From Bacteroidales bacterium (GTDB lineage: Bacteria > Bacteroidota > Bacteroidia > Bacteroidales > P3), in assembly GCA_024400665.1 (NCBI GenBank), contig JAKSML010000002.1, positions 27,803-91,802 on the forward strand: 64,000 nucleotides of DNA, read 5' to 3'. The notes below the pieces were generated by a model, which was given only the letters and a program-made list of their open reading frames with translations, ran no database searches and was not told the DNA's origin. The position numbers and the translations under genes are program-made. Numbering within the stretch: the stretch's first letter is position 1; every line of letters starts with the position of its first letter. Below, one piece after another: positions 1-64,000 of this stretch.

Positions 1-722
1 TCAACGACGAAATCAAGATCACGCTTATCGCCACCGGCTTCAGCCAGAAGAGCGAGAATGTCGCCCTCGGCGGTCAGGTCAGAGACGTGCCTACGTTGCC
101 CAAGCCCGACGCTCCCTCGACACATCCTGGCGATACAACCCGCTCCACCGAACCAGGCTCCAGCCAGACAGTCCCCCCTTCCAACCCGACCACTAGCGAC
201 AACACGAAGGATTCTGGAGCCTCTTCCAAGCCCCATGTCATCCCACTCTACAGCGACCAGGAGTCCCGCCCCACTCGCAAAGAGCCCGAGAACGACAGTC
301 TCGACGGCATCCAGATTATCAGCCATAACGGCAACGCAACGCAGCCCGCAGCCCCGCAGCCCGCTCCCACACCTGCTCCTGCTCCTGCCGTACAAACCAT
401 CGAGACCCCGCGTCCCTCCACAGCGCCCATCACAAGCGTCTCGCAGCATTCCTTCCAGTCCTCCAATGTCTCCGTACAGCAGCATACGTTCACCCCTGAA
501 GACATACAGGTCATGAACCGTGCCGACCGCATCAAAGCCTTGCACGACATGCTCCGCTACAACCCCAATGGTGCACAGTATATCGAGGCCATCGACCCCC
601 TCACGCTCTCTGACGACAAGCTCTTCGTGACCACACCCTCCTCCGAATCCGACGCCGAAGCTTCCATGAATTCCGACGGCTCCATCCGTCCCAACCCCAC
701 CCTCTACAAGCTTCCCGACTGA
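1..722 (+). CDS. ftsZ: Cell division protein FtsZ, 3' part (5' end outside window)
   Basis: FtsZ is the tubulin-like GTPase that polymerises into the cytokinetic ring. The reading frame is already open at base 3 and begins NDEIKITLIATGF, which matches the conserved end of the FtsZ C-terminal globular domain. A linker of roughly 150 residues follows, rich in Pro, Ser, Thr and Gln, as expected of the disordered FtsZ tail. The last segment has a short helical-looking stretch (DRIKALHDML) and ends in LYKLPD, the place where FtsZ carries its peptide for membrane tethers. The GTPase domain lies upstream of the window. The assignment rests on the short conserved start, the linker and the tail. An internal ATG at 87 is only an in-frame Met, not the start. 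Confidence 0.85.
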   Translation, partial: NDEIKITLIATGFSQKSENVALGGQVRDVPTLPKPDAPSTHPGDTTRSTEPGSSQTVPPSNPTTSDNTKDSGASSKPHVIPLYSDQESRPTRKEPENDSLDGIQIISHNGNATQPAAPQPAPTPAPAPAVQTIETPRPSTAPITSVSQHSFQSSNVSVQQHTFTPEDIQVMNRADRIKALHDMLRYNPNGAQYIEAIDPLTLSDDKLFVTTPSSESDAEASMNSDGSIRPNPTLYKLPD

Positions 723-764
723 TTGGAAACCACCTGTTATTAATTTTCAATTATTCTTTATCAA

Positions 765-1730
765 TTGAAGAAAGACCTATCTATAAAAAAGATAAACACC
801 AAAGAGGCGGCTGGTAAAACATCTGCCTCTTTTTTCGGTATGCTCTGCGGCATCCTTGCCGCCGTGTGCTACGGCACCAACCCACTGGGCGCCCTCAAGC
901 TCTATGAGCAGGGCATGCCCACGGGCAGCGTGCTCTTCTTCCGCTTCGGCCTGGCATGGATTATCATCGCCCTCGTCATGCTGTTCCGCAGCCTGCCGCG
1001 CAGCATCCACGGCCAGCCACACAAAGTTGCCAAAGAGACGCTCAAGGTGTCCCGCCGCGAGTTCGGAGCCCTCACCGCCCTCGGACTCCTCTTCACCGCC
1101 TCGTCGCTCACCCTCTACCTCAGCTTCCACCTCATGGACGCCGGCGTAGCCTCCACCATCCTCTTCACCTACCCCGTCATGACGGCCGTCATCATGGCCC
1201 TCTTCTTCCACGAGCGGGCAGGCTGGGCCACCATCGCCGCCATAGCCCTCTCCGTGCTCGGCGTCGTCCTCCTCTACTGGGGCGACGGCACCGCCACGCT
1301 GCCCATCGTGGGCGTCATACTGGTGCTCCTCTCCGCCCTCACCTACGCCGTCTATATCATCGTGGTGAACAAGAGCAACCTGCAGATGTCATCCTTCAAA
1401 ATCAACTTCTTCGTGCTGCTCTACTGCGCCTTGGGCATGCTCGTCTATTCCTTTGCCTCGGGACAGCCCCTCACCCTGCCGCAGAACGGCACAAGCTGGT
1501 TCTATGTAGGCTGGCTTGCCATCGTGCCCGCCATCATGGCCCTCGTGCTGATGGTCTATGCTGCCAAATACGTCGGTTCCACCACCACCGCCATTCTCGG
1601 CGCCCTCGAACCCCTCACCGCCGTGCTCATCGGCATCTTCGTCTTTGGCGAAAGCTTCACGCTCACCCTCGCCATAGGCATTGCCCTCATCCTCATCGCC
1701 GTCACCATCATCGTGACTAAAAAAACGTAA
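765..1730 (+). CDS. EamA/DMT-family transporter
   Basis: A 321-residue polytopic membrane protein of the drug/metabolite transporter superfamily. It has about ten hydrophobic segments arranged as two EamA repeats of five. The second repeat has the typical PLTAVLIGIFVFGE sequence near the C-terminus. Substrate cannot be told from sequence; relatives export amino acids, nucleotides or other metabolites. The start used is TTG 765, giving a basic N-terminus MKKDLSIKK; ATG 840 (MLCGILAA) is the alternative, and would remove 25 residues. A copy of the AT-rich intergenic repeat arm abuts TTG 765, as it abuts start codons elsewhere in the window. A second EamA protein is encoded at 41118-42083. Confidence 0.85.
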   Translation: MKKDLSIKKINTKEAAGKTSASFFGMLCGILAAVCYGTNPLGALKLYEQGMPTGSVLFFRFGLAWIIIALVMLFRSLPRSIHGQPHKVAKETLKVSRREFGALTALGLLFTASSLTLYLSFHLMDAGVASTILFTYPVMTAVIMALFFHERAGWATIAAIALSVLGVVLLYWGDGTATLPIVGVILVLLSALTYAVYIIVVNKSNLQMSSFKINFFVLLYCALGMLVYSFASGQPLTLPQNGTSWFYVGWLAIVPAIMALVLMVYAAKYVGSTTTAILGALEPLTAVLIGIFVFGESFTLTLAIGIALILIAVTIIVTKKT

Positions 1731-1740
1731 ACCGTGAAAT

Positions 1741-1901
1741 AGAGAATAATGAATACAGAATAATGAATATAGAGTAATAAGTATTTACGGCCACCTCCCC
1801 CACTCATTATTCATTATTCATTACTCAACCGGCCACCGCCCCACTCATTATTCATTATTCATTACTCATTATTAATTATTCATTACTCATTACTCAAAAA
1901 C
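1741..1901. repeat. AT-rich direct-repeat array, family A variant
   Basis: Units of the kind ATTCATTATTCATTACTC repeat with variation, interrupted by two GC-rich islands (GGCCACC...CCCC). It fills the gap between the EamA gene and mnmA and ends a few bases before the mnmA ATG. A reverse-oriented set (GAATAATGAATA) occurs at the left end, so the whole is roughly palindromic. Confidence 0.7.
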
Positions 1902-1905
1902 GAAC

Positions 1906-2982
1906 ATGACCATAGCTGCATTAGTATCAGGAGGCGTCGATAGCTCCGTCGTCGTTCATCTGCTCAAAGAGCAGGGCTACGACCCTGCCATCTTCTACAT
2001 CCGTATAGGCATGGAAGACGAAGAAGGCTACATCGACTGCCCCGCCGAAGAAGATATCGAGATAACCTCCTACATCGCACGCAAGTACGGCTGCCGTTTC
2101 GAGGAGGTCAACCTCCACAAAGAATACTGGGAGAACGTCGTCTCCTACACCATCGACTCCGTCCGTCGCGGCCTCACCCCCAACCCCGACATCATGTGCA
2201 ACAAGCTCATCAAGTTCGGAGCCTTCGAGCAGCGTTGCGGCAAGGACTTCGACCGCATCGCCACAGGCCACTACGCCACCACCGACACCTTCGACGGCGC
2301 CGCCTTCCTCGCCACCGCCAAAGACCCCGTCAAGGACCAGACCGACTTCCTCTCGCAGCTCAACTTCAAGCAGATCTCCAAGCTCATGTTCCCCATCGGC
2401 CACCTCATGAAGAGCGAGGTGCGCGATATTGCCCACGCCGCCCACCTCCCCAGCGCCGACCGCAAAGACTCGCAGGGCATCTGCTTCCTCGGCAAGATTA
2501 ACTACAACGACTTCATCCGCCGCTATCTTGGCGAGAAGGAGGGCAAGATTGTCGAACTCGAAACAGGCAAAATCCTCGGCACCCACCGCGGCTATTGGTT
2601 CCACACCATCGGACAGCGCAAAGGCCTCTTCCTCAGCGGCGGCCCCTGGTTTGTGGTGAAGAAGGACATCGAGGAGAACGTCCTCTACGTCTCACAGGGC
2701 TACGACCCCGCCGCCCAATACGGCAACGAGGTCAACCTCGCCGGATTCTACTTCCTCAGCAAGGACATCTGGGGCGAGCGACTCGACCGCGGCGAGAGCA
2801 TCGACGTGAAATTCAAGATACGCCACACCCCCGAGTTCAACCAAGGCCACCTCTCACGCACCCCCGACGGCTACCGCATCCTCTCCGACAGCCGCATCCA
2901 AGGCATCGCCGCCGGACAGTACGCCACCATCTACGACAACGACGCCCACCTCGTCGTAGCCTCCGGCATGATCACCCTGTAG
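1906..2982 (+). CDS. mnmA: tRNA-specific 2-thiouridylase MnmA
   Basis: MnmA thiolates U34 of the Lys, Glu and Gln tRNAs, using ATP and sulfur delivered as a persulfide. The 358-residue length is normal. The ATP-binding PP-loop SGGVDSS is at residues 8-14. The first catalytic Cys is Cys98 in NPDIMCN and the second is Cys193 in QGICFLG; both match the disulfide/persulfide pair known in the family. The GHYA and TDFLSQL segments are also present. The ATG at 1906 directly follows the AT-rich repeat array, and no Shine-Dalgarno sequence is evident, as is usual in Bacteroidetes. Downstream is a gene-free stretch of about 1 kb. This is a housekeeping gene with GC-rich codon use. Confidence 0.96.
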
Positions 2983-4044
2983 CCGCCCAAGCCAGCAGCC
3001 GAACACCCCATTCGACTCATTCGATTCATTCGACTGCCCAAGCCGCCCCACATACACAGACACACACACCAAGTTTGTCACTCACAAATATCCAACAGCC
3101 CCCTCAAGCAGAGGAGGGCTTAGCCGCTCATCACCCGCCCTCCAAATGTTAAAAACGGAAGCCTCGCTCAGGCTCCGCCCAAGCTGATGGTGAGGCGTGC
3201 TGTTGCTCCGCCATTGCTCCACCCGCGGAGCGGAGTTAGAGCGGAGCTAAGGCGAAGCTAAGGCGGAGCTAAAGCGGAGCTAAGACAGCGGTAGAAAAAG
3301 CTTTCGGAAGGGTTTTTAAGGCATCTTTCTATTAGTAATTATTAACACAAATGTTAAATCGCAGCCTTTTTAAAGAAACCCAAATCTCCGTGAATCGGCC
3401 ATGAATTTTCTCATGAATTATGGCTGTGTCGCACACGCTACAATACGATGGATGGTTGAATTTTCTCACACGAAGAGTAAAAGATGAATTGCGAATGGAG
3501 TTTGACGTAGTTGTCGTATTTTCATTTCACTAATCACGATCACAGTCCGCTAATAAATAATGGTTTACGGCTGTGCAGCCACCTTCGCTGACGTTTTACG
3601 TTCTGGACTCATGAACAAAATTCTTGGACGCTTCGTTACAAACATCAGCACGGCACAAGACCGCGAAAAAAACGCAAGCAGCACCATCTCTTCGCGTTCT
3701 TGTGCCGTATTTGCAGCACTTTCTTTAATCTTACAAAAACGTAGCATACATGCCTTATATCTTCTATCCTTTGCGTGGGCTTTACCATTATGAGGTCTCT
3801 GTGAAAAAACAGCCACTATATGGAACAGAACCTATATTTTTCAACTGGATTCAACATTGTAAAAAACAGAAATAAAATAAGATAATATATGTATTTACAA
3901 CATTAGATATGGCGTTTTCGCTTTTCTTAGGAAATATCCTGAAAAGAGAAACAATAAAAATAGAGATTTGCCGTTATCTATAAAATCACAAGAATAAAGA
4001 CATATTGATAAAGCCTTTTCGCTTTTCTTTACAACATACGTGTT
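2983..4044. other. Gene-free stretch rich in dispersed repeats
   Basis: I see no convincing gene here. From left to right it holds a short CATTCGACT-type repeat near 3010-3040, the tandem GCGGAGCTAAG units at 3229-3286, and an AT-rich section. At 3651-3665 and 3693-3707 there is a hairpin with 15-bp arms (CGGCACAAGACCGCG against its near-complement, one mismatch). Overlapping frames on both strands around 3560-3816 owe their length to this hairpin. Just before 4045 the DNA becomes AT-rich, continuous with the toxin-antitoxin pair. Confidence 0.6.
3229..3286. repeat. 11-12-bp tandem repeat, family C (GCGGAGCTAAG)
   Basis: Five imperfect units of GCGGAGCTAAG (variants GCGGAGTTAGA, GCGAAGCTAAG, GCGGAGCTAAA). 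The same unit, in the opposite orientation, is found at 32881-32930, 53722-53772 and 60032-60090. All four copies are intergenic. Confidence 0.75.
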
Positions 4045-4347
4045 ATGCCCGATCAATCAATTATAGATATCATACGCGAGTATTTCTCCACCCAACCCAT
4101 CTTGAGGGCTTGGATCTTTGGGTCTTATGCTCGAGGCGAACAAACACCGGATAGCGACATCGACATTCTTGTCGATTTTGACCATCAGAATGCAAGAATC
4201 ACGCTTTTTACATTGGTCGAAATTGCAGACACCTTACGAGAAAAAACCTCCAAGGAAATAGATTTAGTGGAAAATGGCAGGTTGCTGCCATTTGCACAAA
4301 GAACGGCCGATAACGACAAACTTCTGATATATGAGAGAGCAAATTAA
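4045..4347 (+). CDS. mntA: MntA-type antitoxin, minimal nucleotidyltransferase
   Basis: A 100-residue minimal nucleotidyltransferase (MNT). The family signature GSx10DxD is complete: Gly26-Ser27, then Asp38 and Asp40 in GSYARGEQTPDSDIDIL. Asp in KEIDLVENG is the likely third metal ligand. In characterised MntA/HepT pairs, the MNT protein transfers AMP to a Tyr of the HEPN toxin and so silences it. Its stop overlaps the start of the HEPN gene by 17 bp, consistent with translational coupling. The pair is AT-rich compared with mnmA and the recombinase on either side, which suggests horizontal acquisition. The role is inferred from the motif plus the partner. Confidence 0.9.
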   Translation: MPDQSIIDIIREYFSTQPILRAWIFGSYARGEQTPDSDIDILVDFDHQNARITLFTLVEIADTLREKTSKEIDLVENGRLLPFAQRTADNDKLLIYERAN

Positions 4348-4678
4348 AGACGCAGGACGAATAGAGCACATAGCGATAGCTATAAACTACATACTTTCGT
4401 TTGTCAAAAATAAGACAAAAGAGGATTTCCAGACAGACAAGATGTTGTTCTTTAGCGTGGTGAAGAATCTTGAGATTATAGGCGAAGCCGCATACAAACT
4501 CACCAACGAATTTAAAGAATCGCATCCTGACATTCCTTGGAAACTAATCATCGGAATGCGACACGTTTTAGTGCATGACTATTACAATATTGATGAGATT
4601 ACAGCGTGGAATACTGTGCAAGATTGCATCATCCCTCTTCAGCACCAAATAACGGCAATACTAAACCAAGAAAATTAA
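4331..4678 (+). CDS. hepT: HepT-type HEPN toxin (DUF86)
   Basis: A 115-residue helical HEPN protein of the DUF86/HepT group. The catalytic RNase motif RX4HXY is intact as Arg77-His78-Val-Leu-Val-His82-Asp83-Tyr84; Arg77 and His82 are the predicted active-site residues and Tyr84 is the residue that the cognate nucleotidyltransferase adenylylates in studied homologues. A second Tyr (Tyr85) follows. It lies directly behind the MNT gene with a 17-bp overlap. The pair is a type VII toxin-antitoxin module by family knowledge; toxicity here is inferred. Confidence 0.9.
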   Translation: MREQIKDAGRIEHIAIAINYILSFVKNKTKEDFQTDKMLFFSVVKNLEIIGEAAYKLTNEFKESHPDIPWKLIIGMRHVLVHDYYNIDEITAWNTVQDCIIPLQHQITAILNQEN

Positions 4679-5196
4679 ACTTATCATCTCGAATTTTCAG
4701 AGGTCTGATGCAATTTGACCCATACGCCCATCATGAGGGTGAGAGCAGAATGCAGAATATGTATATTTTGATGATTTATTGATGGTTCTAGAGAATATAA
4801 GTGATTGATACAAATTTCAGCCACAGCTAATATTGAATATCACAACTAACTAGAAATTTATTTTCTCACGAGCACTTCACAATGCAAACAATGCACAGAA
4901 TAAGGCAATGAGATTCAATAAATAAGGGATTATTATAATGATTATCCGCAACGAGGTGATAGTGTCAGCAAAATATCTCCTTAGCCTTATCCCCTCCCGA
5001 AGGGGGAAGACTACTTCCCCTCGATAGAGGACTTTATTTCTTGCCGTCAGGCAACCTTTTCAAACATTCGCCTATATGCGGATATTCGTTATAACTTATA
5101 CGACATGGGATTCTCAAGGTATCAATAGCATTAGAGGTGCCTTACGATAAAAATATCATAAGAGAATATCATTGGCATTGAATTTTTGAGTTTTAG
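4679..5196. other. AT-rich gap between toxin-antitoxin and recombinase
   Basis: No gene is supported. The stretch has a short C-rich/G-rich hairpin near 4991-5006 and a small palindrome TTGCCGTCAGGCAA at 5041-5054. Because it precedes a tyrosine recombinase it would be the place to look for an attachment or recombination site, but I found no direct repeat that supports one. Confidence 0.45.
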
Positions 5197-6192
5197 ATGT
5201 TGATATCAAATATTAGCATCATGAAAAGACAAGACACAAAAAACGCCGTCAGCCGACGCACAGCGTCGTCCGACAGCCCCCTCTTCTCCGACCTCCTAAG
5301 ACGGCGGCGCAAGTGCACCTCGCAGGCCACCCGCGCCATCGACCACGCCCTCCTCAGCCGTATCGAAGCCCTCGGCGGCGGAAACGTCCGCGCCGCCGAC
5401 ATCAACACTGCCTTCTGCCGCAGGCTCTACCGCTCCATGGAGCACGACGGCCTCGCTCCAAACACCATCCGCACCTACATGTCCAACCTATGCACCCTCA
5501 TGCGGATGGCTCGCGGCATCCGCCAGCCCAGCATGAAGCACATCATCCCGCCTCGCCAGTCCTCGCACAAGGAGGCTCTCTCTGCCGATGACGTAGCACG
5601 CCTGCGCGCCACCCCCTGCCGACACCAGAGCACCGCCGAAGCCTTCTTCTTCGCCATGCAGACGGCGCTGCGCTACAGCGACGTGGCCACGCTGCGCTGG
5701 GGAGACCTATCTTGCATACGTGAGGGCTATGTGCTGCACAAAAAGATGGTGAAGACCGGCAAGACCGTTGAGGTGTTCCTCAACGAGACCGCCGTGGGCA
5801 TACTGCGCCACAAGGACGAGCAGCAGCGCCTAAGACACGACAAGCTGCGCGGCAACCGCCTCGTCTTTCACGACCTCATGGCGTACAGCACCATCTGCAA
5901 CGACCTTGACAAATGGGGACGGGAAAGCCAGATCAGCATCCCGCACCTCACCTTCCATGTAGCGCGACACACCTTCGCCTCCGTCACCTACGCAGCCGAC
6001 ATCCCTCTATCCACCATCTCGAAGCTCTTAGGCCATAGCAGCCTCCGCACTACCGAGAGCTACAAACACTCTTTTGCCAGCAACGAGCTGGAAGCCGTAG
6101 AGCGCATCAACAGCTACGGCATCCTAGATGGAGCCCCGACACAAGTGCCAGCCACCTGCGAGGCACCCCTTACGCACCGCCCAGTCGAATGA
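5197..6192 (+). CDS. Tyrosine recombinase / phage-type integrase
   Basis: A 331-residue site-specific recombinase of the XerC/integrase family. It has a SAM-like core-binding region (about residues 45-125) and a catalytic domain. Catalytic residues can be placed: Arg158 in TALRYSD, His254 and Arg257 in HVARH, His280 in LGHSS, and the nucleophile Tyr289 in TESYKHS. A Lys in the HKKMVKTGK beta-hairpin is also present. ATG 5197 is used; ATG 5221 (MKRQDTK) would shorten the protein by 8 residues. It is convergent with the lipoprotein gene at 6284-8617. Relatives in Bacteroidetes include both integrases of mobile elements and invertases that flip promoters. No other mobile-element genes are adjacent, and a 91-bp inverted repeat lies about 2.6 kb downstream, so an invertase role is plausible but unproven. 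Confidence 0.88.
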   Translation: MLISNISIMKRQDTKNAVSRRTASSDSPLFSDLLRRRRKCTSQATRAIDHALLSRIEALGGGNVRAADINTAFCRRLYRSMEHDGLAPNTIRTYMSNLCTLMRMARGIRQPSMKHIIPPRQSSHKEALSADDVARLRATPCRHQSTAEAFFFAMQTALRYSDVATLRWGDLSCIREGYVLHKKMVKTGKTVEVFLNETAVGILRHKDEQQRLRHDKLRGNRLVFHDLMAYSTICNDLDKWGRESQISIPHLTFHVARHTFASVTYAADIPLSTISKLLGHSSLRTTESYKHSFASNELEAVERINSYGILDGAPTQVPATCEAPLTHRPVE

Positions 6193-6225
6193 ATCGAACG
6201 GCCACCTTCACGATGCAACATAAAA

Positions 6226-6257
6226 GACGAAGGACGGCAGAAAAGCCGTCCCTCGTC
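6226..6257. terminator. Bidirectional hairpin terminator between convergent genes
   Basis: Arms 6227-6238 and 6245-6256 (ACGAAGGACGGC against GCCGTCCCTCGT, one mismatch) with loop AGAAAA. It sits between the ends of the recombinase gene and the minus-strand lipoprotein gene. Confidence 0.7.
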
Positions 6258-6283
6258 GTATATTGCTGTATGCGGAATGCCGA

Positions 6284-8617
6284 TTATTGCACATCCATAA
6301 CCAAACGGATTGCACGACCCCAAAAACGGCTATTGGACACGAGGCTTTCCACGTTATCCTCTGTTCCACCTGCGATAATGTCCATACGGTCGTCACCGCT
6401 CAACTTGACACCGAGGTAGTAAGCCAAGTCGCTGCCAGCGGGCGAAGCCGAGTAGTATCGGATGCACTGACCCCAGCCGTTACCGTCCGTGCCAGTGGTG
6501 GGATTATTCAGACCGCCGCAATAGCGGATGTCATATCCGTTGCGCTGGCCTACGCAAGGCAGGAAGACGAAACCCGCCATCTCAAGCCTGCGGAACTCGT
6601 TATTCATGCTGAGGGGACAATTGGGGTCATCAAGGTCATAATCCACATCATCGCCTCTTTCTGCTCTACAGAATGTATAGTTGGGTACATCGGTGCTTTC
6701 TTCATTTATCCAATCAATACTATTTCTTCCATCTTCTTTGAGAAGTGTATTGATATATTTGGGGCGGGGAACACCAGCAGGCCAAGTGTAATGATCGGGG
6801 AAGATGAGCAACCCAGGAACACCAGCCACCATAACGAGGGCCCAGCGTGCACCTTCATTATTGCTGCCGACAAAGCTTCCACCATTGAAAGGCGTGCCAT
6901 CGAGAGGCTGTGCGTCGTCATATTGACCACCTGCCGAAGCAGCTCTACGGTCCATAAGCAAGTAGTGCCACTCGCCTTCGGCTCCACCAGTGAGGGTGCG
7001 CCACTGATTAGGCACGCTGGTGCCATTATAGATGGGATTGGAACCCCATTCGGTATAGGATCCGCCCACTAATGGCGAACCGTTGTTGACGTTGTTGACG
7101 AAAGTTCGTCCAAAATTGCTATAACCTTCACCACCATTACTCCAGCAGTACAGTTCCCATGCGTCCTCTGTCTGCTTGGGTGTGCTCTCCCTACTCGTGT
7201 TGTAACTTACATTTCGAGCAATATCACCATACCAATCATAGGGATTTACATAGGTTGCTGACCCATCGAGATATTTATCTGCGTTAGCACCGCCGTTGTA
7301 GCCGTATGGGTCGGTGCCCGTAGCGAAGTTGTCGAATTGCTCGTAAGCGATGTACCACTGTGTTCCAGCAGGCTCGCCAGGTTCGTTAGCCCAAGGTGAG
7401 CCGAGATAGGGAGCATACCACAAGTTGCCGTGGGCAAAATAGACATGGTGGTTGGGGCTGACAGAGAATTCACCAGGCACGGTTCCCGGAGGAGTTACAA
7501 ATTCGGGGTCGTGGAATTCGATTCGAGAGAATTTGCTGCGCTGAATGACAAATTCATGACCCGCTTCCAGCCTCAGCTTCTTAACGAACTGTGTGCCGTC
7601 TTCAGAATAGGCAACGATATAGAAAGATTCATATTCACCCACAGGGAGTGTGATATAGAAGTTTTCTCCGTTGGTGATGTCAACGCCAATGCTCCCATCA
7701 GGGTTTATATTATTGGTGCAGTCGAGGGTGACAGTGTTCCAATTTTCATTTTGGGCGGTAACATCGCCGCGGTCTCTTGTCTCAAGATAGTCGTGATTAC
7801 GGTTGTAGATATCTGTTTCACCATCAGCGATAACCATTCCATCGTTGATGGGGAACTGACCCGAAATCATCTGGTTGTCGGTAACAAGTTCAAGATGGGT
7901 GATTTTAACGCCTTCTTGTTGGAAATAGAGTTCAAGGCCGCCGCACATATTGTAGAACTGGAGGTCGCGGGTGGCACCTTCTGTTTCTGCCATCATGGGA
8001 GACTGACGCATGCTCAAATCCTTATACAGCTGCGTGGTTGGGAGTGTCATCGTAGTTGCAATCTCGGTGGTTCCATAAATTGGCTCAATAATTCTATTGT
8101 AATAGGTGGCACGATTGGCATCGGTGACCGTGGTTGCATTTCTCCAAGCAGTACCAGACCCAATTCGTCTTACTCGGTTTCTATACGTACCTGTACCTTG
8201 TTCCCATCCATCTTTGATTTCCCAACGTTCACTCGTGGCGACATCAACAAAATCGGCGGGATAGAATGCTTTATACTTTGAACCGGTTACGCATGAACCG
8301 TTGGAAAGATCGAACTGGGCTTTTGTGCCTCCTTGGGTGACATCGGTTGCTGAGTACTCGGCCATGTCGTATATTGGGTTGTTATCGGCATCCGTGCCAA
8401 TTTGGGCATAGACAATGATTTCTTCGGGATAGGCGTCTAAGTCGAGATCCCATTTGAGGCTGAGGTCATCATCGCTAACTAAGTGGGTCTTAGTGTTAGA
8501 CTGCTCAATCCTGCCTCGAAACGCATCTTTGCAAAGGGTTGCTGCGTCTTCTTTTTTACAAGAAGTGGCCACCATGGCAAGCATGGCAAGCATTAAAATT
8601 AAAATATTTCTCTTCAT
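6284..8617 (-). CDS. Fimbrillin-like surface lipoprotein with C-terminal paralogous domain, copy 1
   Basis: A 777-residue predicted lipoprotein. The signal peptide ends in the lipobox AMVATSC, with acylated Cys20. The N-terminal half resembles fimbrillin-like proteins (KTHLVSDDDLSLKWD, then EEIIVYAQIG). The C-terminal half starts near FSVSPNHHVYFAHGNLWY and ends in GRAIRLVMDVQ; this domain, built around a YFAHGNL motif and a closing WGRAIRL, recalls the Fibrobacter major paralogous/DUF1566-like fold. Paralogues lie at 9741-12008 and 43289-44881. The start at 8617 is preferred over 8632 because ATGAAGAGAAAT is shared with copy 2. It follows a small gene (8656-8856) by 38 nt on the same strand. 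Function is not known; surface exposure and adhesion are inferences. Confidence 0.85.
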   Translation of the reverse strand: MKRNILILMLAMLAMVATSCKKEDAATLCKDAFRGRIEQSNTKTHLVSDDDLSLKWDLDLDAYPEEIIVYAQIGTDADNNPIYDMAEYSATDVTQGGTKAQFDLSNGSCVTGSKYKAFYPADFVDVATSERWEIKDGWEQGTGTYRNRVRRIGSGTAWRNATTVTDANRATYYNRIIEPIYGTTEIATTMTLPTTQLYKDLSMRQSPMMAETEGATRDLQFYNMCGGLELYFQQEGVKITHLELVTDNQMISGQFPINDGMVIADGETDIYNRNHDYLETRDRGDVTAQNENWNTVTLDCTNNINPDGSIGVDITNGENFYITLPVGEYESFYIVAYSEDGTQFVKKLRLEAGHEFVIQRSKFSRIEFHDPEFVTPPGTVPGEFSVSPNHHVYFAHGNLWYAPYLGSPWANEPGEPAGTQWYIAYEQFDNFATGTDPYGYNGGANADKYLDGSATYVNPYDWYGDIARNVSYNTSRESTPKQTEDAWELYCWSNGGEGYSNFGRTFVNNVNNGSPLVGGSYTEWGSNPIYNGTSVPNQWRTLTGGAEGEWHYLLMDRRAASAGGQYDDAQPLDGTPFNGGSFVGSNNEGARWALVMVAGVPGLLIFPDHYTWPAGVPRPKYINTLLKEDGRNSIDWINEESTDVPNYTFCRAERGDDVDYDLDDPNCPLSMNNEFRRLEMAGFVFLPCVGQRNGYDIRYCGGLNNPTTGTDGNGWGQCIRYYSASPAGSDLAYYLGVKLSGDDRMDIIAGGTEDNVESLVSNSRFWGRAIRLVMDVQ

Positions 8618-8655
8618 GTTATTATTATGCAATAAAAAAGTATTACTCCAAAACG

Positions 8656-8856
8656 TTATTCGGTAGTGCTTCCTGTTTCATCAATCCAATGAGGATCTGG
8701 ATCAAGGCGATCCCAGCTTTCCAATGAATTGTTGGATGTCATAAAACACGGGTCTTCAGGATGGAAATCGGGGCTTGACTGAAAGCCCTGTTCCACTTGG
8801 AATTTGACTGACTTTACGCGAGGTTCGACGTAAAGCTTCTTTTTGATTTGTTGCAT
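8656..8856 (-). CDS. Small cassette protein, copy 1
   Basis: A 66-residue protein beginning MQQIKKKLYVEPRVKSVKF. The first 21 codons are almost the same as those of the small gene at 9564-9731, after which the two diverge completely. The motif P-x-V-K-x-V-x-F-x-V-E-x-G recurs in the third copy at 45085-45306. There is no signal peptide or membrane segment; the N-terminus is basic and the C-terminus acidic and rich in Asp and Pro. It stands immediately upstream of a fimbrillin-like lipoprotein gene in all three cases. Function unknown; a leader, chaperone or secreted accessory peptide are possibilities. Confidence 0.75.
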   Translation of the reverse strand: MQQIKKKLYVEPRVKSVKFQVEQGFQSSPDFHPEDPCFMTSNNSLESWDRLDPDPHWIDETGSTTE

Positions 8857-8885
8857 GATGCTTGTTCTTTCCTTTTTTGTTATTA
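8795..8885. repeat. Left arm of a 91-bp inverted repeat
   Basis: Matches the reverse complement of 9535-9625 with two mismatches in 91 bp. It covers the first part of the small gene at 8656-8856 and 29 bp of its leader. The spacer between arms (8886-9534) is 649 bp and contains the divergent promoters. Confidence 0.9.
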
Positions 8886-9038
8886 GACTTTTTTTATTTC
8901 AACATATATTAAATTCAATACGACACTTCTGTCGTATCGAATTCGACCATTGACAGCCTGTCAAAAAGCACTTCAGACCTCTACTCTCACACCGCCACAC
9001 TCTGGGTCCGACCTACCTTTTTTTAGACTTTTGTGGTG

Positions 9039-9046
9039 CAAAAGTA
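9039..9046 (-). promoter_or_regulatory. Minus-7 promoter box for cassette 1
   Basis: Reads TACTTTTG on the minus strand, a match to the Bacteroidetes consensus TAnnTTTG. No clear TTTG box is seen 19-21 bp upstream, so this promoter looks weaker than the plus-strand one. The predicted leader is about 175 nt. Confidence 0.5.
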
Positions 9047-9334
9047 CAACTTTTTTCCGATATAGTATATATAAAAAAGTTATTATTTGTTAATAAAAAA
9101 AACAAGTGCTCATACATAACAAGTTACACTCCATGTGTCAGAGAGTTATAAAGTATTTTTAACATTTAGGACGGCATCAAAAATGGCATTCCGAAGCTCC
9201 CATTTCGCGTTTTTGCCATAACGATTGCCTCTAATTACTTATATTATCTATAACTATTAATAAGTCACAAAAATAAGTGCGTTTTTCCTTTTATTCTCAC
9301 CCTCAAAATGCGATTTTTCATTCGTTGTATCATG

Positions 9335-9364
9335 TTGTGTATTATTGCCATCAAGCTACATTTG
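9335..9364 (+). promoter_or_regulatory. Promoter for cassette 2
   Basis: TTG at 9335-9337 and TACATTTG at 9357-9364 with 19 bp between them, fitting the Bacteroidetes minus-33/minus-7 layout. The leader to the small gene at 9564 would be about 190 nt. Confidence 0.55.
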
Positions 9365-9534
9365 TGCTTTTGCACCACAAAAGTTTAGGAAATGCCTGTA
9401 CCATGATGAGGCGCAGCGGCCAACGCTAACCCAAAAAGGAACGGCTTTTTCTAAGACGCTGAAATCAGAATTCTGCACGGCAGGAATGCCGTAACGGATT
9501 CTAATATGTATTGAAATAATAAAATAAAATAGAA

Positions 9535-9625
9535 TAATAACAAAAAAGGAAAGAACAAGCATCATGCAACAGATCAAAAAGAAACTTTACGTCGAACCTC
9601 GCGTAAAGTCAGTCAAATTCCAAGT
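9535..9625. repeat. Right arm of the 91-bp inverted repeat
   Basis: Partner of 8795-8885. It comprises 29 bp of leader and about the first 21 codons of the small gene at 9564-9731. Identity ends sharply where the two small proteins diverge. Confidence 0.9.
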
Positions 9626-9731
9626 AGAAAGCGGTTTCCAGTGCAGTGTGGATGATTGCACCGGACAAGAAATGAAGTCCATGGTGGAGAATTATCAACT
9701 GAATACCACCGACACTGTGAGGTTCTTTTAA
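9564..9731 (+). CDS. Small cassette protein, copy 2
   Basis: A 55-residue reading frame, MQQIKKKLYVEPRVKSVKF at its start and TTDTVRFF at its end. The N-terminal 21 residues are as in the small gene at 8656-8856; the C-terminal part is different and contains two Cys (GFQCSVDDC). It is read in the same direction as, and 9 nt before, the lipoprotein gene at 9741. The conserved order small gene then lipoprotein, in three places, is the main support that it is translated. Confidence 0.72.
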   Translation: MQQIKKKLYVEPRVKSVKFQVESGFQCSVDDCTGQEMKSMVENYQLNTTDTVRFF

Positions 9732-9740
9732 TAACGTAGT

Positions 9741-12008
9741 ATGAAGAGAAATAGAGAAATGATTATGAAAAAGAAGGCTTTATGTTTAATTAGTTTGGCC
9801 ATGATAGGTCTGGCCATGACATCGTGTCAGAAAGAAGAATGGGCTGACGACACCCTCCTCTGCTCATTTGAGAACAACGATCCCAAGACGCACCTCGCCG
9901 AAGGCTCTGACCATAAATACATCACCAATAAATGGGACAACACCGATGCCCTTAACCCCGAGCAGATTATGGTGGTCTATCCGACAAATGCGCCCACTAG
10001 AAGTTCTAACGGTACAACCACTGGGGCGACCCTTAACACGACTCATGTCCCATACACGGCTATTGATGTCCGCAACGACGGAAAACAAGCCGAGTTTGGC
10101 CATGATGCCAGTACGACGGTGAATTTTAATAATATGAACACCGTACACGGCCAAGTTGAGCTGTATTATCCTGCAGCAAACTTCGTCAGCTGCACGAATA
10201 AGGTGGACGTGACCCGCAGTGGAACCTCCAACAACCGTAAGTATACTTACGCTAACTATACTACCAGTGCCAGAAGAGTCAAGCTGAACTATTACCAAAA
10301 CAAGAACAATAGCTATAGTCATGACACAAGAGACTGGCCCATGTACGGCACTGTGTCAGAGACCACTGATGGCGGCTGCCGTCTTGCTACCTTGTACAAC
10401 CTTTGCGGTGGTCTGCGTTTGCAGCTGAAGTCGGACGACCCCAATGCCGCTATCACCAAGATTACGGTGTGGACTGACAACCAGCCCTTGGTCGGTGAAT
10501 TTATCTTGAACACGACATCCTCTACCTATGAAGGGCATAACACTGGCGAGACGCATCTGAGCATTCAGACTTCACAGGCTGTTACCAGCACTGGTGCCGA
10601 CAATAGCAACAAAAACCGTATCATCTATCAGCCCGCTAATGACATCGTGGCTCTTAGCGCTACCGACTATACCGATTTCGATATCTGCATGCCAGTCGGC
10701 GACTACACCAGCCTTCACATCCGCTTTGAAGGCGTGGATGGTAAGTATTGCGTCAAAACGCTCAACCAAAGCCAGCTCAGAATCAAACGCGACGAGTTGC
10801 GCCTCATCCAATTCGACCTCGACTTCACGACTCCTGAGGGTGCAGTGTTCGCCTACTATTCCGTCTCTCCCACCAAGAGCGTCTATTTCGCCAAAGGCAA
10901 CCTGAGATATGATGGAACCAACCACACCCATGGTGGCACATGGTACTTCGCTGAACATCAGTACGACATGCTCACGAGTGTTTCTGACATAATGAACTCA
11001 AGCACTGGCGCATACGGACGCTATAGAGCTGGGGACGGACTTGTGAGACACTGGATGGATGGCGATGGTCAGGTCCACAATGGTACTACTTGGACATACG
11101 GTGCCAATCAAAACCGTGGCGGTGCACGACACACCTACTACGACAATACCAACAATAACACATGGGAGCTTTTCGGTTGGAGCAGCGGAGCACAGGACCA
11201 CTATGGCGTAGCTACTGAGCGAGGAAGTGGCTCGGGCACCGCCCAGAACGGCTACTATAACAATCAGGGTAAGGCTGGCTTCGTAGATTGGGGCACACTG
11301 CCTATCCAAAACGGCGGCAACCAGCCCTATCAGTGGCGCACCTTGGTGGGTGGCACCTATGTGCCCGGCCGCGAAAACTATGGCGAATGGGACTACTTGT
11401 TGAACTATCGTATTCGTGATGGTAAGATTGTGTATAACCTGCCTTCAGACTATCATGGCCTCAACGGCCAGACCAAAGCCAGCTGGGCTATTGTGCGTGT
11501 GAATCATGTTCCGGGCATCCTGCTCTTCTCCGACCGATTCAACTGGGCCGAGACGGGTTTGTCATCTACTTTGATTCCTCCCTACCTGAATGTGAACCCC
11601 GACAACTGGACTGACGATAATATCATCGACTATACATACGAGCAGTTTGCCGCACTGGAGCCCACTCAGCACACGGGCTGGGGCTGTACTTTCCTGCCTG
11701 CCGCTGGCTCGCGCGAGGGCTACTCCACCGAACAGGTCTGCTTCCTGCTGAGATATTGGCTGGCATCAGAACCCGACGAAACTAATGCCGCTCTCTATAT
11801 CGGCCTTAACGACCAGAGTGGCGGAGACCGCGACGATGTGCCCACCGACTCTACCCACAACCTCTACTGGGGACGTGCCGTCCGTCTGGCTATGGATGCT
11901 GTGCCTTGGGACACCCGCGGAACTGACAACCCCTGGATTGAGAAGGGCGGAAATGGCTCTAAAGGCGTTGCCACCAAGGCTAAAGCAATTCTCCGCAAGA
12001 GTTTCTAA
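9741..12008 (+). CDS. Fimbrillin-like surface lipoprotein with C-terminal paralogous domain, copy 2
   Basis: A 755-residue predicted lipoprotein with lipobox LAMTSC (Cys29). Two internal Met (positions 7 and 9) could also serve as starts. The N-terminal half shares PKTHLAEGSD and a KWDNTDALNPEQIMVVYP segment with copy 1. The C-terminal half begins YYSVSPTKSVYFAKGNLRY, contains a central FGWSSGAQD and WRTLVGG, and closes with FLPAAGSREGY, YWLASEP and WGRAVRLAMDA. These blocks occur in the same order in all three paralogues. Asn- and Tyr-rich composition suits an extracellular beta-rich protein. It is the second gene of a cassette started by the small gene at 9564, and is followed by a strong terminator hairpin. 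Confidence 0.85.
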   Translation: MKRNREMIMKKKALCLISLAMIGLAMTSCQKEEWADDTLLCSFENNDPKTHLAEGSDHKYITNKWDNTDALNPEQIMVVYPTNAPTRSSNGTTTGATLNTTHVPYTAIDVRNDGKQAEFGHDASTTVNFNNMNTVHGQVELYYPAANFVSCTNKVDVTRSGTSNNRKYTYANYTTSARRVKLNYYQNKNNSYSHDTRDWPMYGTVSETTDGGCRLATLYNLCGGLRLQLKSDDPNAAITKITVWTDNQPLVGEFILNTTSSTYEGHNTGETHLSIQTSQAVTSTGADNSNKNRIIYQPANDIVALSATDYTDFDICMPVGDYTSLHIRFEGVDGKYCVKTLNQSQLRIKRDELRLIQFDLDFTTPEGAVFAYYSVSPTKSVYFAKGNLRYDGTNHTHGGTWYFAEHQYDMLTSVSDIMNSSTGAYGRYRAGDGLVRHWMDGDGQVHNGTTWTYGANQNRGGARHTYYDNTNNNTWELFGWSSGAQDHYGVATERGSGSGTAQNGYYNNQGKAGFVDWGTLPIQNGGNQPYQWRTLVGGTYVPGRENYGEWDYLLNYRIRDGKIVYNLPSDYHGLNGQTKASWAIVRVNHVPGILLFSDRFNWAETGLSSTLIPPYLNVNPDNWTDDNIIDYTYEQFAALEPTQHTGWGCTFLPAAGSREGYSTEQVCFLLRYWLASEPDETNAALYIGLNDQSGGDRDDVPTDSTHNLYWGRAVRLAMDAVPWDTRGTDNPWIEKGGNGSKGVATKAKAILRKSF

Positions 12009-12036
12009 TTTGTGATTCCTCAACTTTATTCTATAC

Positions 12037-12070
12037 CGAAGGGGGCAGTTTGTGACTGCCCCCTTTCGTT
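12037..12070 (+). terminator. Rho-independent terminator of cassette 2
   Basis: Arms CGAAGGGGGCAGT (12037-12049) and ACTGCCCCCTTTCG (12055-12068) with loop TTGTG, followed by TTGTCTT. Confidence 0.85.
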
Positions 12071-12203
12071 GTCTTACAGAGGGGAGGTGAAGGTGTCGTG
12101 GGGGCGGTTTTGGCACTCTTTTTTCAGACAGCGGTAATTGGCTGAGGGACAGCGGTGTTGCAGTTTTTAAGATTTTTTTTCTCGCTATGTGAAAAAAAAG
12201 TCG

Positions 12204-12211
12204 TATCTTTA
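12204..12211 (+). promoter_or_regulatory. Likely minus-7 box for recJ
   Basis: TATCTTTA, preceded by an A-run and GTCG. The same arrangement (AAAAATTTCG then TATCTTTG) is seen at 33371-33386. It lies within the frame that would start at GTG 12189 and therefore argues for the ATG at 12225 as the recJ start. Confidence 0.45.
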
Positions 12212-12224
12212 CAGCCAGAAAAAA

Positions 12225-14099
12225 ATGAAAAATAAACGTTGGATATTAAGGAAAGATTATGATATAGAGGTAGTTGACAATCTTGCGGAAGCCATCGGAG
12301 TTGACAAAATTATTGCTACGTTGCTTGTGGAACGCGGCATTACGACATTTGAGGAGGCCCGACGTTTTTTCCGCCCCAGTCTGGACCAACTGCATGATCC
12401 TTTCCTGATGAAGGACATGGACCGCGCTATAGCCCGTATCAACGAAGCAGTGCGGCGTCGTGAACGCATACTGGTGTATGGCGATTACGACGTGGACGGC
12501 ACGTCTGCCGTCGCTTTGGTGTATTCGTACTTACAGTCGTTTCACCGCAATATCGATTTCTACATCCCCGACCGCGACAGCGAGGGCTACGGCATCTCGT
12601 TCCAGGGCATCAACTATGCCAAGGAGACGGGGGTGAAGCTGGTCATCGCCCTCGACTGCGGCATCAAGGCCATGGAGCAGGTGGAGTATGCCTCGCAGCA
12701 GGGCATCGACTTCATCATCGGCGACCACCATCTGCCCGACGGCGAGAACATACCGCAGGCGGTGGCAGTGCTCGACCCCAAGCGTCTGGACTGCCCCTAC
12801 CCCTACAAGGAGCTCTCGGGCTGCGGCATCGGCTTCAAGATTGTGGAGGCCCACCAGGAGCAGCGCCGAGGCGTGCGCCTCTGCGACAACCCCGAGCACC
12901 TCGACGAGCAGATGCGCCAGCGCAGGGACGACCTGCAGCTGAACCTGCTCAAGTATCTCGACCTAGTGGCGGTGAGCATTGCCTCGGACATCGTGCCCAT
13001 CATGGGCGAGAACCGCGTGCTGGCAGCCTACGGCCTGAAGGTGATCAACACCCATCCCCGCCCGGGTCTCGAAGCCATCCTGACCTACGGCAACATTGCC
13101 CGCCGTCAGGCTGCGCCTGGCCAGACAGGAGCCGATGGTATGAACGAGGCCGGAAACGGAGCCATCCGTCCCGAGGAGAAGTCGTATTTCTGCAAGGAGC
13201 TGAACATAACGGACCTCGTCTTCCTCGTGGGCCCGCGCATCAACGCGGCAGGACGCATCCGCAGCGCCTTCGACTCGGTGCGTCTGCTGCTGAGCGAAGA
13301 CCCCGCCCAGGCTGGCGAGCTGGCAGCCGAGATCAACCAGTACAACACGGAGCGCAAGGACCTGGACAGCGCCGCCACCGAGGAGGCCAAACGCCGCATA
13401 GAGTGCAACCCCGAGCTGAAGAGCCACAAGAGCATCGTGCTCTTTGACGAGAGCTGGCACAAAGGGGTGGTGGGCATCGTGGCATCGCGTCTGGTGGAGG
13501 CGTACTACAAGCCCACTATCATCTTCACCCGCAGCACGGACGACCTCATCACGGGGTCGGCACGCAGCATCAAGGAGTTCGACATCCACACCGCCCTGGA
13601 GCAGTGCAGCGACCTGCTGGAGCACTTCGGCGGCCACAAATGCGCCGCTGGCGTGTCGGTGAAGCCGGAGAACTTCGAGGCCTTCAAGGTGCGCTTCGAG
13701 GAGGTGGTGGAGCAGAACCTCAAGGTCGATAGCATGGTGCCTGAGATTGAGATTGACGCCGAGATCGACTTCGGCCAGCACATCACGCCGAAGTTCCTGC
13801 GCATCCTGAAGCAGTTCAGCCCCTTCGGCCCCGAGAACAACGTGCCGGTGTTCCTCTCGCACGACCTGGTGGATACGGGATATCCCCGCGTGGTGGGCTC
13901 GAACCACCTCAAGTTCAGCGCCATCTCGCTGATGTCGCGTTCCCGCTCCTTCCCCGCCATAGGCTTCCAGCTGGGCGAGCACTACGCCCGCGTGAAGAAA
14001 GGCGACAGCTTCTCGCTCTGCTTCACCCTCGAAGAGAACTACTGGAACGGCCGCACCGACATCCAGCTGAACGTGAAAGACTTACGCTTTGAAGAATAA
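12225..14099 (+). CDS. recJ: Single-stranded-DNA-specific exonuclease RecJ
   Basis: RecJ degrades single-stranded DNA 5' to 3' in recombination and mismatch repair. With ATG 12225 the protein has 624 residues, normal for the family. DHH phosphoesterase motifs are complete: DYDVDG with Asp87, Asp89 and Asp91, then ALDCGI, then IGDHHLPDG. The DHHA1 region has the FGGHKCAAG motif, and a C-terminal OB-like region follows (NHLKFSAIS onward). GTG 12189 would add 12 Lys- and Ser-rich residues, but a promoter box overlaps that stretch. An AT-rich repeat copy begins right at the stop codon. The intact motifs leave little doubt. Confidence 0.95.
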   Translation: MKNKRWILRKDYDIEVVDNLAEAIGVDKIIATLLVERGITTFEEARRFFRPSLDQLHDPFLMKDMDRAIARINEAVRRRERILVYGDYDVDGTSAVALVYSYLQSFHRNIDFYIPDRDSEGYGISFQGINYAKETGVKLVIALDCGIKAMEQVEYASQQGIDFIIGDHHLPDGENIPQAVAVLDPKRLDCPYPYKELSGCGIGFKIVEAHQEQRRGVRLCDNPEHLDEQMRQRRDDLQLNLLKYLDLVAVSIASDIVPIMGENRVLAAYGLKVINTHPRPGLEAILTYGNIARRQAAPGQTGADGMNEAGNGAIRPEEKSYFCKELNITDLVFLVGPRINAAGRIRSAFDSVRLLLSEDPAQAGELAAEINQYNTERKDLDSAATEEAKRRIECNPELKSHKSIVLFDESWHKGVVGIVASRLVEAYYKPTIIFTRSTDDLITGSARSIKEFDIHTALEQCSDLLEHFGGHKCAAGVSVKPENFEAFKVRFEEVVEQNLKVDSMVPEIEIDAEIDFGQHITPKFLRILKQFSPFGPENNVPVFLSHDLVDTGYPRVVGSNHLKFSAISLMSRSRSFPAIGFQLGEHYARVKKGDSFSLCFTLEENYWNGRTDIQLNVKDLRFEE

Positions 14100-14176
14100 T
14101 TGAGAATTGAAAATTGAGAATTGAGAATTGGGCGGGAGCCGTTTTTAGAGCACCCCCCAAATCTCCAAATCTTATA
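14098..14176. repeat. Composite of repeat families A and B
   Basis: Starts with tandem AATTGAGAATTGAA-like units, then the core GGGCGGGAGCCG, then a short family B fragment CCAAATCTCCAAATC. It bridges recJ and ettA. Confidence 0.7.
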
Positions 14177-14197
14177 ACCCAATATACAGTAAACATT

Positions 14198-15865
14198 ATG
14201 GCAGATGACAAAAAGATTATATTCTCGATGGTGGGTGTGGGCAAATTGATACCCCCCAGCCGTCAGATTTTGAAAGACATATACCTCTCGTTCTACTATG
14301 GTGCCAAGATTGGCATCATCGGCCTCAACGGCTCGGGCAAATCCTCGCTGCTGAAGATTATCGCCGGCGTGGATAAGGACTACCAAGGCGAGGTGGTCTT
14401 CGCCCCCGGCTACAGCGTGGGCTACCTGGAGCAGGAGCCTAAGCTGGAGAACGGCAAGACGGTGAAGGAGGTGGTGCAGGAGGCTGTGCAGCCTATCGTG
14501 GATGCCCTCAAGGAATATGAGGAGGTGAACAACGCCTTTGCCGAGCCCGACGCCGACTTTGACAAGCTCTGCGAACGCCAAGGCGAGCTGACCGAGCTGC
14601 TGGACCAGTATGACGCTTGGAACCTCGACAGCCGTCTGGAGCGCGCCATGGACGCCCTCCGCTGTCCCGAAGAGGACCAGCTGGTGGAGAACCTCAGCGG
14701 CGGCGAACGCCGTCGCGTGGCGCTGTGCCGTCTGCTGCTGCAAGAGCCCGACATCCTCCTCCTCGACGAGCCTACCAACCACCTCGACGCCGAGAGCATC
14801 GAATGGCTGGAGATGCACCTCAGACAGTATAAGGGCACCGTCATCGCCGTGACACACGACCGCTACTTCCTCGACAATGTGGCTGGCTGGATACTGGAGC
14901 TGGACCGCGGCGAAGGCATACCCTGGCAGGGCAACTACAGCAGCTGGCTCGACCAGAAGACGCAGCGCCTGGCTATGGAAGAGAAGCAGGAGAGCAAGCG
15001 TCGCAAGACCTTGCAAAGAGAGCTGGAATGGGTGCGCATGGCACCCAAGGCCCGCCATGCCAAGGGCAAGGCCCGTCTGGCAGCCTACGACCGCATGATG
15101 AACGAGGATGTGAAGGAGAAGGAGCAGAACCTCGAAATATTCATTCCCAACGGTCCCCGTCTGGGCAACAAGGTGCTCGAAGTGGAGGGGGTGAGCAAAG
15201 CTTTTGGTGACAAGCTGCTCTACGAGAACCTCACCTTCAACCTGCCGCCCGCCGGCATCGTGGGCGTGATAGGCCCCAACGGCTGCGGCAAGACGACGCT
15301 CTTCCGCCTCATCATGGGACTAGAGAAGCCCGACACAGGCACCTTCACGGTTGGCGAGACTGTCAAGATAGGCTATGTGGATCAGCAGCATGTGCAGATT
15401 GACCCCGAGAAAAGCGTCTATGACGTGGTGAGCGAAGGCAACGAGCTTATCCAGATGGGCGGCCGCATGGTGAATGCCCGCGCCTATATCTCGCGCTTCA
15501 ACTTCACCGGCACAGACCAAAGCAAGAAGGCCGGCGTGCTCAGCGGCGGCGAACGCAACCGCCTGCACCTCGCCCTGACACTCAAGAGCGAGGCCAACGT
15601 GCTGCTCCTCGACGAGCCCACCAATGACATCGACGTGAACACGATGCGTGCCTTGGAGGAAGGCTTGGAGAACTTTGCCGGCTGTGCCGTGGTCATCAGC
15701 CACGACCGCTGGTTCCTCGACCGCATCTGCACCCACATCCTCGCCTTTGAAGGCGACTCGCAGGTCTATTTCTTCGAAGGCTCCTACAGCGAATATGAGG
15801 AGAACCGCAAGAAGCGCCTCGGCGACGACACCCCCCACCGCATCCACTATAAGAAGCTACAGTAG
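14198..15865 (+). CDS. ettA: ABC-F translation factor EttA
   Basis: EttA is a soluble ABC-F ATPase that binds the ribosomal E site and gates the first steps of elongation according to energy charge. The 555-residue protein has two ABC domains. Walker A motifs are GLNGSGKSS (Gly42 to Ser50) and GPNGCGKTT (from Gly359). Signature [11 protein letters not shown] with LLLDEPTNHLDAES and LSGGERNRLHL with LLLDEPTNDIDVN follow. An arm/linker rich in charged residues (KQESKRRKTLQRELEWVRM) lies between the domains, as in EttA. There is no membrane domain. The start at 14198 (MADDKKIIFSMVGVGK) fits EttA; the frame is open further upstream but only through repeat DNA. Confidence 0.94.
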   Translation: MADDKKIIFSMVGVGKLIPPSRQILKDIYLSFYYGAKIGIIGLNGSGKSSLLKIIAGVDKDYQGEVVFAPGYSVGYLEQEPKLENGKTVKEVVQEAVQPIVDALKEYEEVNNAFAEPDADFDKLCERQGELTELLDQYDAWNLDSRLERAMDALRCPEEDQLVENLSGGERRRVALCRLLLQEPDILLLDEPTNHLDAESIEWLEMHLRQYKGTVIAVTHDRYFLDNVAGWILELDRGEGIPWQGNYSSWLDQKTQRLAMEEKQESKRRKTLQRELEWVRMAPKARHAKGKARLAAYDRMMNEDVKEKEQNLEIFIPNGPRLGNKVLEVEGVSKAFGDKLLYENLTFNLPPAGIVGVIGPNGCGKTTLFRLIMGLEKPDTGTFTVGETVKIGYVDQQHVQIDPEKSVYDVVSEGNELIQMGGRMVNARAYISRFNFTGTDQSKKAGVLSGGERNRLHLALTLKSEANVLLLDEPTNDIDVNTMRALEEGLENFAGCAVVISHDRWFLDRICTHILAFEGDSQVYFFEGSYSEYEENRKKRLGDDTPHRIHYKKLQ

Positions 15866-15867
15866 TG

Positions 15868-15972
15868 TATTGAGAATTAGGCTGACGCGGTCATTGTATT
15901 GTCAATTCGCCATTCACTAACTCAGATGCTCAGAGTCTGACAATCTGAACATCTCGTCATCTGAAAGCCCTT
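15868..15972. repeat. Repeat modules between ettA and the next gene
   Basis: Contains ATTGAGAATTAGGCTGACG, the GTATTGTCAATTCGCC module also seen near 49965-49990, and an array ATGCTCAGAGTCTGACAATC followed by GAACATCTCGTCATCTGAA. The last module resembles the sequence inserted in recQ (49217-49369). Confidence 0.6.
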
Positions 15973-16004
15973 TTTATAAATAATACCTATATAATATAGA
16001 TGCC

Positions 16005-16442
16005 ATGAAATCATTCCTCGGAATAATGCTCTGCTTGATGCCTGTACTACTCTTTGCCCAAGAAGGCATAACGCAAGGAGACTACTCTTACGCGATACGC
16101 AACGAGGCTGGACAAGTCATCACCTCTCATCATCCCGTTTTCGACAGCCACAACCGAAGAACGGTGGAGATTATCTACTCATACGATGAGAGCGGTGTCG
16201 TGTATGAGCGCACGCTGTGCAGCTTCGACAAGCAGGGGCGCGAAATCAGGAGGGAGACCTACACCGTCGATGAGTACCCGCTTTTTGTACAAGAGACAAA
16301 ATATGACGCCCAGGGCCGCAAGACCAAGCTGACGCAGACCAGCTATAACGAGGATGGCACGACACAGACCGACAGCTTTGTCTATAAATATAAGGGAGAC
16401 GTCTGCCGCACGTTTCTCAACAGAAAGGAGATGACGCTATGA
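16005..16442 (+). CDS. Small secreted protein of unknown function
   Basis: A 145-residue protein with a clear signal peptide (MKSFLGIMLCLMPVLLFAQ, cleavage after FAQ likely). The mature part has repeating short strands of the kind YSYDESGVVYER, CSFDKQGREIRR and TKYDAQGRKTKL, which look like YD/RHS-type beta repeats as found in many Bacteroidetes periplasmic or surface proteins. Its end overlaps the start of dnaE by 4 bp (ATGA), so the two are likely cotranscribed and translationally coupled, an odd pairing for a replication gene. Not recognised as a named family. Confidence 0.72.
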   Translation: MKSFLGIMLCLMPVLLFAQEGITQGDYSYAIRNEAGQVITSHHPVFDSHNRRTVEIIYSYDESGVVYERTLCSFDKQGREIRRETYTVDEYPLFVQETKYDAQGRKTKLTQTSYNEDGTTQTDSFVYKYKGDVCRTFLNRKEMTL

Positions 16443-19400
16443 ACTTCACCCACCTGCACGTCCACTCGCACTATTCCATGCTCGACGGCATGTCGAAAGT
16501 GCCCGACCTCGTCAAAAAAGCGAAGAAGAACGGCATGTATGCCATGGCCCTCACAGACCACGGCAACATGTTCGGCATCAAGGACTTCTTCGACACCGTC
16601 AACAAAGAGAACGGCAAGGTAGAGGATGCCATCAAAGCCCAGGAAGCCATCATACAAAAAGAGGACTCGACCCCCGAAGCCAAAGCTGCAGCAGAGGCCC
16701 AGATAGCCGAATTGAAGGGGCAGTTTTTCAAGCCCATCTTTGGCACAGAGGCCTACTGCGCCCGCCGCACGCTCCACGACAAGGACAAGAACGTCAAAGC
16801 GATAGACCCCGAGACCGGCCGCGAGCATATTGTAGATAGCAGCGGCTGGCACCTAATACTCCTGGCCAAGAACAAGGAGGGATACAAATCGCTCTGCAAG
16901 CTGGCCTCGATAGCCTATACCGACGGCTTCTACAACCGCCCGCGTATAGACCACGACGTCCTCAAGCAGTATCACGAAGGACTGATAGTATGCTCGGCAT
17001 GCCTCGGCGGCGAGATACCGCAGCTCATCATGGGCGGCAAAATCGAAGAGGCCGAGAAAGCCGTCCTCTGGTTCAAAGAGGTGTTCGGCGACGACTACTA
17101 TATCGAGCTACAGCGACACAAGACCGACAAGCCCAACGCCAACTACGAGACCTTCGAGGCACAGGAGCGCGTCAACCCCGTCCTGATAGAGCTGGCACGC
17201 AAGCACAACATCAAGATTATCGCCACCAACGATGTCCACTTTGTGGAAGAGAAGCACGGCGAGGCCCACGACCACCTCATCTGCCTCTCCACGCAGAAAG
17301 ACTACAGCGACCCCAACCGCATGCACTACACTAAGCAGGAATGGCTCAAGAGCCCCGAAGAGATGGCAGCCATCTTCTCCGACATTCCTGAAGCGTTGGA
17401 GAACACCATGGAGATTGCCAACAAGGTGGAGACATACAGCATCAACTCCGACCCCATTATGCCGATGTTCGACATTCCCGAGTCGTTTGGCAGCGAGGCC
17501 GAATACCGCAGCCGCATCACAGAGAAGGAGCTCTTCGACGAGTTCACCCAGAACGAGAAGCACGAGGTGGTCCTTTCGCAAAAGGATGCTGAAAAGAAGA
17601 TAAAAAAGCTGGGCGGCTACGACAAACTCTACCGCATCAAATTCGAGGCCGACTACCTTGAGCAGCAGGTGTGGGCTGGCGCCCACAAGCGCTATGGCGA
17701 GACCCTCACCGAAGTGCAGATAGAACGCATCACCTTCGAGCTCCACACCATCAAGACGATGGGCTTCCCCGGCTACTTCCTCATCGTGGCCGACTATATC
17801 CGCGGCGCCCGCGAAGAGCTGGGCGTAAGCGTCGGCCCCGGCCGTGGCTCGGCAGCAGGAAGCGTGGTAGCCTACTGCCTATGGATCACAGATATAGACC
17901 CGCTCAAATACGACCTTCTGTTTGAGCGTTTCCTCAACCCCGACCGTATCTCGCTGCCCGATATCGATGTCGATTTCGACGATGCCGGACGCGGACGCGT
18001 GCTGGACTGGATTACCGAGAAATACGGCAAAGAAAAGGTGGCGCACATCATCACCTACGGCACCATGGCCACCAAGATGGCCATCTCCGACATCGGCCGC
18101 GTGGAAAAGATTCCGCTTTCGGAAGTCAACAGACTCAAGTCCTATATCCCCGACAAGAGTTTCCCCGACAATGTCAAAAATGAGAAAGGCGAGGCGCCCA
18201 AGGTCAACCTCCCGAACTGCTACAAATACATCCCCGAGCTGAATGAGATTATGAGCAGCACGTCGGAGGAGACCGAGGAGCTGCGCAACATGCTCACCTA
18301 TGCCGAAGAGCTGGAAGACACCAACCGACAGACAGGCATCCATGCCTGCGGCGTCATCATCGGTGCCGACGACCTCACCAAGTTCGCCCCCGTCTGCACC
18401 ATCTATGATAAAGAGTCGCAGCAGGACGTCCTCGTCACCCAGTACGACGGCCATGTCGTCGAGACTGTCGGCCTCATCAAGATGGACTTCCTCGGCCTCA
18501 AGAACCTCACCATCATCAAGAATGCCATCAGGATGATCCAGAAGAACCACGGCGTCGATATCGACATCAACACCATCCCCATCGACGACGAGCTGACATA
18601 CAAGCTCTATTGCGAGGGCAACACCGTGGGCACCTTCCAGTTTGAGTCGGCCGGAATGCAGAAATACTTGCGCGAGCTAGAGCCGCATGTCTTCGAGGAC
18701 CTCATCGCTATGAATGCCCTCTACCGTCCTGGTCCTATGGACTACATCCCCGACTTCATCGACCGCAAGCAGGGTCGCAAGCCTATCGAGTACGATATCC
18801 CCTGCATGGAGATGTACCTCAAAGACACCTACGGCATCACCGTCTATCAAGAGCAGGTCATGCTCTTGTCGCGTCTGCTGGCAGGCTTCACCCGCGGCCA
18901 GAGCGACACACTCCGTAAGGCCATGGGCAAGAAGCAGAAGGATAAGATGAAAGAACTGGAAGAGCTCTTCTATGCTGGCGGCGAAAAGAACGGACACCCT
19001 AAAGACAAACTCCAAAAGATATGGGCCGACTGGACAAAGTTTGCCTCATACGCCTTCAACAAATCCCATGCCACCTGCTACTCCTGGGTTTCCTACCAGA
19101 CCGCATACCTCAAGGCCCACTATCCAGCCGAATATATGGCTGCCGTCCTGACCAGTGCGCAGAACGACATCACACGCGTCACCGAGCTCATGGACGACTG
19201 CCGTCGCAACAACATCGACATCCTCGCGCCCTCGGTCAACGAGTCCGAGCTGGACTTCTCTGTCAACCCTGAAGGACAGATTCGTTTTGGTCTCCAAGCC
19301 ATCAGCGGCATGGGCGAGGCTGCCGCCACAGCCATCATCACTGAGCGCGAGGCCAACGGTCCCTATACCGACATCTTCGACTTCCTCGACCGCGTCAACC

Positions 19401-20341
19401 TCCGCTCCGTCAACCGTAAGAACATAGAGGTCATGGTCAAAGCCGGTGCCTTCGACGAAATCGGCGCCATGCACCGCGCACAATACTTCCACAAAGAGTC
19501 GGACGACGAGACCGCTCCCACCTTCTTAGAGAAACTTGTCCGCTGGGCTATCCGCAACCGTGAAGCCGCCAACGCAGCACAGATATCCATCTTCGACGTG
19601 TGCGAGGAGATACGCCAAGACGCACACCCTCCACTGCCACAGTGCCCTCCATGGACGGCACTGCAACGCTGCCGCGAGGAAATGTCGGTCATCGGGTTCT
19701 ACCTCTCAGGGCACCCTCTCGACGACTTCAAATACGAGATTTCAACACTCGTCAACACCCAGTGCACCGAACTCCAAGACCTCGAACCGCTCGTTGACCA
19801 CAACCTCCGCATCTGCTGCATCGTCACAAATGTCAAGCAAGGCATATCCAAGAAAGGAAGTCCCTATGGCGAAGTGACCATCGAAGACACTTCGGGCTCT
19901 TATGTCCTCCGACTTTACGACGACGACTTCTTCAAATACCGCAACTTCTTCGACCCCAACCTCTGCATCTTCATCAGCGCCTCGGTCATAAAGAAGGTCT
20001 ATAAGAATCCTGACGGATCTCTCAACCCTGGAAGGCCCAAACTGAAGATTACCAAGATTATGATGATGAACACCGTCCTCGACACCTATTGCCGAAAAAT
20101 CACCTTCGACATAACCCTCACGGGCGTCACGCAAGAGTTCTGCGACAAGCTCAAAGAGGCGGCCAAAAAGAACAAGGGCAACGCAACGCTCGAAGCCCAC
20201 GTCCACGATGTCGAACACAAGATATCGCTCACCATGTCTTCGCCTTTCTTCTCCGTGGCTCCGCGCAGCTTCATCCCAATACTCGAAGCCCTGCCACACG
20301 TCTCAAACGTCCGCCCTATCATCCCGCAGCAAATATACTGA
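16439..20341 (+). CDS. dnaE: DNA polymerase III alpha subunit DnaE
   Basis: The catalytic subunit of the replicative polymerase. The protein has 1300 residues, somewhat longer than the roughly 1160 of E. coli. Residues 1-300 form the PHP domain, starting FTHLHVHSHYSMLDG with its His cluster. The polymerase palm has VGPGRGSAAGS and PDIDVDFDD, with catalytic Asp510 and Asp512. The FNKSHATCYSWVSYQTAYLKAHYP block, the helix-hairpin-helix and the OB domain (IVTNVKQGISKKGSPYGEVTIED) follow in the usual order. An insertion rich in Lys, Glu and Ala occurs after about residue 50 of the PHP domain. The start overlaps the preceding small gene by 4 bp. Confidence 0.97.
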   Translation: MNFTHLHVHSHYSMLDGMSKVPDLVKKAKKNGMYAMALTDHGNMFGIKDFFDTVNKENGKVEDAIKAQEAIIQKEDSTPEAKAAAEAQIAELKGQFFKPIFGTEAYCARRTLHDKDKNVKAIDPETGREHIVDSSGWHLILLAKNKEGYKSLCKLASIAYTDGFYNRPRIDHDVLKQYHEGLIVCSACLGGEIPQLIMGGKIEEAEKAVLWFKEVFGDDYYIELQRHKTDKPNANYETFEAQERVNPVLIELARKHNIKIIATNDVHFVEEKHGEAHDHLICLSTQKDYSDPNRMHYTKQEWLKSPEEMAAIFSDIPEALENTMEIANKVETYSINSDPIMPMFDIPESFGSEAEYRSRITEKELFDEFTQNEKHEVVLSQKDAEKKIKKLGGYDKLYRIKFEADYLEQQVWAGAHKRYGETLTEVQIERITFELHTIKTMGFPGYFLIVADYIRGAREELGVSVGPGRGSAAGSVVAYCLWITDIDPLKYDLLFERFLNPDRISLPDIDVDFDDAGRGRVLDWITEKYGKEKVAHIITYGTMATKMAISDIGRVEKIPLSEVNRLKSYIPDKSFPDNVKNEKGEAPKVNLPNCYKYIPELNEIMSSTSEETEELRNMLTYAEELEDTNRQTGIHACGVIIGADDLTKFAPVCTIYDKESQQDVLVTQYDGHVVETVGLIKMDFLGLKNLTIIKNAIRMIQKNHGVDIDINTIPIDDELTYKLYCEGNTVGTFQFESAGMQKYLRELEPHVFEDLIAMNALYRPGPMDYIPDFIDRKQGRKPIEYDIPCMEMYLKDTYGITVYQEQVMLLSRLLAGFTRGQSDTLRKAMGKKQKDKMKELEELFYAGGEKNGHPKDKLQKIWADWTKFASYAFNKSHATCYSWVSYQTAYLKAHYPAEYMAAVLTSAQNDITRVTELMDDCRRNNIDILAPSVNESELDFSVNPEGQIRFGLQAISGMGEAAATAIITEREANGPYTDIFDFLDRVNLRSVNRKNIEVMVKAGAFDEIGAMHRAQYFHKESDDETAPTFLEKLVRWAIRNREAANAAQISIFDVCEEIRQDAHPPLPQCPPWTALQRCREEMSVIGFYLSGHPLDDFKYEISTLVNTQCTELQDLEPLVDHNLRICCIVTNVKQGISKKGSPYGEVTIEDTSGSYVLRLYDDDFFKYRNFFDPNLCIFISASVIKKVYKNPDGSLNPGRPKLKITKIMMMNTVLDTYCRKITFDITLTGVTQEFCDKLKEAAKKNKGNATLEAHVHDVEHKISLTMSSPFFSVAPRSFIPILEALPHVSNVRPIIPQQIY

Positions 20342-20375
20342 TGTGAACTGTGAAATAGCAAACCGTGATGAATGA

Positions 20376-20427
20376 AATAAAAAGTGGGCTACCGCACGAC
20401 GGCCACCGACCCAATTCTCAATTAAAA
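20376..20427. repeat. Family A repeat abutting a start codon
   Basis: Core GCTACCGCACGACGGCCACC followed by CCCAATTCTCAATTAAAAAA and then the ATG of the GSCFA gene. Confidence 0.65.
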
Positions 20428-20429
20428 AA

Positions 20430-21371
20430 ATGACTCTCAACGCTCTATATACGCCTGTCGCCACCACGCCCACCTCGCTGCGCATCACCCACGAGCGACC
20501 CATCCTGCTCCTCGGTTCCTGCTTTGCCGACGAGATGGGCTCGCGACTTGCCGCAGCGGGATTCGAGGTGCTCTGCAACCCTTTCGGCACGCTCTACAAC
20601 CCGCTCTCTATAGCGGCTTGCCTCTCAAGAGCCCTTCACAATGAGCTTCTTGACGAGTCCTATCTCCTTTTCCGCGACGGCCTCTGGCATTCTTGGCTGC
20701 ACCACACCCGCTTCTCTCACCCCGACCGCGACACAGCTTTACGCCAGTGCAACGATGCCATCACGCTCACCCACAGCTTCCTAAGCCGCAATCCGCTGCT
20801 CTTCATCACATTTGGCACCGCCTACGTCTTCCGCCTTGCCGCCCCTCACCCACTTGCCGGCACCGTCGTGGCCAACTGCCACAAGATGCCTGCCAACACC
20901 TTCATCCGCAGCCGTCTCACGGTCGAAGAAATCGTCCAAGCATGGCAGTCGCTCATGGACGAGGCCGACAGACTGATGCCCGCAGCAGCCACATGGCTCT
21001 TCACCGTCAGCCCCATACGCCATCTCGCCGACGGCGCCCATGCTGGGCAGCTCAGCAAAGCCTCGCTCCTCCTTGCCGTCGATGAGCTCCTGTCCCAAAA
21101 CGGCAACCGACCCATACGCCATGCGGCAACCGACCCCTTAATGACTCCAGGCGCCGCCTGGTATTTCGACAGCTACGAGATCCTCCTCGACGAGCTCCGC
21201 GACTACCGTTTCTACGCCCGCGACCTCTGCCACCCATCCGACCTCGCCGCCGACATCATCTTCGAGCGGCTGCAGCTCGCCCTCATGTCGCCCGAGACCC
21301 AACGTCGCTGCCAGCAGCACCTCCAAGAGCATCGCCGACAGCAGCATCGCCAATTAGTAAACAATGATTAG
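20430..21371 (+). CDS. GSCFA-domain protein
   Basis: A 313-residue protein whose name-giving motif GSCFA is at residues 29-33 in LLLGSCFADEMG, followed by NPFGTLYNPLS and, later, NTFIRSRLT, VSPIRH and YFDSYEI. The family is related to SGNH/GDSL hydrolases, in which the Ser of GSC would be the nucleophile; activity has not been shown for this family as far as I know. No signal peptide is evident, so it is probably cytoplasmic. A family A repeat touches its ATG. It precedes ddl, and in Bacteroidetes GSCFA genes are often near cell-wall genes, but a wall role is inference. Confidence 0.9.
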   Translation: MTLNALYTPVATTPTSLRITHERPILLLGSCFADEMGSRLAAAGFEVLCNPFGTLYNPLSIAACLSRALHNELLDESYLLFRDGLWHSWLHHTRFSHPDRDTALRQCNDAITLTHSFLSRNPLLFITFGTAYVFRLAAPHPLAGTVVANCHKMPANTFIRSRLTVEEIVQAWQSLMDEADRLMPAAATWLFTVSPIRHLADGAHAGQLSKASLLLAVDELLSQNGNRPIRHAATDPLMTPGAAWYFDSYEILLDELRDYRFYARDLCHPSDLAADIIFERLQLALMSPETQRRCQQHLQEHRRQQHRQLVNND

Positions 21372-21470
21372 ACAATCGCACCAACCTAACTATCACCTCC
21401 ATCCATCACCTACCAAACAATGGTCCCAGACCAATTCAACAATTAACATGCAACATTTAACATTAAAATA

Positions 21471-22454
21471 ATGAACACCAAACTGAACATTGCCCTCGTC
21501 ATGGGCGGCTACTCTGGCGAACACCAGATCTCCATCAATAGCGGCTGCCAGGTTTACGACAACCTCGACCACGAAAAATACAATGTCTATAAAATCGTCA
21601 TCGATCGTCCCGACTGGTACTGGCTCACAGACGATGGCGCCCACCTCCCTGTCGATCGAGGCAACTTCACCATCCAGGGCGTCGATCATTTCGACCTCGC
21701 CTTCATCATCGTCCACGGCAACCCCGGCGAAAACGGCGTCCTCCAAGGCTATTTCGACATGCTCGGCATCCCCTATACCACCTGCGGCTTCTACACCTCT
21801 TCCCTCACCTTCAACAAAGGCTTCTGCAACCCCGTTGTCAAGAATTTCGGCATCGTCAGCATCGCCCGCTCCCTCCACCTCTATGCCAGCCAGCCCCTCA
21901 CAGCTGATGAGATTCTATCACAGCTGCACCTGCCCCTCTTCGTCAAGCCCGCAGCAGGCGGCAGCAGCGTGGCCACCACCAAGGTCCACACCGCCGAAGA
22001 ACTCATGCCCGCCATAGCCGAAGCCTTCACCGAAGACAAAGAGGTTCTCGTAGAGGAGTTCATCCAAGGCCGCGAGTTCGACTGCGGCGTCTTCCGCACC
22101 AAAGAGCAGAAGCTCGTCTTCCCCATCACCGAGATTATCCCCACGGGCGGACACGAGTTCTTCGACTATGCCGCCAAATACGACGGCTTCAGCAACGAAG
22201 TCACCCCCGCCGAAGTCGAAGAGTCCGTCAGCAAGCACATCCAGGAAGTCTCCTCCCAGCTCTACGACCTCCTCGACTGCCGCGGCATCGTCCGATTCGA
22301 CTACATCTACGACACCCAGCGCCACGAGCTCTTCTTCCTCGAGGTCAACACCATCCCCGGCCAGAGCGCCGAGAGCATCGTCCCCAAGCAGGCCCGCGCC
22401 ATGGGCATCTCCACACGCCAGCTCTACGAACTCGCCATCCAAGCCGCACTCTAA
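21471..22454 (+). CDS. ddl: D-alanine--D-alanine ligase
   Basis: Joins two D-Ala with ATP to supply the terminal dipeptide of peptidoglycan precursors. The 327-residue protein starts with GGYSGEHQISINSG, the substrate-binding loop of Ddl (usually GGxSxEHxVS). ATP-grasp elements are FVKPAAGGSSVATTK and, near the C-terminus, EVNTIPGQSAES with Glu291 and Asn293 as metal ligands. The length is normal. The leader before ATG 21471 is AT-rich (CAACATTTAACATTAAAATA), without a Shine-Dalgarno sequence. Family assignment is firm; preference for D-Ala over D-Lac or D-Ser cannot be judged here. Confidence 0.95.
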   Translation: MNTKLNIALVMGGYSGEHQISINSGCQVYDNLDHEKYNVYKIVIDRPDWYWLTDDGAHLPVDRGNFTIQGVDHFDLAFIIVHGNPGENGVLQGYFDMLGIPYTTCGFYTSSLTFNKGFCNPVVKNFGIVSIARSLHLYASQPLTADEILSQLHLPLFVKPAAGGSSVATTKVHTAEELMPAIAEAFTEDKEVLVEEFIQGREFDCGVFRTKEQKLVFPITEIIPTGGHEFFDYAAKYDGFSNEVTPAEVEESVSKHIQEVSSQLYDLLDCRGIVRFDYIYDTQRHELFFLEVNTIPGQSAESIVPKQARAMGISTRQLYELAIQAAL

Positions 22455-22525
22455 TTAGGGCGGTAGCCAACCACAGCAGAGATGCGGCGTGCCACATCTG
22501 CACACTATTAATTATCAATTATTAA
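22453..22525. repeat. Family A repeat remnant
   Basis: Begins TAATTAGGGCGGTAGCC at the ddl stop codon and ends with ATTAATTATCAATTATTAAA, so it has core and one arm with a unique section between. Confidence 0.6.
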
Positions 22526-22561
22526 ACATCAAATAGAGACATCGATTATCCACTAACATCA

Positions 22562-23593
22562 CTGTCCACCGCAAGAAGGGCGGCCCTCATCCTAGCCGCC
22601 CTTCTTGCCTTCTGCATCCCAGCATGGAGTCAAGACACCATCGTCTGGCACTACGACACCATCTGCGAAGGCGAGACCTACGACTTCAACGGCCGCCAGT
22701 TGATTTACTCCGGCCTCTACTTCGACACCCTGCCCCGTCACAACGCTTCGGGCGACAGCCTCATACGGCTCCGCCTCACCGTCCTCGAAAAACTCGACAT
22801 CTACATCCACTCCACCAAGAACTGCAAGCCCCCCGTAGGCTACACCCTCCAATGCAGCAGCTACCAAGCCTCCTACTGCCGATGGTCGGCCGAGCCGCAG
22901 GACACCAGCCTCGACACCCAGAATCATGGACTTGCCGTCACCGTAAACCCACTGAAGCCAACCACCTACAGCCTTTATGCCGACTACCGCGAGGCCCCGC
23001 CACAGTGCCCAAGCTCAGCCTCCATAGTCATCAACCCCATCCAGCCTGTTGTCGCAGGACTGCGCATCAACCCCGCCATCCTCGACTACGACAACCTCAT
23101 CCTTCGTGCCGAGGACTACAGCGTCGGCAACCGCACCGCCCCCTACGGAGGCTGGGCAGGCCGCAACTGGTACATCAACGGCGAACTGCAGCCCCACCGC
23201 GACTCCCTCGCCCTCTTCCAGATTCCGCCCGACGCCCCCGACACCATCGACCTCCTCATGGAAGCCTACTCCCCCACCTGCCTCGACACCTCCTTCCGCC
23301 GCATCCCCTTCCGCCGCGTCGCCCTCTTCTTCCCCAACTGCTTCACCCCACAAGCCGAAAGCAACAACCGCTTTGCGCCACAGCCGCAAGGCATCCTGCA
23401 ATACGAAATCTGGATATATAGCCGTCGCGGCATCCTCATCTACCACGACACCAACCCCCTCCCCGGCTGGGACGGCACCTATCAAGGCCGCCCCTGCCCC
23501 CAAGACACCTACACCTATCACTGCCGCTACCGCGACGCCGCCACCCCCAACGGCTGGCAGCACCTCCACGGCACCGTCACCCTCATACGATAA
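22562..23593 (+). CDS. Type IX secretion cargo with gliding-motility-type C-terminal domain
   Basis: A secreted protein of about 343 residues. The C-terminal 85 residues, from FFPNCFTPQAESNNRF through YEIWIYSRRG and GWDGTYQGRPCPQDTYTYH to the end, match the type B (gliding-motility-associated) sorting domain of the type IX system. The N-terminus is a good signal peptide (ARRAALILAALLAFCIPAWS followed by QD). However no ATG, GTG or TTG precedes that signal peptide in frame: the frame opens at 22526 and the best placed codon is CTG at 22562. The TTG at 22700 would delete the signal peptide. I therefore infer a non-AUG start or a lost start. The middle region is unrecognised. Confidence 0.8.
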   Translation: MSTARRAALILAALLAFCIPAWSQDTIVWHYDTICEGETYDFNGRQLIYSGLYFDTLPRHNASGDSLIRLRLTVLEKLDIYIHSTKNCKPPVGYTLQCSSYQASYCRWSAEPQDTSLDTQNHGLAVTVNPLKPTTYSLYADYREAPPQCPSSASIVINPIQPVVAGLRINPAILDYDNLILRAEDYSVGNRTAPYGGWAGRNWYINGELQPHRDSLALFQIPPDAPDTIDLLMEAYSPTCLDTSFRRIPFRRVALFFPNCFTPQAESNNRFAPQPQGILQYEIWIYSRRGILIYHDTNPLPGWDGTYQGRPCPQDTYTYHCRYRDAATPNGWQHLHGTVTLIR

Positions 23594-23756
23594 GTGGAGA
23601 TTCAGAGATTCTCAATTTCACACAAACGCCACTCCGCCAGCACACTCCGCCAGCGGCGCGCTTAAGTTCAAGTAACAAATGCAACAAGTGATGAAAAAAA
23701 GTCGGCCTTACAACAAAGGAAATTAGCATCACCAATCACGACATTGATACATTCGA

Positions 23757-23788
23757 TTTGGTCAGTTTGCGGAATGGTTGTAATTTTG
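23757..23788 (+). promoter_or_regulatory. Promoter for the lipocalin gene
   Basis: TTTG at 23757-23760 and TAATTTTG at 23781-23788, 20 bp apart, an exact Bacteroidetes sigma-ABfr-type layout. The leader is about 60 nt. Confidence 0.7.
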
Positions 23789-23853
23789 CAGCGTGGTTCG
23801 GAAACAATTCTGAGCCTTGAATCAAACCAATTAACCAACTAAATCAAACAATT

Positions 23854-24387
23854 ATGAGAAAATTAGCCAAAACAATCCTGTGCTGTCTGCCGTTTCTGGG
23901 CACAGCCTGTTCTTCGTCGAACGACATTGTGACCACCACGGTGCCGCAGTTAGACTTGGAGAAGTACGTCGGAAAATGGTACGAAGTGGCGCGTTTCGAC
24001 CACCGCTTCGAGCGCGACCTGGTGGGCTGCACAGCCAACTACTCCGTCAACGATGACGGCACCATCAAGGTGGTGAACGCGGGCTACGAGGAGTCCTTCG
24101 CCGGCAAATACAAGGTGTCGGAGGGCAAAGCGCGCCGTCCCGACGAGAACGTGCCCGGTCAGCTGGAGGTGTCGTTCTTCGCATGGTTCTACAGCGAGTA
24201 CAACGTCATGGAGCTGGCCGACGACTACCGCTACGCCTTAGTGGGCAGCAAGACCGACAACTACCTCTGGATCCTCAGCCGCACCCCGCAGCTCGACCCC
24301 GCCGACAAGGAGTTCCTGCTGCGCCAGGCCACAGCCCGCGGCTACGACACCGACGCCCTCATCTGGGTGCCGCAGAAGACCGAGTAG
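23854..24387 (+). CDS. blc: Outer-membrane lipoprotein lipocalin (Blc family)
   Basis: A 177-residue bacterial lipocalin. The signal peptide ends in the lipobox LGTAC with acylated Cys19. The lipocalin hallmark GxWYE is at Gly40-Lys-Trp-Tyr-Glu44 (YVGKWYEVARFDHRFER). The second conserved block is GKARRPDENVPGQLEVSFF, and the third is YRYALVGSKTDNYLWILSRTP, typical of Blc. Family members bind fatty acids or lysophospholipids and are thought to serve outer-membrane maintenance or stress. It has its own well-formed promoter and terminator, so it is monocistronic. Confidence 0.94.
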   Translation: MRKLAKTILCCLPFLGTACSSSNDIVTTTVPQLDLEKYVGKWYEVARFDHRFERDLVGCTANYSVNDDGTIKVVNAGYEESFAGKYKVSEGKARRPDENVPGQLEVSFFAWFYSEYNVMELADDYRYALVGSKTDNYLWILSRTPQLDPADKEFLLRQATARGYDTDALIWVPQKTE

Positions 24388-24730
24388 TCGCCGAATGATT
24401 AATTATTAATTAGCCAGAGGGATGCCCTGCAGCAGGGCATCCCTCTTCTGCATACCCGCACCTGTCAGCAGGTCTGCGCCATCACCGCCGCCTTGGTCGG
24501 CATCATCATATTCCTCCCCAAAATCATCGCGCTGCTCGCCTGAGGAGGGATACCGCCTCCGCACAGCAATATACAATTGTGATAATTATAAATTTATTGC
24601 CAGCCAACATTATCATCCGAAAAATTCATGCAGACAATAAAACCTTGCATTGCCCGCAGATCTGCCCCAAATAACGAACTTTAGATCATCTACAAGAACG
24701 AAACTTAATGGCATCGTTTGCTATTCCTCA
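24388..24730. other. Gap between lipocalin gene and the DUF488 operon
   Basis: Holds the lipocalin terminator and then GC-rich DNA that encodes a hydrophobic tail (frame 1, VCAITAALVGIIIFLPKIIA, stop at 24541) with no start codon, perhaps a gene remnant. From about 24570 the sequence turns AT-rich and continues into the convergent operon. I find no other feature. Confidence 0.5.
24416..24446 (+). terminator. Terminator hairpin of the lipocalin gene
   Basis: Perfect 14-bp arms AGAGGGATGCCCTG (24416-24429) and CAGGGCATCCCTCT (24433-24446) with a 3-nt loop. The T-run is weak. Confidence 0.75.
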
Positions 24731-25513
24731 TTAAATAACAACTCTTAGAATATCATCCTCACCTCTTTTTGATAAAGTCTTTATTTTGGCTATTGAAAGA
24801 TTAATAATTTCTCCAACACTAATATCCGACTTATTATCCAATGGAATATAGCATTGACCACCCTCCTTCAGATAAAAGCATACCGACTTCCCGTATTGTG
24901 ATGATACCACTTGGGCAAAAGAAACCGAATTAATTTCTTCCGCTGTGAAATTCCTTAATTCAGTTTGTATCCACGCTCCATCATTAACTTCATAATTGGC
25001 CTTGTCATCACTCTCGTCAAAAACAAACTCTGCAATTGTTTTAGATGTAATTGGTAAGGTGACTCCGTAACATTTTGCTTCTTTACTATAGCAAACCCTA
25101 CATTCTGCCAAAAAATTTCGTTGTTCCTCTTTGCTTTTGCATTGCAAAACAGCTTCTGCAACTTTTTTATCCATAACTAAATAGTCTTGTCCCTGAAATA
25201 ATTTAGAAAGGGAAAGATAAAGTGTGTGGATATCGGAATTATCATAACAATGATAAACGCTTTCCCGCAATTTACATTGGTAGCCTTTTAGGGCTATCTT
25301 CACAGGAAGGTCGATTGCGGGGGTCGATTCTTCGTGTTGGTGAGATGAATCTGATTCAATCAAACATCCCGATAACTGAAGATAGCAACGCTCTTCATCT
25401 TCCGAATCTTCTGGAGACCACCAATGAGCCAACGAGAGTCGCACAAGAGATTGGGAAGGAATAGTCTTTGGGATATTCGATAATCCAACATAGGAGATAG
25501 TATATCCATACAT
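24731..25513 (-). CDS. Unknown protein, last gene of the DUF488/dual-OB operon
   Basis: A 260-residue protein that I do not recognise. It is soluble, slightly acidic and Cys-rich (for example LAECRVCYSKEAKC, residues about 135-150). The C-terminal third has short beta-like strands (VCFYLKEGGQCYIPLDNKSDISVGEIINLS) that could form an OB- or SH3-like barrel. It follows the dual-OB gene by 18 nt on the same strand and shares the AT-rich composition of the operon, in contrast to the lipocalin gene that faces it. Its job is presumably tied to the three genes before it. Confidence 0.75.
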   Translation of the reverse strand: MYGYTISYVGLSNIPKTIPSQSLVRLSLAHWWSPEDSEDEERCYLQLSGCLIESDSSHQHEESTPAIDLPVKIALKGYQCKLRESVYHCYDNSDIHTLYLSLSKLFQGQDYLVMDKKVAEAVLQCKSKEEQRNFLAECRVCYSKEAKCYGVTLPITSKTIAEFVFDESDDKANYEVNDGAWIQTELRNFTAEEINSVSFAQVVSSQYGKSVCFYLKEGGQCYIPLDNKSDISVGEIINLSIAKIKTLSKRGEDDILRVVI

Positions 25514-25531
25514 TGTTGAATTATTATTATA

Positions 25532-26002
25532 TCAGAATTTCATTCTTCCACGACTTTCATAGCCTAATAAATTCCTATCACAAACCCAGAAACAGGTACT
25601 GTACTCAGATACATCTTCTTTAGAGATATACAATGAACCATTGTCTGTAATCTTCAGTTTCCCGTCAAATACTTCTGTGAGGTCTCCTCTGAATAATGGA
25701 ATGTTACAATCTTGGATCATTGTGATAAATCTGTCAATACCACAATTTGATATGGCCAACACATCGTGTTTTACTCGGTCTACCACATTGACATCCTCTG
25801 TATGTGGCTTAGGTCTCCTGTTCGAAATAAGATAGTTTATGTCCCATATATCACCAATATTGTATGGACATTCTGTCTGTGTTTCATGAGTACCTGTAGC
25901 TGAAAGAAGTCTAACAGAGCGTTTATTGTCAAGGTCAATACCTCCGACACACACTCTTTCATTAGCCATTTTCGTTTTAGAAACAATTAAAACCTTTGCC
26001 AT
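25532..26002 (-). CDS. Dual-OB-like domain protein
   Basis: A 156-residue protein starting AKVLIVSKTKMANERVCVGG. The pattern of a first barrel-like half (ICVGGIDLDNKRSVRLL) followed by a second half ending in CFWVCDRNLLGYESRGRMKF fits the small dual-OB proteins that accompany DUF488 genes in many genomes. OB folds bind nucleic acid or nucleotides, so a sensing or targeting role is plausible. It starts 2 nt after the stop of the second DUF488 gene, so it is translated from the same message. The family call is from memory of the pattern and is moderately sure. Confidence 0.65.
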   Translation of the reverse strand: MAKVLIVSKTKMANERVCVGGIDLDNKRSVRLLSATGTHETQTECPYNIGDIWDINYLISNRRPKPHTEDVNVVDRVKHDVLAISNCGIDRFITMIQDCNIPLFRGDLTEVFDGKLKITDNGSLYISKEDVSEYSTCFWVCDRNLLGYESRGRMKF

Positions 26003-26004
26003 AT

Positions 26005-26481
26005 TTATAGGTGGATTACAGGGAAATTATACAGTTTATTTAATTTTTCAGCCACAATTGATCGGTGACATGCATAAGCAGAGGTTTCAACACAAAAAAA
26101 GACAACTTTTTCGGCTCCCATATCATTGAGTTTCTCAACCAAAGCATCAAAATCGTAATCTGCAATATGTTTTTTGTATCCATTGATGAATACATCTCCC
26201 AATTTTGCTCGATCTTTTTTTTGAATGCCGTTACGTTTGTCAGCCTCTTTTTGCTTCTCGCGAATTTCTTTGGTCGGGGATAAATCCTGAAAATATGAAT
26301 ACTTGATGCCCTTTTCTGACAACTTTGCTTGAAGACGCTGACTATTTACAAAGGCATACGCACTTCCTCGAACACCGCGCCGTTGTCGGATATCGCAAAA
26401 AGTGTCAATTTGGTTTTCAACTAGTTTCTTGAAGAATTCCTGTTCTGTAGAACCATAAACTCCTATCGTGAATATTTCCAT
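26005..26481 (-). CDS. DUF488 family protein (second of two)
   Basis: A 158-residue DUF488 protein. It has the N-terminal TIGVYGST and CDIRQRRGVRGS (the usual DVR block, with basic residues after it), the middle KYSYFQDLSP, and the C-terminal Cys motif CVETSAYACHRSIVAEKL. The paired Cys and the CHR triplet are diagnostic. It overlaps the stop of the preceding DUF488 gene by one base (TAATG), a translational coupling signal. Two divergent DUF488 genes side by side suggest a heteromer. The biochemical role of DUF488 is not established. Confidence 0.86.
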   Translation of the reverse strand: MEIFTIGVYGSTEQEFFKKLVENQIDTFCDIRQRRGVRGSAYAFVNSQRLQAKLSEKGIKYSYFQDLSPTKEIREKQKEADKRNGIQKKDRAKLGDVFINGYKKHIADYDFDALVEKLNDMGAEKVVFFCVETSAYACHRSIVAEKLNKLYNFPVIHL

Positions 26482-27023
26482 TATACAAGAGCTTTTCTTG
26501 ATAAAAAAGTTTCTTCTCCAAACAGCGTCATTGTCCCTAGTCCCTTTGTCAAAATAGCTATTACAGTTTCTTGTGATTGATATTTATCGACACCTATAAT
26601 GTGATTGAGAGAAATCCCATATTTCATCAACTCCTGACCAATAAGTTTGCTTCTATGACATTTTTCTGGTTCCGACTCACTGCACATTATAGCAACCCGC
26701 AACTCTTTCTCGGCCGCTACGAGCAATCGTGTCAATCCCTTTTGAAAAAAATCTTTCTCCGCAACCTTCGCATAATCAATATGACCCTCTGTATAACAAG
26801 ATAAATCATTGGGCATACCACCAATGGAATCCCCCATATACACGTATGTGTAGCCATATCTCTGCAATAAGCACTTGAGAATATCTTGATTGAATGTGGG
26901 ATTCCATTTGGAGAATGGTTTCGTGCGCACATCAATAAGATATTGTATATCAAATGATCGTAGTTCTTTATCGAACTCCTCAAATGTTTTATTGCCGTGT
27001 CCTATAGAATATAATGTTGACAT
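26481..27023 (-). CDS. DUF488 family protein (first of two)
   Basis: A 180-residue DUF488 protein that begins MSTLYSIGHGNKTFEEF, the classical start of the family. Then come YLIDVRTKPFSKWNPTFNQ, the YMGDSIGG motif and the C-terminal CSESEPEKCHRSKLIGQEL. It is the first gene of a four-gene minus-strand operon (DUF488, DUF488, dual-OB, unknown). The frame is open 14 codons further upstream, but those codons lie in the nifJ terminator hairpin, so ATG 27023 is used. The operon is AT-rich next to very GC-rich nifJ. Confidence 0.88.
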   Translation of the reverse strand: MSTLYSIGHGNKTFEEFDKELRSFDIQYLIDVRTKPFSKWNPTFNQDILKCLLQRYGYTYVYMGDSIGGMPNDLSCYTEGHIDYAKVAEKDFFQKGLTRLLVAAEKELRVAIMCSESEPEKCHRSKLIGQELMKYGISLNHIIGVDKYQSQETVIAILTKGLGTMTLFGEETFLSRKALV

Positions 27024-27040
27024 AATATTTTTTCTTTGAA

Positions 27041-27068
27041 GTTGTGGAGGCCTCTCGACCTCCACAAC
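27041..27068 (-). terminator. Hairpin downstream of nifJ
   Basis: Arms GTTGTGGAGG (27041-27050) and CCTCCACAAC (27059-27068), 8-nt loop. It lies 19 nt past the nifJ stop and 18 nt before the first DUF488 ATG. It lacks a clear T-run on the minus strand. Confidence 0.6.
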
Positions 27069-27086
27069 TTAGGGTGAGATTATATA

Positions 27087-30000
27087 TTAAATCTCGGAGA
27101 GTTTCTTGTAGCCCTCGTAGCGGAGTTTGGCATTGCGCTCGGTGGCGACGAAGAGTTCTTCGGCGTGCTCGGGGAAGGTCTTCATCAGCGAGTTGTAACG
27201 CACTTCGCCCATGAGGAAGTCGCGGAACTTGCTCCAGTCGGGCTCCTTGCTGTCGAGGTGGAAGCCGTTCTGACCGGCCTCTTCCTCTGCGGGGTTGAAG
27301 TGCCAGAGGTGCCAGTAGCCGCACTCGACTGCCATCTTCTCCTCGTTCTGGGTGCGACCCATACCGATCTTGATGCCGTGGTTGATGCAGGGTGCGTAAC
27401 AGATGATCAGCGAGGGACCGTGATAGGCCTCAGCCTCCTTGATGACCTTGAAGTACTGTGCCTGGCTGGCGCCCATAGCCACCTGTGCCACATAGACGTA
27501 GCCGTAGCTCTTGGCAATCATGCCGAGGTCTTTCTTGCGGATCTTCTTACCAGAGGTGGCGAACTTAGCAACAGCGCCAGCAGGGGTAGCCTTAGAGGAC
27601 TGTCCGCCAGTGTTGGAATAGACCTCGGTATCGACAACGACGACGTTGACATCTTCGCCAGAAGCGAGGACGTGGTCGAGGCCGCCGAATCCGATATCAT
27701 AGCCCCAACCGTCGCCGCCGAAGATCCACTGCGACTTCTTGACCATATACTGCTTCACTTCGAGGAGTGCTTTGCAGGTGTCGCAGCCGCACTTCTCCAT
27801 CATGGGAACGAGCTTGTCGGTGATTTCCTTGGTCTTGAGGGTGTTCTCGCGGTTGTCAATCCATTCCTGGAAGAGAGCCTTCATCTCGGGAGTGCAGCAG
27901 GTGCATTCGAGACCCTGACGCATAAGACGCTCGACGCGGTCGCGCATCTGGCGGGTAGCGGTGGCCATACCGAGACCGAACTCGGCGTTGTCTTCGAACA
28001 GGGAGTTGGCCCAAGCGGGACCGAAGCCGCTGCGGTTGTTGCGGCAGTAGGGGGTAGCGGGAGCGGAGCCGCCATAGATGGAGGAGCATCCGGTGGCGTT
28101 GGCAACCATCATCTGCTCACCGAAGAGCTGGGTGATGCACTTGAGGTAGGGAGTCTCACCGCAGCCTGCGCAAGCGCCGGAGAATTCGAACAGAGGCTGT
28201 GCGAACTGGCTGTTCTTGACAGAGGCGAACTTGTCGATGAGGTTGTCCTTATAGGTGACCATCTTCTGGCTGTAGTCCCAGTTCTCAGCTTCGTGCATCT
28301 GGCCTTCGAAGGGCTTCATGACGAGAGCCTTCTCCTTGGCGGGGCAGAGGTCGGCGCAGTTGCCGCAGCCGGTGCAGTCCATGACGGAGACCTGCATACG
28401 GAACTTCATGCCGGCGAGCTCCTTGGGAGCCTTGATGTCGGCGGTGGCCATGCTCTTGGGAGCCTTGGCGGCCTCTTCGGCAGTCATCACGACGGGACGG
28501 ATGGCAGCGTGGGGGCAGATGAGGGAGCACTGGTTGCACTGGATACAGTTGGCAGCATTCCACTCAGGAACGACGGTAGCAACGCCGCGCTTCTCGTAAG
28601 CGGTGGTGCCAGCGGGGAAGGTGCCGTCCTCGTAGCCGAGGAATGCGGAGACGGGGAGGTCGTTGCCGCACTGTGCCACCATGGGACGCATGACTTTGGC
28701 GATGAACTCGGGGTCGCCTTCGTGTTTCTCAACGGCGAACTCGGTGCCACAGGGGAGCTGTGCCCATTCTGCGGGGATTTCGACCTTGACGATGTCGCCG
28801 CCACGGTCAACAGCAGCGTAGTTCTTGTTGACGACGTCTTCGCCCTTGCGGCCGTAAGACTTGACGATGAATTTCTTCATCTGCTCGACAGCGAGGTCGT
28901 AAGGAATAACCTCGGAGATCTTGAAGAAGGCGCTCTGGAGGATGGTGTTGGTGCGGTTGCCGAGGCCGATCTCGCCAGCAATCTTAGTAGCATCGATGAT
29001 GTACATGGTGATGTGGTGCAGGGCGAGGTACTTCTTCACGAAGTCGGGGAGCTGCTTCTTGGTGTCCTCAACGCTCCAGGGGGAGTTGTAGAGGAAGGTG
29101 CCGTTGTCCTTCAGACCGCGGAGGCAGTCGTACTTGCGGAGGTAGCTGGGCACGTGGACAGCCACGAAGTCGGGAGTGCCGACGAGGTAAGGAGCGGGCA
29201 GGGGGTTGTCGCCGAAGCGGAGGTGAGAGCAGGTGTAGCCGCCGGACTTCTTGGAGTCATAGTCGAAATAAGCCTGGCTGTACTTGTTGGTGTTGTCGCC
29301 AATGATCTTGATGGAGTTCTTGTTGGCACCCACAGTACCGTCAGCGCCCAAGCCGTAGAAGCGAGCCTCGAAGGTGCCCTTGGGCAGGATGGAGATCTCG
29401 GGGAGGACGGGGAGGCTGCGGAAGGTCACGTCATCAACGATGCCGATGGTGAAGTTGGTCTTCTTCTCGCCAGCGAGGTTGTTAAAGACGGAGATGATCT
29501 GAGCAGGAGTGGTGTCCTTGCTGGAGAGGCCGTAGCGGCCGCAGATGATGTTGAGGTTCTGGCCCTTCATAGCCTCAACGATGTCGAGATAGAGAGGATC
29601 GCCGTTTGCGCCGGGCTCCTTGGTGCGGTCGAGGACGCAGATGTTCTTCACGCTCTTGGGCATGACTTCCATGAGGTACTTCACGCTGAAAGGACGATAG
29701 AGATGGACGGTGATGACACCGGTCTTCTTGCCCTGGGCGTTGAGGTAATCGACGACGGTCTTGGTGGTCTCGCTGACGGAGCCCATGCAGACGATGATGT
29801 CGGTAGCATCCTTAGCACCGTAGTAGGTGAAGGGAGCGTACTCACGGCCGGTGAGCTTGCTGATTTCCTTCATGTACTTAGCCACGATGTCGGGGAGAGC
29901 GTCGTAGTACTTGTTCTGGAGCTCGCGGGTCTGGAAATAGACGTCGCTGTTCTGAGCGGTGCCGCGGGTGACGCTATGCTCGGGGTTGAGGCAGTTCTCG

Positions 30001-30617
30001 CGATAGCGCTTGAGAGCCTCCTGGTTGACGAGGGGACGGAGGTCTTCCATATCCCACTGCTCAATCTTCTGAATCTCGTGAGAGGTGCGGAAGCCGTCGA
30101 AGAAGTGGAGGAAGGGCACGCGGCCTTCGATAGCGGCGAGGTGAGCCACAGGAGCGAGGTCCATAACCTCCTGGACGCTGGAGGTAGCGAGGAGAGCGAA
30201 ACCGGTCTGACGGGCAGCCATCACGTCGGCATGGTCGCCGAAGATGGAGAGAGCCTGAGCTGCGAGAGCACGAGCGGAGACGTGGAAGACAGCGGGGAGC
30301 AATTCACCGGCAATCTTGTACATGTTGGGGATCATCAGGAGCAGACCCTGGGAAGCGGTGTAGGTGGTGGTGAGAGCGCCAGCCTGGAGGGAACCGTGAA
30401 CGGCACCAGCAGCACCAGCCTCAGATTCCATCTCGACCACGCGAACAGTCTCGCCAAAGAGGTTCTTACGTCCGCCAGCAGCCCACTCATCGATGTACTC
30501 AGCCATCGGCGAAGAAGGAGTGATGGGATAAATAGCAGCGACCTCACTGAACATATAAGCCACCGTAGCAGCTGCGCAGTTACCGTCGCAAGTCATGAAT
30601 TTCTTTTCTTTTGCCAT
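27087..30617 (-). CDS. nifJ: Pyruvate:ferredoxin (flavodoxin) oxidoreductase
   Basis: Converts pyruvate and CoA to acetyl-CoA and CO2 with reduction of ferredoxin, a central step of anaerobic energy metabolism. The 1176-residue single-chain form has all domains: the N-terminal pyrimidine/domain I (YPITPSSPMAEYIDEWA), domain II, a two-cluster ferredoxin domain with CIQCNQCSLICPHA and CTGCGNCADLCPAK, and the C-terminal TPP domain with CAGCGETPY and GDGWGYDIGFGGLDHV. The extra Cys ligands of the proximal cluster (CAGCGE and later CINHG) are present. Strong codon bias toward preferred codons suggests high expression. A 14-bp palindrome lies 12 bp upstream of the ATG. Confidence 0.97.
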   Translation of the reverse strand: MAKEKKFMTCDGNCAAATVAYMFSEVAAIYPITPSSPMAEYIDEWAAGGRKNLFGETVRVVEMESEAGAAGAVHGSLQAGALTTTYTASQGLLLMIPNMYKIAGELLPAVFHVSARALAAQALSIFGDHADVMAARQTGFALLATSSVQEVMDLAPVAHLAAIEGRVPFLHFFDGFRTSHEIQKIEQWDMEDLRPLVNQEALKRYRENCLNPEHSVTRGTAQNSDVYFQTRELQNKYYDALPDIVAKYMKEISKLTGREYAPFTYYGAKDATDIIVCMGSVSETTKTVVDYLNAQGKKTGVITVHLYRPFSVKYLMEVMPKSVKNICVLDRTKEPGANGDPLYLDIVEAMKGQNLNIICGRYGLSSKDTTPAQIISVFNNLAGEKKTNFTIGIVDDVTFRSLPVLPEISILPKGTFEARFYGLGADGTVGANKNSIKIIGDNTNKYSQAYFDYDSKKSGGYTCSHLRFGDNPLPAPYLVGTPDFVAVHVPSYLRKYDCLRGLKDNGTFLYNSPWSVEDTKKQLPDFVKKYLALHHITMYIIDATKIAGEIGLGNRTNTILQSAFFKISEVIPYDLAVEQMKKFIVKSYGRKGEDVVNKNYAAVDRGGDIVKVEIPAEWAQLPCGTEFAVEKHEGDPEFIAKVMRPMVAQCGNDLPVSAFLGYEDGTFPAGTTAYEKRGVATVVPEWNAANCIQCNQCSLICPHAAIRPVVMTAEEAAKAPKSMATADIKAPKELAGMKFRMQVSVMDCTGCGNCADLCPAKEKALVMKPFEGQMHEAENWDYSQKMVTYKDNLIDKFASVKNSQFAQPLFEFSGACAGCGETPYLKCITQLFGEQMMVANATGCSSIYGGSAPATPYCRNNRSGFGPAWANSLFEDNAEFGLGMATATRQMRDRVERLMRQGLECTCCTPEMKALFQEWIDNRENTLKTKEITDKLVPMMEKCGCDTCKALLEVKQYMVKKSQWIFGGDGWGYDIGFGGLDHVLASGEDVNVVVVDTEVYSNTGGQSSKATPAGAVAKFATSGKKIRKKDLGMIAKSYGYVYVAQVAMGASQAQYFKVIKEAEAYHGPSLIICYAPCINHGIKIGMGRTQNEEKMAVECGYWHLWHFNPAEEEAGQNGFHLDSKEPDWSKFRDFLMGEVRYNSLMKTFPEHAEELFVATERNAKLRYEGYKKLSEI

Positions 30618-30628
30618 AACTTTTATTA

Positions 30629-30642
30629 CTTAAACGTTTAAG
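30629..30642. promoter_or_regulatory. Perfect 14-bp palindrome before nifJ
   Basis: CTTAAACGTTTAAG between the nuclease-like gene and nifJ, ending 12 bp from the nifJ ATG. It may be an operator for a dimeric regulator, or a small hairpin in the leader. No T-run follows in either direction. Confidence 0.4.
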
Positions 30643-30648
30643 GGTTAA

Positions 30649-31662
30649 TTATTGAATTTGTTTATTTGTTTTTGTCGGAATATATCTCATATGCAGATAA
30701 ATTTGCCAATAGATAAAATCAACGGAATCGTAATAAGATGCAAGAATATTGAAAAAATTCTCATACGTTATGCCACGGAATGTTTTTTTGCCATACACCG
30801 AGAGCATCTTTTCATATTGGGGTATTACCCTTTCAAAATGTGTATTGAAACTGGGATAAATGGTGACAGAATTAAAGTGCTTCAAATCATACTCAATATT
30901 AGCATTGTTTATCATTGAAGCTCCAAGAATATGATTACGCCAAATTTGCCGGTAATCATTTTTTACAAGAGGTGATTGAGGAAGTGGAATGTTTACAATA
31001 CTATCGGTGTAGTATCTGCTGTTTAGAGTCACGTCTTTGTAATTCTTATTTTCACCCAACATTATATCGCGCCATTCTTTTGAGTCGTGTTTTAATTGAT
31101 ATCCCCGTTCTGTATATTTTATCTCTATTCCTATGCCACCAAGTTGCCCATCCTTATGTTTGTACAATACGAATGTGTCGAACGAAGTACCATCATTTAA
31201 CGTATATTGTTTCTCAGGAGCATACTCGATCTTGATATCAATAACTGTCTCTACTTGATTGCCTCCAATCAGTTCATCAAACGCATTTGCTGCCGCATTC
31301 AAATCGTCCTGCATGGGCACAAAAAAATTGAAGGGAATATGTTCGCTGCGTAACATGTTTGCATAGATTGGCGCAAGTTGCCAAGGTTCACTCTCCGGAT
31401 ATCTTTTTTTGATTGCCTTTTCAATTTTATTCCAAAATGGATGATAAAAGTTTTCCCCTTTTAGTGCGTCGTCCCATTTCAAATATGCCCCATATTTGCC
31501 ATATCTATGGTCATGATCATGCGAGCAATGTAATCTTTCGAATCTATAGTTAGACTGATGTTTACGCGCAATGCGTTTAATAGCATTATCACTCCCACAG
31601 ATTAGTGGTTGCGGATTCTCATCTTCTGCTCTTAGCGCTTTCTCTATTTTTAATTCTCTCAT
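30649..31662 (-). CDS. PD-(D/E)XK-type restriction endonuclease-like protein
   Basis: A 337-residue soluble protein. The segment FDTFVLYKHKDGQLGGIGIEIKYTE has the spacing of a PD-(D/E)XK nuclease core: Asp, then Glu-x-Lys (EIK) at the end of a strand, with KYTERGYQ after it. An N-terminal His-rich segment (LHCSHDHDHRYGKYG) precedes. It resembles the PGN_0703 family of putative restriction endonucleases known from Porphyromonas. No methyltransferase gene is adjacent, so it is either a solitary nuclease or a type IV-like enzyme. It is AT-rich and sits 31 bp upstream of nifJ, apparently inserted there. DNA cleavage is inferred. Confidence 0.72.
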   Translation of the reverse strand: MRELKIEKALRAEDENPQPLICGSDNAIKRIARKHQSNYRFERLHCSHDHDHRYGKYGAYLKWDDALKGENFYHPFWNKIEKAIKKRYPESEPWQLAPIYANMLRSEHIPFNFFVPMQDDLNAAANAFDELIGGNQVETVIDIKIEYAPEKQYTLNDGTSFDTFVLYKHKDGQLGGIGIEIKYTERGYQLKHDSKEWRDIMLGENKNYKDVTLNSRYYTDSIVNIPLPQSPLVKNDYRQIWRNHILGASMINNANIEYDLKHFNSVTIYPSFNTHFERVIPQYEKMLSVYGKKTFRGITYENFFNILASYYDSVDFIYWQIYLHMRYIPTKTNKQIQ

Positions 31663-31715
31663 TTCTATTGATGTTTAATTGATGTTTATCTCAGCATTCT
31701 CCTATTTTGTTCTTG

Positions 31716-31740
31716 TTCTCCGCTTCGCTATCGAATGTTT
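31716..31740. repeat. Family D fragment
   Basis: GTTCTCCGCTTCGCTATCGA, reverse complement of the unit seen at 33235-33280 and 42155-42176. Confidence 0.55.
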
Positions 31741-31802
31741 TTCGACATTGCTTCCATTCGGTCGCGATATTCACTGGACATTTCCCATTTCTTCCAGCAC
31801 GG

Positions 31803-32372
31803 TTATTTGCTGTCGCCTTTTCTTACCCGTTTTACTGTATGTTTGATTTTACCGATAAGGAAGTTGATCTCCAACGAGGATTCCGTCTCGGAGGTCTCGA
31901 GGTCGGGCATCACTATGTCGGTCAGCACCTCGCCAAAGTGCTGCATCTTCTTTGTCTGCGCATCTTTGTCGTTTTCCTTGTGCAAATCTAACAGTTCTCT
32001 CTTCAGCTCCCGCACCTTGGCAAAGGTCTCAATAATGGCGAATGTGGCAGCTGTTGCTTTCTCACTTTTCAAGATGGTTGCCAGCATATAGAGGCCTTTC
32101 TCTGTGAATACTTTTGTGGTAGAACGGCTTTTAGCAGATACATTTGTAATCAAAATTTTTGACCGCAAATCTTTCAACTCGCTATCGCTCAACGCGAACA
32201 TATAGTCCTCTGGAAACTTGTCGGGATTATTTCTTACAGCTTGGTTCACCTCTCTTGTTTCCACACCATACAATTCCGCGACATCGGCATCAGCCATCAC
32301 TGGCTGCTTGCGTATCGTGGCAACCTTGTCTTGTACCTCCAAATAGGGGATTGGCGTATTGTTCTTATTCAT
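31803..32372 (-). CDS. ORF6N-domain DNA-binding protein
   Basis: A 189-residue protein with the ORF6N domain in its N-terminal 90 residues: VATIRKQPVMADADVAELYGVETREVNQAVRNN and FPEDYMFALS are typical. The domain is common in phages and in Bacteroidetes accessory regions and is related to KilA-N/Bro DNA-binding proteins. A coiled coil follows (VRELKRELLDLHKEND), then an acidic Glu/Ser stretch and a basic tail (KIKHTVKRVRKGD). Together with the nuclease-like gene 140 bp downstream it marks a small island of acquired DNA. Target and role are unknown. Confidence 0.88.
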   Translation of the reverse strand: MNKNNTPIPYLEVQDKVATIRKQPVMADADVAELYGVETREVNQAVRNNPDKFPEDYMFALSDSELKDLRSKILITNVSAKSRSTTKVFTEKGLYMLATILKSEKATAATFAIIETFAKVRELKRELLDLHKENDKDAQTKKMQHFGEVLTDIVMPDLETSETESSLEINFLIGKIKHTVKRVRKGDSK

Positions 32373-32702
32373 TGAGTGGGTCTTTATCTGTGTATCCTTT
32401 GTGATGGCATTTTATCTTCGGCTGAGCCTCATCTGTTCGATTGCTGGCATTAGCTCATTTCTTTTGCCGTGACTTGATTTTTATGTACTTTATACTATTA
32501 ATGATTTGTCAATATTTATATTATTAATTAATTCACAACACCTTGCCACCTTTCGGGGCAAGGCAATTCAAATGGCAAAGATAATCATATTTTTTGGAAG
32601 AATGAAATCTTTTTTCATAAAATACGCGTTTTTTTTCCACATACCGCACAATACCATGTGTGTCAACAATATGGGCTCATCTTTCAGCATCTTCTGAAAA
32701 AG

Positions 32703-32760
32703 ACGTTCGTCCCTCTGAAACAGCCGTTTTTTGCCTCGGCATATAGGCAAGCTTGTCTGC
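32703..32760. repeat. Dispersed repeat, partner near 55449
   Basis: Shares GTTCGTCC, TGAAACAGCCGTTTT, CTCGGCA and GTCTGC in the same order and spacing with 55449-55505. Confidence 0.5.
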
Positions 32761-32880
32761 CCTCGGACACGATTAATGAGCGAAATTCTCGGCCCATTAT
32801 TTTTTAACATTTCGCAAAATCGAGCCACGCAAATTCGGAGGTCTGGAAGGGTCTCGAAAGGGCATTTTCGAGGTCATGAG

Positions 32881-32930
32881 AAGCTCCGCCTTAGCTTCGC
32901 CTTAGCTCCGCTCTAGCTCCGCTCCTAAGG
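32881..32930. repeat. Family C tandem repeat
   Basis: Units AGCTCCGCCTT, AGCTTCGCCTT, AGCTCCGCTCT, AGCTCCGCTCC, followed by an inverted fragment AGCGGAGCTAAAACG at about 32941-32955. Confidence 0.75.
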
Positions 32931-33204
32931 CGGGCCCCAAGCGGAGCTAAAACGAGGCTTCGAAGGACCTCTTTCAGTGCCTCGAAAAGCCTGTCCGAAA
33001 TGTTAAAAAATGGCCGCTGCGAGCAAACCTTTGCAACAGGCATACATCGTCCGAAGGTCTCCTCTAATTATTCGTGTTCAAGTAAAACATAAATTATCGT
33101 GAATTGTCCATGAATTTAATCATACGAAGAATGCCAGTGGCATCCTGAGAAAGTCCAAACAATAAATTAATTCATGGAAAAATTCGTGAATAATTCATAT
33201 GAAG

Positions 33205-33280
33205 AAAGTCCAGTATGAAGAAAGTCCAGTGGACTTTCGATAGCGTAGCGGAGAACAATCGATAGCGAAGCGGAGAACAA
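33205..33280. repeat. Family D repeat with palindrome
   Basis: A perfect palindrome-like GAAAGTCCAGTGGACTTTC followed by two tandem units CGATAGCGAAGCGGAGAACA. A similar arrangement is at 42135-42176. Confidence 0.65.
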
Positions 33281-33355
33281 GTATCGTGTAGAAAATCTTA
33301 TTATCATTCAATTTTCTTGGATTTATTGACCCCCTAAATTATTTTTATATTTTTC

Positions 33356-33386
33356 TTGTATATACGGAAAAAATTTCGTATCTTTG
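33356..33386 (+). promoter_or_regulatory. Promoter for the outer-membrane protein operon
   Basis: TTG at 33356-33358 and TATCTTTG at 33379-33386, 20 bp apart. The ATG at 33415 is 28 nt downstream of the minus-7 box. Confidence 0.65.
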
Positions 33387-33414
33387 TAAAGTGTAATACT
33401 ATGCGCATATCGCA

Positions 33415-34293
33415 ATGAACTGTATGAATATGAAATATATAGATACATTTCTATCTGTTTTGGAGATTGGTAGATTTGGAGATTTGCGGGCCCGCCTTCC
33501 AATCTTCTCATCCTCCAATAAAGGTGTACGCCGTATGGGCTGCGCACTGCTGGCAGCTGTGCTGATGCTCTGTTCGGGTGCCGCCCAGGCACAAGGGCGC
33601 CAGCCTGGCAGCGTAGGACTGACCGCCTACGGCCTCATGGACAGCCACCTCGCCACGGGCCTCGTGGGCGGAGGCGCCGTGCTGGCAGACTGGCAGGCAA
33701 GCCAGGGCTTTGCCCTCTCGGGGGGCTTTGAATATGCCAGCAGCAACCGCATCTCTGCCAAGCTGGAAGGCTCCGCAACATTGCTCACAACCAAGCAAGG
33801 CTACCGCCTCAGCCTAGAGAACGGCTACCTCTGGCGCCACTATCCCGAGCTGAACCTGCAAGAGTTCACCGGAGCCCTGCAGCTGGGCTGGTATGCCAAC
33901 CATGTGCGGCTGCATCTCGGCCTCTGCAACCGCTATATCGCCGCCCTCGTGCAGCGCAGCGACGTGAGCGCCACCATCCTCGAACCCATGAACGTGATGT
34001 TCGCCGCCGAGGGATGGCTCTTCCCCCTCAGCCTGCCTAAGAGCTGGAACGTGGGGCTGCGGTGGAGCAACTACGGCGACTTTGTGGTGGAGCGCGTGGC
34101 CGACTGGTACTTCAGCGCCAAAGGCTGGTACAGCCCTTGCGAGAGGCTGCGGGTTATCGGCGAGGTGGGGACGCACCCCACGGGGTCGCTCAACCTCACC
34201 GCCAGCTACGACGGCTGGTACGGGCACCTCGGCGTGACCTTCGACCTACAGCCACAGCACCAAAGCGAACCCATCCTTAACCAGCAAAAATAG
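33415..34293 (+). CDS. Probable outer-membrane beta-barrel protein
   Basis: A 292-residue frame. Residues 41-61 (MGCALLAAVLMLCSGAAQAQ) form a signal peptide; the mature part has alternating polar and hydrophobic strands with Tyr and Trp at ends, ending in HLGVTFDLQ, as in small beta-barrels. The 40 residues before the signal peptide are odd: residues about 14-36 are encoded by a copy of repeat family B (33455-33515). The real start may be ATG 33535, or ATG 33415 may be the ancestral start now separated from its signal peptide by the repeat. It is followed, after 6 bp, by the phosphoesterase gene. No named family recognised. Confidence 0.75.
   Translation: MNCMNMKYIDTFLSVLEIGRFGDLRARLPIFSSSNKGVRRMGCALLAAVLMLCSGAAQAQGRQPGSVGLTAYGLMDSHLATGLVGGGAVLADWQASQGFALSGGFEYASSNRISAKLEGSATLLTTKQGYRLSLENGYLWRHYPELNLQEFTGALQLGWYANHVRLHLGLCNRYIAALVQRSDVSATILEPMNVMFAAEGWLFPLSLPKSWNVGLRWSNYGDFVVERVADWYFSAKGWYSPCERLRVIGEVGTHPTGSLNLTASYDGWYGHLGVTFDLQPQHQSEPILNQQK
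33455..33515. repeat. Family B repeat inside or just before a gene
   Basis: TTTTGGAGATTGGTAGATTTGG, GGGCCCGCC core, then CCAATCTTCTCATCC. It is in frame with the downstream signal peptide. Confidence 0.7.
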
Positions 34294-34299
34294 CAGCCC

Positions 34300-35196
34300 A
34301 TGAAACAGCACAGCATACTCCTTGGCATAGTCCTCAGCCTGACGCTGAGCGCATGCGACAGCCTGGACGTGAAAGGCATGTTCTTCTCCAGTGGCAGCCA
34401 CACCGAAGACCGCGTGGCAGCATGGCTGGAATGGGACGAGCAGCACGGCCCCAACATCATCGAAAATGTGCCCGACGACTATAACATCTATTTCTGCTCC
34501 GACCCCCACATCTCGGACAACGCAGACCGTGTTGCGGCTGTGCTTGACGCCGAGCACAACGACCCCGCAGGCCTCTTCAGCGTGGTGAACGGCGACATTG
34601 CCAACAAAGGCGGAGAGGAGCCCTACAGGATGCTGGACAGCGTGATGCGCCTCCCCAAGACCTTCGACCACACTCCCCTGAAGAGCGAGGACACCTGCTT
34701 TGCCATCATCGGCAACCACGACATCTACTTCGACTGCCAGGAGCATTTCCAGCACTATTTCCACACCTCCACCTATACCGTTGAGATACATACCGTGAGC
34801 GGGGCGAAGGACCTCTTCGTCTTCCTCGACAGCGGCAACGCCACCCTCGGCGCCCGCCAGACCGCCTGGCTCAAAGAGCTCCTGGCCAAGCACGAGGAAT
34901 ACCGCCACATCGTCCTCGCCACACACACCAACCTGTTCCGCACCAGCTACAACTATTCCACCACACCCGCAGCCACCATGCCCGAAGAGGAGTGCTATGC
35001 CCTCATGCGCCTCATGGAGGAGAACGATGTCGATCTCTTCGTGATGGCACATTTCCACTATCGCGAGGAGCATCAGATCGGCTCCGTGCGCTATGTGATG
35101 ACCGACAACCTGAACGAGCAGAACGAACAGCCCTCCTATCTCGTTGTCAGCTGCGGCAATGACATCAACTATAAATTCCACTACCTGCCCCTATGA
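34300..35196 (+). CDS. Calcineurin-like metallophosphoesterase lipoprotein
   Basis: A 298-residue lipoprotein (lipobox LTLSAC, Cys19) with a metallophosphoesterase domain. The metal-ligand motifs appear in order: FCSDPHISDN (D-x-H), NGDIAN (GD), IGNHD, ATHTN and MAHFHYREEH. The substrate is unknown; location in the envelope points to an extracytoplasmic phosphate ester. It lies 6 bp after the barrel gene and overlaps the next gene by 4 bp (ATGA), so the three form an operon. Confidence 0.9.
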   Translation: MKQHSILLGIVLSLTLSACDSLDVKGMFFSSGSHTEDRVAAWLEWDEQHGPNIIENVPDDYNIYFCSDPHISDNADRVAAVLDAEHNDPAGLFSVVNGDIANKGGEEPYRMLDSVMRLPKTFDHTPLKSEDTCFAIIGNHDIYFDCQEHFQHYFHTSTYTVEIHTVSGAKDLFVFLDSGNATLGARQTAWLKELLAKHEEYRHIVLATHTNLFRTSYNYSTTPAATMPEEECYALMRLMEENDVDLFVMAHFHYREEHQIGSVRYVMTDNLNEQNEQPSYLVVSCGNDINYKFHYLPL

Positions 35197-36974
35197 AACG
35201 CCTCGCCCTTATCCTCTCTCTCGGACTGCTCCTCGCAGCCTCATGTGCCAAGCCCGGAACCCTGTCCGGCGGTCCCAAAGATGAGCTCCCGCCCGTCATC
35301 CTGGGCACCGAGCCCCGCAACGGCACCACCCATTTCAGCGCCAACGAGTTTGTCATCAACTTCGACGAATATGTGAGCGTGCGCGACGCCGAGAACAACA
35401 TCCTCGTCTCCCCGCCCATGAAGCACAAGCCCGAGTACAGCACCCGCGGCCGCGGCATCGTGGTGCGCCTCCGCGACACCCTGCGCGAGAACACCACCTA
35501 CCTCTTCCAGTTCAAAGAGGGCATCGCCGACTTCAACGAAGGCAATATCCTCAACTCCTTCGAGTATGTCTTCTCCACGGGCGACGTCATCGACAGCATG
35601 ACCCTCCGCGGCACCGTGCTCGACGCCTTCAGCGGCAAGCCCCACGAGGAGCCCGTCTCCGTGCTGGCCTTCGCCGAAGAGCAGATGGCCGACAGCATCG
35701 GCGACTCCGTAGTGGCAAAAGTGCAGCCTATGTATATGACCCGCTGCGACAAAGAGGGACGCTTCACCCTCAACCATCTCCGCCAGGGCCGCTACCTCCT
35801 CCTCGCTCTCGAAGATGCCAACAAGGACCTTCATTTCGACGCTGGCGAGCCTGTCGGATTTCTCGACACCCTCATCCTCGCCACCCGTATGCCCGCACCT
35901 CCTGACACCATACACCGCGACACCGCCACCCTCGACTCCGCTGCACGCGACAGCCTCCGCATAGCCGACAGCATAGCCATCGCCAAGGCCGACTCTATCA
36001 CTGCCGCCGTGCCACAGCTCAGCATCCACCTCTCCCTGCTCAAGAAAGAGGCTCAGCGCGTGCTCAAATCCGAGATGCCGCGACAAGGCTTCTGCGAAAT
36101 ATCGCTCGCCCTGCCGCTCAGCGACAGCAGCCAGCTCGTCAGCCTCGACGGCAGCCCCATATACTTCAAATATGAGCCGCACCGCGACACCCTCCACGTC
36201 TGGACTGCCAACCCCGCCGCCGACTCCCTCACCCTGCTGCTCACCGACACCAACCTCCACGACACCCTCTCTCTCCGCTACCGCAGCAAGGCCAAGACGA
36301 AGGCTCCCTCCTCTAAAGAGAGCTCGCTCAAATGCCTCTCAGGCACCTCGCACCCCTATTTCGACACCCTCTGGATTGTCTCCAGCAAGCCCCTCAGCAA
36401 CAGCGACACCGTGACCGACAGCATCGTCTCCGTCTTCTGCCTCTCCGACAGCACCACCACCCGCTGCCCGATCAAATGGAAGAACGACATCCTGCCGCAA
36501 GGCAGCACCCGAGCCATGCTCCTCTTTGACGGAAAGCAGGGCGAGAAATACAAGATCACCATCCCCGACAACCAGTTCAACGACATCTACGGCAAGGGCA
36601 ACGACACCCTCGTATTCTCAACCGAATACACCAAGGCCGAGCAATACGGCAACATCATCCTCACCATCTCCCGCCCCGACAGCCTGGCCGACAGCGTGCC
36701 TGTCATCATCGAACTGATCAACAGCTCTGACAAACTCGTCAACCAACACAAGCTCCTCACCGACGAGAAGGTCACCTTCTCCCACCTCAAAGGCGACAAA
36801 TACAGCCTGCGAGCCTTCATCGACTACAATGGCGACGGGCTTTGGACTCCGGGCGACTACTATGCACACCGCCAGCCCGAACCCATCTTCCGCTTCGAGA
36901 AAGTCCTCGAACTCCGCGAGAACTGGGACATGGAAGAAAAATGGGCGCCGGGAGCTGGTATTAGTGAATTGTGA
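35193..36974 (+). CDS. Lipoprotein with N-terminal Ig-like (SbsA-type) domain
   Basis: A 593-residue lipoprotein (lipobox LLAASC, Cys18). Residues about 32-130 form a bacterial Ig-like domain of the SbsA type (PPVILGTEPRNGTTHFS then EFVINFDEYVSV), and a carboxypeptidase-regulatory-like fold follows (LRGTVLDAFSGKPHEEPVSVLAF). The last part reads YSLRAFIDYNGDGLWTPGDY, a pattern common in this Bacteroidetes protein group, which is widespread but uncharacterised. It overlaps the phosphoesterase gene by 4 bp. A surface or periplasmic scaffold role is inferred. Confidence 0.86.
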   Translation: MKRLALILSLGLLLAASCAKPGTLSGGPKDELPPVILGTEPRNGTTHFSANEFVINFDEYVSVRDAENNILVSPPMKHKPEYSTRGRGIVVRLRDTLRENTTYLFQFKEGIADFNEGNILNSFEYVFSTGDVIDSMTLRGTVLDAFSGKPHEEPVSVLAFAEEQMADSIGDSVVAKVQPMYMTRCDKEGRFTLNHLRQGRYLLLALEDANKDLHFDAGEPVGFLDTLILATRMPAPPDTIHRDTATLDSAARDSLRIADSIAIAKADSITAAVPQLSIHLSLLKKEAQRVLKSEMPRQGFCEISLALPLSDSSQLVSLDGSPIYFKYEPHRDTLHVWTANPAADSLTLLLTDTNLHDTLSLRYRSKAKTKAPSSKESSLKCLSGTSHPYFDTLWIVSSKPLSNSDTVTDSIVSVFCLSDSTTTRCPIKWKNDILPQGSTRAMLLFDGKQGEKYKITIPDNQFNDIYGKGNDTLVFSTEYTKAEQYGNIILTISRPDSLADSVPVIIELINSSDKLVNQHKLLTDEKVTFSHLKGDKYSLRAFIDYNGDGLWTPGDYYAHRQPEPIFRFEKVLELRENWDMEEKWAPGAGISEL

Positions 36975-37078
36975 AATTGTGAATTGTGAATTGTGAAATT
37001 GTGAAATTGTGAAATTGTGAATTGACAATACAAGCTGGCGGCAACCGCCCTAATTATCAATTATCAATTAAAAAACGC
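36960..37078. repeat. Family A repeat, long copy
   Basis: At least seven units of GTGAATTGTGAAATT, then TGACAATACAAGCTGGCGG, CAACCGCCC and TAATTATCAATTATCAATTA. It joins the lipoprotein stop to the flippase ATG and shows the full order of units: direct repeats, GC core, opposite arm. Confidence 0.8.
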
Positions 37079-37081
37079 ACC

Positions 37082-38587
37082 ATGTTGCAGAAGAAACTCC
37101 TCTCCGGCCTATTCTGGGTCCTGCTGCTCAACCTGCTCATCAAGCCTTTCTGGATCTTGGGCATCGAAGTGGGCATGCAGAACGCTGTCGGCCATGAGGA
37201 ATACGGCTTCTACTTCGCCATCTTCAACCTCGCCTACATCTTCAACATACTCCTCGACCTCGGCATCACCAACTACAACACCCGCAACATAGCCCGCCAC
37301 CCGCAGCTCCTCCACAAGCACTTCTCCTCTATCATCACTGTCAAGATACTCCTCCTCGGCCTCTACCTCGTTGCCACCTTCACCATCGGCCTCCTCAAAG
37401 GCTACCACTCACGCCAGTTCTCCATCCTCGCCTTCCTCTGTATCAACCAGTTCCTCAACTCCTTCATCCTCTACCTCCGCAGCAACTTCGAGGGGCTCCT
37501 GCTCTTCAAATGGGACAGCGTCATCAGCATCCTCGACCGCGTCATCATGATCCTCATCTGCGGCTGCCTGCTGTGGCTCCCCAACCATCCCGCCATCAAG
37601 ATAGAGTACTTTGTCTATGCACAAACAGCAGCCTACCTCATCACCACAGCCGTAGCCCTCGCCGTCCTCCTATCACGCATGAAGAAGCTGAAAGTGAACT
37701 GTGAAACTGTGAACTGTGAAGGAGTGAACTGTGAACTGACAAATCTAAATCTGCGTTTCTCCTGGCCCTTCACCTTCGCCATCATCAAGCAGAGCGCCCC
37801 CTACGCCCTGCTGGTGCTCCTCATGGCCTCCTACAACCGCATCGACCCCGTTCTGCTCGAAAGCCTCATACCCGACGGCACCCTCCAGGCAGGCATCTAT
37901 GCCGGCGCCTTCCGCCTCCTCGACGCCCTCACCATGATAGCCTACCTCGTTTCCGTGCCCCTCTTGCCCATCTACTCCAAACTCACACGCCCCCCCATCG
38001 ACACCCCGCACCTCGCCTCCGTCACCCGCCTCATGTTCTCACTCATCATCATCTTCGCCATCACCGCCGCCATCACCTTCAGCAGCATGAGCCACACCCT
38101 CATGAGCCTACTCTTCGAAGAGAACATCGACCAGCTCGAAAAAGTATTCCGCATCCTCATCTACAGCATCATACCCATCTCCGTCACCTATATCTTCGGC
38201 ACCCTCCTCACCGCCGACGGACGGCTCCGACGGCTCAACATCCTCGCCGCCTGCTCCCTCGCCCTCAACATCCTCATCAACCTCATCCTCATCCCCCGCC
38301 ACGGTGCCATAGGCTCCGCCTACGCCAGCCTCGCCGCCCAGAGTTTCATGGCCGTCACCCAGCTGGTCAGCGCCCTGCGCCAATTCGACATGAAGCCACA
38401 CTGCAGCTATACAATAAAGATAGCCCTATTCACGTTATTCATTATTGGCTGCAACATCCTGCTGCGACAGATGGGCATCTCCTGGCTGCCCTGGCTCCTC
38501 GCCATCCTCGCCGCCGCCCTCATCGCCGCCCTCCTGCTACGCCTCATCAACATCAAAGAAATAATGACAATAATAAAGGAACAATGA
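37082..38587 (+). CDS. Polysaccharide flippase (Wzx/PST-type) with repeat-derived loop
   Basis: A 501-residue membrane protein of the MOP superfamily with about 12-14 hydrophobic segments; it probably flips lipid-linked sugars to the periplasm. The N-terminus (KLLSGLFWVLLLNLLIKPFWILG) and GLLLFKWDS are as in oligosaccharide flippases. ATG 37082 is used; the frame upstream is only repeat DNA. Residues about 204-221 (37691-37744) read KVNCETVNCEGVNCELTN and are encoded by family A direct-repeat units. This lies in the central loop between the two six-helix halves, where an insertion would be least harmful. Whether the product is functional is inferred. Confidence 0.87.
   Translation: MLQKKLLSGLFWVLLLNLLIKPFWILGIEVGMQNAVGHEEYGFYFAIFNLAYIFNILLDLGITNYNTRNIARHPQLLHKHFSSIITVKILLLGLYLVATFTIGLLKGYHSRQFSILAFLCINQFLNSFILYLRSNFEGLLLFKWDSVISILDRVIMILICGCLLWLPNHPAIKIEYFVYAQTAAYLITTAVALAVLLSRMKKLKVNCETVNCEGVNCELTNLNLRFSWPFTFAIIKQSAPYALLVLLMASYNRIDPVLLESLIPDGTLQAGIYAGAFRLLDALTMIAYLVSVPLLPIYSKLTRPPIDTPHLASVTRLMFSLIIIFAITAAITFSSMSHTLMSLLFEENIDQLEKVFRILIYSIIPISVTYIFGTLLTADGRLRRLNILAACSLALNILINLILIPRHGAIGSAYASLAAQSFMAVTQLVSALRQFDMKPHCSYTIKIALFTLFIIGCNILLRQMGISWLPWLLAILAAALIAALLLRLINIKEIMTIIKEQ
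37691..37744. repeat. In-frame family A direct repeats in the flippase gene
   Basis: Five units of GTGAACTGTGAA and shortened forms, the same as intergenic units at 36960-37020 and 51923-51955. It adds about 18 codons without a frameshift. Confidence 0.8.
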
Positions 38588-38600
38588 ACCAATAAAAGCT

Positions 38601-38622
38601 GAGACGTAGCACGCTACGTCTC
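38601..38622. repeat. REP-like palindrome, family E
   Basis: Perfect 10-bp arms GAGACGTAGC and GCTACGTCTC with a 2-nt loop, just past the flippase stop. A relative lies at 43247-43276. Confidence 0.75.
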
Positions 38623-38659
38623 TACAGGCTGCCGCACGAAAGGACCACTGGCTCTTTCT

Positions 38660-38703
38660 TCCCGCCCTAATTCTCAATTATCAATTATCAATTCTCAATT
38701 AAA
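38660..38703. repeat. Family A repeat abutting the fabD start
   Basis: CCCGCCCTAATTCTCAATTA, then TCAATTATCAATTCTCAATT and AAAA before the ATG. Confidence 0.75.
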
Positions 38704-38704
38704 A

Positions 38705-39571
38705 ATGAAAACCGCATACATCTTTCCTGGACAAGGCTCCCAATTCGTAGGCATGGGCCAAGACCTCTACGACACCAACCCCCAATGTCGCGACCTTTTT
38801 GAGCGTGCCAACGAGATTCTCGGCTTCCGCATCACCGACCTCATGTTCCACGGCACTCCCGAAGACCTCAAGCAGACGCGCGTCACCCAGCCCGCCGTCT
38901 TCCTCCACAGCGTCATCCTCGCCGCCTCCCTCGGCAATGACTTCCAGCCCGACATGGTCGCCGGCCACTCGCTGGGCGAATTTTCCGCTCTTGTGGCCTC
39001 CAAAGCCATCAGCTTTGACGACGGCCTCCGCCTCGTCGCCGCACGTGCCAACGCCATGCAGCGCTGCTGCCAAGAGTGCCCCTCCACCATGGCCGCCATC
39101 CTCAAACTCGACGACAAGACCGTCGAAGAGGTATGCGCACAAGTCACCGCAGAGGGCCACACCGTCGTGCCAGCCAACTACAACACTCCCGGACAGCTCG
39201 TCATCAGCGGCACCAACGAAGGCGTTGCCCTCGCCTCCGAGAGGCTCAAAGGTCTCAAAGGCCGCGCGCTGCCACTTGCTGTAGGCGGAGCCTTCCACAG
39301 CCCGCTCATGGAGCCCGCACGCCTCGAATTGGCCGAAGCCATACAGGGCACGCCTCTCCACACCCCCATCTGTCCATGCTACCAGAACGTCTGCGCCCTC
39401 CCCGTCACCGACTCCGACACCATCCGCCAAAACCTCATCCTCCAACTCACCTCCCCCGTACGCTGGACCCAGACCGTGCTGCAGATGTCAGCCGACGGTG
39501 CCGCCGAATACATCGAACTCGGCCCTGGCACCACTCTCCAAGGCATGGTGAAACGCATCCTTGGAAACTGA
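38705..39571 (+). CDS. fabD: Malonyl-CoA:ACP transacylase FabD
   Basis: Loads malonyl groups onto acyl carrier protein for fatty acid synthesis. The 288-residue length is normal. The oxyanion region IFPGQGSQFVGMG is at the N-terminus. The active-site Ser is Ser89 in GHSLGEFSAL; the partner His is His198 in GGAFHSPLM. The Gln of PGQGSQ and Arg114 (ARANAMQ) are also present. A family A repeat supplies its AT-rich leader. No other fab genes are adjacent. Confidence 0.96.
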   Translation: MKTAYIFPGQGSQFVGMGQDLYDTNPQCRDLFERANEILGFRITDLMFHGTPEDLKQTRVTQPAVFLHSVILAASLGNDFQPDMVAGHSLGEFSALVASKAISFDDGLRLVAARANAMQRCCQECPSTMAAILKLDDKTVEEVCAQVTAEGHTVVPANYNTPGQLVISGTNEGVALASERLKGLKGRALPLAVGGAFHSPLMEPARLELAEAIQGTPLHTPICPCYQNVCALPVTDSDTIRQNLILQLTSPVRWTQTVLQMSADGAAEYIELGPGTTLQGMVKRILGN

Positions 39572-39600
39572 TAATAGTGAATGAATTAACAAGTGAAAAT

Positions 39601-41121
39601 ATGAATTTATTAATACACACAGCGGGTGCCCCTAAAAGACTTCGGCTCCGAGATGGAGCCAGGCTGTGTGGGCTTGTGCTGGGTGTGATGGTGGCTGCGG
39701 CGATGCTGCCCGCCTGCACCGGGGTGCAGCCTCCTGCGGCTTACGGGCCTTGTCCCACCGCTGCGCAGCTTGCCTGGCAGCGCATGGAGACGAATATGTT
39801 CTGCCATTTCGGGCCGAATACTTTCAGCGGTCTGGAATGGGGCGAGGGGACGGAGCCCGAAGATCTCTTCAACCCGACAGACCTCGACTGTGTGCAGTGG
39901 TGCGCAGTGGCGCAGGGGGCGGGGATGAAGGGGGTCATCATCACCGCCAAGCATCACGACGGCTTCTGCCTCTGGCCTAATCCTGTCAGCTCGCACACGG
40001 TGAGAGAGAGCAGCTGGCGGGACGGCAAGGGCGATGTGCTGCGCGACCTCTCGGACGCCTGCCGGCAGTATGGGTTGGGTTTCGGGGTGTATATCTCGCC
40101 GTGGGACCGCCATGCTCCCGACTATGGCACCCCGCACTATAATCTCACATTCCGTCAGACACTCGAAGATGCCCTCTCGCACTACGGGCCTGTCTTCGAG
40201 CAATGGTTCGACGGTGCTAACGGCGAGGGGCCGGAGGGGCGTCGCCAGCAGTATGACTGGACTCTTTTCAATACCACGGTTGCCGCCCTACAGCCCCATG
40301 CTGTCATCTTCAGTGACGTGGGACCCGGCTGTCGCTGGGTGGGCAACGAGCAGGGGCGTGGCGGCGTCACGTGCTGGTCGCGTCTCTCCACGCAGGGTTT
40401 TGCCCCAGGAGCAGAGGCGCCTGGTGCGGCGGTGCTCGGCAGCGGACAGAGCGACGGCCAGTGCTGGCTGCCAGCAGAGGCTGACGTGTCGCTCCACGAC
40501 GGCTGGTTCTATCATCCTCAGCAGCAGACTAAGAGTCTGCAAAGACTCCTTTCGATATATTATTCCAGCGTGGGACGCAATGCGCTCCTGCTGCTTAATG
40601 TGCCGCCCGACAGGCGCGGCCGTATCACAGAGGCTGACTCTGTGCGACTTATGGAGTTTCGCAGGGCGCTTGACACGATTTTTGCCTGCGATCTTGCGCA
40701 GGAGAGCCGAGTCACGGCATCTGGGCAGCTCGGCGGTGGTGGTTGCCGGCGGTATGCTGCGGACAATGTGCTCGACACTGCCTATCATACCTACTGGGCT
40801 GTGGCCGACACGCATCTGCAGCCTACGCTGACGCTGCATCTCCGCGAGGCTGTGGCTTTCAACCGCGTGATGTTGCAGGAGTATATACCGCTGGGGCAGC
40901 GAGTGGCGCACTTCGCTGTGCAGGTTACCGACACGAATGGTGCATGGCGGACTGTGGCTCAGGGCACTACGATAGGCTATAAGCGCATCTTGCTGCTGCC
41001 CGACATGCGTGCCGACGCGGTGCGTATCTGCTTTGACGGCTGCCTTGCCGCCCCTGTCATCAACCGCGTCGCGCTCTATTACGACGCTATCTATAGGCCT
41101 GAGGAGGGGGAGAGGCAATGA
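39601..41121 (+). CDS. Alpha-L-fucosidase, glycoside hydrolase family 29, lipoprotein
   Basis: A 506-residue exported enzyme that removes alpha-L-fucose from glycans. The signal peptide ends in a lipobox-like MLPAC (Cys39). The catalytic domain contains HFGPNTFSGLEWGEG, ITAKHHDGFCLWP and YISPWDRH. The predicted nucleophile is Asp204 in EQWFDGANGEG, the GH29 site. A C-terminal region (from about residue 375) resembles an F5/8C-type carbohydrate-binding module. Codon use has more G- and T-ending codons than neighbouring fabD, and continues into the next gene, which suggests this pair was acquired together. It fits host mucin or plant-glycan foraging. Confidence 0.9.
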   Translation: MNLLIHTAGAPKRLRLRDGARLCGLVLGVMVAAAMLPACTGVQPPAAYGPCPTAAQLAWQRMETNMFCHFGPNTFSGLEWGEGTEPEDLFNPTDLDCVQWCAVAQGAGMKGVIITAKHHDGFCLWPNPVSSHTVRESSWRDGKGDVLRDLSDACRQYGLGFGVYISPWDRHAPDYGTPHYNLTFRQTLEDALSHYGPVFEQWFDGANGEGPEGRRQQYDWTLFNTTVAALQPHAVIFSDVGPGCRWVGNEQGRGGVTCWSRLSTQGFAPGAEAPGAAVLGSGQSDGQCWLPAEADVSLHDGWFYHPQQQTKSLQRLLSIYYSSVGRNALLLLNVPPDRRGRITEADSVRLMEFRRALDTIFACDLAQESRVTASGQLGGGGCRRYAADNVLDTAYHTYWAVADTHLQPTLTLHLREAVAFNRVMLQEYIPLGQRVAHFAVQVTDTNGAWRTVAQGTTIGYKRILLLPDMRADAVRICFDGCLAAPVINRVALYYDAIYRPEEGERQ

Positions 41122-42083
41122 GCGGAAGGGGCGGGCTTTTTGAGCATGGCAGAGGGGGCTTGCGGCCAGCTGGGAGCTGGAGCCAATTAGGGGCGGGAGT
41201 CGTTTTGGGGCATCTTGCCAGTTTCTCGGCATATGCCATCTTCGGCCTCAACATTATTCTCTGCAAGGATATTGCGAGCGAGGGCAGTCTCTCGCCGCTG
41301 CTGTTGTTCACGTTGCGGGCTTTCTGTGCTGGAGTGCTTTTCTGGCTGCTCTCGCTCTTCACCCCGCGTGAGGCTGTTCCCGCTGCCGACCTCTTGCGTA
41401 TGGCGGGTGCGGGTATGCTGGGCTTGGTCATCCCCCAGCTCACATTCCTCACGGCTATCACTATGACGGCGCCTATCGACCTCTCTGTGGTTCAGAGCAC
41501 CACCCCTATCATGACTATGTTTGTCGCAGCCATCTTCCTCAAGGAGCCCATCAGCTGGCAGAAGGCTGGCGGCGTGGCGCTGAGCTTTGCTGGTGTGCTG
41601 TGGCTTATTCTCCAATCGACCCATTCCGCTGGTAGCGTCGTGACGCGCCCGCTCGGCATCGTCCTCACCATTCTCAACACTGTCAGCTTCGCCCTCTATC
41701 TTGGCGTCTGCCGTCCTGTCATTCAGCGATACAGCGTTGTCACTCTGATGAAATGGATGTTTCTCTTCGCCTTCGTCATCTCGCTGCCGTTCTCGGTGGG
41801 CGACCTCAAGACTCTGGATGTCCGTGCTGTCCCAGTTTCTGTATGGTGGGAGGTGGCGTATCTTATCTTCTTTGCCACTTTTATAGCTTATTTTCTCATT
41901 CCCGTAGGACAGCAGCGCATCCGCCCCACGTTGGTGAGCATGTACGGCTATCTCCAGCCGATAATAGCCACAGTGGTAGGCGTGGCGGTGGGTATGGACC
42001 GCCTCACGGTGATGAAGGTGCTGGCTGCGGTGTGTGTGTTTGCCGGCGTGGCTGTTGTGAATCGCAGTCCGAAGAGAGAGTAG
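41118..42083 (+). CDS. EamA/DMT-family transporter, second copy
   Basis: A 321-residue, ten-helix EamA transporter. The first EamA repeat begins FSAYAIFGLNIILCKD and the second ends YGYLQPIIATVVGVAVGMDRLT, as expected of the family. It overlaps the fucosidase gene by 4 bp (ATGA), so an import or export role linked to fucoside use is possible, though unproven. Residues about 16-30 (PAGSWSQLGAGVV) are encoded by a fragment that resembles the repeat core at 47208-47252, so the N-terminal extension may be repeat-derived. The true start could be further inside, but no ATG occurs before the first helix. Confidence 0.84.
   Translation: MSGRGGLFEHGRGGLRPAGSWSQLGAGVVLGHLASFSAYAIFGLNIILCKDIASEGSLSPLLLFTLRAFCAGVLFWLLSLFTPREAVPAADLLRMAGAGMLGLVIPQLTFLTAITMTAPIDLSVVQSTTPIMTMFVAAIFLKEPISWQKAGGVALSFAGVLWLILQSTHSAGSVVTRPLGIVLTILNTVSFALYLGVCRPVIQRYSVVTLMKWMFLFAFVISLPFSVGDLKTLDVRAVPVSVWWEVAYLIFFATFIAYFLIPVGQQRIRPTLVSMYGYLQPIIATVVGVAVGMDRLTVMKVLAAVCVFAGVAVVNRSPKRE
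41165..41205. repeat. Repeat-core fragment in the 5' end of a gene
   Basis: CCAGCTGGGAGCTGGAGCCA and ATTAGGGGCGGGAGTCG; the second matches the family A core AATTAGGGCGGGAGCCG. Related DNA occurs in the gene at 46467-47384. Confidence 0.6.
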
Positions 42084-42134
42084 TTCCTTGGTTAGGAGGG
42101 GCGCTGGACCGAATGATAAAATTAATGAAGAAAG

Positions 42135-42200
42135 AATGAAGAAAGTCCTGTGGACTTTCGATAGCGAAGCGGAGAATAAGAGTGAGCTGCCGCACGACGG
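42135..42200. repeat. Family D unit and GC-rich core
   Basis: GAAAGTCCTGTGGACTTTC, then GATAGCGAAGCGGAGAAT, then GCTGCCGCACGACGGC. The last 16-mer occurs also, in part, at 20385, 38628 and (reversed) 51110. Confidence 0.6.
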
Positions 42201-42252
42201 CTTCCGCCATACTCTTTATTCTTCATTTTATATTTATTGAGAAGGTGAGGTG

Positions 42253-43002
42253 TCACCAGATGAAGCCGTCGAAGGGGTGGTTGCGGTCGAAGTCCTGCTG
42301 CTGAGAGAGTATCTGGAGGCGTTTGATGCGCCGGCAGCCCCATTTCCACATTTTGACGTCGAACCATATCAACACGATGAAGAGGAGGGCGCTGGCAATC
42401 TCGCCGCCGTAGGGCATGCTGTCGGGTATCATGAGCAGGGCGTCGAAAGTGCCGTGCATCAGCATGGGGATGAAGAAGGCGAGGAACAGGTAGCGGGTGC
42501 GGCGCTGGGGGTTGAATTTGGCGAGGGCTGTGTAGTAGCCCATCATGATGCCGAAGAGGAAGTGTGCGGGTACGGAGAGTAGGGCGCGGACGATGCTGGT
42601 GGTGAGGGCATTTTCGAAGAGGGGCTGGCTGAAGATGTAGCTGATGTTTTCGCAGCAGGCGAAGCCTAGGGCGACAAAGCAGCTATAGACGATACCGTCG
42701 AAGTATTCGTCGAACTGCGGGCTTTTCCAGATGGCGAGGACGAGGAGGAGGAGTTTGCAGAGTTCTTCGCTGCAGCCTGCCACGATGTAGGCGGTGTAGG
42801 CGCCACTCACTATGGGCATTGGCGGGGTGTAGAGGGTGAGGAGGTTTTCCAGCACGATTACGGGCAGCACGGAGAGCATTCCGAAGAGGAATGCTTTGAG
42901 CAGTTGGCCGAGGGGTTCGCGCTGGTATTTGTCTTGCCGATAGACGATGATGCCGAGCACGATTACGGGCAGGATGGCGAGTGCGAGGAGGAGTGTGTTC
43001 AT
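42253..43002 (-). CDS. PrsW-family intramembrane metalloprotease
   Basis: A 249-residue membrane protein with about seven or eight hydrophobic segments. PrsW motifs are complete: the Glu pair in GCSEELCK, FDGIVYSCFVALGFACCENI, and the His residues of VPAHFLFG and MHGTFD. In Firmicutes PrsW cleaves an anti-sigma factor; in Bacteroidetes the substrate is not known. The gene stands alone, between repeat copies. The short tail after the last helix is basic (KMWKWGCRRIKRLQ), hence cytoplasmic. Confidence 0.9.
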   Translation of the reverse strand: MNTLLLALAILPVIVLGIIVYRQDKYQREPLGQLLKAFLFGMLSVLPVIVLENLLTLYTPPMPIVSGAYTAYIVAGCSEELCKLLLLVLAIWKSPQFDEYFDGIVYSCFVALGFACCENISYIFSQPLFENALTTSIVRALLSVPAHFLFGIMMGYYTALAKFNPQRRTRYLFLAFFIPMLMHGTFDALLMIPDSMPYGGEIASALLFIVLIWFDVKMWKWGCRRIKRLQILSQQQDFDRNHPFDGFIW

Positions 43003-43104
43003 GGTCTGTGAGGTGTGAATTATGAGCTGCGAACTGTGAGCTGTGGTCTGAGGGCAGTAGTCGCCCCAGCTCTCAATTTTTTAACATTTGGATTTAACAT
43101 TTGG

Positions 43105-43160
43105 TCCAAACTCACACCAAACCCAGACCAAACTCAGACCAAACTCAGACCAAACCCACT
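43105..43160. repeat. 11-bp tandem repeat
   Basis: About five units of CAAACTCAGAC (variants CAAACTCACAC and CAAACCCAGAC), between the PrsW gene and the lipoprotein gene. Followed by AGATGTTAAAAATTGGGG. Confidence 0.8.
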
Positions 43161-43246
43161 CATTTTTTGGAGATGTTAAAAATTGGGGCGAGAGGAGTAA
43201 GTTTTTTTTTAACAATTAGGGTGAATAATGAGTTAGACTGTATTGT

Positions 43247-43276
43247 GGGTAGAGAGGTAGCGCTACATCTCTACCC
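43247..43276. terminator. Palindrome, REP-like or terminator, family E
   Basis: Arms GGGTAGAGAGGTAGC (43247-43261) and GCTACATCTCTACCC (43262-43276), one mismatch. It lies 12 bp past the stop of the lipoprotein gene at 43289. Confidence 0.65.
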
Positions 43277-43288
43277 ATTATTTTGTAT

Positions 43289-44881
43289 TCATTCGAGGTC
43301 GGCGACGAGGCGGACGGGGCAGCCGGTGTAGCGGTAGGTATAGCATTGGGCGGCCAGATCGAATCTGGTGCTTATTAGTGCGGCAGATGCTTGGTCTTGA
43401 TTGATGTGTGTGGAGGACCAGTACATGGCTGAGTTGTCGGTGATGGCGGTGGCAGTTCGGAATCCTGTAATGGGAAGGAATACGCAGCCTTTTTGTTGCA
43501 GGGTGTTCCATTGGTCGGCGGTGTAGCTGTTCGCGGGAACAGTACGAGAAGAACTGTTTATATTGCTGGGTAGGGTTATGCCGCTGGGCCATTCGAGTAT
43601 GTCAGGGAAGATGATGTATCCTTGGATTCCATTGATGGATGCTTTGCAGTATCGAGCGTTGGCTACGTTGTTAATGGTGGAGGCTGCACGCTGGTTGAGG
43701 AGGTAGTCCCATTGTGCGCTTGTGAGTGTCCGCCAATGGCTTGTGCCGCCGTTGCTGATGGGGTTATAGCCCCAGTCGGAGTTGCCTGAGAGGTCGTTTT
43801 GATAGTTTCCTCCGATGTTGTAGTAGGCATTGTTTTGGGTTGTTGCCCAGGGTTGGTTGCAGGTGGCACCGGTGTTCTGCCCGGTGCAGCCCCAGCCGAA
43901 GAGGTCGCGATCGACGTTTGGGGCAGCGCTGTTTTGACCGGTTGTAGTGCCGAGGTAGTCGTATTGGTTGTCGGCGAATTTCCAGTAGGGGGTTGCTGCA
44001 CTGCCGATGTATTGCAGGTTGCCTTTTGAGAAGTAGATTTGATGGTGGTCGGCATCGATGGTGAAGTATCCCGGGATGGCGCCTTCTGGGGCGTTGGGTG
44101 AGAAGTTAAGGGTGCTGGAGGAGAGGTTGATGGTGGTGATTCCGTTGCGTTGGATGGAGATGGCTTGGTTGGCTCGTTTGGTGGCGCAGAGGAAGTTGGA
44201 GGCGGTGAGGGTGATGTTGAAGGAGGAGTAGTCGCCTTCGGGGAGGTAGATGTAGATTGGTGTGGAGGCTGTGAGCGTCTGCGGGGTGTCGAAGAGGAGT
44301 GTGACGGTGTTGCTGCCTTGGGTTGTGGGGGTGAGCTGCGGCACATTGTTGTTCATTGCGACGGAGAATTGGCCGGAAATGTTTTGGTTGGCTTGGATGT
44401 CGATGCGGTAGATGATGGCGTTGGCGGGGTTGACGAGGAGTTTGACGACGCCGCAGAGGTTTTTGAATGGGAGGGCATCGGTGTTGGAGGTGGCGTACAT
44501 GGGGAATTGGTCGAGGCTGCCAGGCTTGTAGTGCTGGATTTGGGGTAGGGTGACTGTGGTGCAGGTTTCGTCCCAGATGGCGGGAGGGTAGCCGGCTTTG
44601 TAGGGGGGTGTAAGGAGGGGGTCGGCGCCTACGCCGAGGTATTCAAAGCCGGCGCGGGAGCCTTGGTTGTCGGTCAGGTCGTAGAGGTAGCTCTGCCCGT
44701 CGGATGAGGCTACTTTGATTTGGTCGCCGTCTTGCCATACGAGGCTGTGGCCGTCGCTGTTGAGGGCTGTCTTGATGGCGCAGCCTTCTGTCGTGGCTGT
44801 GAATCTGCCTTGCGGCAGCGATTCTTTTTTGCAGGAGACCAGTGTTAGGAGGATAAGGATGATAAGAGCTAATTGTTTCAT
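43289..44881 (-). CDS. Fimbrillin-like surface lipoprotein with C-terminal paralogous domain, copy 3
   Basis: A 530-residue lipoprotein (lipobox LTLVSC, Cys17). It is shorter than copies 1 and 2 but has the same blocks: KTALNSDGHSLVWQDGDQI in the N-terminal half, then GYFTIDADHHQIYFSKGNLQY, DLFGWGC, SHWRTLTSAQWDYLL, GCVFLPITGFRTA, YWSSTHINQ and CPVRLVADLE. It follows a small gene (45085-45306) with a 203-bp gap that contains repeat DNA. The reading direction relative to the small gene is the same as in the other two cassettes. Function not known. Confidence 0.84.
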   Translation of the reverse strand: MKQLALIILILLTLVSCKKESLPQGRFTATTEGCAIKTALNSDGHSLVWQDGDQIKVASSDGQSYLYDLTDNQGSRAGFEYLGVGADPLLTPPYKAGYPPAIWDETCTTVTLPQIQHYKPGSLDQFPMYATSNTDALPFKNLCGVVKLLVNPANAIIYRIDIQANQNISGQFSVAMNNNVPQLTPTTQGSNTVTLLFDTPQTLTASTPIYIYLPEGDYSSFNITLTASNFLCATKRANQAISIQRNGITTINLSSSTLNFSPNAPEGAIPGYFTIDADHHQIYFSKGNLQYIGSAATPYWKFADNQYDYLGTTTGQNSAAPNVDRDLFGWGCTGQNTGATCNQPWATTQNNAYYNIGGNYQNDLSGNSDWGYNPISNGGTSHWRTLTSAQWDYLLNQRAASTINNVANARYCKASINGIQGYIIFPDILEWPSGITLPSNINSSSRTVPANSYTADQWNTLQQKGCVFLPITGFRTATAITDNSAMYWSSTHINQDQASAALISTRFDLAAQCYTYRYTGCPVRLVADLE

Positions 44882-44929
44882 TGTTTGGATGTTTAAAGGG
44901 TTGATGTGGGGATTAATTGGGTTAATTGG

Positions 44930-45058
44930 ACGGATTGGGTTGATTGGGAGGTTGGCGCCAGCTTGTATTGGAGTTTCGGAGTTTTGAAGTTTCGGAGTTT
45001 TGAAGGGTTGGAGATTGCAGGCTACCTGCTAATCTTCAAATCTTCCCATCTATAGGTC
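44930..45058. repeat. Family B repeat in the third cassette
   Basis: Units GTTTCGGAGTTTTGAA, then GGGTTGGAGATTGCAGGCTACC and GCTAATCTTCAAATCTTCCC. It separates the small gene from the lipoprotein gene. A preceding ATTGGGTTAATTGG array is at about 44905-44955. Confidence 0.7.
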
Positions 45059-45084
45059 TATATTCCTGTTTGTCTGACTAATGG

Positions 45085-45306
45085 TTATTCTGTGAAATGA
45101 TTGTCGCCGTAGGTTGCTGCATCTCCGAGTGTTTCAAAGTCGCCGTAGCGTGTTGGCGCGAAGGCATCTTGGTCGTAGGTGCGGTGGTCGAAGAGGGTTT
45201 CTGACACAACGACGCTGTCTATGTATCCGTCTTCGACACGGAATTGGACGGCTTTGACGTTGGGCGGCGCGTAGGCTGTGCGTCGCGAGGGTGTGTGTTT
45301 GTGCAT
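45085..45306 (-). CDS. Small cassette protein, copy 3
   Basis: A 73-residue protein, MHKHTPSRRTAYAPPNVKAVQF at its start. The block PPNVKAVQFRVEDGY aligns with EPRVKSVKFQVEQGF and EPRVKSVKFQVESGF of copies 1 and 2. The rest is acidic and aromatic and unlike the others. It is the first gene before lipoprotein copy 3. The start at 45306 is used because upstream codons on this strand lie in repeat DNA. Its nucleotide sequence is not close to copies 1 and 2, so the shared block reflects protein-level constraint. Confidence 0.68.
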   Translation of the reverse strand: MHKHTPSRRTAYAPPNVKAVQFRVEDGYIDSVVVSETLFDHRTYDQDAFAPTRYGDFETLGDAATYGDNHFTE

Positions 45307-45307
45307 G

Positions 45308-45395
45308 GTGCTTTTTAATTGATAATTGAAAATTGATAATTGATAATTGGGGCGGATTGGGCTAATTGGTCTGATTGGGCTAATTGGGCGGGGGT
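45308..45395. repeat. Family A repeat
   Basis: TTTTTAATTGATAATTGAAA, TTGATAATTGATAATTGGGG and CGGATTGGGCTAATTGG units, between the small gene and the barrel gene. Confidence 0.7.
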
Positions 45396-46330
45396 TACCA
45401 GTCTTGGATGTGTCGGGAGGAGGTGAGGGGGAGGCGGTAGGAAAGGTTGACGGCGAGGATGAGGGTTTTGAGGGGGGTGTAGGCGACGTGCTGGGTGGTG
45501 GTGTTCTGGATGGGCTGGCCGTAGATGCTGTAGGCGGTGGTGGTGGTGCGGTCCCAGATGAGGGGTGCGTTGCCGAGGTGGTTGAGGGTGGCGCCGAGGG
45601 TGAGGCGCTCTTTGGCGATGATGCCGACGCCGAAGCGGAGGCCGAGGGTGTTGGCGGGGGCGTAGCGGCGGATATCGGTGTTGGCGTATTGGGCAAAGGT
45701 CTGGCCGTCGGACTGGGTGTAGCTGTTGTCGGCAAAGGTGAGGGACCAGTCGGTGATGCGGCGGAGGTTGATGCCGGCGAGGGCTTCGGCGTAGAGCTTG
45801 ATGCCGGAGGTGAGGGGATAGTCGAAACGGATGCCGGCGAGGATGGGGATGTGGCGTATGCGGGGGAGCTGCATCTCGTAGAGGGAGCAGCGGTCGTAGC
45901 GGTGGGGGTAGGAGAACTCATAGTAGTCGCTGATGTCGCGGCTGAGGCCGCTCTGCATGAAGTCGGCGGAGAGGAGGAGCTCGATGGCAGAGGAGGAGCC
46001 TGCGTTGGAGATGGGGAGGGGTATGGCGTAGGCTATGTCGAGGCCTGCGTTCCAGCCGCGTCCCGCACCGCCTTTGTGCTGATGGCCTTCGGTGAACATC
46101 CATTCGTTGTCGCTCATGCGGGATTCGGCGTAGGTGCCTTTGGGGAGGGTGACGCCGCCACGGAGGCCGAGGTAGAGTTGTGCGGAGGCTGTTTGTGACA
46201 GGATGAGGAGCAGCAGCAGCAGAGAGGCACGAAGAGGGGCACGAGGGTTAAGGCGCACGGATGTTGCGGGATGCGTGTCAGTGCTGTGCTGCACTATGGA
46301 GAGCGTCTTTCTATATGAATATCTGAACAT
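45395..46330 (-). CDS. Outer-membrane beta-barrel protein (PorT-like fold)
   Basis: A 311-residue protein. The signal peptide is preceded by about 30 polar residues; LRASLLLLLLILSQTASAQ is the hydrophobic core, so the start may lie inside the first 35 residues, though no better ATG is seen. The mature part begins LYLGLRGGVTLPKG and has the alternating strands and final aromatic residue of outer-membrane barrels (LILAVNLSYRLPL). It is typical of the OmpA-like/PorT barrel superfamily in Bacteroidetes. Close to the third lipoprotein cassette, so a role in surface assembly is possible but not shown. Confidence 0.75.
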   Translation of the reverse strand: MFRYSYRKTLSIVQHSTDTHPATSVRLNPRAPLRASLLLLLLILSQTASAQLYLGLRGGVTLPKGTYAESRMSDNEWMFTEGHQHKGGAGRGWNAGLDIAYAIPLPISNAGSSSAIELLLSADFMQSGLSRDISDYYEFSYPHRYDRCSLYEMQLPRIRHIPILAGIRFDYPLTSGIKLYAEALAGINLRRITDWSLTFADNSYTQSDGQTFAQYANTDIRRYAPANTLGLRFGVGIIAKERLTLGATLNHLGNAPLIWDRTTTTAYSIYGQPIQNTTTQHVAYTPLKTLILAVNLSYRLPLTSSRHIQDW

Positions 46331-46465
46331 TGGGAGATTTGAAGATTCGGTGATTCGGTGATTTGAAGATTCGGAGGATTGGAGATTTGGAGATTTGGAG
46401 ATTTGAAGGGTTGGAGATTGCAGGCTACCTGCTAATCTTCAAATCTTCCCATCTACAAATCTATA
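46330..46465. repeat. Family B repeat array
   Basis: Many units of GATTTGAAGATTCGGTGATTC and GGAGATTTGGAGATTTG, then GGAGATTGCAGGCTACCTGC and TAATCTTCAAATCTTCCCATC. The palindromic core GCAGGCTACCTGC is clear here. Confidence 0.8.
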
Positions 46466-46466
46466 T

Positions 46467-47384
46467 TCATTTTTTCTGCATGACAGATATGAGGCGGGCA
46501 GCATCGTCCGTGGCCATATACCTCACACCAAAGCTCATCAGCTTGGCCCAATCGCCTTCGTTTCTCACAGGCTGCACGGCTGTGAGGAAGTTCTTGTCGC
46601 CCTCCACTACGGCCCAGTCCGGATGCTGGTAGTAGGCCTTCATGTCGCAATACAGACCGCTCATCCCTGCCTGCAGCAGCTTGTCCGGCTCCATGTCCGA
46701 CCCCTGATAGAGGATGCGGACATGGGACAGACGCTTGCGCAGCAGTTCGCACTGCGTGAAATCGGGACTGGCGATGATGACATGTTTCTGAGCGTCCATA
46801 TCACCCAAACTCAGCAGCAGGTCGGCAAGCTGGTCGGCGAGGCGGATGCCGTATTCGCCATTGCCCCCTGGATGAATCTCAAGAAGGATGCTCGTGCTCG
46901 AATATTCCTGACGCGAAAGGCGCTGAAGGCCCTTGATGAGATACTCCTTCAAGAGCGGCACTGCCGCCTCGCGGAATGCAGGATGATCGGCAAGCAGCTG
47001 ATAAGGGCTGTCGGGGATATAGAGCCCTTCCATCACGTCCGAAGCGTATAGGATGAGCTTGTCGTCCGAAGTGAGACGGACGTCGGCATGAACGGCGAAG
47101 GGATGGCGTTCCAAAGCCCGAAACATGGTGCGGATGGCGTTAGGCTGCGTATCGGTGGCAGAGAGGCGTCCCTGATAGGCTATGATGCGCTGGAGGCAGG
47201 CGCTGTCTCCAGCTTGGAGCTGGAGCCCATTAAGGGCGGCAGCCGCAGTCTTAGGCGTTGCCTTGGGAGTGCTTCGGTGCTTGGCATTGGTCTGAGCCGA
47301 GGCCGTATTAGCGAATAGGAGGAGAAGGACAGTCATCAAGCTGACAACTGAGCATTTGATGGTTGTGAATGTTCTATTTTTCAT
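46467..47384 (-). CDS. Degenerate GDPD-like secreted protein
   Basis: A 305-residue exported protein (signal peptide up to TASAQ). The fold pattern is that of glycerophosphodiester phosphodiesterases, a TIM barrel: IIAYQGRLSATDTQPNAI takes the place of HRG..PENT, VHADVRLTSDDKLILYASDVMEGLY takes the place of E-x-DV-x-T-x-DG-x-x-V-x-HD, and ILLEIHPGG that of the EIK strand. The His of HRG, the first Glu and the His of HD are all changed, so the usual active site is missing. I read it as a pseudoenzyme or an enzyme with another activity. Residues about 47-60 are encoded by a repeat-core fragment. Confidence 0.6.
   Translation of the reverse strand: MKNRTFTTIKCSVVSLMTVLLLLFANTASAQTNAKHRSTPKATPKTAAAALNGLQLQAGDSACLQRIIAYQGRLSATDTQPNAIRTMFRALERHPFAVHADVRLTSDDKLILYASDVMEGLYIPDSPYQLLADHPAFREAAVPLLKEYLIKGLQRLSRQEYSSTSILLEIHPGGNGEYGIRLADQLADLLLSLGDMDAQKHVIIASPDFTQCELLRKRLSHVRILYQGSDMEPDKLLQAGMSGLYCDMKAYYQHPDWAVVEGDKNFLTAVQPVRNEGDWAKLMSFGVRYMATDDAARLISVMQKK
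47208..47252. repeat. Repeat-core fragment inside the GDPD-like gene
   Basis: CAGCTTGGAGCTGGAGCCCA and ATTAAGGGCGGCAGCCG, in frame, related to 41165-41205. Confidence 0.6.
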
Positions 47385-47392
47385 GGTTAAGA

Positions 47393-47512
47393 GGATTCAA
47401 AGAGTTGAAGATTTGAAGATTCGGAGATTGGGAGATTTGAAGGGTTGGAGATTGCGGGCTACCTGCTAATCTTCAAAGTCTTCCTGTCTGTAGGTTTGTA
47501 TTCGTTGTTGGT
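47393..47512. repeat. Family B repeat
   Basis: GAAGATTTGAAGATTCGGAGA, GGGTTGGAGATTGCGGGCTACC, GCTAATCTTCAAAGTCTTCC. Lies between recQ and the GDPD-like gene. Confidence 0.75.
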
Positions 47513-47521
47513 TTCGTTAGG

Positions 47522-49876
<2,355 letters not shown>

Positions 49877-49893
49877 AATTCAAAAAAAATATG

Positions 49894-49901
49894 TAATTTT
49901 G
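49894..49901 (+). promoter_or_regulatory. Likely minus-7 box upstream of kdsD
   Basis: TAATTTTG, 150 nt before the kdsD start, in the divergent gap with recQ. A family A repeat lies between it and the gene. Confidence 0.4.
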
Positions 49902-49916
49902 CACTCGAAAAATAGT

Positions 49917-50005
49917 AATAAATTGAGAATTGAGAATGAGAATTGGAAATTGGCTGACACGGTTTTTGTATTGTCAGTTCGCAATTCATAGTTCTCAGTT
50001 CGCAA
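49917..50005. repeat. Family A repeat in the kdsD leader
   Basis: AAATTGAGAATTGAGAATGAG, GAAATTGGCTGACACGG, TTGTATTGTCAGTTCGCAA, with arm-like ends. Confidence 0.7.
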
Positions 50006-50051
50006 AGACAAAGTTAGCAATAATTCTTTAAATAACAAAAAAAAAGTTACT

Positions 50052-51035
50052 TTGAAGACAGACATAGACATCCAAAAGATTGCAATACAAGTTATTGCAG
50101 ATGAAAAAAAAGCTGTTGAAGGCTTGGAAAAACGAGTAAATTCGGCGTTTTCTGAGGCTGTAAAAACCATTTTTGGCACCTCTGGACGCGTAGTTGTTAC
50201 CGGTATTGGCAAGAGTGCGAACATTGCCTCCAAAATCGTCTCCACCCTCAACAGCACGGGCACTCCTGCCCTCTTCATGCACGCCGCCGACGCCATCCAC
50301 GGCGACCTCGGCATGATACGCCCCGACGACGTTGTTATCTGCATCTCAAAAAGCGGAAACACGCCGGAGATCAAAGTGCTCATTCCGCTGGTGAAGAACT
50401 TCGGCAACAAGCTCATCGCCATCGTGGGCAACACCGACTCCTTCCTTGCCCACGAAGCCGACATCGTGCTCGACACCACCGTTGACCATGAGGCATGCCC
50501 CAACAACCTCGCCCCTACCAGCAGCACCACAGCGCAGCTCGTCATGGGCGACGCCCTCGCCGTGGCCCTCATCGAATGCCGCAACTTCACCGCGCGCGAC
50601 TTTGCCCGCTTCCACCCCGGCGGCGCCCTCGGCAAACAGCTCTACATGCGCGTGAGCGACCTCTACAAGCAGAACGAACGCCCCGCCGTGGTTCCCAGCA
50701 CCCCCATCCGCGACACCATCCTTGAGATGACGACCAAACGTCTCGGCTGCGCCGTGGTGGTGCCCGACACTGCGGCTCCTGACGCACCCGTCCTCGGCAT
50801 CATCACCGATGGCGACCTCCGCCGCATGATCAAGACCAACCTCTCGTTCGACGGACTCACGGCTGCCGACATCATGACCCATAGCCCCAAGAGCATCCTT
50901 GAGAGCGAATATGCCGTGAACGCGCTGCACATCATGCGCACCCACAGCATCACGCAGCTCATCGTCGTCGATCAACAGGGAGCCTACCTCGGCGTGCTCC
51001 ACCTCCACGACATCCTGCGCGAAGGAATAATATAG
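50052..51035 (+). CDS. kdsD: Arabinose-5-phosphate isomerase (KdsD/KpsF/GutQ)
   Basis: Converts D-ribulose 5-phosphate to D-arabinose 5-phosphate for Kdo, needed for LPS. A 327-residue protein with a SIS domain (about residues 42-175: VTGIGKSANIASKIVSTLNSTG, CISKSGNTPEIKVLIP) and two CBS domains (about 205-325), the full KpsF layout. The start is TTG 50052, the first possible initiator that keeps the N-terminal helix; there is no ATG near it. lptB follows at 51175, so Kdo synthesis and LPS export are neighbours. Assignment to KdsD rather than another sugar isomerase rests on the domain layout and neighbours. Confidence 0.9.
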   Translation: MKTDIDIQKIAIQVIADEKKAVEGLEKRVNSAFSEAVKTIFGTSGRVVVTGIGKSANIASKIVSTLNSTGTPALFMHAADAIHGDLGMIRPDDVVICISKSGNTPEIKVLIPLVKNFGNKLIAIVGNTDSFLAHEADIVLDTTVDHEACPNNLAPTSSTTAQLVMGDALAVALIECRNFTARDFARFHPGGALGKQLYMRVSDLYKQNERPAVVPSTPIRDTILEMTTKRLGCAVVVPDTAAPDAPVLGIITDGDLRRMIKTNLSFDGLTAADIMTHSPKSILESEYAVNALHIMRTHSITQLIVVDQQGAYLGVLHLHDILREGII

Positions 51036-51036
51036 T

Positions 51037-51170
51037 TTAAAACTGAATGAATAAATTATTCATTATCAATAATGGAATGAAGAATAAAGGAATAAAGAGT
51101 GAGGGCGGGGGTCGTCGTGCGGCAGCCCACTTTTTATTTTTTATTCATTAATTCTTAATTAAAAAACAAG
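51037..51170. repeat. Family A repeat between kdsD and lptB
   Basis: AATGAATAAATTATTCATTATC, GGGCGGGGGTCGTCGTGCGG, GCAGCCCACTTTTTATTTT and a closing TTAATTCTTAATTAAAAAA before the lptB leader. Confidence 0.65.
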
Positions 51171-51174
51171 AATC

Positions 51175-51936
51175 ATGCAACTAAGAACAGAAAACGTAGT
51201 AAAGATATACCGCAGCCGCACGGTCGTCAACGAAGTCAGCGTTGATGTGAAGCAGGGCGAAATCGTCGGACTCCTCGGCCCTAACGGTGCCGGAAAGACC
51301 ACCACATTCTACATGATTGTGGGCATCATCAAGCCCTACTCCGGCCGCGTCTTCCTCGACGACACCGAGATCACCAAGCTCCCCATGTACCGCCGCGCAC
51401 AGCTCGGCGTCGGCTACCTCGCCCAAGAAGCCTCCGTCTTCCGCCAGATGACGGTGGAGGACAACATCCTCTCCATTCTCCAATTCCGCAAAGACCTCGA
51501 TGCCGCACAGCGCAAAGAGAAGCTGGAGTCGCTCATCCGCGAGTTCGGTCTCCAAAAGATACGCACCAGCAAAGGCATACAGCTCTCCGGCGGCGAACGT
51601 CGTCGCACCGAGATTGCCCGAGCCCTCGCCAACGACCCCAAATTCCTCCTCCTCGACGAGCCTTTCGCCGGCGTTGACCCCATCGCCGTGCAAGACATCC
51701 AGGACATCGTGGCGCACCTCAAAGACCGCAACATCGGCATTCTCATCACCGACCACAACGTCCACGAAACCCTCAGCATCACCGACCGCGCCTACCTCCT
51801 CTACGAAGGCCGCGTCCTCCACCACGGCACCCCCGAAGAAATGGCCGCAGACCCCGACGTGCGTGAGAAATACCTCGGCCGCGACTTCGTCCTCCGCCGC
51901 GCCACAACCAAGAAACTGAATAATAGTGAACTGTGA
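51175..51936 (+). CDS. lptB: LPS export ABC transporter ATP-binding protein LptB
   Basis: The cytoplasmic ATPase of the Lpt machine that extracts LPS from the inner membrane. A 253-residue ABC protein: Walker [11 protein letters not shown] (Gly35 to Thr44, Lys41), Q-loop [17 protein letters not shown] (typical of LptB), signature [15 protein letters not shown] and Walker [14 protein letters not shown]-loop ITDHNVHE. The partners LptF/LptG are not in the window. The C-terminal tail KKLNNSEL runs directly into a family A repeat, so the last residues may derive from it. Confidence 0.95.
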
Positions 51937-52083
51937 ATTGTGAATTGTGAACTGACAATACAAAGACCGCGCCAGCCTAATTCTCAATTATCAATTCTCA
52001 ATTAAAAAGATGTGAACTGTGAACTGACAACACAAACGCCGGCAACCGCCCTAATTCTCAATTTTCAATTCTCAATTAAAAAA
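51923..52083. repeat. Two tandem family A repeats
   Basis: The order units (GTGAATTGTGAATT), GACAATACAAAGACC, CGCCAGCCTAATTCTCAATT, TATCAATTCTCAATTAAAAA is followed by a second full copy with GACAACACAAACGCCGG and CAACCGCCCTAATTCTC. It ends 2 bp before the rsmE ATG. Confidence 0.8.
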
Positions 52084-52085
52084 AC

Positions 52086-52805
52086 ATGCACCTTTTTCTA
52101 ACTGACGATACCACTGGCGAATATGCCACCCTCCCCGCCGAAGAGTCGAAGCACTGCACCCGCGTGCTACGCATGGGCATAGGCGACGAGATGCTGCTCA
52201 CCTCGGGTGACGGCGTGATGTGCCGCGCACGCGTCTGCACCCCCGACGACAAAGCCTGCCAAGTCGAAATCATCAAAAGGATAGAGGACTACTGCCGCCG
52301 ACCCTTCCACCTGCACCTCGCCGTGGCCCCCACCAAGAACACCGCACGACTCGAGTGGTTCGTCGAGAAAGCGGTAGAAATCGGCATAGACCGCATCACC
52401 CCCGTCATCTGCGACCACAGCGAACGCTCCATCCAAAAGACCGAACGTCTCGAAAAAATAGCCCTCAGCGCCATGAAGCAGTCGCTCAAAGCCTCAAAGC
52501 CCCTCATCGACGACCCCGTGAAACTCATCGACTTCCTCAACGAGCCCTTCAACGGCCAGCGCTTTGTCTGCTACTGCTCGGGCAATGAGCGCCACACCCT
52601 CCACCAGCTCTACACCCCTGGCAGCGACGCCCTCGTGCTCATCGGCCCCGAAGGCGACTTCAGCAACCGCGAGATCTCCGCCGCCCTCGCAGGCGGCTTC
52701 CTCCCCGTCACCCTCGGCAGCTGCCGCCTCCGCACCGAGACCGCAGCTCTCTACGCAACCACAGCCCTCAACTTTATGAACGAAGAATGTAGATTTGAAG
52801 ATTAG
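52086..52805 (+). CDS. rsmE: 16S rRNA (uracil-1498-N3)-methyltransferase
   Basis: RsmE methylates N3 of U1498 in 16S rRNA with SAM. A 239-residue SPOUT/trefoil-knot enzyme with the N-terminal PUA-like domain (HLFLTDDTTGEYATLPAEESKHCTRVLRM) and the knot motifs IGPEGDFSNREI and LGSCRLRTETAAL. The first Met starts the HLFL block at a typical position. The last residues (NEECRFED) are encoded at the edge of a family B repeat, so the C-terminus may have been altered by it. Confidence 0.95.
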   Translation: MHLFLTDDTTGEYATLPAEESKHCTRVLRMGIGDEMLLTSGDGVMCRARVCTPDDKACQVEIIKRIEDYCRRPFHLHLAVAPTKNTARLEWFVEKAVEIGIDRITPVICDHSERSIQKTERLEKIALSAMKQSLKASKPLIDDPVKLIDFLNEPFNGQRFVCYCSGNERHTLHQLYTPGSDALVLIGPEGDFSNREISAALAGGFLPVTLGSCRLRTETAALYATTALNFMNEECRFED

Positions 52806-52862
52806 CAGGTGACCTGCAATCTCCAAATCTCCGAATCTTCAAATCTTCTAATCTTCCAATCC
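52796..52862. repeat. Family B repeat between rsmE and DUF4159
   Basis: GATTTGAAGATTAGCAGGTG, ACCTGCAATCTCCAAATC, then ATCTTCAAATCTTCTAATC. The palindrome centre GCAGGTGACCTGC is intact. Confidence 0.8.
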
Positions 52863-53516
52863 ATGAAATACAAAGCATCAATACTTATACTCCTGTTACT
52901 TGTCACAGTCATGGGACATGCCCAGACCCCAATAGCCCTCCTCAAATACAGCGGCGGCGGCGACTGGTATGCCAACCCCACCTCCCTCACCAACCTCATA
53001 GCCTTCTGCAACGCCGATGCCAGAATGAACCTCGCTGCCGACTACGCCGTCGTCGATGTGGGCAGCAGCGAAATATTCAGCTACCCCTTCATCCACATGA
53101 CCGGCCACGGCAACGTCGTCTTCTCCTCACAAGAAGCACAAAACCTGCGCAACTACCTCATCGCCGGCGGCTTCCTCCACATCGACGACAACTACGGCAT
53201 CAAAGAGTTCGTCATCCCAGCCATGAAAAAGGTCTTCCCCGAATTGGACTTCGTCGAACTACCCTTCTCCCACCCCATCTACCACCAACGCTACGCCTTC
53301 CCCAACGGCCTGCCCAAAATCCACGAGCACGACAACCTCCCGCCCCGTGGCTACGGCCTCATCTACGAAGGACGCCTCGTCTGCTTCTTCTCATGGGAGT
53401 GCGACCTCGGTGACGGTTGGGAAGACCCCGACGTCCACAACGACAGCCAAGCCACTCGCACCAAAGCCTTCCAGATGGGCGAAAACATACTCCAATACGT
53501 CTTCACCACCAACTGA
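52863..53516 (+). CDS. DUF4159 secreted protein
   Basis: A 217-residue exported protein (signal peptide SILILLLLVTVMGHAQ). It has the DUF4159 patterns YSGGGDWYANPTSLTNLI, FSYPFIHMTGHGNVVFS and LIAGGFLHIDDNYGIKEF. The fold is predicted to resemble the glutamine amidotransferase-like/ThuA-type barrels, and its role is unknown; in Bacteroidetes it commonly stands near cell-envelope genes. ATG 52863 is used; upstream frame is repeat DNA. Confidence 0.86.
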   Translation: MKYKASILILLLLVTVMGHAQTPIALLKYSGGGDWYANPTSLTNLIAFCNADARMNLAADYAVVDVGSSEIFSYPFIHMTGHGNVVFSSQEAQNLRNYLIAGGFLHIDDNYGIKEFVIPAMKKVFPELDFVELPFSHPIYHQRYAFPNGLPKIHEHDNLPPRGYGLIYEGRLVCFFSWECDLGDGWEDPDVHNDSQATRTKAFQMGENILQYVFTTN

Positions 53517-53986
53517 CCAGAAGAAGAACCGCCCATCCACCCGCCAATTCCCGCCCCTAATCGGTCATCGCCGTTCAGCACAGCGCACAAAGTGTAATGC
53601 CGCTTCGCCACCCCTAAAACGGCGTAAAAACGGCAGCACACAAACGGTCGATTTTAACATTTCAAAGAGCGGTTCCTGGTCCCTCAAATCGGCCCTCATC
53701 AAACCCCATTTTCACCCTCAGAGAAGCTCCGCCATAGCTCCGCCTTAACTCCGCCTTAGCTCCGCTCGCAGGAGCGAAGAGAAGGGGACACTAAAAAGGG
53801 TATGAAGAAGGCTCTCGGCGAAGCCTAAAAAGAGGAAAATCGCAGCATCCGCACGATGCCTTTTTTAACATTTCCAAAACTCGTTCTCATCGGCTGAATT
53901 TGTCACTCGATTTTTCACGAGTGGCAGCCTTAGCTCTTGACTGAAACGGATGCTTTTCTGTCATTAGTCTGTCCGCTGCTCACCTT
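53517..53986. other. Gap between convergent genes with repeats
   Basis: No gene seen. Holds a GATTTTAACATTTC motif, family C units AGCTCCGCCAT and CTCCGCCTT (53722-53772), and a second TTTTTTAACATTTCC near 53862. Similar TTAACATTT motifs occur at 43079 and 33001. Confidence 0.5.
53722..53772. repeat. Family C tandem repeat
   Basis: AAGCTCCGCCATAGCTCCGC, CTTAACTCCGCCTTAGCTCC, then GCTCGCAGGAGCG. Confidence 0.75.
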
Positions 53987-55396
53987 TCAATAGCACTGGC
54001 GGCAGAGGAGGCCTATGGGGTGCGAGGCATGGGTGGCGGCGATGACGAAGAGAGTGCCGCCTTCGTGCAGCTTGAGCTTCTTCTGCAGCTCAGCAGCCGA
54101 CAGTGGGAAATTTCGCGTGGCCACATGCGCTTTCTTTTCGGGTATCGCTTTCGCCACATCCTTGGCATTGAGGCTCAGCGGCTGCAGCACCTCGAAGCAA
54201 CGACCAGGGAACGCCTCTTGATATGCCGACGAAGTGTAGAGGTGGGTATTTCGTGCCAGCTTCTCCACGCCGAACCACGCACAGATGCTGTTGTAGCAAC
54301 CGCCTTTCATCACGGCCGCGTTAGGTTCATAGAGGTATCTCCCCACGCTGGCTGCAAATTGCGGGAGGGCCGCCGCCTCTTCTTCGCGAGTGAAGCTGAT
54401 GGGCTTGAAGCCTTTTTGCAAATCCACGATTTGAAGATGAGGAGATTTGAAGATGGGGAGATTTGAAGGTGGCTCGGGATTGCCACATTCCTTTGCCGCA
54501 TTCGAGAGCAGGAATAGCACCTCTTTGCACTCCCCGCCTACAGCCACGACATGCACCTCGTCAACCGCCCCGAGCTGCTGTACCGCCATGTCAATGTCTA
54601 TCATCGGCGAGGCCTTGACCATCAGCGTGCGACAGCTCCGCAACAAGGCATCTCTATGTGCTAATAGATTCGGCGTGCAGTCCTCAAAGGCAGCCACCTT
54701 GCGGCCTTGGATGTCGCGACGTGCGGGGTCGATCAAGATGAAATCGTAATGTCTGTCCCCGCCTTGGGCAATTGCGGCCATGCTGTCGCCATGATGCACG
54801 GAGATGTTACCTGTCGGTGGCACTGCTCGGCTTCGGTCTCGAAAGCATTCATTCAGACGCTCAGCTGTCGCAATGCTGGCCTGTCCTAAGGCTGAGAAAT
54901 TGTGACGTGCCAGAGCGCAGAGGCCTTCGTCTATCTCGAAGTAGTCTCCCGCCTGGGCCTTGAGCGAAAGAAAGAAGGTGTCGATGCCCATGCCGCCTGT
55001 GAGGTCGGCAAACGTTCCGCCTCCCAGGCGCTCGAAAATCTCGCTCTTGTACTTGGCCGTAAGCTCGGAAGAGCTCTGCTCACGGTTAATCTTGGGCGGA
55101 TAGAGATAGGTGGCACAAGAGGCAAGCGTCGGCCACTTAGCCGACGCTTGGCGTAGGCCTTCGAGCTGCTGTGCCACCAGCCGAAGGTCTATATCGGGAT
55201 ATTTGGACTGCTGCAGCAACAGCCGCAGCGGGTCCTCGTCCCTATGTTCGTCTGCGAAGTGCAGAACCTTTTCAATCGAACAATCGAATGCATCGAAACA
55301 GGACTCCGAAGATGCCATCGAAACCTCAGAAGAGACTTTTTTTTCAGTGTATCCCTGTTGTCCCATTTCGTGCTTATTGTTACATATTAGTGACAT
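53987..55396 (-). CDS. SAM-dependent methyltransferase with THUMP-like domain, repeat insertion
   Basis: A 469-residue protein. The middle has a Rossmann methyltransferase core: FADLTGGMGIDTFFLS (motif I, about residues 129-144), YFEIDEGLC, and the catalytic-like FILIDPARRD (DPARR in place of NPPY, about 219-228). The C-terminal third has YLYEPNAAVMKGG, and matches the THUMP-like domain that accompanies this group. The substrate, probably RNA, is unknown. Residues about 309-324 (54425-54472) read PPSNLPIFKSPHLQIV and come from family B repeat DNA. A possible shorter start is ATG 55366 (MGQQGY). The insertion is in a linker between the two domains. Confidence 0.8.
   Translation of the reverse strand: MSLICNNKHEMGQQGYTEKKVSSEVSMASSESCFDAFDCSIEKVLHFADEHRDEDPLRLLLQQSKYPDIDLRLVAQQLEGLRQASAKWPTLASCATYLYPPKINREQSSSELTAKYKSEIFERLGGGTFADLTGGMGIDTFFLSLKAQAGDYFEIDEGLCALARHNFSALGQASIATAERLNECFRDRSRAVPPTGNISVHHGDSMAAIAQGGDRHYDFILIDPARRDIQGRKVAAFEDCTPNLLAHRDALLRSCRTLMVKASPMIDIDMAVQQLGAVDEVHVVAVGGECKEVLFLLSNAAKECGNPEPPSNLPIFKSPHLQIVDLQKGFKPISFTREEEAAALPQFAASVGRYLYEPNAAVMKGGCYNSICAWFGVEKLARNTHLYTSSAYQEAFPGRCFEVLQPLSLNAKDVAKAIPEKKAHVATRNFPLSAAELQKKLKLHEGGTLFVIAATHASHPIGLLCRQCY
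54425..54472. repeat. In-frame family B repeat in the methyltransferase gene
   Basis: ATTTGAAGATGAGGAGATTTG and AAGATGGGGAGATTTGAAGG, units like those at 46330-46400. Confidence 0.78.
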
Positions 55397-55448
55397 TTCT
55401 TAGCTTCGGGCTCGAAAGTAAACTTTCGGACGCTCGGCTTTCGAAATG

Positions 55449-55505
55449 TTCGTCCTTTGAAACAGCCGTTTTCTCGTCTCGGCACACAAATCACATTGTC
55501 TGCTT
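55449..55505. repeat. Dispersed repeat, partner of 32703
   Basis: GTTCGTCCTTTGAAACAGCC, TCTCGGCACACAAATC, GTCTGC. Upstream at 55405-55445 an imperfect hairpin CGAAAGTAAACTTTCG is present. Confidence 0.5.
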
Positions 55506-55532
55506 CCGACTTAGCGAAAACGCTCGGCAATA

Positions 55533-56423
55533 TTAATACTCACCCTGGTCGTGGAGGGCTTTGAGACGTGCCACCACCATGGGGCGGTCTTCCTTATAAG
55601 TGACACCGAACCACTGGGCGGTAGTGTTGAGCACACGCATGGTCGCATAGCCCGAGTTGATGAAGGTGTTGACAGCAAAGGGGATGTAGTATTCCGACTT
55701 CATCTCGCTGCCATGCTCGCGGAGCCATTCCACAAACAGCTTCTCACTCTCGGCGAAATAGTCGGGCGTAAAGCCGAAGAGGTTCATGGAGACAGTGTCG
55801 CCAGCGTTGAGGGGGTGCATGCTGCCGTCGGCGTCCTTATACTCGATGCCGTTGGCGGTACGGCCGATGCTGGTGCGCTCCGTCATGCCGGCGAGGAGAC
55901 CGTTGGCATCGACATTGCAGACGCCACGAGAGACGGTGCCGTTCTCGCTGAGGGTGTTCTCCAAGCGATAGCCCACCATGCAGTACTCGCCCTTGGTGCC
56001 TTCGAGGGTGCGGAGATGGTCGCCCATGACCTGGAAAGCGTCGCGGCCATAGAAGTCGTCGGCATTGATGATGGCGAAAGGCTCATGGATGGCATCCTTG
56101 GCCATCAGGATGGCATGGTTGGTACCCCAGGGTTTCTCACGTCCTTCGGGGACTTTGAAGCCCTCGGGGAGGTAGTCGAGTTCTTGGAACACATATTCTA
56201 CGGCAATACGATTGCCGAAATGCTCTGCGTTGATTTTTGCTTTAAATTCCTGCTCAAAGCTGTGGCGAATGACGAAGACCACTTTGCCGAAGCCAGCGCG
56301 GATAGCGTCGTTGATGGAATAATCCATGATGATTTCGCCGTTGGGGCCAACGCCGTCCATCTGTTTGAGTCCGCCGTAGCGGCTGCCCATACCGGCAGCA
56401 AGAACTAATAATGTAGGTTTCAT
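55533..56423 (-). CDS. Sugar-phosphate nucleotidyltransferase family protein
   Basis: A 296-residue NTP_transferase-fold protein. The nucleotide-binding start VLAAGMGSRYGGLKQMD replaces the usual GxGTRL, and PNGEIIMDYSINDAIRAGFGKVV and AIINADDFYGRDAF follow, with the Asp pair that binds metal and nucleotide. It is likely to make an NDP-sugar, but which sugar cannot be told; glucose-1-phosphate thymidylyl/uridylyl groups are close. The gene is alone on the minus strand, between a repeat-rich gap and tadA. Confidence 0.85.
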   Translation of the reverse strand: MKPTLLVLAAGMGSRYGGLKQMDGVGPNGEIIMDYSINDAIRAGFGKVVFVIRHSFEQEFKAKINAEHFGNRIAVEYVFQELDYLPEGFKVPEGREKPWGTNHAILMAKDAIHEPFAIINADDFYGRDAFQVMGDHLRTLEGTKGEYCMVGYRLENTLSENGTVSRGVCNVDANGLLAGMTERTSIGRTANGIEYKDADGSMHPLNAGDTVSMNLFGFTPDYFAESEKLFVEWLREHGSEMKSEYYIPFAVNTFINSGYATMRVLNTTAQWFGVTYKEDRPMVVARLKALHDQGEY

Positions 56424-56436
56424 AATTTATGTATAG

Positions 56437-56545
56437 ATTTAAAGATTCGAAGATTTGGAGATTGGGTGATTTGAAGATTAGGAGATTTGAAGGATGGCTC
56501 CCGCCCTAATTATCAATTTTCAATTATCCATTATCAATTAAGAAT
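56437..56545. repeat. Family B and A repeats between tadA and the nucleotidyltransferase gene
   Basis: AAAGATTCGAAGATTTGGAG, GATTAGGAGATTTGAAGGATG, then CTCCCGCCCTAATTATC and CAATTATCCATTATCAATTA. The two families are adjacent, as at 14098-14176. Confidence 0.75.
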
Positions 56546-56547
56546 AG

Positions 56548-56994
56548 TCAGCGTCTTTGCTGGAAGAACTCTTTCATCAGAGCCTCGCACTCCTCTTTGA
56601 GGATGCCGCTCTCCACCACGGTCTTGGGGTGAAGCATGCCGCGGCCGAGGCGTTCAAAGCCGCGCTTGGGGTCGCTGGCGCCATAGACGATGCGGCCTAT
56701 CTGCGTCCACCCTGCCGCGCCTGCGCACATCACACAGGGCTCGAGCGTGACATAGAGCGTACAATCCGTCAGATACTTTGCATTCAGCATATTGGTAGCA
56801 GCCGTGAAGGCGAGCATCTCGGCATGGGCGGTGACATCGTGCAGCCGTTCGGTGTTGTTGTGCGAACGGGCAATGATGCGCTCGCCGCTCACAACGACTG
56901 CCCCCACAGGTATCTCCTCCTCGGCAAAAGCCGCCTTGGCTTCGAGAAGGGCCTGCTGCATGTAGTACTCGTCAGGGTTGTCGAATATGCTCAT
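56548..56994 (-). CDS. tadA: tRNA-specific adenosine deaminase TadA
   Basis: Deaminates A34 of tRNA-Arg to inosine. The 148-residue protein has the zinc motifs AHAEMLA (His57 and catalytic Glu59) and EPCVMCAGA (Cys87 and Cys90), in the normal positions. The ATG at 56994 (MSIFDNPDEYY) is used; the frame upstream begins with TTG 57006, which would overlap the end of the preceding gene. It starts 8 nt after that gene's stop codon, so it is probably cotranscribed. Confidence 0.94.
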   Translation of the reverse strand: MSIFDNPDEYYMQQALLEAKAAFAEEEIPVGAVVVSGERIIARSHNNTERLHDVTAHAEMLAFTAATNMLNAKYLTDCTLYVTLEPCVMCAGAAGWTQIGRIVYGASDPKRGFERLGRGMLHPKTVVESGILKEECEALMKEFFQQRR

Positions 56995-57002
56995 ACTGCC
57001 TA

Positions 57003-57797
57003 TCAATGCTTTATATAGTTCTCCGTAAAGACATCTGAGTTGGGTGCCAGATACTTATAGGTATGGTTCATCATCACAAGGATACCCTCGGCCTGGTAGG
57101 ATTCGACCGTCGGCATCAAGAAACCGCGGAAGGGTGTGAACTCATTCCATGCCCGCCAGTCAACACGCTGGGCGTTCTTGGTAGCCTTAGCGTCGCCATA
57201 CATATGTTCCTCTTCGGTGACAAAGCAGAGCAGTCCCGACTCCTTCTCGAAATAATAGTAGCGGTCGAAATTCCTCGGGGTTGCCACAAAGATACGGTCA
57301 ACGGGATGACCTTCGAAATTGTACTCGCCGACATAGCTGACCTCGCTGCCCTTATTGCGCCAGTCATAGAGCGCCCCGCGGATATCGAACGGCAGCGTGA
57401 TGTCGAAAAAGGAGTTGGGCGTCACATCGGCCCACTCGCGATACTTGGTGTTGAACTTGCGAAAGATGCTTGTGGCATCGCTCAGATAGCCATCGACAAT
57501 CTGGCCGCCCGACCAAATCTCGATGCGGATGTTTCTGGGGTTCTGATACCAGCGATAGATATACATCGTGTCGTCCTGATGGCTGTATTCCACCACTTTT
57601 GATACAACATACAGGATGCTGTCGCCAGGCTTCTTGCCAAAATCCAGCCTGCTGAGATAGGAGTCGATAATCTTGATGGCACGCGCGGTATCGGCAGGAG
57701 CCGCCGTTGCCGAAGTGCTCTCTGCTGGTTCTTGTGCCTGAGTGCGGCCCACGGCTACCACGGCCAGAAGAGCCAGGATGGAAAGGATTTTCTTCAT
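57003..57797 (-). CDS. Exported LolA-like protein of unknown function
   Basis: A 264-residue protein with a signal peptide (ILSILALLAVVAVGRTQA then QEP). The mature part reads as a beta-sheet that turns on itself (DSILYVVSKVVEYSHQDDTMYIYRWYQNPRNIRIEIW, then YYYFEKESGLLCF), the pattern of LolA/LolB-like lipoprotein carriers and of many uncharacterised Bacteroidetes proteins. No lipobox. It is followed by tadA and preceded by the DUF4292 gene in the same direction (18-nt gap). Binding of a lipid is only an inference from the fold pattern. Confidence 0.65.
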   Translation of the reverse strand: MKKILSILALLAVVAVGRTQAQEPAESTSATAAPADTARAIKIIDSYLSRLDFGKKPGDSILYVVSKVVEYSHQDDTMYIYRWYQNPRNIRIEIWSGGQIVDGYLSDATSIFRKFNTKYREWADVTPNSFFDITLPFDIRGALYDWRNKGSEVSYVGEYNFEGHPVDRIFVATPRNFDRYYYFEKESGLLCFVTEEEHMYGDAKATKNAQRVDWRAWNEFTPFRGFLMPTVESYQAEGILVMMNHTYKYLAPNSDVFTENYIKH

Positions 57798-57815
57798 AGT
57801 TGCATATTATTTAGA

Positions 57816-58400
57816 TTATAACGGATTTACATTCTTCGGCACCGAGAAGGGGAATGTGAGGTTCTCGGCCTCCTTCCACGGTCCCAGCTTGATTTGGGCA
57901 TCGACCTTGAAGCCCTTGAGCAGCGTGGCAATCTGAGTCTCGGCATCGGGGGCTGTGAGCATCTTATAGACCTCGTCGAAGGTGGTGCGATAATGGAATC
58001 GGCGGTAGATGTCCATATAGGTGCCGCGGAAACAGCGGTTCACCACCTTGGCATATATCACCACCGAATCCTGTGTGATGCGGGCACGGCCCAGCTCCAC
58101 GATCTTGGTGGCGCTGGCCCATATCACGCTGTCCTCCTTCACCCTCAGCTGGCCGTTGACGTTCATGCCCTGGATGGCGCAGGTAAAGTTGTTCGTCAGA
58201 CTCTTCTTGGGCTGCTCGCGATGTATCTCTGAGTCAGTGCCCGTGGTGCCGCCTGTCGTGCCAGGCTGGCTGGTGGCGGGCTGCTCCGGCTTTGCAGGAG
58301 TGGCCTTGCGGGTGATGCTGCATCCCACTGTCAGCAACAGCAGGCAGACCATGAGAAGCTTCAGCGAAGCTTGGGTCATATTAAAGTATCTTCTTTTCAT
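57816..58400 (-). CDS. DUF4292 lipoprotein
   Basis: A 194-residue lipoprotein (lipobox LTVGCS, Cys27). After a Pro/Thr-rich linker the DUF4292 domain begins (SLTNNFTCAIQGMNVNGQLRVKEDSVIWASATKIVELGRARI) and continues to RGTYMDIYRRFHYRTTFDEVYKML. The family is related to LolA-type folds and occurs in most Bacteroidetes next to a TPR lipoprotein, as here. A role in lipoprotein or outer-membrane assembly is suspected but not shown. The protein may be truncated: typical members continue further after the point where this one ends (FSVPKNVNPL). Confidence 0.85.
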   Translation of the reverse strand: MKRRYFNMTQASLKLLMVCLLLLTVGCSITRKATPAKPEQPATSQPGTTGGTTGTDSEIHREQPKKSLTNNFTCAIQGMNVNGQLRVKEDSVIWASATKIVELGRARITQDSVVIYAKVVNRCFRGTYMDIYRRFHYRTTFDEVYKMLTAPDAETQIATLLKGFKVDAQIKLGPWKEAENLTFPFSVPKNVNPL

Positions 58401-58451
58401 CAGTCGAAAATATTAGTCATCTATAATATGTGGCACATGCCTTTCTTAAAT

Positions 58452-59783
58452 CTATTGACAGGTCTCCTTGATAGACTGGTTGAGGCGCACAACTTCCGAA
58501 TCACGAGGGGCAATCATCAGGCAGCGCTCCATATATTGGCGTGCCTTCTCGCAGTTGCCTGCGTTATAGTTGCCCTCGGCAAGGATGTAGTAGGGGAAAA
58601 TCTGCAGCGGGAAGAGCTCGGCAGCCCGCTCAGCGTGGGCCAGCAGCTTCTCGGGGTCTGAGCCCTCGCGGCGTTCGCAGATGAGCAGCACCTCCCAAAC
58701 CTTGTAGGTGCTGCTATCGACGGTGAGGTAGTCCGTCAATACTGCCACTGCCTCAGAGAAACGTTCCTGTGCGGCAAGCAGCTGCCCATAGAGCAGCAGA
58801 TGGCCTTTGTCGGAGCCGCACTGGCCCGACAAGGTGTCGGCCAAGAGATAGCAGGGACGGCTGTAGGCCATGAAGAAGTCCTTGTGCTGCATAAACTCCG
58901 TCAGGTAGCGCAGCCTGTGCAGACAGTCGATGGCAGGGTTCTGCACAGCCAGGCGCACATGCTTGTAGGTGCTGTCCATGTTGTTCATGGCCATATAGCA
59001 CGACGCCAGCGAAATATGTATGTTCTCATCCTCGGGCGTGCTGCTGAGGATGCGGTTGTAGTATAGCAGTGCCTTGCTGTAGTTCTTCTCGGCCATGTAG
59101 CTCTCGGCCAGGATGGCGTTATAGCGGGGCTCGGTGGGCATAGCGTCCGACAGCCGCTCTATCTCCTTGCGGGCCTTGTCGGGTTTTTCAAGATAGTTCC
59201 ACAGCTTCTGCTTCTGAAGTGAGATTGGCTCGGTCACTCCGTAGAGCTTCTCCACGCGGTCGAGGGCGTCGATGCTCGCCACCACGTTGCCCGAAGAGAG
59301 GTAGGCGTTCGAGAGGTCGTAGTAGTAATCTGGCACATCGGGGTTCTGCTTCACAATCTCCTCCCATGTGGCTGTGAAGTTCTTGTTGTCGCGCTGCATC
59401 TCATACACCCGCGCCAGCTGCTTCATGTACCACACATTGCCCTTGCCATACTGCACAGCCTGCTTGGTATAGAACAGCGCGCTGTCTATCCAGCCCTTGG
59501 CCAGATACATCCTGCCTATCTCGTAATAGGCCGAAGAATAAGTCGGGTCCATCTTCAGCACCTTGCGGAAGTCGGCCAGAGCCTCCTCGTCCTTGCCAAG
59601 CATCAGCTTAGCGACGGCATCGATCTCTGCGGCATCATGCTTCAGCTCATCCTCCGTCACCTCCACGATAGGCTTGCGCTGGAAAGGCGAGGCAGGCTGT
59701 GCAGCCTTCTTGGTGCCGCCGCACGAAGATAGTAATATTATTATGAGTAATAGATATATTGTGTTTCGCATTCTCATATTCAT
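58452..59783 (-). CDS. TPR-repeat lipoprotein
   Basis: A 443-residue lipoprotein (lipobox ILLSSC, Cys21). At least eight tetratricopeptide repeats follow; examples are EALADFRKVLKMDPTYSSAYYEIGRMYLAKG, SKALLYYNRILSSTPEDENIHISLASCY and SEAVAVLTDYLTVD. Three Met at positions 1, 3 and 5 could each start it. The order TPR lipoprotein then DUF4292 is conserved in Bacteroidetes, usually with a murein peptidase after them that is not seen here. It probably serves as an envelope scaffold. Confidence 0.9.
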   Translation of the reverse strand: MNMRMRNTIYLLLIIILLSSCGGTKKAAQPASPFQRKPIVEVTEDELKHDAAEIDAVAKLMLGKDEEALADFRKVLKMDPTYSSAYYEIGRMYLAKGWIDSALFYTKQAVQYGKGNVWYMKQLARVYEMQRDNKNFTATWEEIVKQNPDVPDYYYDLSNAYLSSGNVVASIDALDRVEKLYGVTEPISLQKQKLWNYLEKPDKARKEIERLSDAMPTEPRYNAILAESYMAEKNYSKALLYYNRILSSTPEDENIHISLASCYMAMNNMDSTYKHVRLAVQNPAIDCLHRLRYLTEFMQHKDFFMAYSRPCYLLADTLSGQCGSDKGHLLLYGQLLAAQERFSEAVAVLTDYLTVDSSTYKVWEVLLICERREGSDPEKLLAHAERAAELFPLQIFPYYILAEGNYNAGNCEKARQYMERCLMIAPRDSEVVRLNQSIKETCQ

Positions 59784-60031
59784 ATAGAAATAAATGTTAC
59801 TAAAGTAACTAACAAATCCTCATTTTATTGCACCACAAAGCAACAAAGTTCGCATTTTCAGCATCAAGCATCTGCAAACATCTGGCAACAAAAAAGATAC
59901 GAAAGACAAAAAAATATCGGCCTTATTGAAAAAGCATCCTCACCACGCCTGATAGCCTCCTCACGCACCACAAAAAGGAAGCCCTCGCCATAACATGATA
60001 CGGGGAAGGCTGCCCCAATACAGCCATGCCC

Positions 60032-60090
60032 TACCTCCGCCATAACTCCGCTATAGCTCCGCCATAGCTCCGCTCTGACCCCGCTTCTAC
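60032..60090. repeat. Family C tandem repeat
   Basis: ACCTCCGCCATAACTCCGC, TATAGCTCCGCCATAGCTCC, then GCTCTGACCCCGCTTC. Confidence 0.7.
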
Positions 60091-60223
60091 ACCCCGCCTG
60101 GGGCGAAGCCATCCTCGCCCTGACACGTCTGATAGGGGGGAAACATACCCCGCAAAAATGCCCTCGAAAGGTGAAAAAACATTAAAAAAGAAAAAAAAAT
60201 TTCTCTATGTCGAAAAAATGATA

Positions 60224-60231
60224 TATATTTG
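60224..60231 (+). promoter_or_regulatory. Minus-7 box for the type IX protein gene
   Basis: TATATTTG preceded by an A-run; leader of about 110 nt. No clear TTTG box upstream. Confidence 0.45.
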
Positions 60232-60344
60232 CACATAATTATGAAAATGAAAATACCCTCCTAACATTGACGTAAGTTATTGTGAAAGAGAGTTTTGGAT
60301 TTATATTAATTGCAAATAATTATTCATCAAAATCACAAACAACA

Positions 60345-62927
60345 ATGAAAAAAACATTAATGGTTCTAACTTTCGCTCTGTGCGCAACCTTCGTTTTCGC
60401 ACAGACGATGACTCCCCGCATGAAGGGCGAGTACAAAGCTTCCACTAAGGTCGCTACAGCTCAGAACGAGAAGTGCAGCTCTGTCTTCACTAAGGCCGGC
60501 ACTCCCCTTATGACCTGCGACTTCAGCTCCACCGCAGGCTACACCACCGGTGTCGTTTCCACTGGTGCTGACGCTCATGGTGAAAACTACGACTTCGCTA
60601 CTTGGCGTCGTTGGGCAAACGCAGACTCCACCACCTTCCTCGCTGCTTCCAGCATCTACTCCGCACTGGCTCAGCAGTACTTTGGTGACATCGAGACTTT
60701 CTGCTCCTACATGATGAACTACGCTGACACCGCTACCTCTTCCGCAGAGAACGGCTTCATGATGATGTCTCTCTACGACCAGCGCACCCAGAACTCTGGT
60801 AACTTCAATGCCTACATCGCTTTCAACGGCATCGACGCTTCCTCTGCTTCTGTTGTTGACGTTGAGTTCTTCCAGTACTATCGTAAATATTACGACAAGT
60901 GCTACATCGACTTCAGCACCAATGGCACCAACTGGACCGCTACCGAAATCAACACCACCGGCGTTGATATCGTAGTTAACGGCACCCTCTGGGGCATGGC
61001 CACCTACACCCTTCCCCTCGCTGCCGCTGGCAACAGCAACCTCTCCATCCGCATCCGCTACTACAGCCTCAACTCCAGCCGTGGCGCTTACGGTTACTTC
61101 TGGCTGGTCGATGACGTCACCGTCTATGCTGGCGAAGCTAACCGCCTGAAGAAATACGGTCAGGAATTCGTCGAAGGCGGCTACGGCCTCATCCCCCAGA
61201 ACATGGAGATGAACCCCGCTTGGTACTCCCAGGTCCTCAACAACGGTTCTGCTACCCAGAACAACGTCGAGGCTAAGCTCTTCCACCTCAACGCTTCTCA
61301 GGACAATGCCACCCTCATCGCTTCTTACGACAACGGCACAGTCCCCGCTACCCAGTTCAGAGAGGTCATCGTTGACCGTGGCGGCTGGATCCTCCGCGAC
61401 TCCCTCGACCATCGTGGCTGGTTCTCCTACAACATGGACCACATCGCTAACGGCACCGGTATCGCTCTGCCCACCGACGTCGCTGGTGACAACTACATGT
61501 ATGCTAACGTCTCCAACAGCAACGTCAGCCTCAACTACGACACCATGTACTACAAAGTTACCTCCGCTAACCAGGATGGCGACTATCGTTGGGGTCACGA
61601 CAATGGCGTGCTGACCTACAGCCCCTACAACTACTGGCTCTTCGGCTTCGTCCAGCAGGGCGGCCAGTGGTACGTAACCGAGGATGCTGAAGAAGTCAAC
61701 TACTTCACTCCTGGCTACATGGTTCTCGACCGCTTCTCCACCTCCGAGAACGTTCCCGAAGGCTGGGTTATCCGTGGCGTCGAATTCGTTGCTTCCCCCG
61801 TCGAGGGCTACCACAGCACCGGTGCTAAGATCTCCCCCATCCTCGTCTCCGAAAGCTATCCTGAGGCTGGCTCCGTGAGCTTCGGCAACATCGCTACTGG
61901 TGCCGACATCAAAGAAATCACCAGCGCCGACATCAACGACAGCACCATCATCGGCCGCAACTCCTACGGTTTCCGCGAGATTGGTCAGTACAACACTGTC
62001 TATATCCCCTTCCCCGAGCAGCCCGCTCTGACCCCCAACACCTCCTATCGCGTTGGTTACACTCTGGAAGAAGAAGGCTACTTTGCTCTCGCTCAGCAGG
62101 CTCAGGGCAGCTACCGCTACGCTTCCCCCACCCGTCCCGACCGCTATGACACCATCATCTACTTCAAGAACGAAGAAGCTAACGCTAAATATGCAAGCTA
62201 TTTCACTCCCAACCAGTACGGCCTCTATGTCGTCGATCCTTCCTACGGCGGACCTAACCAGAACTACATCTGGGCTGGCTCACACGTTGACTACAACCCC
62301 ATGATCCACCTCGTCGTTGGTCCTGAGCACGCTGCTCAGCGCGCTGGCATCGACATCTCCTGCGAAGGCGAAGAGTACGGCGCTGCTTACTACAATGGCG
62401 AAGAGGCTTGCGGCACCACCGCTACCCCCGTTGAAGGCTCCAGAGCTACCGTCTCCGGCGAAGCTCAGACCGGTTGCGAGGCTGTCGTCACCGTTAACGG
62501 CGAAGAAGTCCAGCCTTGGGACGAGGACACCGAAGAAGGCGATCCTAACTTCCGCGTTCAGGAATACGCTGACGGCTCCACCACCTATCAGTACTCTTTC
62601 GTTGACGTCCGTGGCACCGAAAACGCCATCCACTTCCTCTTCCGTGAGAAAGCCGTCGATCCTACCAGCATTGATCCCGTTGCTGCTAACGTTCGCATGA
62701 ACCTCCAGCCCAACCCCGCCACCTCTCAGGTCAGCCTGAACATCGAAGGCGTGAACGGCACGGTCAACTGCACTCTCATCGACATGAGCGGCCGCGTTGT
62801 CTATAACCAGAACATCAACGCTGAAAGCGCTAACACCATCAGCCTCAGCAATCTTGCCAAGGGTGCTTACTTCGTCCGTATCACCAACGACAAGTTCTCC
62901 AAGGTTGAGAAACTCATTGTTCGCTAA
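60345..62927 (+). CDS. Type IX secreted protein with C-terminal sorting domain
   Basis: An 860-residue secreted protein. Signal peptide MKKTLMVLTFALCATFVFA then QTM. The C-terminal 80 residues (NLQPNPATSQVSLNIEG, CTLIDMSGRVVYNQNI, LSNLAKGAYFVRITND, FSKVEKLIVR) are a type A sorting domain. An Ala- and Cys-containing region before it (ISCEGEEYGAAYYNGEEACG) is of unknown fold. Codons are strongly biased to C- and T-ending forms such as GCT, suggesting high expression. Its N-terminal 270 residues are nearly repeated in the next gene. Substrate-binding or adhesion role is not known. A good terminator follows. Confidence 0.88.
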   Translation: MKKTLMVLTFALCATFVFAQTMTPRMKGEYKASTKVATAQNEKCSSVFTKAGTPLMTCDFSSTAGYTTGVVSTGADAHGENYDFATWRRWANADSTTFLAASSIYSALAQQYFGDIETFCSYMMNYADTATSSAENGFMMMSLYDQRTQNSGNFNAYIAFNGIDASSASVVDVEFFQYYRKYYDKCYIDFSTNGTNWTATEINTTGVDIVVNGTLWGMATYTLPLAAAGNSNLSIRIRYYSLNSSRGAYGYFWLVDDVTVYAGEANRLKKYGQEFVEGGYGLIPQNMEMNPAWYSQVLNNGSATQNNVEAKLFHLNASQDNATLIASYDNGTVPATQFREVIVDRGGWILRDSLDHRGWFSYNMDHIANGTGIALPTDVAGDNYMYANVSNSNVSLNYDTMYYKVTSANQDGDYRWGHDNGVLTYSPYNYWLFGFVQQGGQWYVTEDAEEVNYFTPGYMVLDRFSTSENVPEGWVIRGVEFVASPVEGYHSTGAKISPILVSESYPEAGSVSFGNIATGADIKEITSADINDSTIIGRNSYGFREIGQYNTVYIPFPEQPALTPNTSYRVGYTLEEEGYFALAQQAQGSYRYASPTRPDRYDTIIYFKNEEANAKYASYFTPNQYGLYVVDPSYGGPNQNYIWAGSHVDYNPMIHLVVGPEHAAQRAGIDISCEGEEYGAAYYNGEEACGTTATPVEGSRATVSGEAQTGCEAVVTVNGEEVQPWDEDTEEGDPNFRVQEYADGSTTYQYSFVDVRGTENAIHFLFREKAVDPTSIDPVAANVRMNLQPNPATSQVSLNIEGVNGTVNCTLIDMSGRVVYNQNINAESANTISLSNLAKGAYFVRITNDKFSKVEKLIVR

Positions 62928-62949
62928 TTCATAAGCAACAATATATCAA

Positions 62950-62982
62950 AAGCAGGACGCTCTCGCAGCGTCCTGCTTTTTC
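62950..62982 (+). terminator. Rho-independent terminator
   Basis: Arms AAGCAGGACGCT (62950-62961) and AGCGTCCTGCTT (62967-62978), 5-nt loop, then TTTT. Confidence 0.9.
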
Positions 62983-63084
62983 ACAAAAAACAACCTTCGG
63001 CCTGCGCTGAGAGATCAGCCCCGCCGAGCCATTCGAAAAGTCGAAACCACACACCACATTAAAACATCAACGAGAGAAAAAAAG

Positions 63085-63116
63085 AAGGACAAGGACAAGG
63101 ACAAGGACAAGGACAA
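63085..63116. repeat. Hexanucleotide tandem repeat AAGGAC x5
   Basis: Five perfect units of AAGGAC plus two bases, 33 bp before the start of the next gene. Such tracts change length by slipped replication. Confidence 0.9.
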
Positions 63117-63149
63117 CCACATATTACTCACCCTATAAAATCAAACTAT

Positions 63150-64000
63150 ATGAAGAAGCTGATACCCATTCTCACATTCGTCGCCTGCACGACAATGCTC
63201 TTCGCGCAAACAATTGTGCCTTCCGCCAACAAAGGTCTCTACAAAGCCCCTGCCACAGCTATTAAGGGCTATCCCCAACACTGTAACGCACCTTTCACCA
63301 AAAGTGCTACAGTTCTCAAAACTGTAGATTTCAGTGCAGATTTCACAGACTATACCACTGGCGTCATCACCACTGGTGCCGATGCTCATGGTGAAAACTA
63401 CGACTTCGCTACTTGGCATCGTTGGCCTAATGCCGATTCCACCACCTTCCTCGCTGCTTCCAGCATCTACTCCGCACTGGCTCAGCAGTACTTTGGTGAC
63501 ATCGAGACTTTCTGCTCCTACATGATGAACTACGCTGACACTGCTACCTCTTCCGCAGAGAACGGCTTCATGATGATGTCTCTCTACGACCAGCGTACCC
63601 AGAACTCCGGCAACTTCAACGCCTACATCCAAATCGACAACATCGATGCATCTGATGCGGAAGTTGTCGAAGTAGAGCTATTCCAGTACTATCGCAAATA
63701 CTACGATGAATGCTTCATCGACTACAGCACTGACGGCACCACCTGGATCTCTACATCCATTAACAATAACACTGATATCACCGTCAGCGGCAGCCTCTGG
63801 GGCATGTACATCTATACCCTCCCTCTCGCTGCCGCAGGCAACAGCAACCTCTCCATCCGCATCCGCTACAAGAGCCTCAACTCTAACCGTAACGCTTACG
63901 GCTACTTCTGGCTGGTCGATGACGTCACCATCTATGCAGGAGAACCTAACCGCCTGAAGAAATACGGTCAGGAATTCGTCGAAGGCGGCTACGGCCTCAT
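63150..64000 (+). CDS. Type IX secreted protein paralogue, 5' part (3' end outside window)
   Basis: Starts MKKLIPILTFVACTTMLFA then QTIV, a signal peptide. From residue about 70 it matches the protein at 60345: DFATWHRWPNADSTTFLAASS, then NYADTATSSAENGFMMMSLYD, then LPLAAAGNSNLSIRIRY and NRLKKYGQEFVEGGYGL. Stretches of near-identical DNA alternate with clearly diverged ones (for example IQIDNIDASDAEVVEVELFQ), a mosaic typical of gene conversion. Open to the last base of the window, about 283 codons. The C-terminal sorting domain would lie beyond it. Confidence 0.85.
   Translation, partial: MKKLIPILTFVACTTMLFAQTIVPSANKGLYKAPATAIKGYPQHCNAPFTKSATVLKTVDFSADFTDYTTGVITTGADAHGENYDFATWHRWPNADSTTFLAASSIYSALAQQYFGDIETFCSYMMNYADTATSSAENGFMMMSLYDQRTQNSGNFNAYIQIDNIDASDAEVVEVELFQYYRKYYDECFIDYSTDGTTWISTSINNNTDITVSGSLWGMYIYTLPLAAAGNSNLSIRIRYKSLNSNRNAYGYFWLVDDVTIYAGEPNRLKKYGQEFVEGGYGL

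Follow-up and report, generated by a model that had tools for sequence, protein, structure and literature searches.

In the genome of an uncultured gut member of the Bacteroidales, the same DNA sits between genes and within housekeeping genes whose orthologues lack it. We regard it as probable that hairpin elements with tandem arms, dispersed through the genome, insert at many places and that selection retains those copies that are in frame, free of stop codons and placed in loops. The genome is a metagenome assembly (46 contigs, 65% complete), and the coordinates given below are those of the window, that is, the whole 64,000-nucleotide stretch of DNA that was analysed; the in-genome survey covered 442 kb (29% of the genome, picked for repeats), and the genus comparison took in 58 relatives and the present genome, these 59 genomes being a subset of a larger group.

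Elements between genes

In family B, a GC-rich hairpin core (CTGACAATACAAACNNCGGCAACCGCCC) separates a run of 7-bp GTGAAYT units from another 7-bp run that is approximately the reverse complement of the first, whereas in family A 8-bp units flank GCAGGNNNCCTGC; overall, 7-bp units predominate. Direct reading and a core scan place one B element on the plus strand at 36960..37070, 5' of the flippase start, with a AATTGTGA/GTGAATT arm, the core TTGACAATACAAGCTGGCGGCAACCGCC and an ATTATCA arm. Also on the plus strand are a right-arm array of family B (ATTATCA/ATTCTCA, 38660..38701) and two tandem B elements in the lptB-rsmE gap (51914..52077). Elements of family A, given here without strand, lie at 46329..46462 (GATTTGGA/GATTTGAA octamers, the centre GCAGGCTACCTGC and reverse-complement octamers), at 44955..45071, at 47384..47508 between RecQ and the next gene, and at 52782..52861, and at 56435..56545 an A array leads into a right arm of family B. 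As the initial annotation had suspected of their C-termini, both lptB and rsmE end within arrays that provide their stop codons: that of lptB is contained in the first of the tandem B arrays, and that of rsmE in the first octamers of the A element at 52782.

Three further segments had been listed as likely in-frame cases. The copies at 41165..41205 (strand not assigned, in a reading frame that we take to be that of an EamA-like transporter) and at 47208..47252 (minus strand, in gene 46467-47384) are repeat DNA, the two matching each other (the former against 47209-47239, 31 nt, 90%) and further places in the genome (L092 in the case of the former, 40 nt, 90%), but they lie near N-termini, and the gene caller puts the start of the first of these genes at 41334. 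The segment at 33455-33515 does contain octamer DNA, an A array at 33447..33497 (plus strand) at the 5' end of frame 33415-34293, but it precedes the start picked by the gene caller and is probably upstream of the true start.

Inserts within conserved genes

The claim that segments of RecQ, a flippase and a methyltransferase are encoded by in-frame repeat DNA is upheld by orthologue gaps and repeat matches alike. In RecQ (47522-49876, minus strand), residues 168-218 are encoded by octamer-type elements at 49223..49375 (minus strand), an assignment based on an orthologue gap and a repeat match. The gene has matches in 56 of the 58 genus relatives, and all 56 break at residue 165-169 and resume at 219-221, such that repeat-free orthologues lack the peptide, just as had been anticipated. 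To judge by match length (2166-2226 nt against 2352 nt in the present genome), the segment is also absent from the best 80 of 587 loci; in the 43 of these 80 that were aligned, 8-18 residues stand where the present genome has 59. Fifty-three nucleotides of the insert are 91% identical to intergenic DNA of L112.

The flippase (37082-38587, plus strand) carries the left arm of an element B at 37688..37747 (plus strand), which codes for residues 203-222 (VNCETVNCEGVNCELT) in three 15-nt units and is identical over 39/39 nt to two other copies, L093 within a gene and L112 between genes. The length of this loop differs among relatives as well, and one of them (L036) has a repeat-like insert of its own there. 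In the methyltransferase (53987-55396, minus strand; named THUMP-like in the initial annotation), residues 309-324 (PSNLPIFKSPHLQ) are encoded by family A octamers at 54425..54472 (minus strand) that are 88-95% identical to intergenic octamer A arrays across 41 nt; 28 relatives have 9-15 residues at this site against 24 here, the site being length-variable among the relatives too. A second gain in the same protein, residues 174-196 (23 residues; 54809..54877, minus strand), is missing from all 28 aligned relatives, and for this one we reject a repeat origin because nothing else in the 442 kb matches it.

The entry of repeats at loops in frame, for which Rickettsia had been named as the parallel, extends to more genes than first noted: 13 with internal inserts in the 442 kb, among them NAD kinase, LigA, UvrD/PcrA, FolC and CinA. 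This count rests on 25 of 37 listed arrays, while the other 12 lie at gene ends or within an N-terminal region or are coding repeats that belong to none of the families. Orthologues were compared for eight of the 13 genes. For NAD kinase, all 53 matching relatives break at 119-131|181-191, and for LigA, 55 of 56 do so at 488-495|525-543, although one of these 55 has its halves on two contigs; the 56th is fragmentary, and the LigA loop varies in length among relatives. Compared with solved chains, unaligned residues number 44 vs 4 in UvrD/PcrA, 70 vs 30 in FolC and 38 vs 8 in CinA (second-best chain). The NAD kinase insert shares 42/42 nt with an unlinked site, that of UvrD shares 40 nt at 97.5%, and the inserts of NAD kinase, UvrD and GH106 contain both arms and a core.

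Could these segments have grown locally out of native codons through replication slippage, with no dispersed element inserting at all? The predominance of 7-bp units and the variable loops of flippase and LigA speak for it, as does thiamine pyrophosphokinase, in which relatives from six species carry arrays at one shared loop, each species with a unit of its own (nine sequences, the fragment L181 omitted). Yet slippage leaves unexplained the non-tandem core and the identical stretches of 39-42 nt common to unlinked sites, the presence of both arms plus core in three of the genes, and a RecQ gain of 51 residues in one genome only (56 genus relatives and the best 80 loci compared), and we therefore consider it improbable. 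The elements likewise cannot be classed as slippage-only simple tandem repeats, which share no non-tandem sequence.

Reading frame, strand and chance

Arrays of period 7 or 8 within genes number 22 in 324 predicted genes against none in 20 codon shuffles, and 17 in 663 genes of the relatives' recQ regions against none in 10 shuffles, which leave natural protein repeats unmodelled. Other periods exceeded the shuffles as well (15, 23 and 16 arrays of 12, 15 and 21 bp vs 3.5, 8.5 and 5.5), and periods of 10, 11, 13 and 17 bp gave none each. That arrays also occur within genes in other assemblies, that frames are open across the inserts and that Pfam finds the expected domains in the enzymes scanned all argue against gene decay or metagenome misassembly, which the incompleteness and the 46 contigs of the genome might otherwise suggest and to which we assign a negligible probability. 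The check for broken genes was a sample of 16 of the 73 element-bearing gaps, four of the 20 shortest pairs having been left out of the Pfam scan.

Among the arms, the sense copies inside genes form a subset that is compatible with the reading frame. Their third unit follows at 8 bp in 7/7 cases as opposed to 5/37 intergenic arms (p = 2e-5), keeping in mind that in-frame copies were found partly by virtue of being in frame. This comparison took 44 of 68 arms; 22 had no resolvable third unit (21 intergenic, one gene-borne), and two arms with 7-bp spacing, one at a gene end and the other gene-borne but antisense, were set aside. Eight of nine internal gene-borne arms are sense, and all eight sense B arms read in one open frame; of the intergenic arms, 2/58 have at least 20 open codons on both sides. 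Three of the six B cores scored inside genes resembled chance matches within ordinary coding sequence. Unit spacing offers a direct, countable signature of reading-frame selection. The same spacing could mean that gene-borne copies form a coding-adapted sublineage, with 7+8 bp spacing and one fixed frame, and spread by copying themselves between genes; we think this rather unlikely, and, if true, mobile DNA would have evolved transparency to translation.

Intergenic B copies with both neighbors called are oriented 9 forward and 10 reverse. An apparent avoidance of divergent and convergent gaps by family B (19/19 codirectional) was discarded, as 181 of 232 gaps are codirectional anyway. The proposal that the units have few stop codons fell as well: 2.73 of six frames are open in the intergenic arrays, against 2.44 with the array letters shuffled, in a shuffle that pooled all arrays, the gene-borne ones included.

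Insertion sites and RNA folding

Length variability at the insertion site reaches the 94th-100th percentile for RecQ, NAD kinase, LigA, the flippase and residues 309-324 of the methyltransferase; by this alignment-based measure, which poor alignment beside a long insert may inflate, the five sites tested are among the most length-variable of their proteins. The RecQ insert is predicted to be disordered, with pLDDT below 50 over residues 171-219 (25-45 in the block), in a model, built with 43 of the 80 relatives, that is only fair overall (mean pLDDT 70, pTM 0.52) and in which six other segments fall below 50 too. Since the reading frame is unbroken, the repeat segments within genes are probably translated into additional, flexible loops. 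In Rickettsia, an insert in gmk has reportedly been shown to be translated, the protein being active.

It had been proposed that the elements act as a source of peptide loops. New loops that alter protein interactions or stability would fit the recurrence of DNA-repair and housekeeping enzymes and the finding of the expected Pfam domains in the enzymes scanned; however, we found no function common to the insert-bearing genes, the RecQ insert has low predicted order, and the sites tolerate indels. Tolerance at indel-prone sites suffices, and we hold a useful role to be very unlikely.

RNA folding of nine sequences gave z from -6.9 to -0.8. On the coding strand, hairpins occur in UvrD (z -6.9), sulfatase (-4.1) and CinA (-2.6), and the fold of element A at 46376-46470 gives -4.2. 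Such hairpins might allow the inserts to be bypassed in the RNA or cut out of it, yielding a protein without the segment. This would require no open frame, however, and yet the eight sense B arms share one, and the hairpins of RecQ (z -1.4) and GH106 (-1.0) are weak, as is that of intergenic B at 36960 (-0.8); we give it slightly less credence still than a useful role.

Distribution among relatives and proposed model

The B core is confined to the present genome (1/59 genus genomes, 0/58 relatives). The closest species pairs show intergenic gains but no repeat gained within a gene (about 8.2 of 14.2 kb aligned for L168/L169). Beyond the genus, there was no clear internal in-gene array among 20 listed loci, one of which is the present genome's CinA; two had no array by pattern, and four frames overlapping arrays were judged by eye to be end or antisense cases. 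A reversed-letter control of the heptamer search also matched (15 places in the present genome, 174 in G202); because it did so in several genomes, heptamer arrays of other units must be common, and the count is not unit-specific. We looked for a target-site duplication, a strain-level pair of filled and empty sites and a mobilising enzyme, and found none.

In the model that we favor, the elements would multiply within the lineage and insert widely, and purifying selection would purge the copies that break genes. Survivors would have a length divisible by three, present a stop-free strand and frame and sit in a surface loop, and translation would turn them into loops that are for the most part disordered and close to neutral. 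Their tandem arms would keep changing and be homogenised within species, probably via slippage or gene conversion.

Comparison with known systems

Published descriptions of comparable repeats, which we cite from extracts, offer several partial parallels. The Correia/NEMIS elements of Neisseria have an open-frame 107-bp form in genes, resembling the frame-compatible arms described here, and a stop-bearing 155-bp form that is almost only intergenic (PMC2229807); they are, however, inverted-repeat elements, and the extract makes no mention of tandem arms. The STRR sequences of filamentous cyanobacteria are intergenic 7-bp arrays capable of forming hairpins (PMC2670836), a layout found in family B and others but not in family A with its 8-bp units; they belong to another phylum, and in-gene insertion goes unmentioned in that extract. 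The TAACTGA heptamer repeats of Beggiatoaceae, Cyanobacteria and five Bacteroidetes are likewise intergenic 7-bp arrays, one strand being translatable throughout and the other having stops, and lie mostly 5' of start codons; the sole in-gene Bacteroidetes case in the extract is a two-unit set near the purC end in F. litoralis (PMC4679880). This is also the nearest case that our literature search, drawing on such extracts, brought up, and no description in Bacteroidales was found, as the initial annotation had supposed. Short palindromes of the intragenic REP type (GTAG/CGTC classes) in Opitutus terrae resemble the present elements in entering known genes, DNA-repair genes such as uvrA and uvrB included, where many code for 20-30 residues (PMC3733652). 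No GTAG/CGTC tag stood out on visual inspection of the elements that were read, and no Y1 (RAYT-type) transposase, the kind of enzyme that moves REP elements, was found in the present, 65% complete genome; 40 of the 59 genus genomes carry one.

The closest likeness is to the palindromic elements of Rickettsia (RPE), found in 19 reading frames (PMC2229807), and to those of Wolbachia (WPE), with WPE-like inserts in addA, addB and priA that are in frame with one exception carrying a stop (PMC4224334), both as given in extracts of these papers. By description, these are dispersed palindromic repeats that occur between genes and in frame within conserved genes, and the present elements share with them the defining combination of the same element between genes and in frame in conserved genes whose orthologues lack it. 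They differ in that the arms here are tandem 7- or 8-bp arrays of variable length, with several unit families side by side, and in their host, a gut Bacteroidales genus in which the B core occurs in 1/59 genomes. Taken together, we argue that protein-coding mobile palindromes would extend beyond Rickettsia, Wolbachia and a handful of others to include this genus, and that whether such inserts ride along neutrally or supply material for novel stretches of protein can now be tested across many species.

Repeat-derived inserts in RecQ, flippase and methyltransferase

Three genes of the window carry internal segments that the initial annotation had ascribed to nearby intergenic repeats, and sequence comparison bears this out for each. 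RecQ (47522-49876, minus strand) has a match in 56 of the 58 other genomes of the host genus, and in all 56 the segment is missing, the match breaking at residue 165-169 and resuming at 219-221. Among the best 80 of 587 loci in a contig search, the match is 42-62 codons shorter than here, and the span of 59 residues in this RecQ corresponds to 8-18 residues in the 43 of these loci that were aligned. AlphaFold2 places residues 171-219, with pLDDT below 50, between a helix and a strand in a model that is only fair (mean pLDDT 70, with six further segments also below 50). The flippase (37082-38587, plus strand) has about 20 extra residues encoded by three 15-nt units, and 39/39 nt of this DNA agree with each of two other copies, one inside a sulfatase gene and one intergenic. 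Residues 309-324 of the methyltransferase (53987-55396, minus strand) match intergenic octamer arrays in sequence; the region spans 24 residues here versus 9-15 in 28 relatives. A second gain in the same protein (23 residues at 174-196; window 54809-54877) is missing from all 28 aligned relatives, lies at a site without length variation (percentile 0 among relatives), and gave no match when repeats were sought in it.

Further genes with inserts

A simple gene caller run on the window and 36 further stretches (442 kb, 324 predicted genes) revealed internal inserts in ten more genes, bringing the total to 13; since the stretches were picked for repeats, 13/324 is not a genome-wide rate. The ten are CinA, FolC and UvrD/PcrA, each with extra residues relative to solved structures; a sulfatase-family protein with three inserts; a GH106 protein with several; a MacB-domain permease whose gene is cut by the stretch end; NAD kinase, broken at 119-131|181-191 in all 53 relatives with a match; LigA, broken at 488-495|525-543 in 55 of 56 relatives (one of the 55 has the gene halves on two contigs), its 58-residue span corresponding to 7-37 residues in the length classes listed for relatives; and two unnamed proteins of locus L113, of which the Pfam scan covered one and found no family. 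Orthologue or structure comparison covered eight of the 13 genes (RecQ, flippase, methyltransferase, NAD kinase, LigA, UvrD, FolC and CinA). Typical predicted translations, VNSEIVNSELT...NSQFTIHNS and VNCEKVNSELTIQTGGNRP...QVTGHRSQIT, read through both arms and the core.

An octamer-type insert encoding one 22-residue peptide or a variant of it occurs in the same frame in four genes (loci L093, L106 and L113, and the window RecQ), and related intergenic copies lie in L102, L106 and L112. Several proteins in loci L097, L114, L117 and L124 have LIDN, LIEN or RIEN as their last residues; at this point the gene seems to extend into a tandem array, from which it takes its stop codon.

Repeat families and their turnover

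The host is a metagenome-assembled genome (1.54 Mb, 65% complete) whose intergenic DNA is crowded with tandem repeats of 7, 8 and 11 bp. In family A, GCAGGNNNCCTGC is flanked by octamers such as GATTTGAA and, on the opposite side, by the reverse complements of these octamers; in family B, heptamers such as GTGAACT are followed by the core CTGACAATACAAACNNCGGCAACCGCCC and then by further heptamers such as ATTATCA or CAGATCA. At up to three mismatches, and with adjoining units counted separately, the A, B and 11-mer patterns matched this genome 106, 113 and 176 times, versus 3, 0 and 1 for reversed-letter controls. The 11-bp unit (AGCTCCGCCTT; window 3205-3297, 32867-32960, 53721-53778 and 60018-60097) is absent from the in-gene arrays listed for the 442 kb.

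Of two species with 90% DNA identity, only one carries a palindrome-bearing unit of 34 bp, GAAAGTCCAGTGGACTTTCGATAGCGAAGCGGAG (locus L127, position 8683, versus L129); window 33198-33281 resembles this unit. Stretches of 300 and 228 nt are duplicated about 2.8 kb apart (60535-61192 and 63346-64000, 89-91% identity), a pattern such as a tandem gene duplication would leave.

At up to three mismatches, this genome has 10 sites with the B core and the 58 genus relatives have none. Of 295 Bacteroidales genomes, 23 contain (CAATTCT)3 with one mismatch allowed, the present genome among them; the reversed-letter control also matched in several genomes, so heptamer arrays of other units occur too. In a gene that we take from its sequence to be that of thiamine pyrophosphokinase, six of eight species compared carry an in-frame heptamer array at one shared loop, the unit differing per species: CAATTCA (L145, 11520-12182), AATTTTC (L149), CACTTCT (L153), AATTCTC (L154), ACATTCA (L169) and GTGGAAA (L142). 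At L148 the arrays lie at different loops of the gene. This pattern suggests concerted change within the gene, with arrays probably homogenised within each species.

Frame, orientation and site

In-gene arrays are more frequent than chance would give: 22 arrays of period 7 or 8 were observed in genes of the 442 kb versus none in 20 codon shuffles, and 17 in 663 genes of relatives' recQ-region loci versus none in 10 shuffles. Periods 10, 11, 13 and 17 gave no in-gene arrays; periods that are multiples of three exceeded the shuffles, as would be expected from natural protein repeats.

The initial annotation had proposed a test for bias in frame and location. A strict GTGAACT array of at least three units has a stop in all frames of that strand, and the VNxELT frame stays open with one added base between units two and three. 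Where the third unit of an arm can be resolved, 7/7 gene-borne sense arms show this 8-bp spacing versus 5/37 intergenic arms (p = 2e-5); at least 20 open codons on both sides were seen in 2 of 58 intergenic arms. Eight of nine internal gene-borne arms are sense, and the ninth is an antisense arm whose spacing is 7 bp; intergenic B copies for which both neighbouring genes were called split into 9 forward and 10 reverse. The insert sites of RecQ, NAD kinase, LigA, flippase and methyltransferase 309-324 stand at the 94th-100th percentile of length variability among relatives.

These observations are accounted for if entire elements insert and selection then acts for reading frame, open strand and loop position. 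Coding-strand hairpin z-scores range from strong in UvrD (-6.9) to weak in GH106 (-1.0). A search for a Y1 transposase found none in this 65% complete genome; one is present in 40 of the 59 genus genomes. Genes split by an array were sought among 73 codirectional gene pairs separated by an array-bearing gap, by Pfam scan of 16 of the 20 pairs having the shortest members: families were found on both sides in nine pairs, always different, and seven were uninformative. No split gene was seen in this sample of 16/73.

Comparison with known elements

The literature searched, which covered few subscription papers, yielded no account of repeats inserted in frame in Bacteroidales. In PMC2229807, PMC4224334, PMC3733652, PMC2996958, PMC2670836, PMC4679880 and PMC6649704, intergenic 7-bp repeats are described or cited for cyanobacteria, Beggiatoaceae and five Bacteroidetes, and in-frame palindromic elements for Rickettsia, Wolbachia, Methanocaldococcus and Opitutus.
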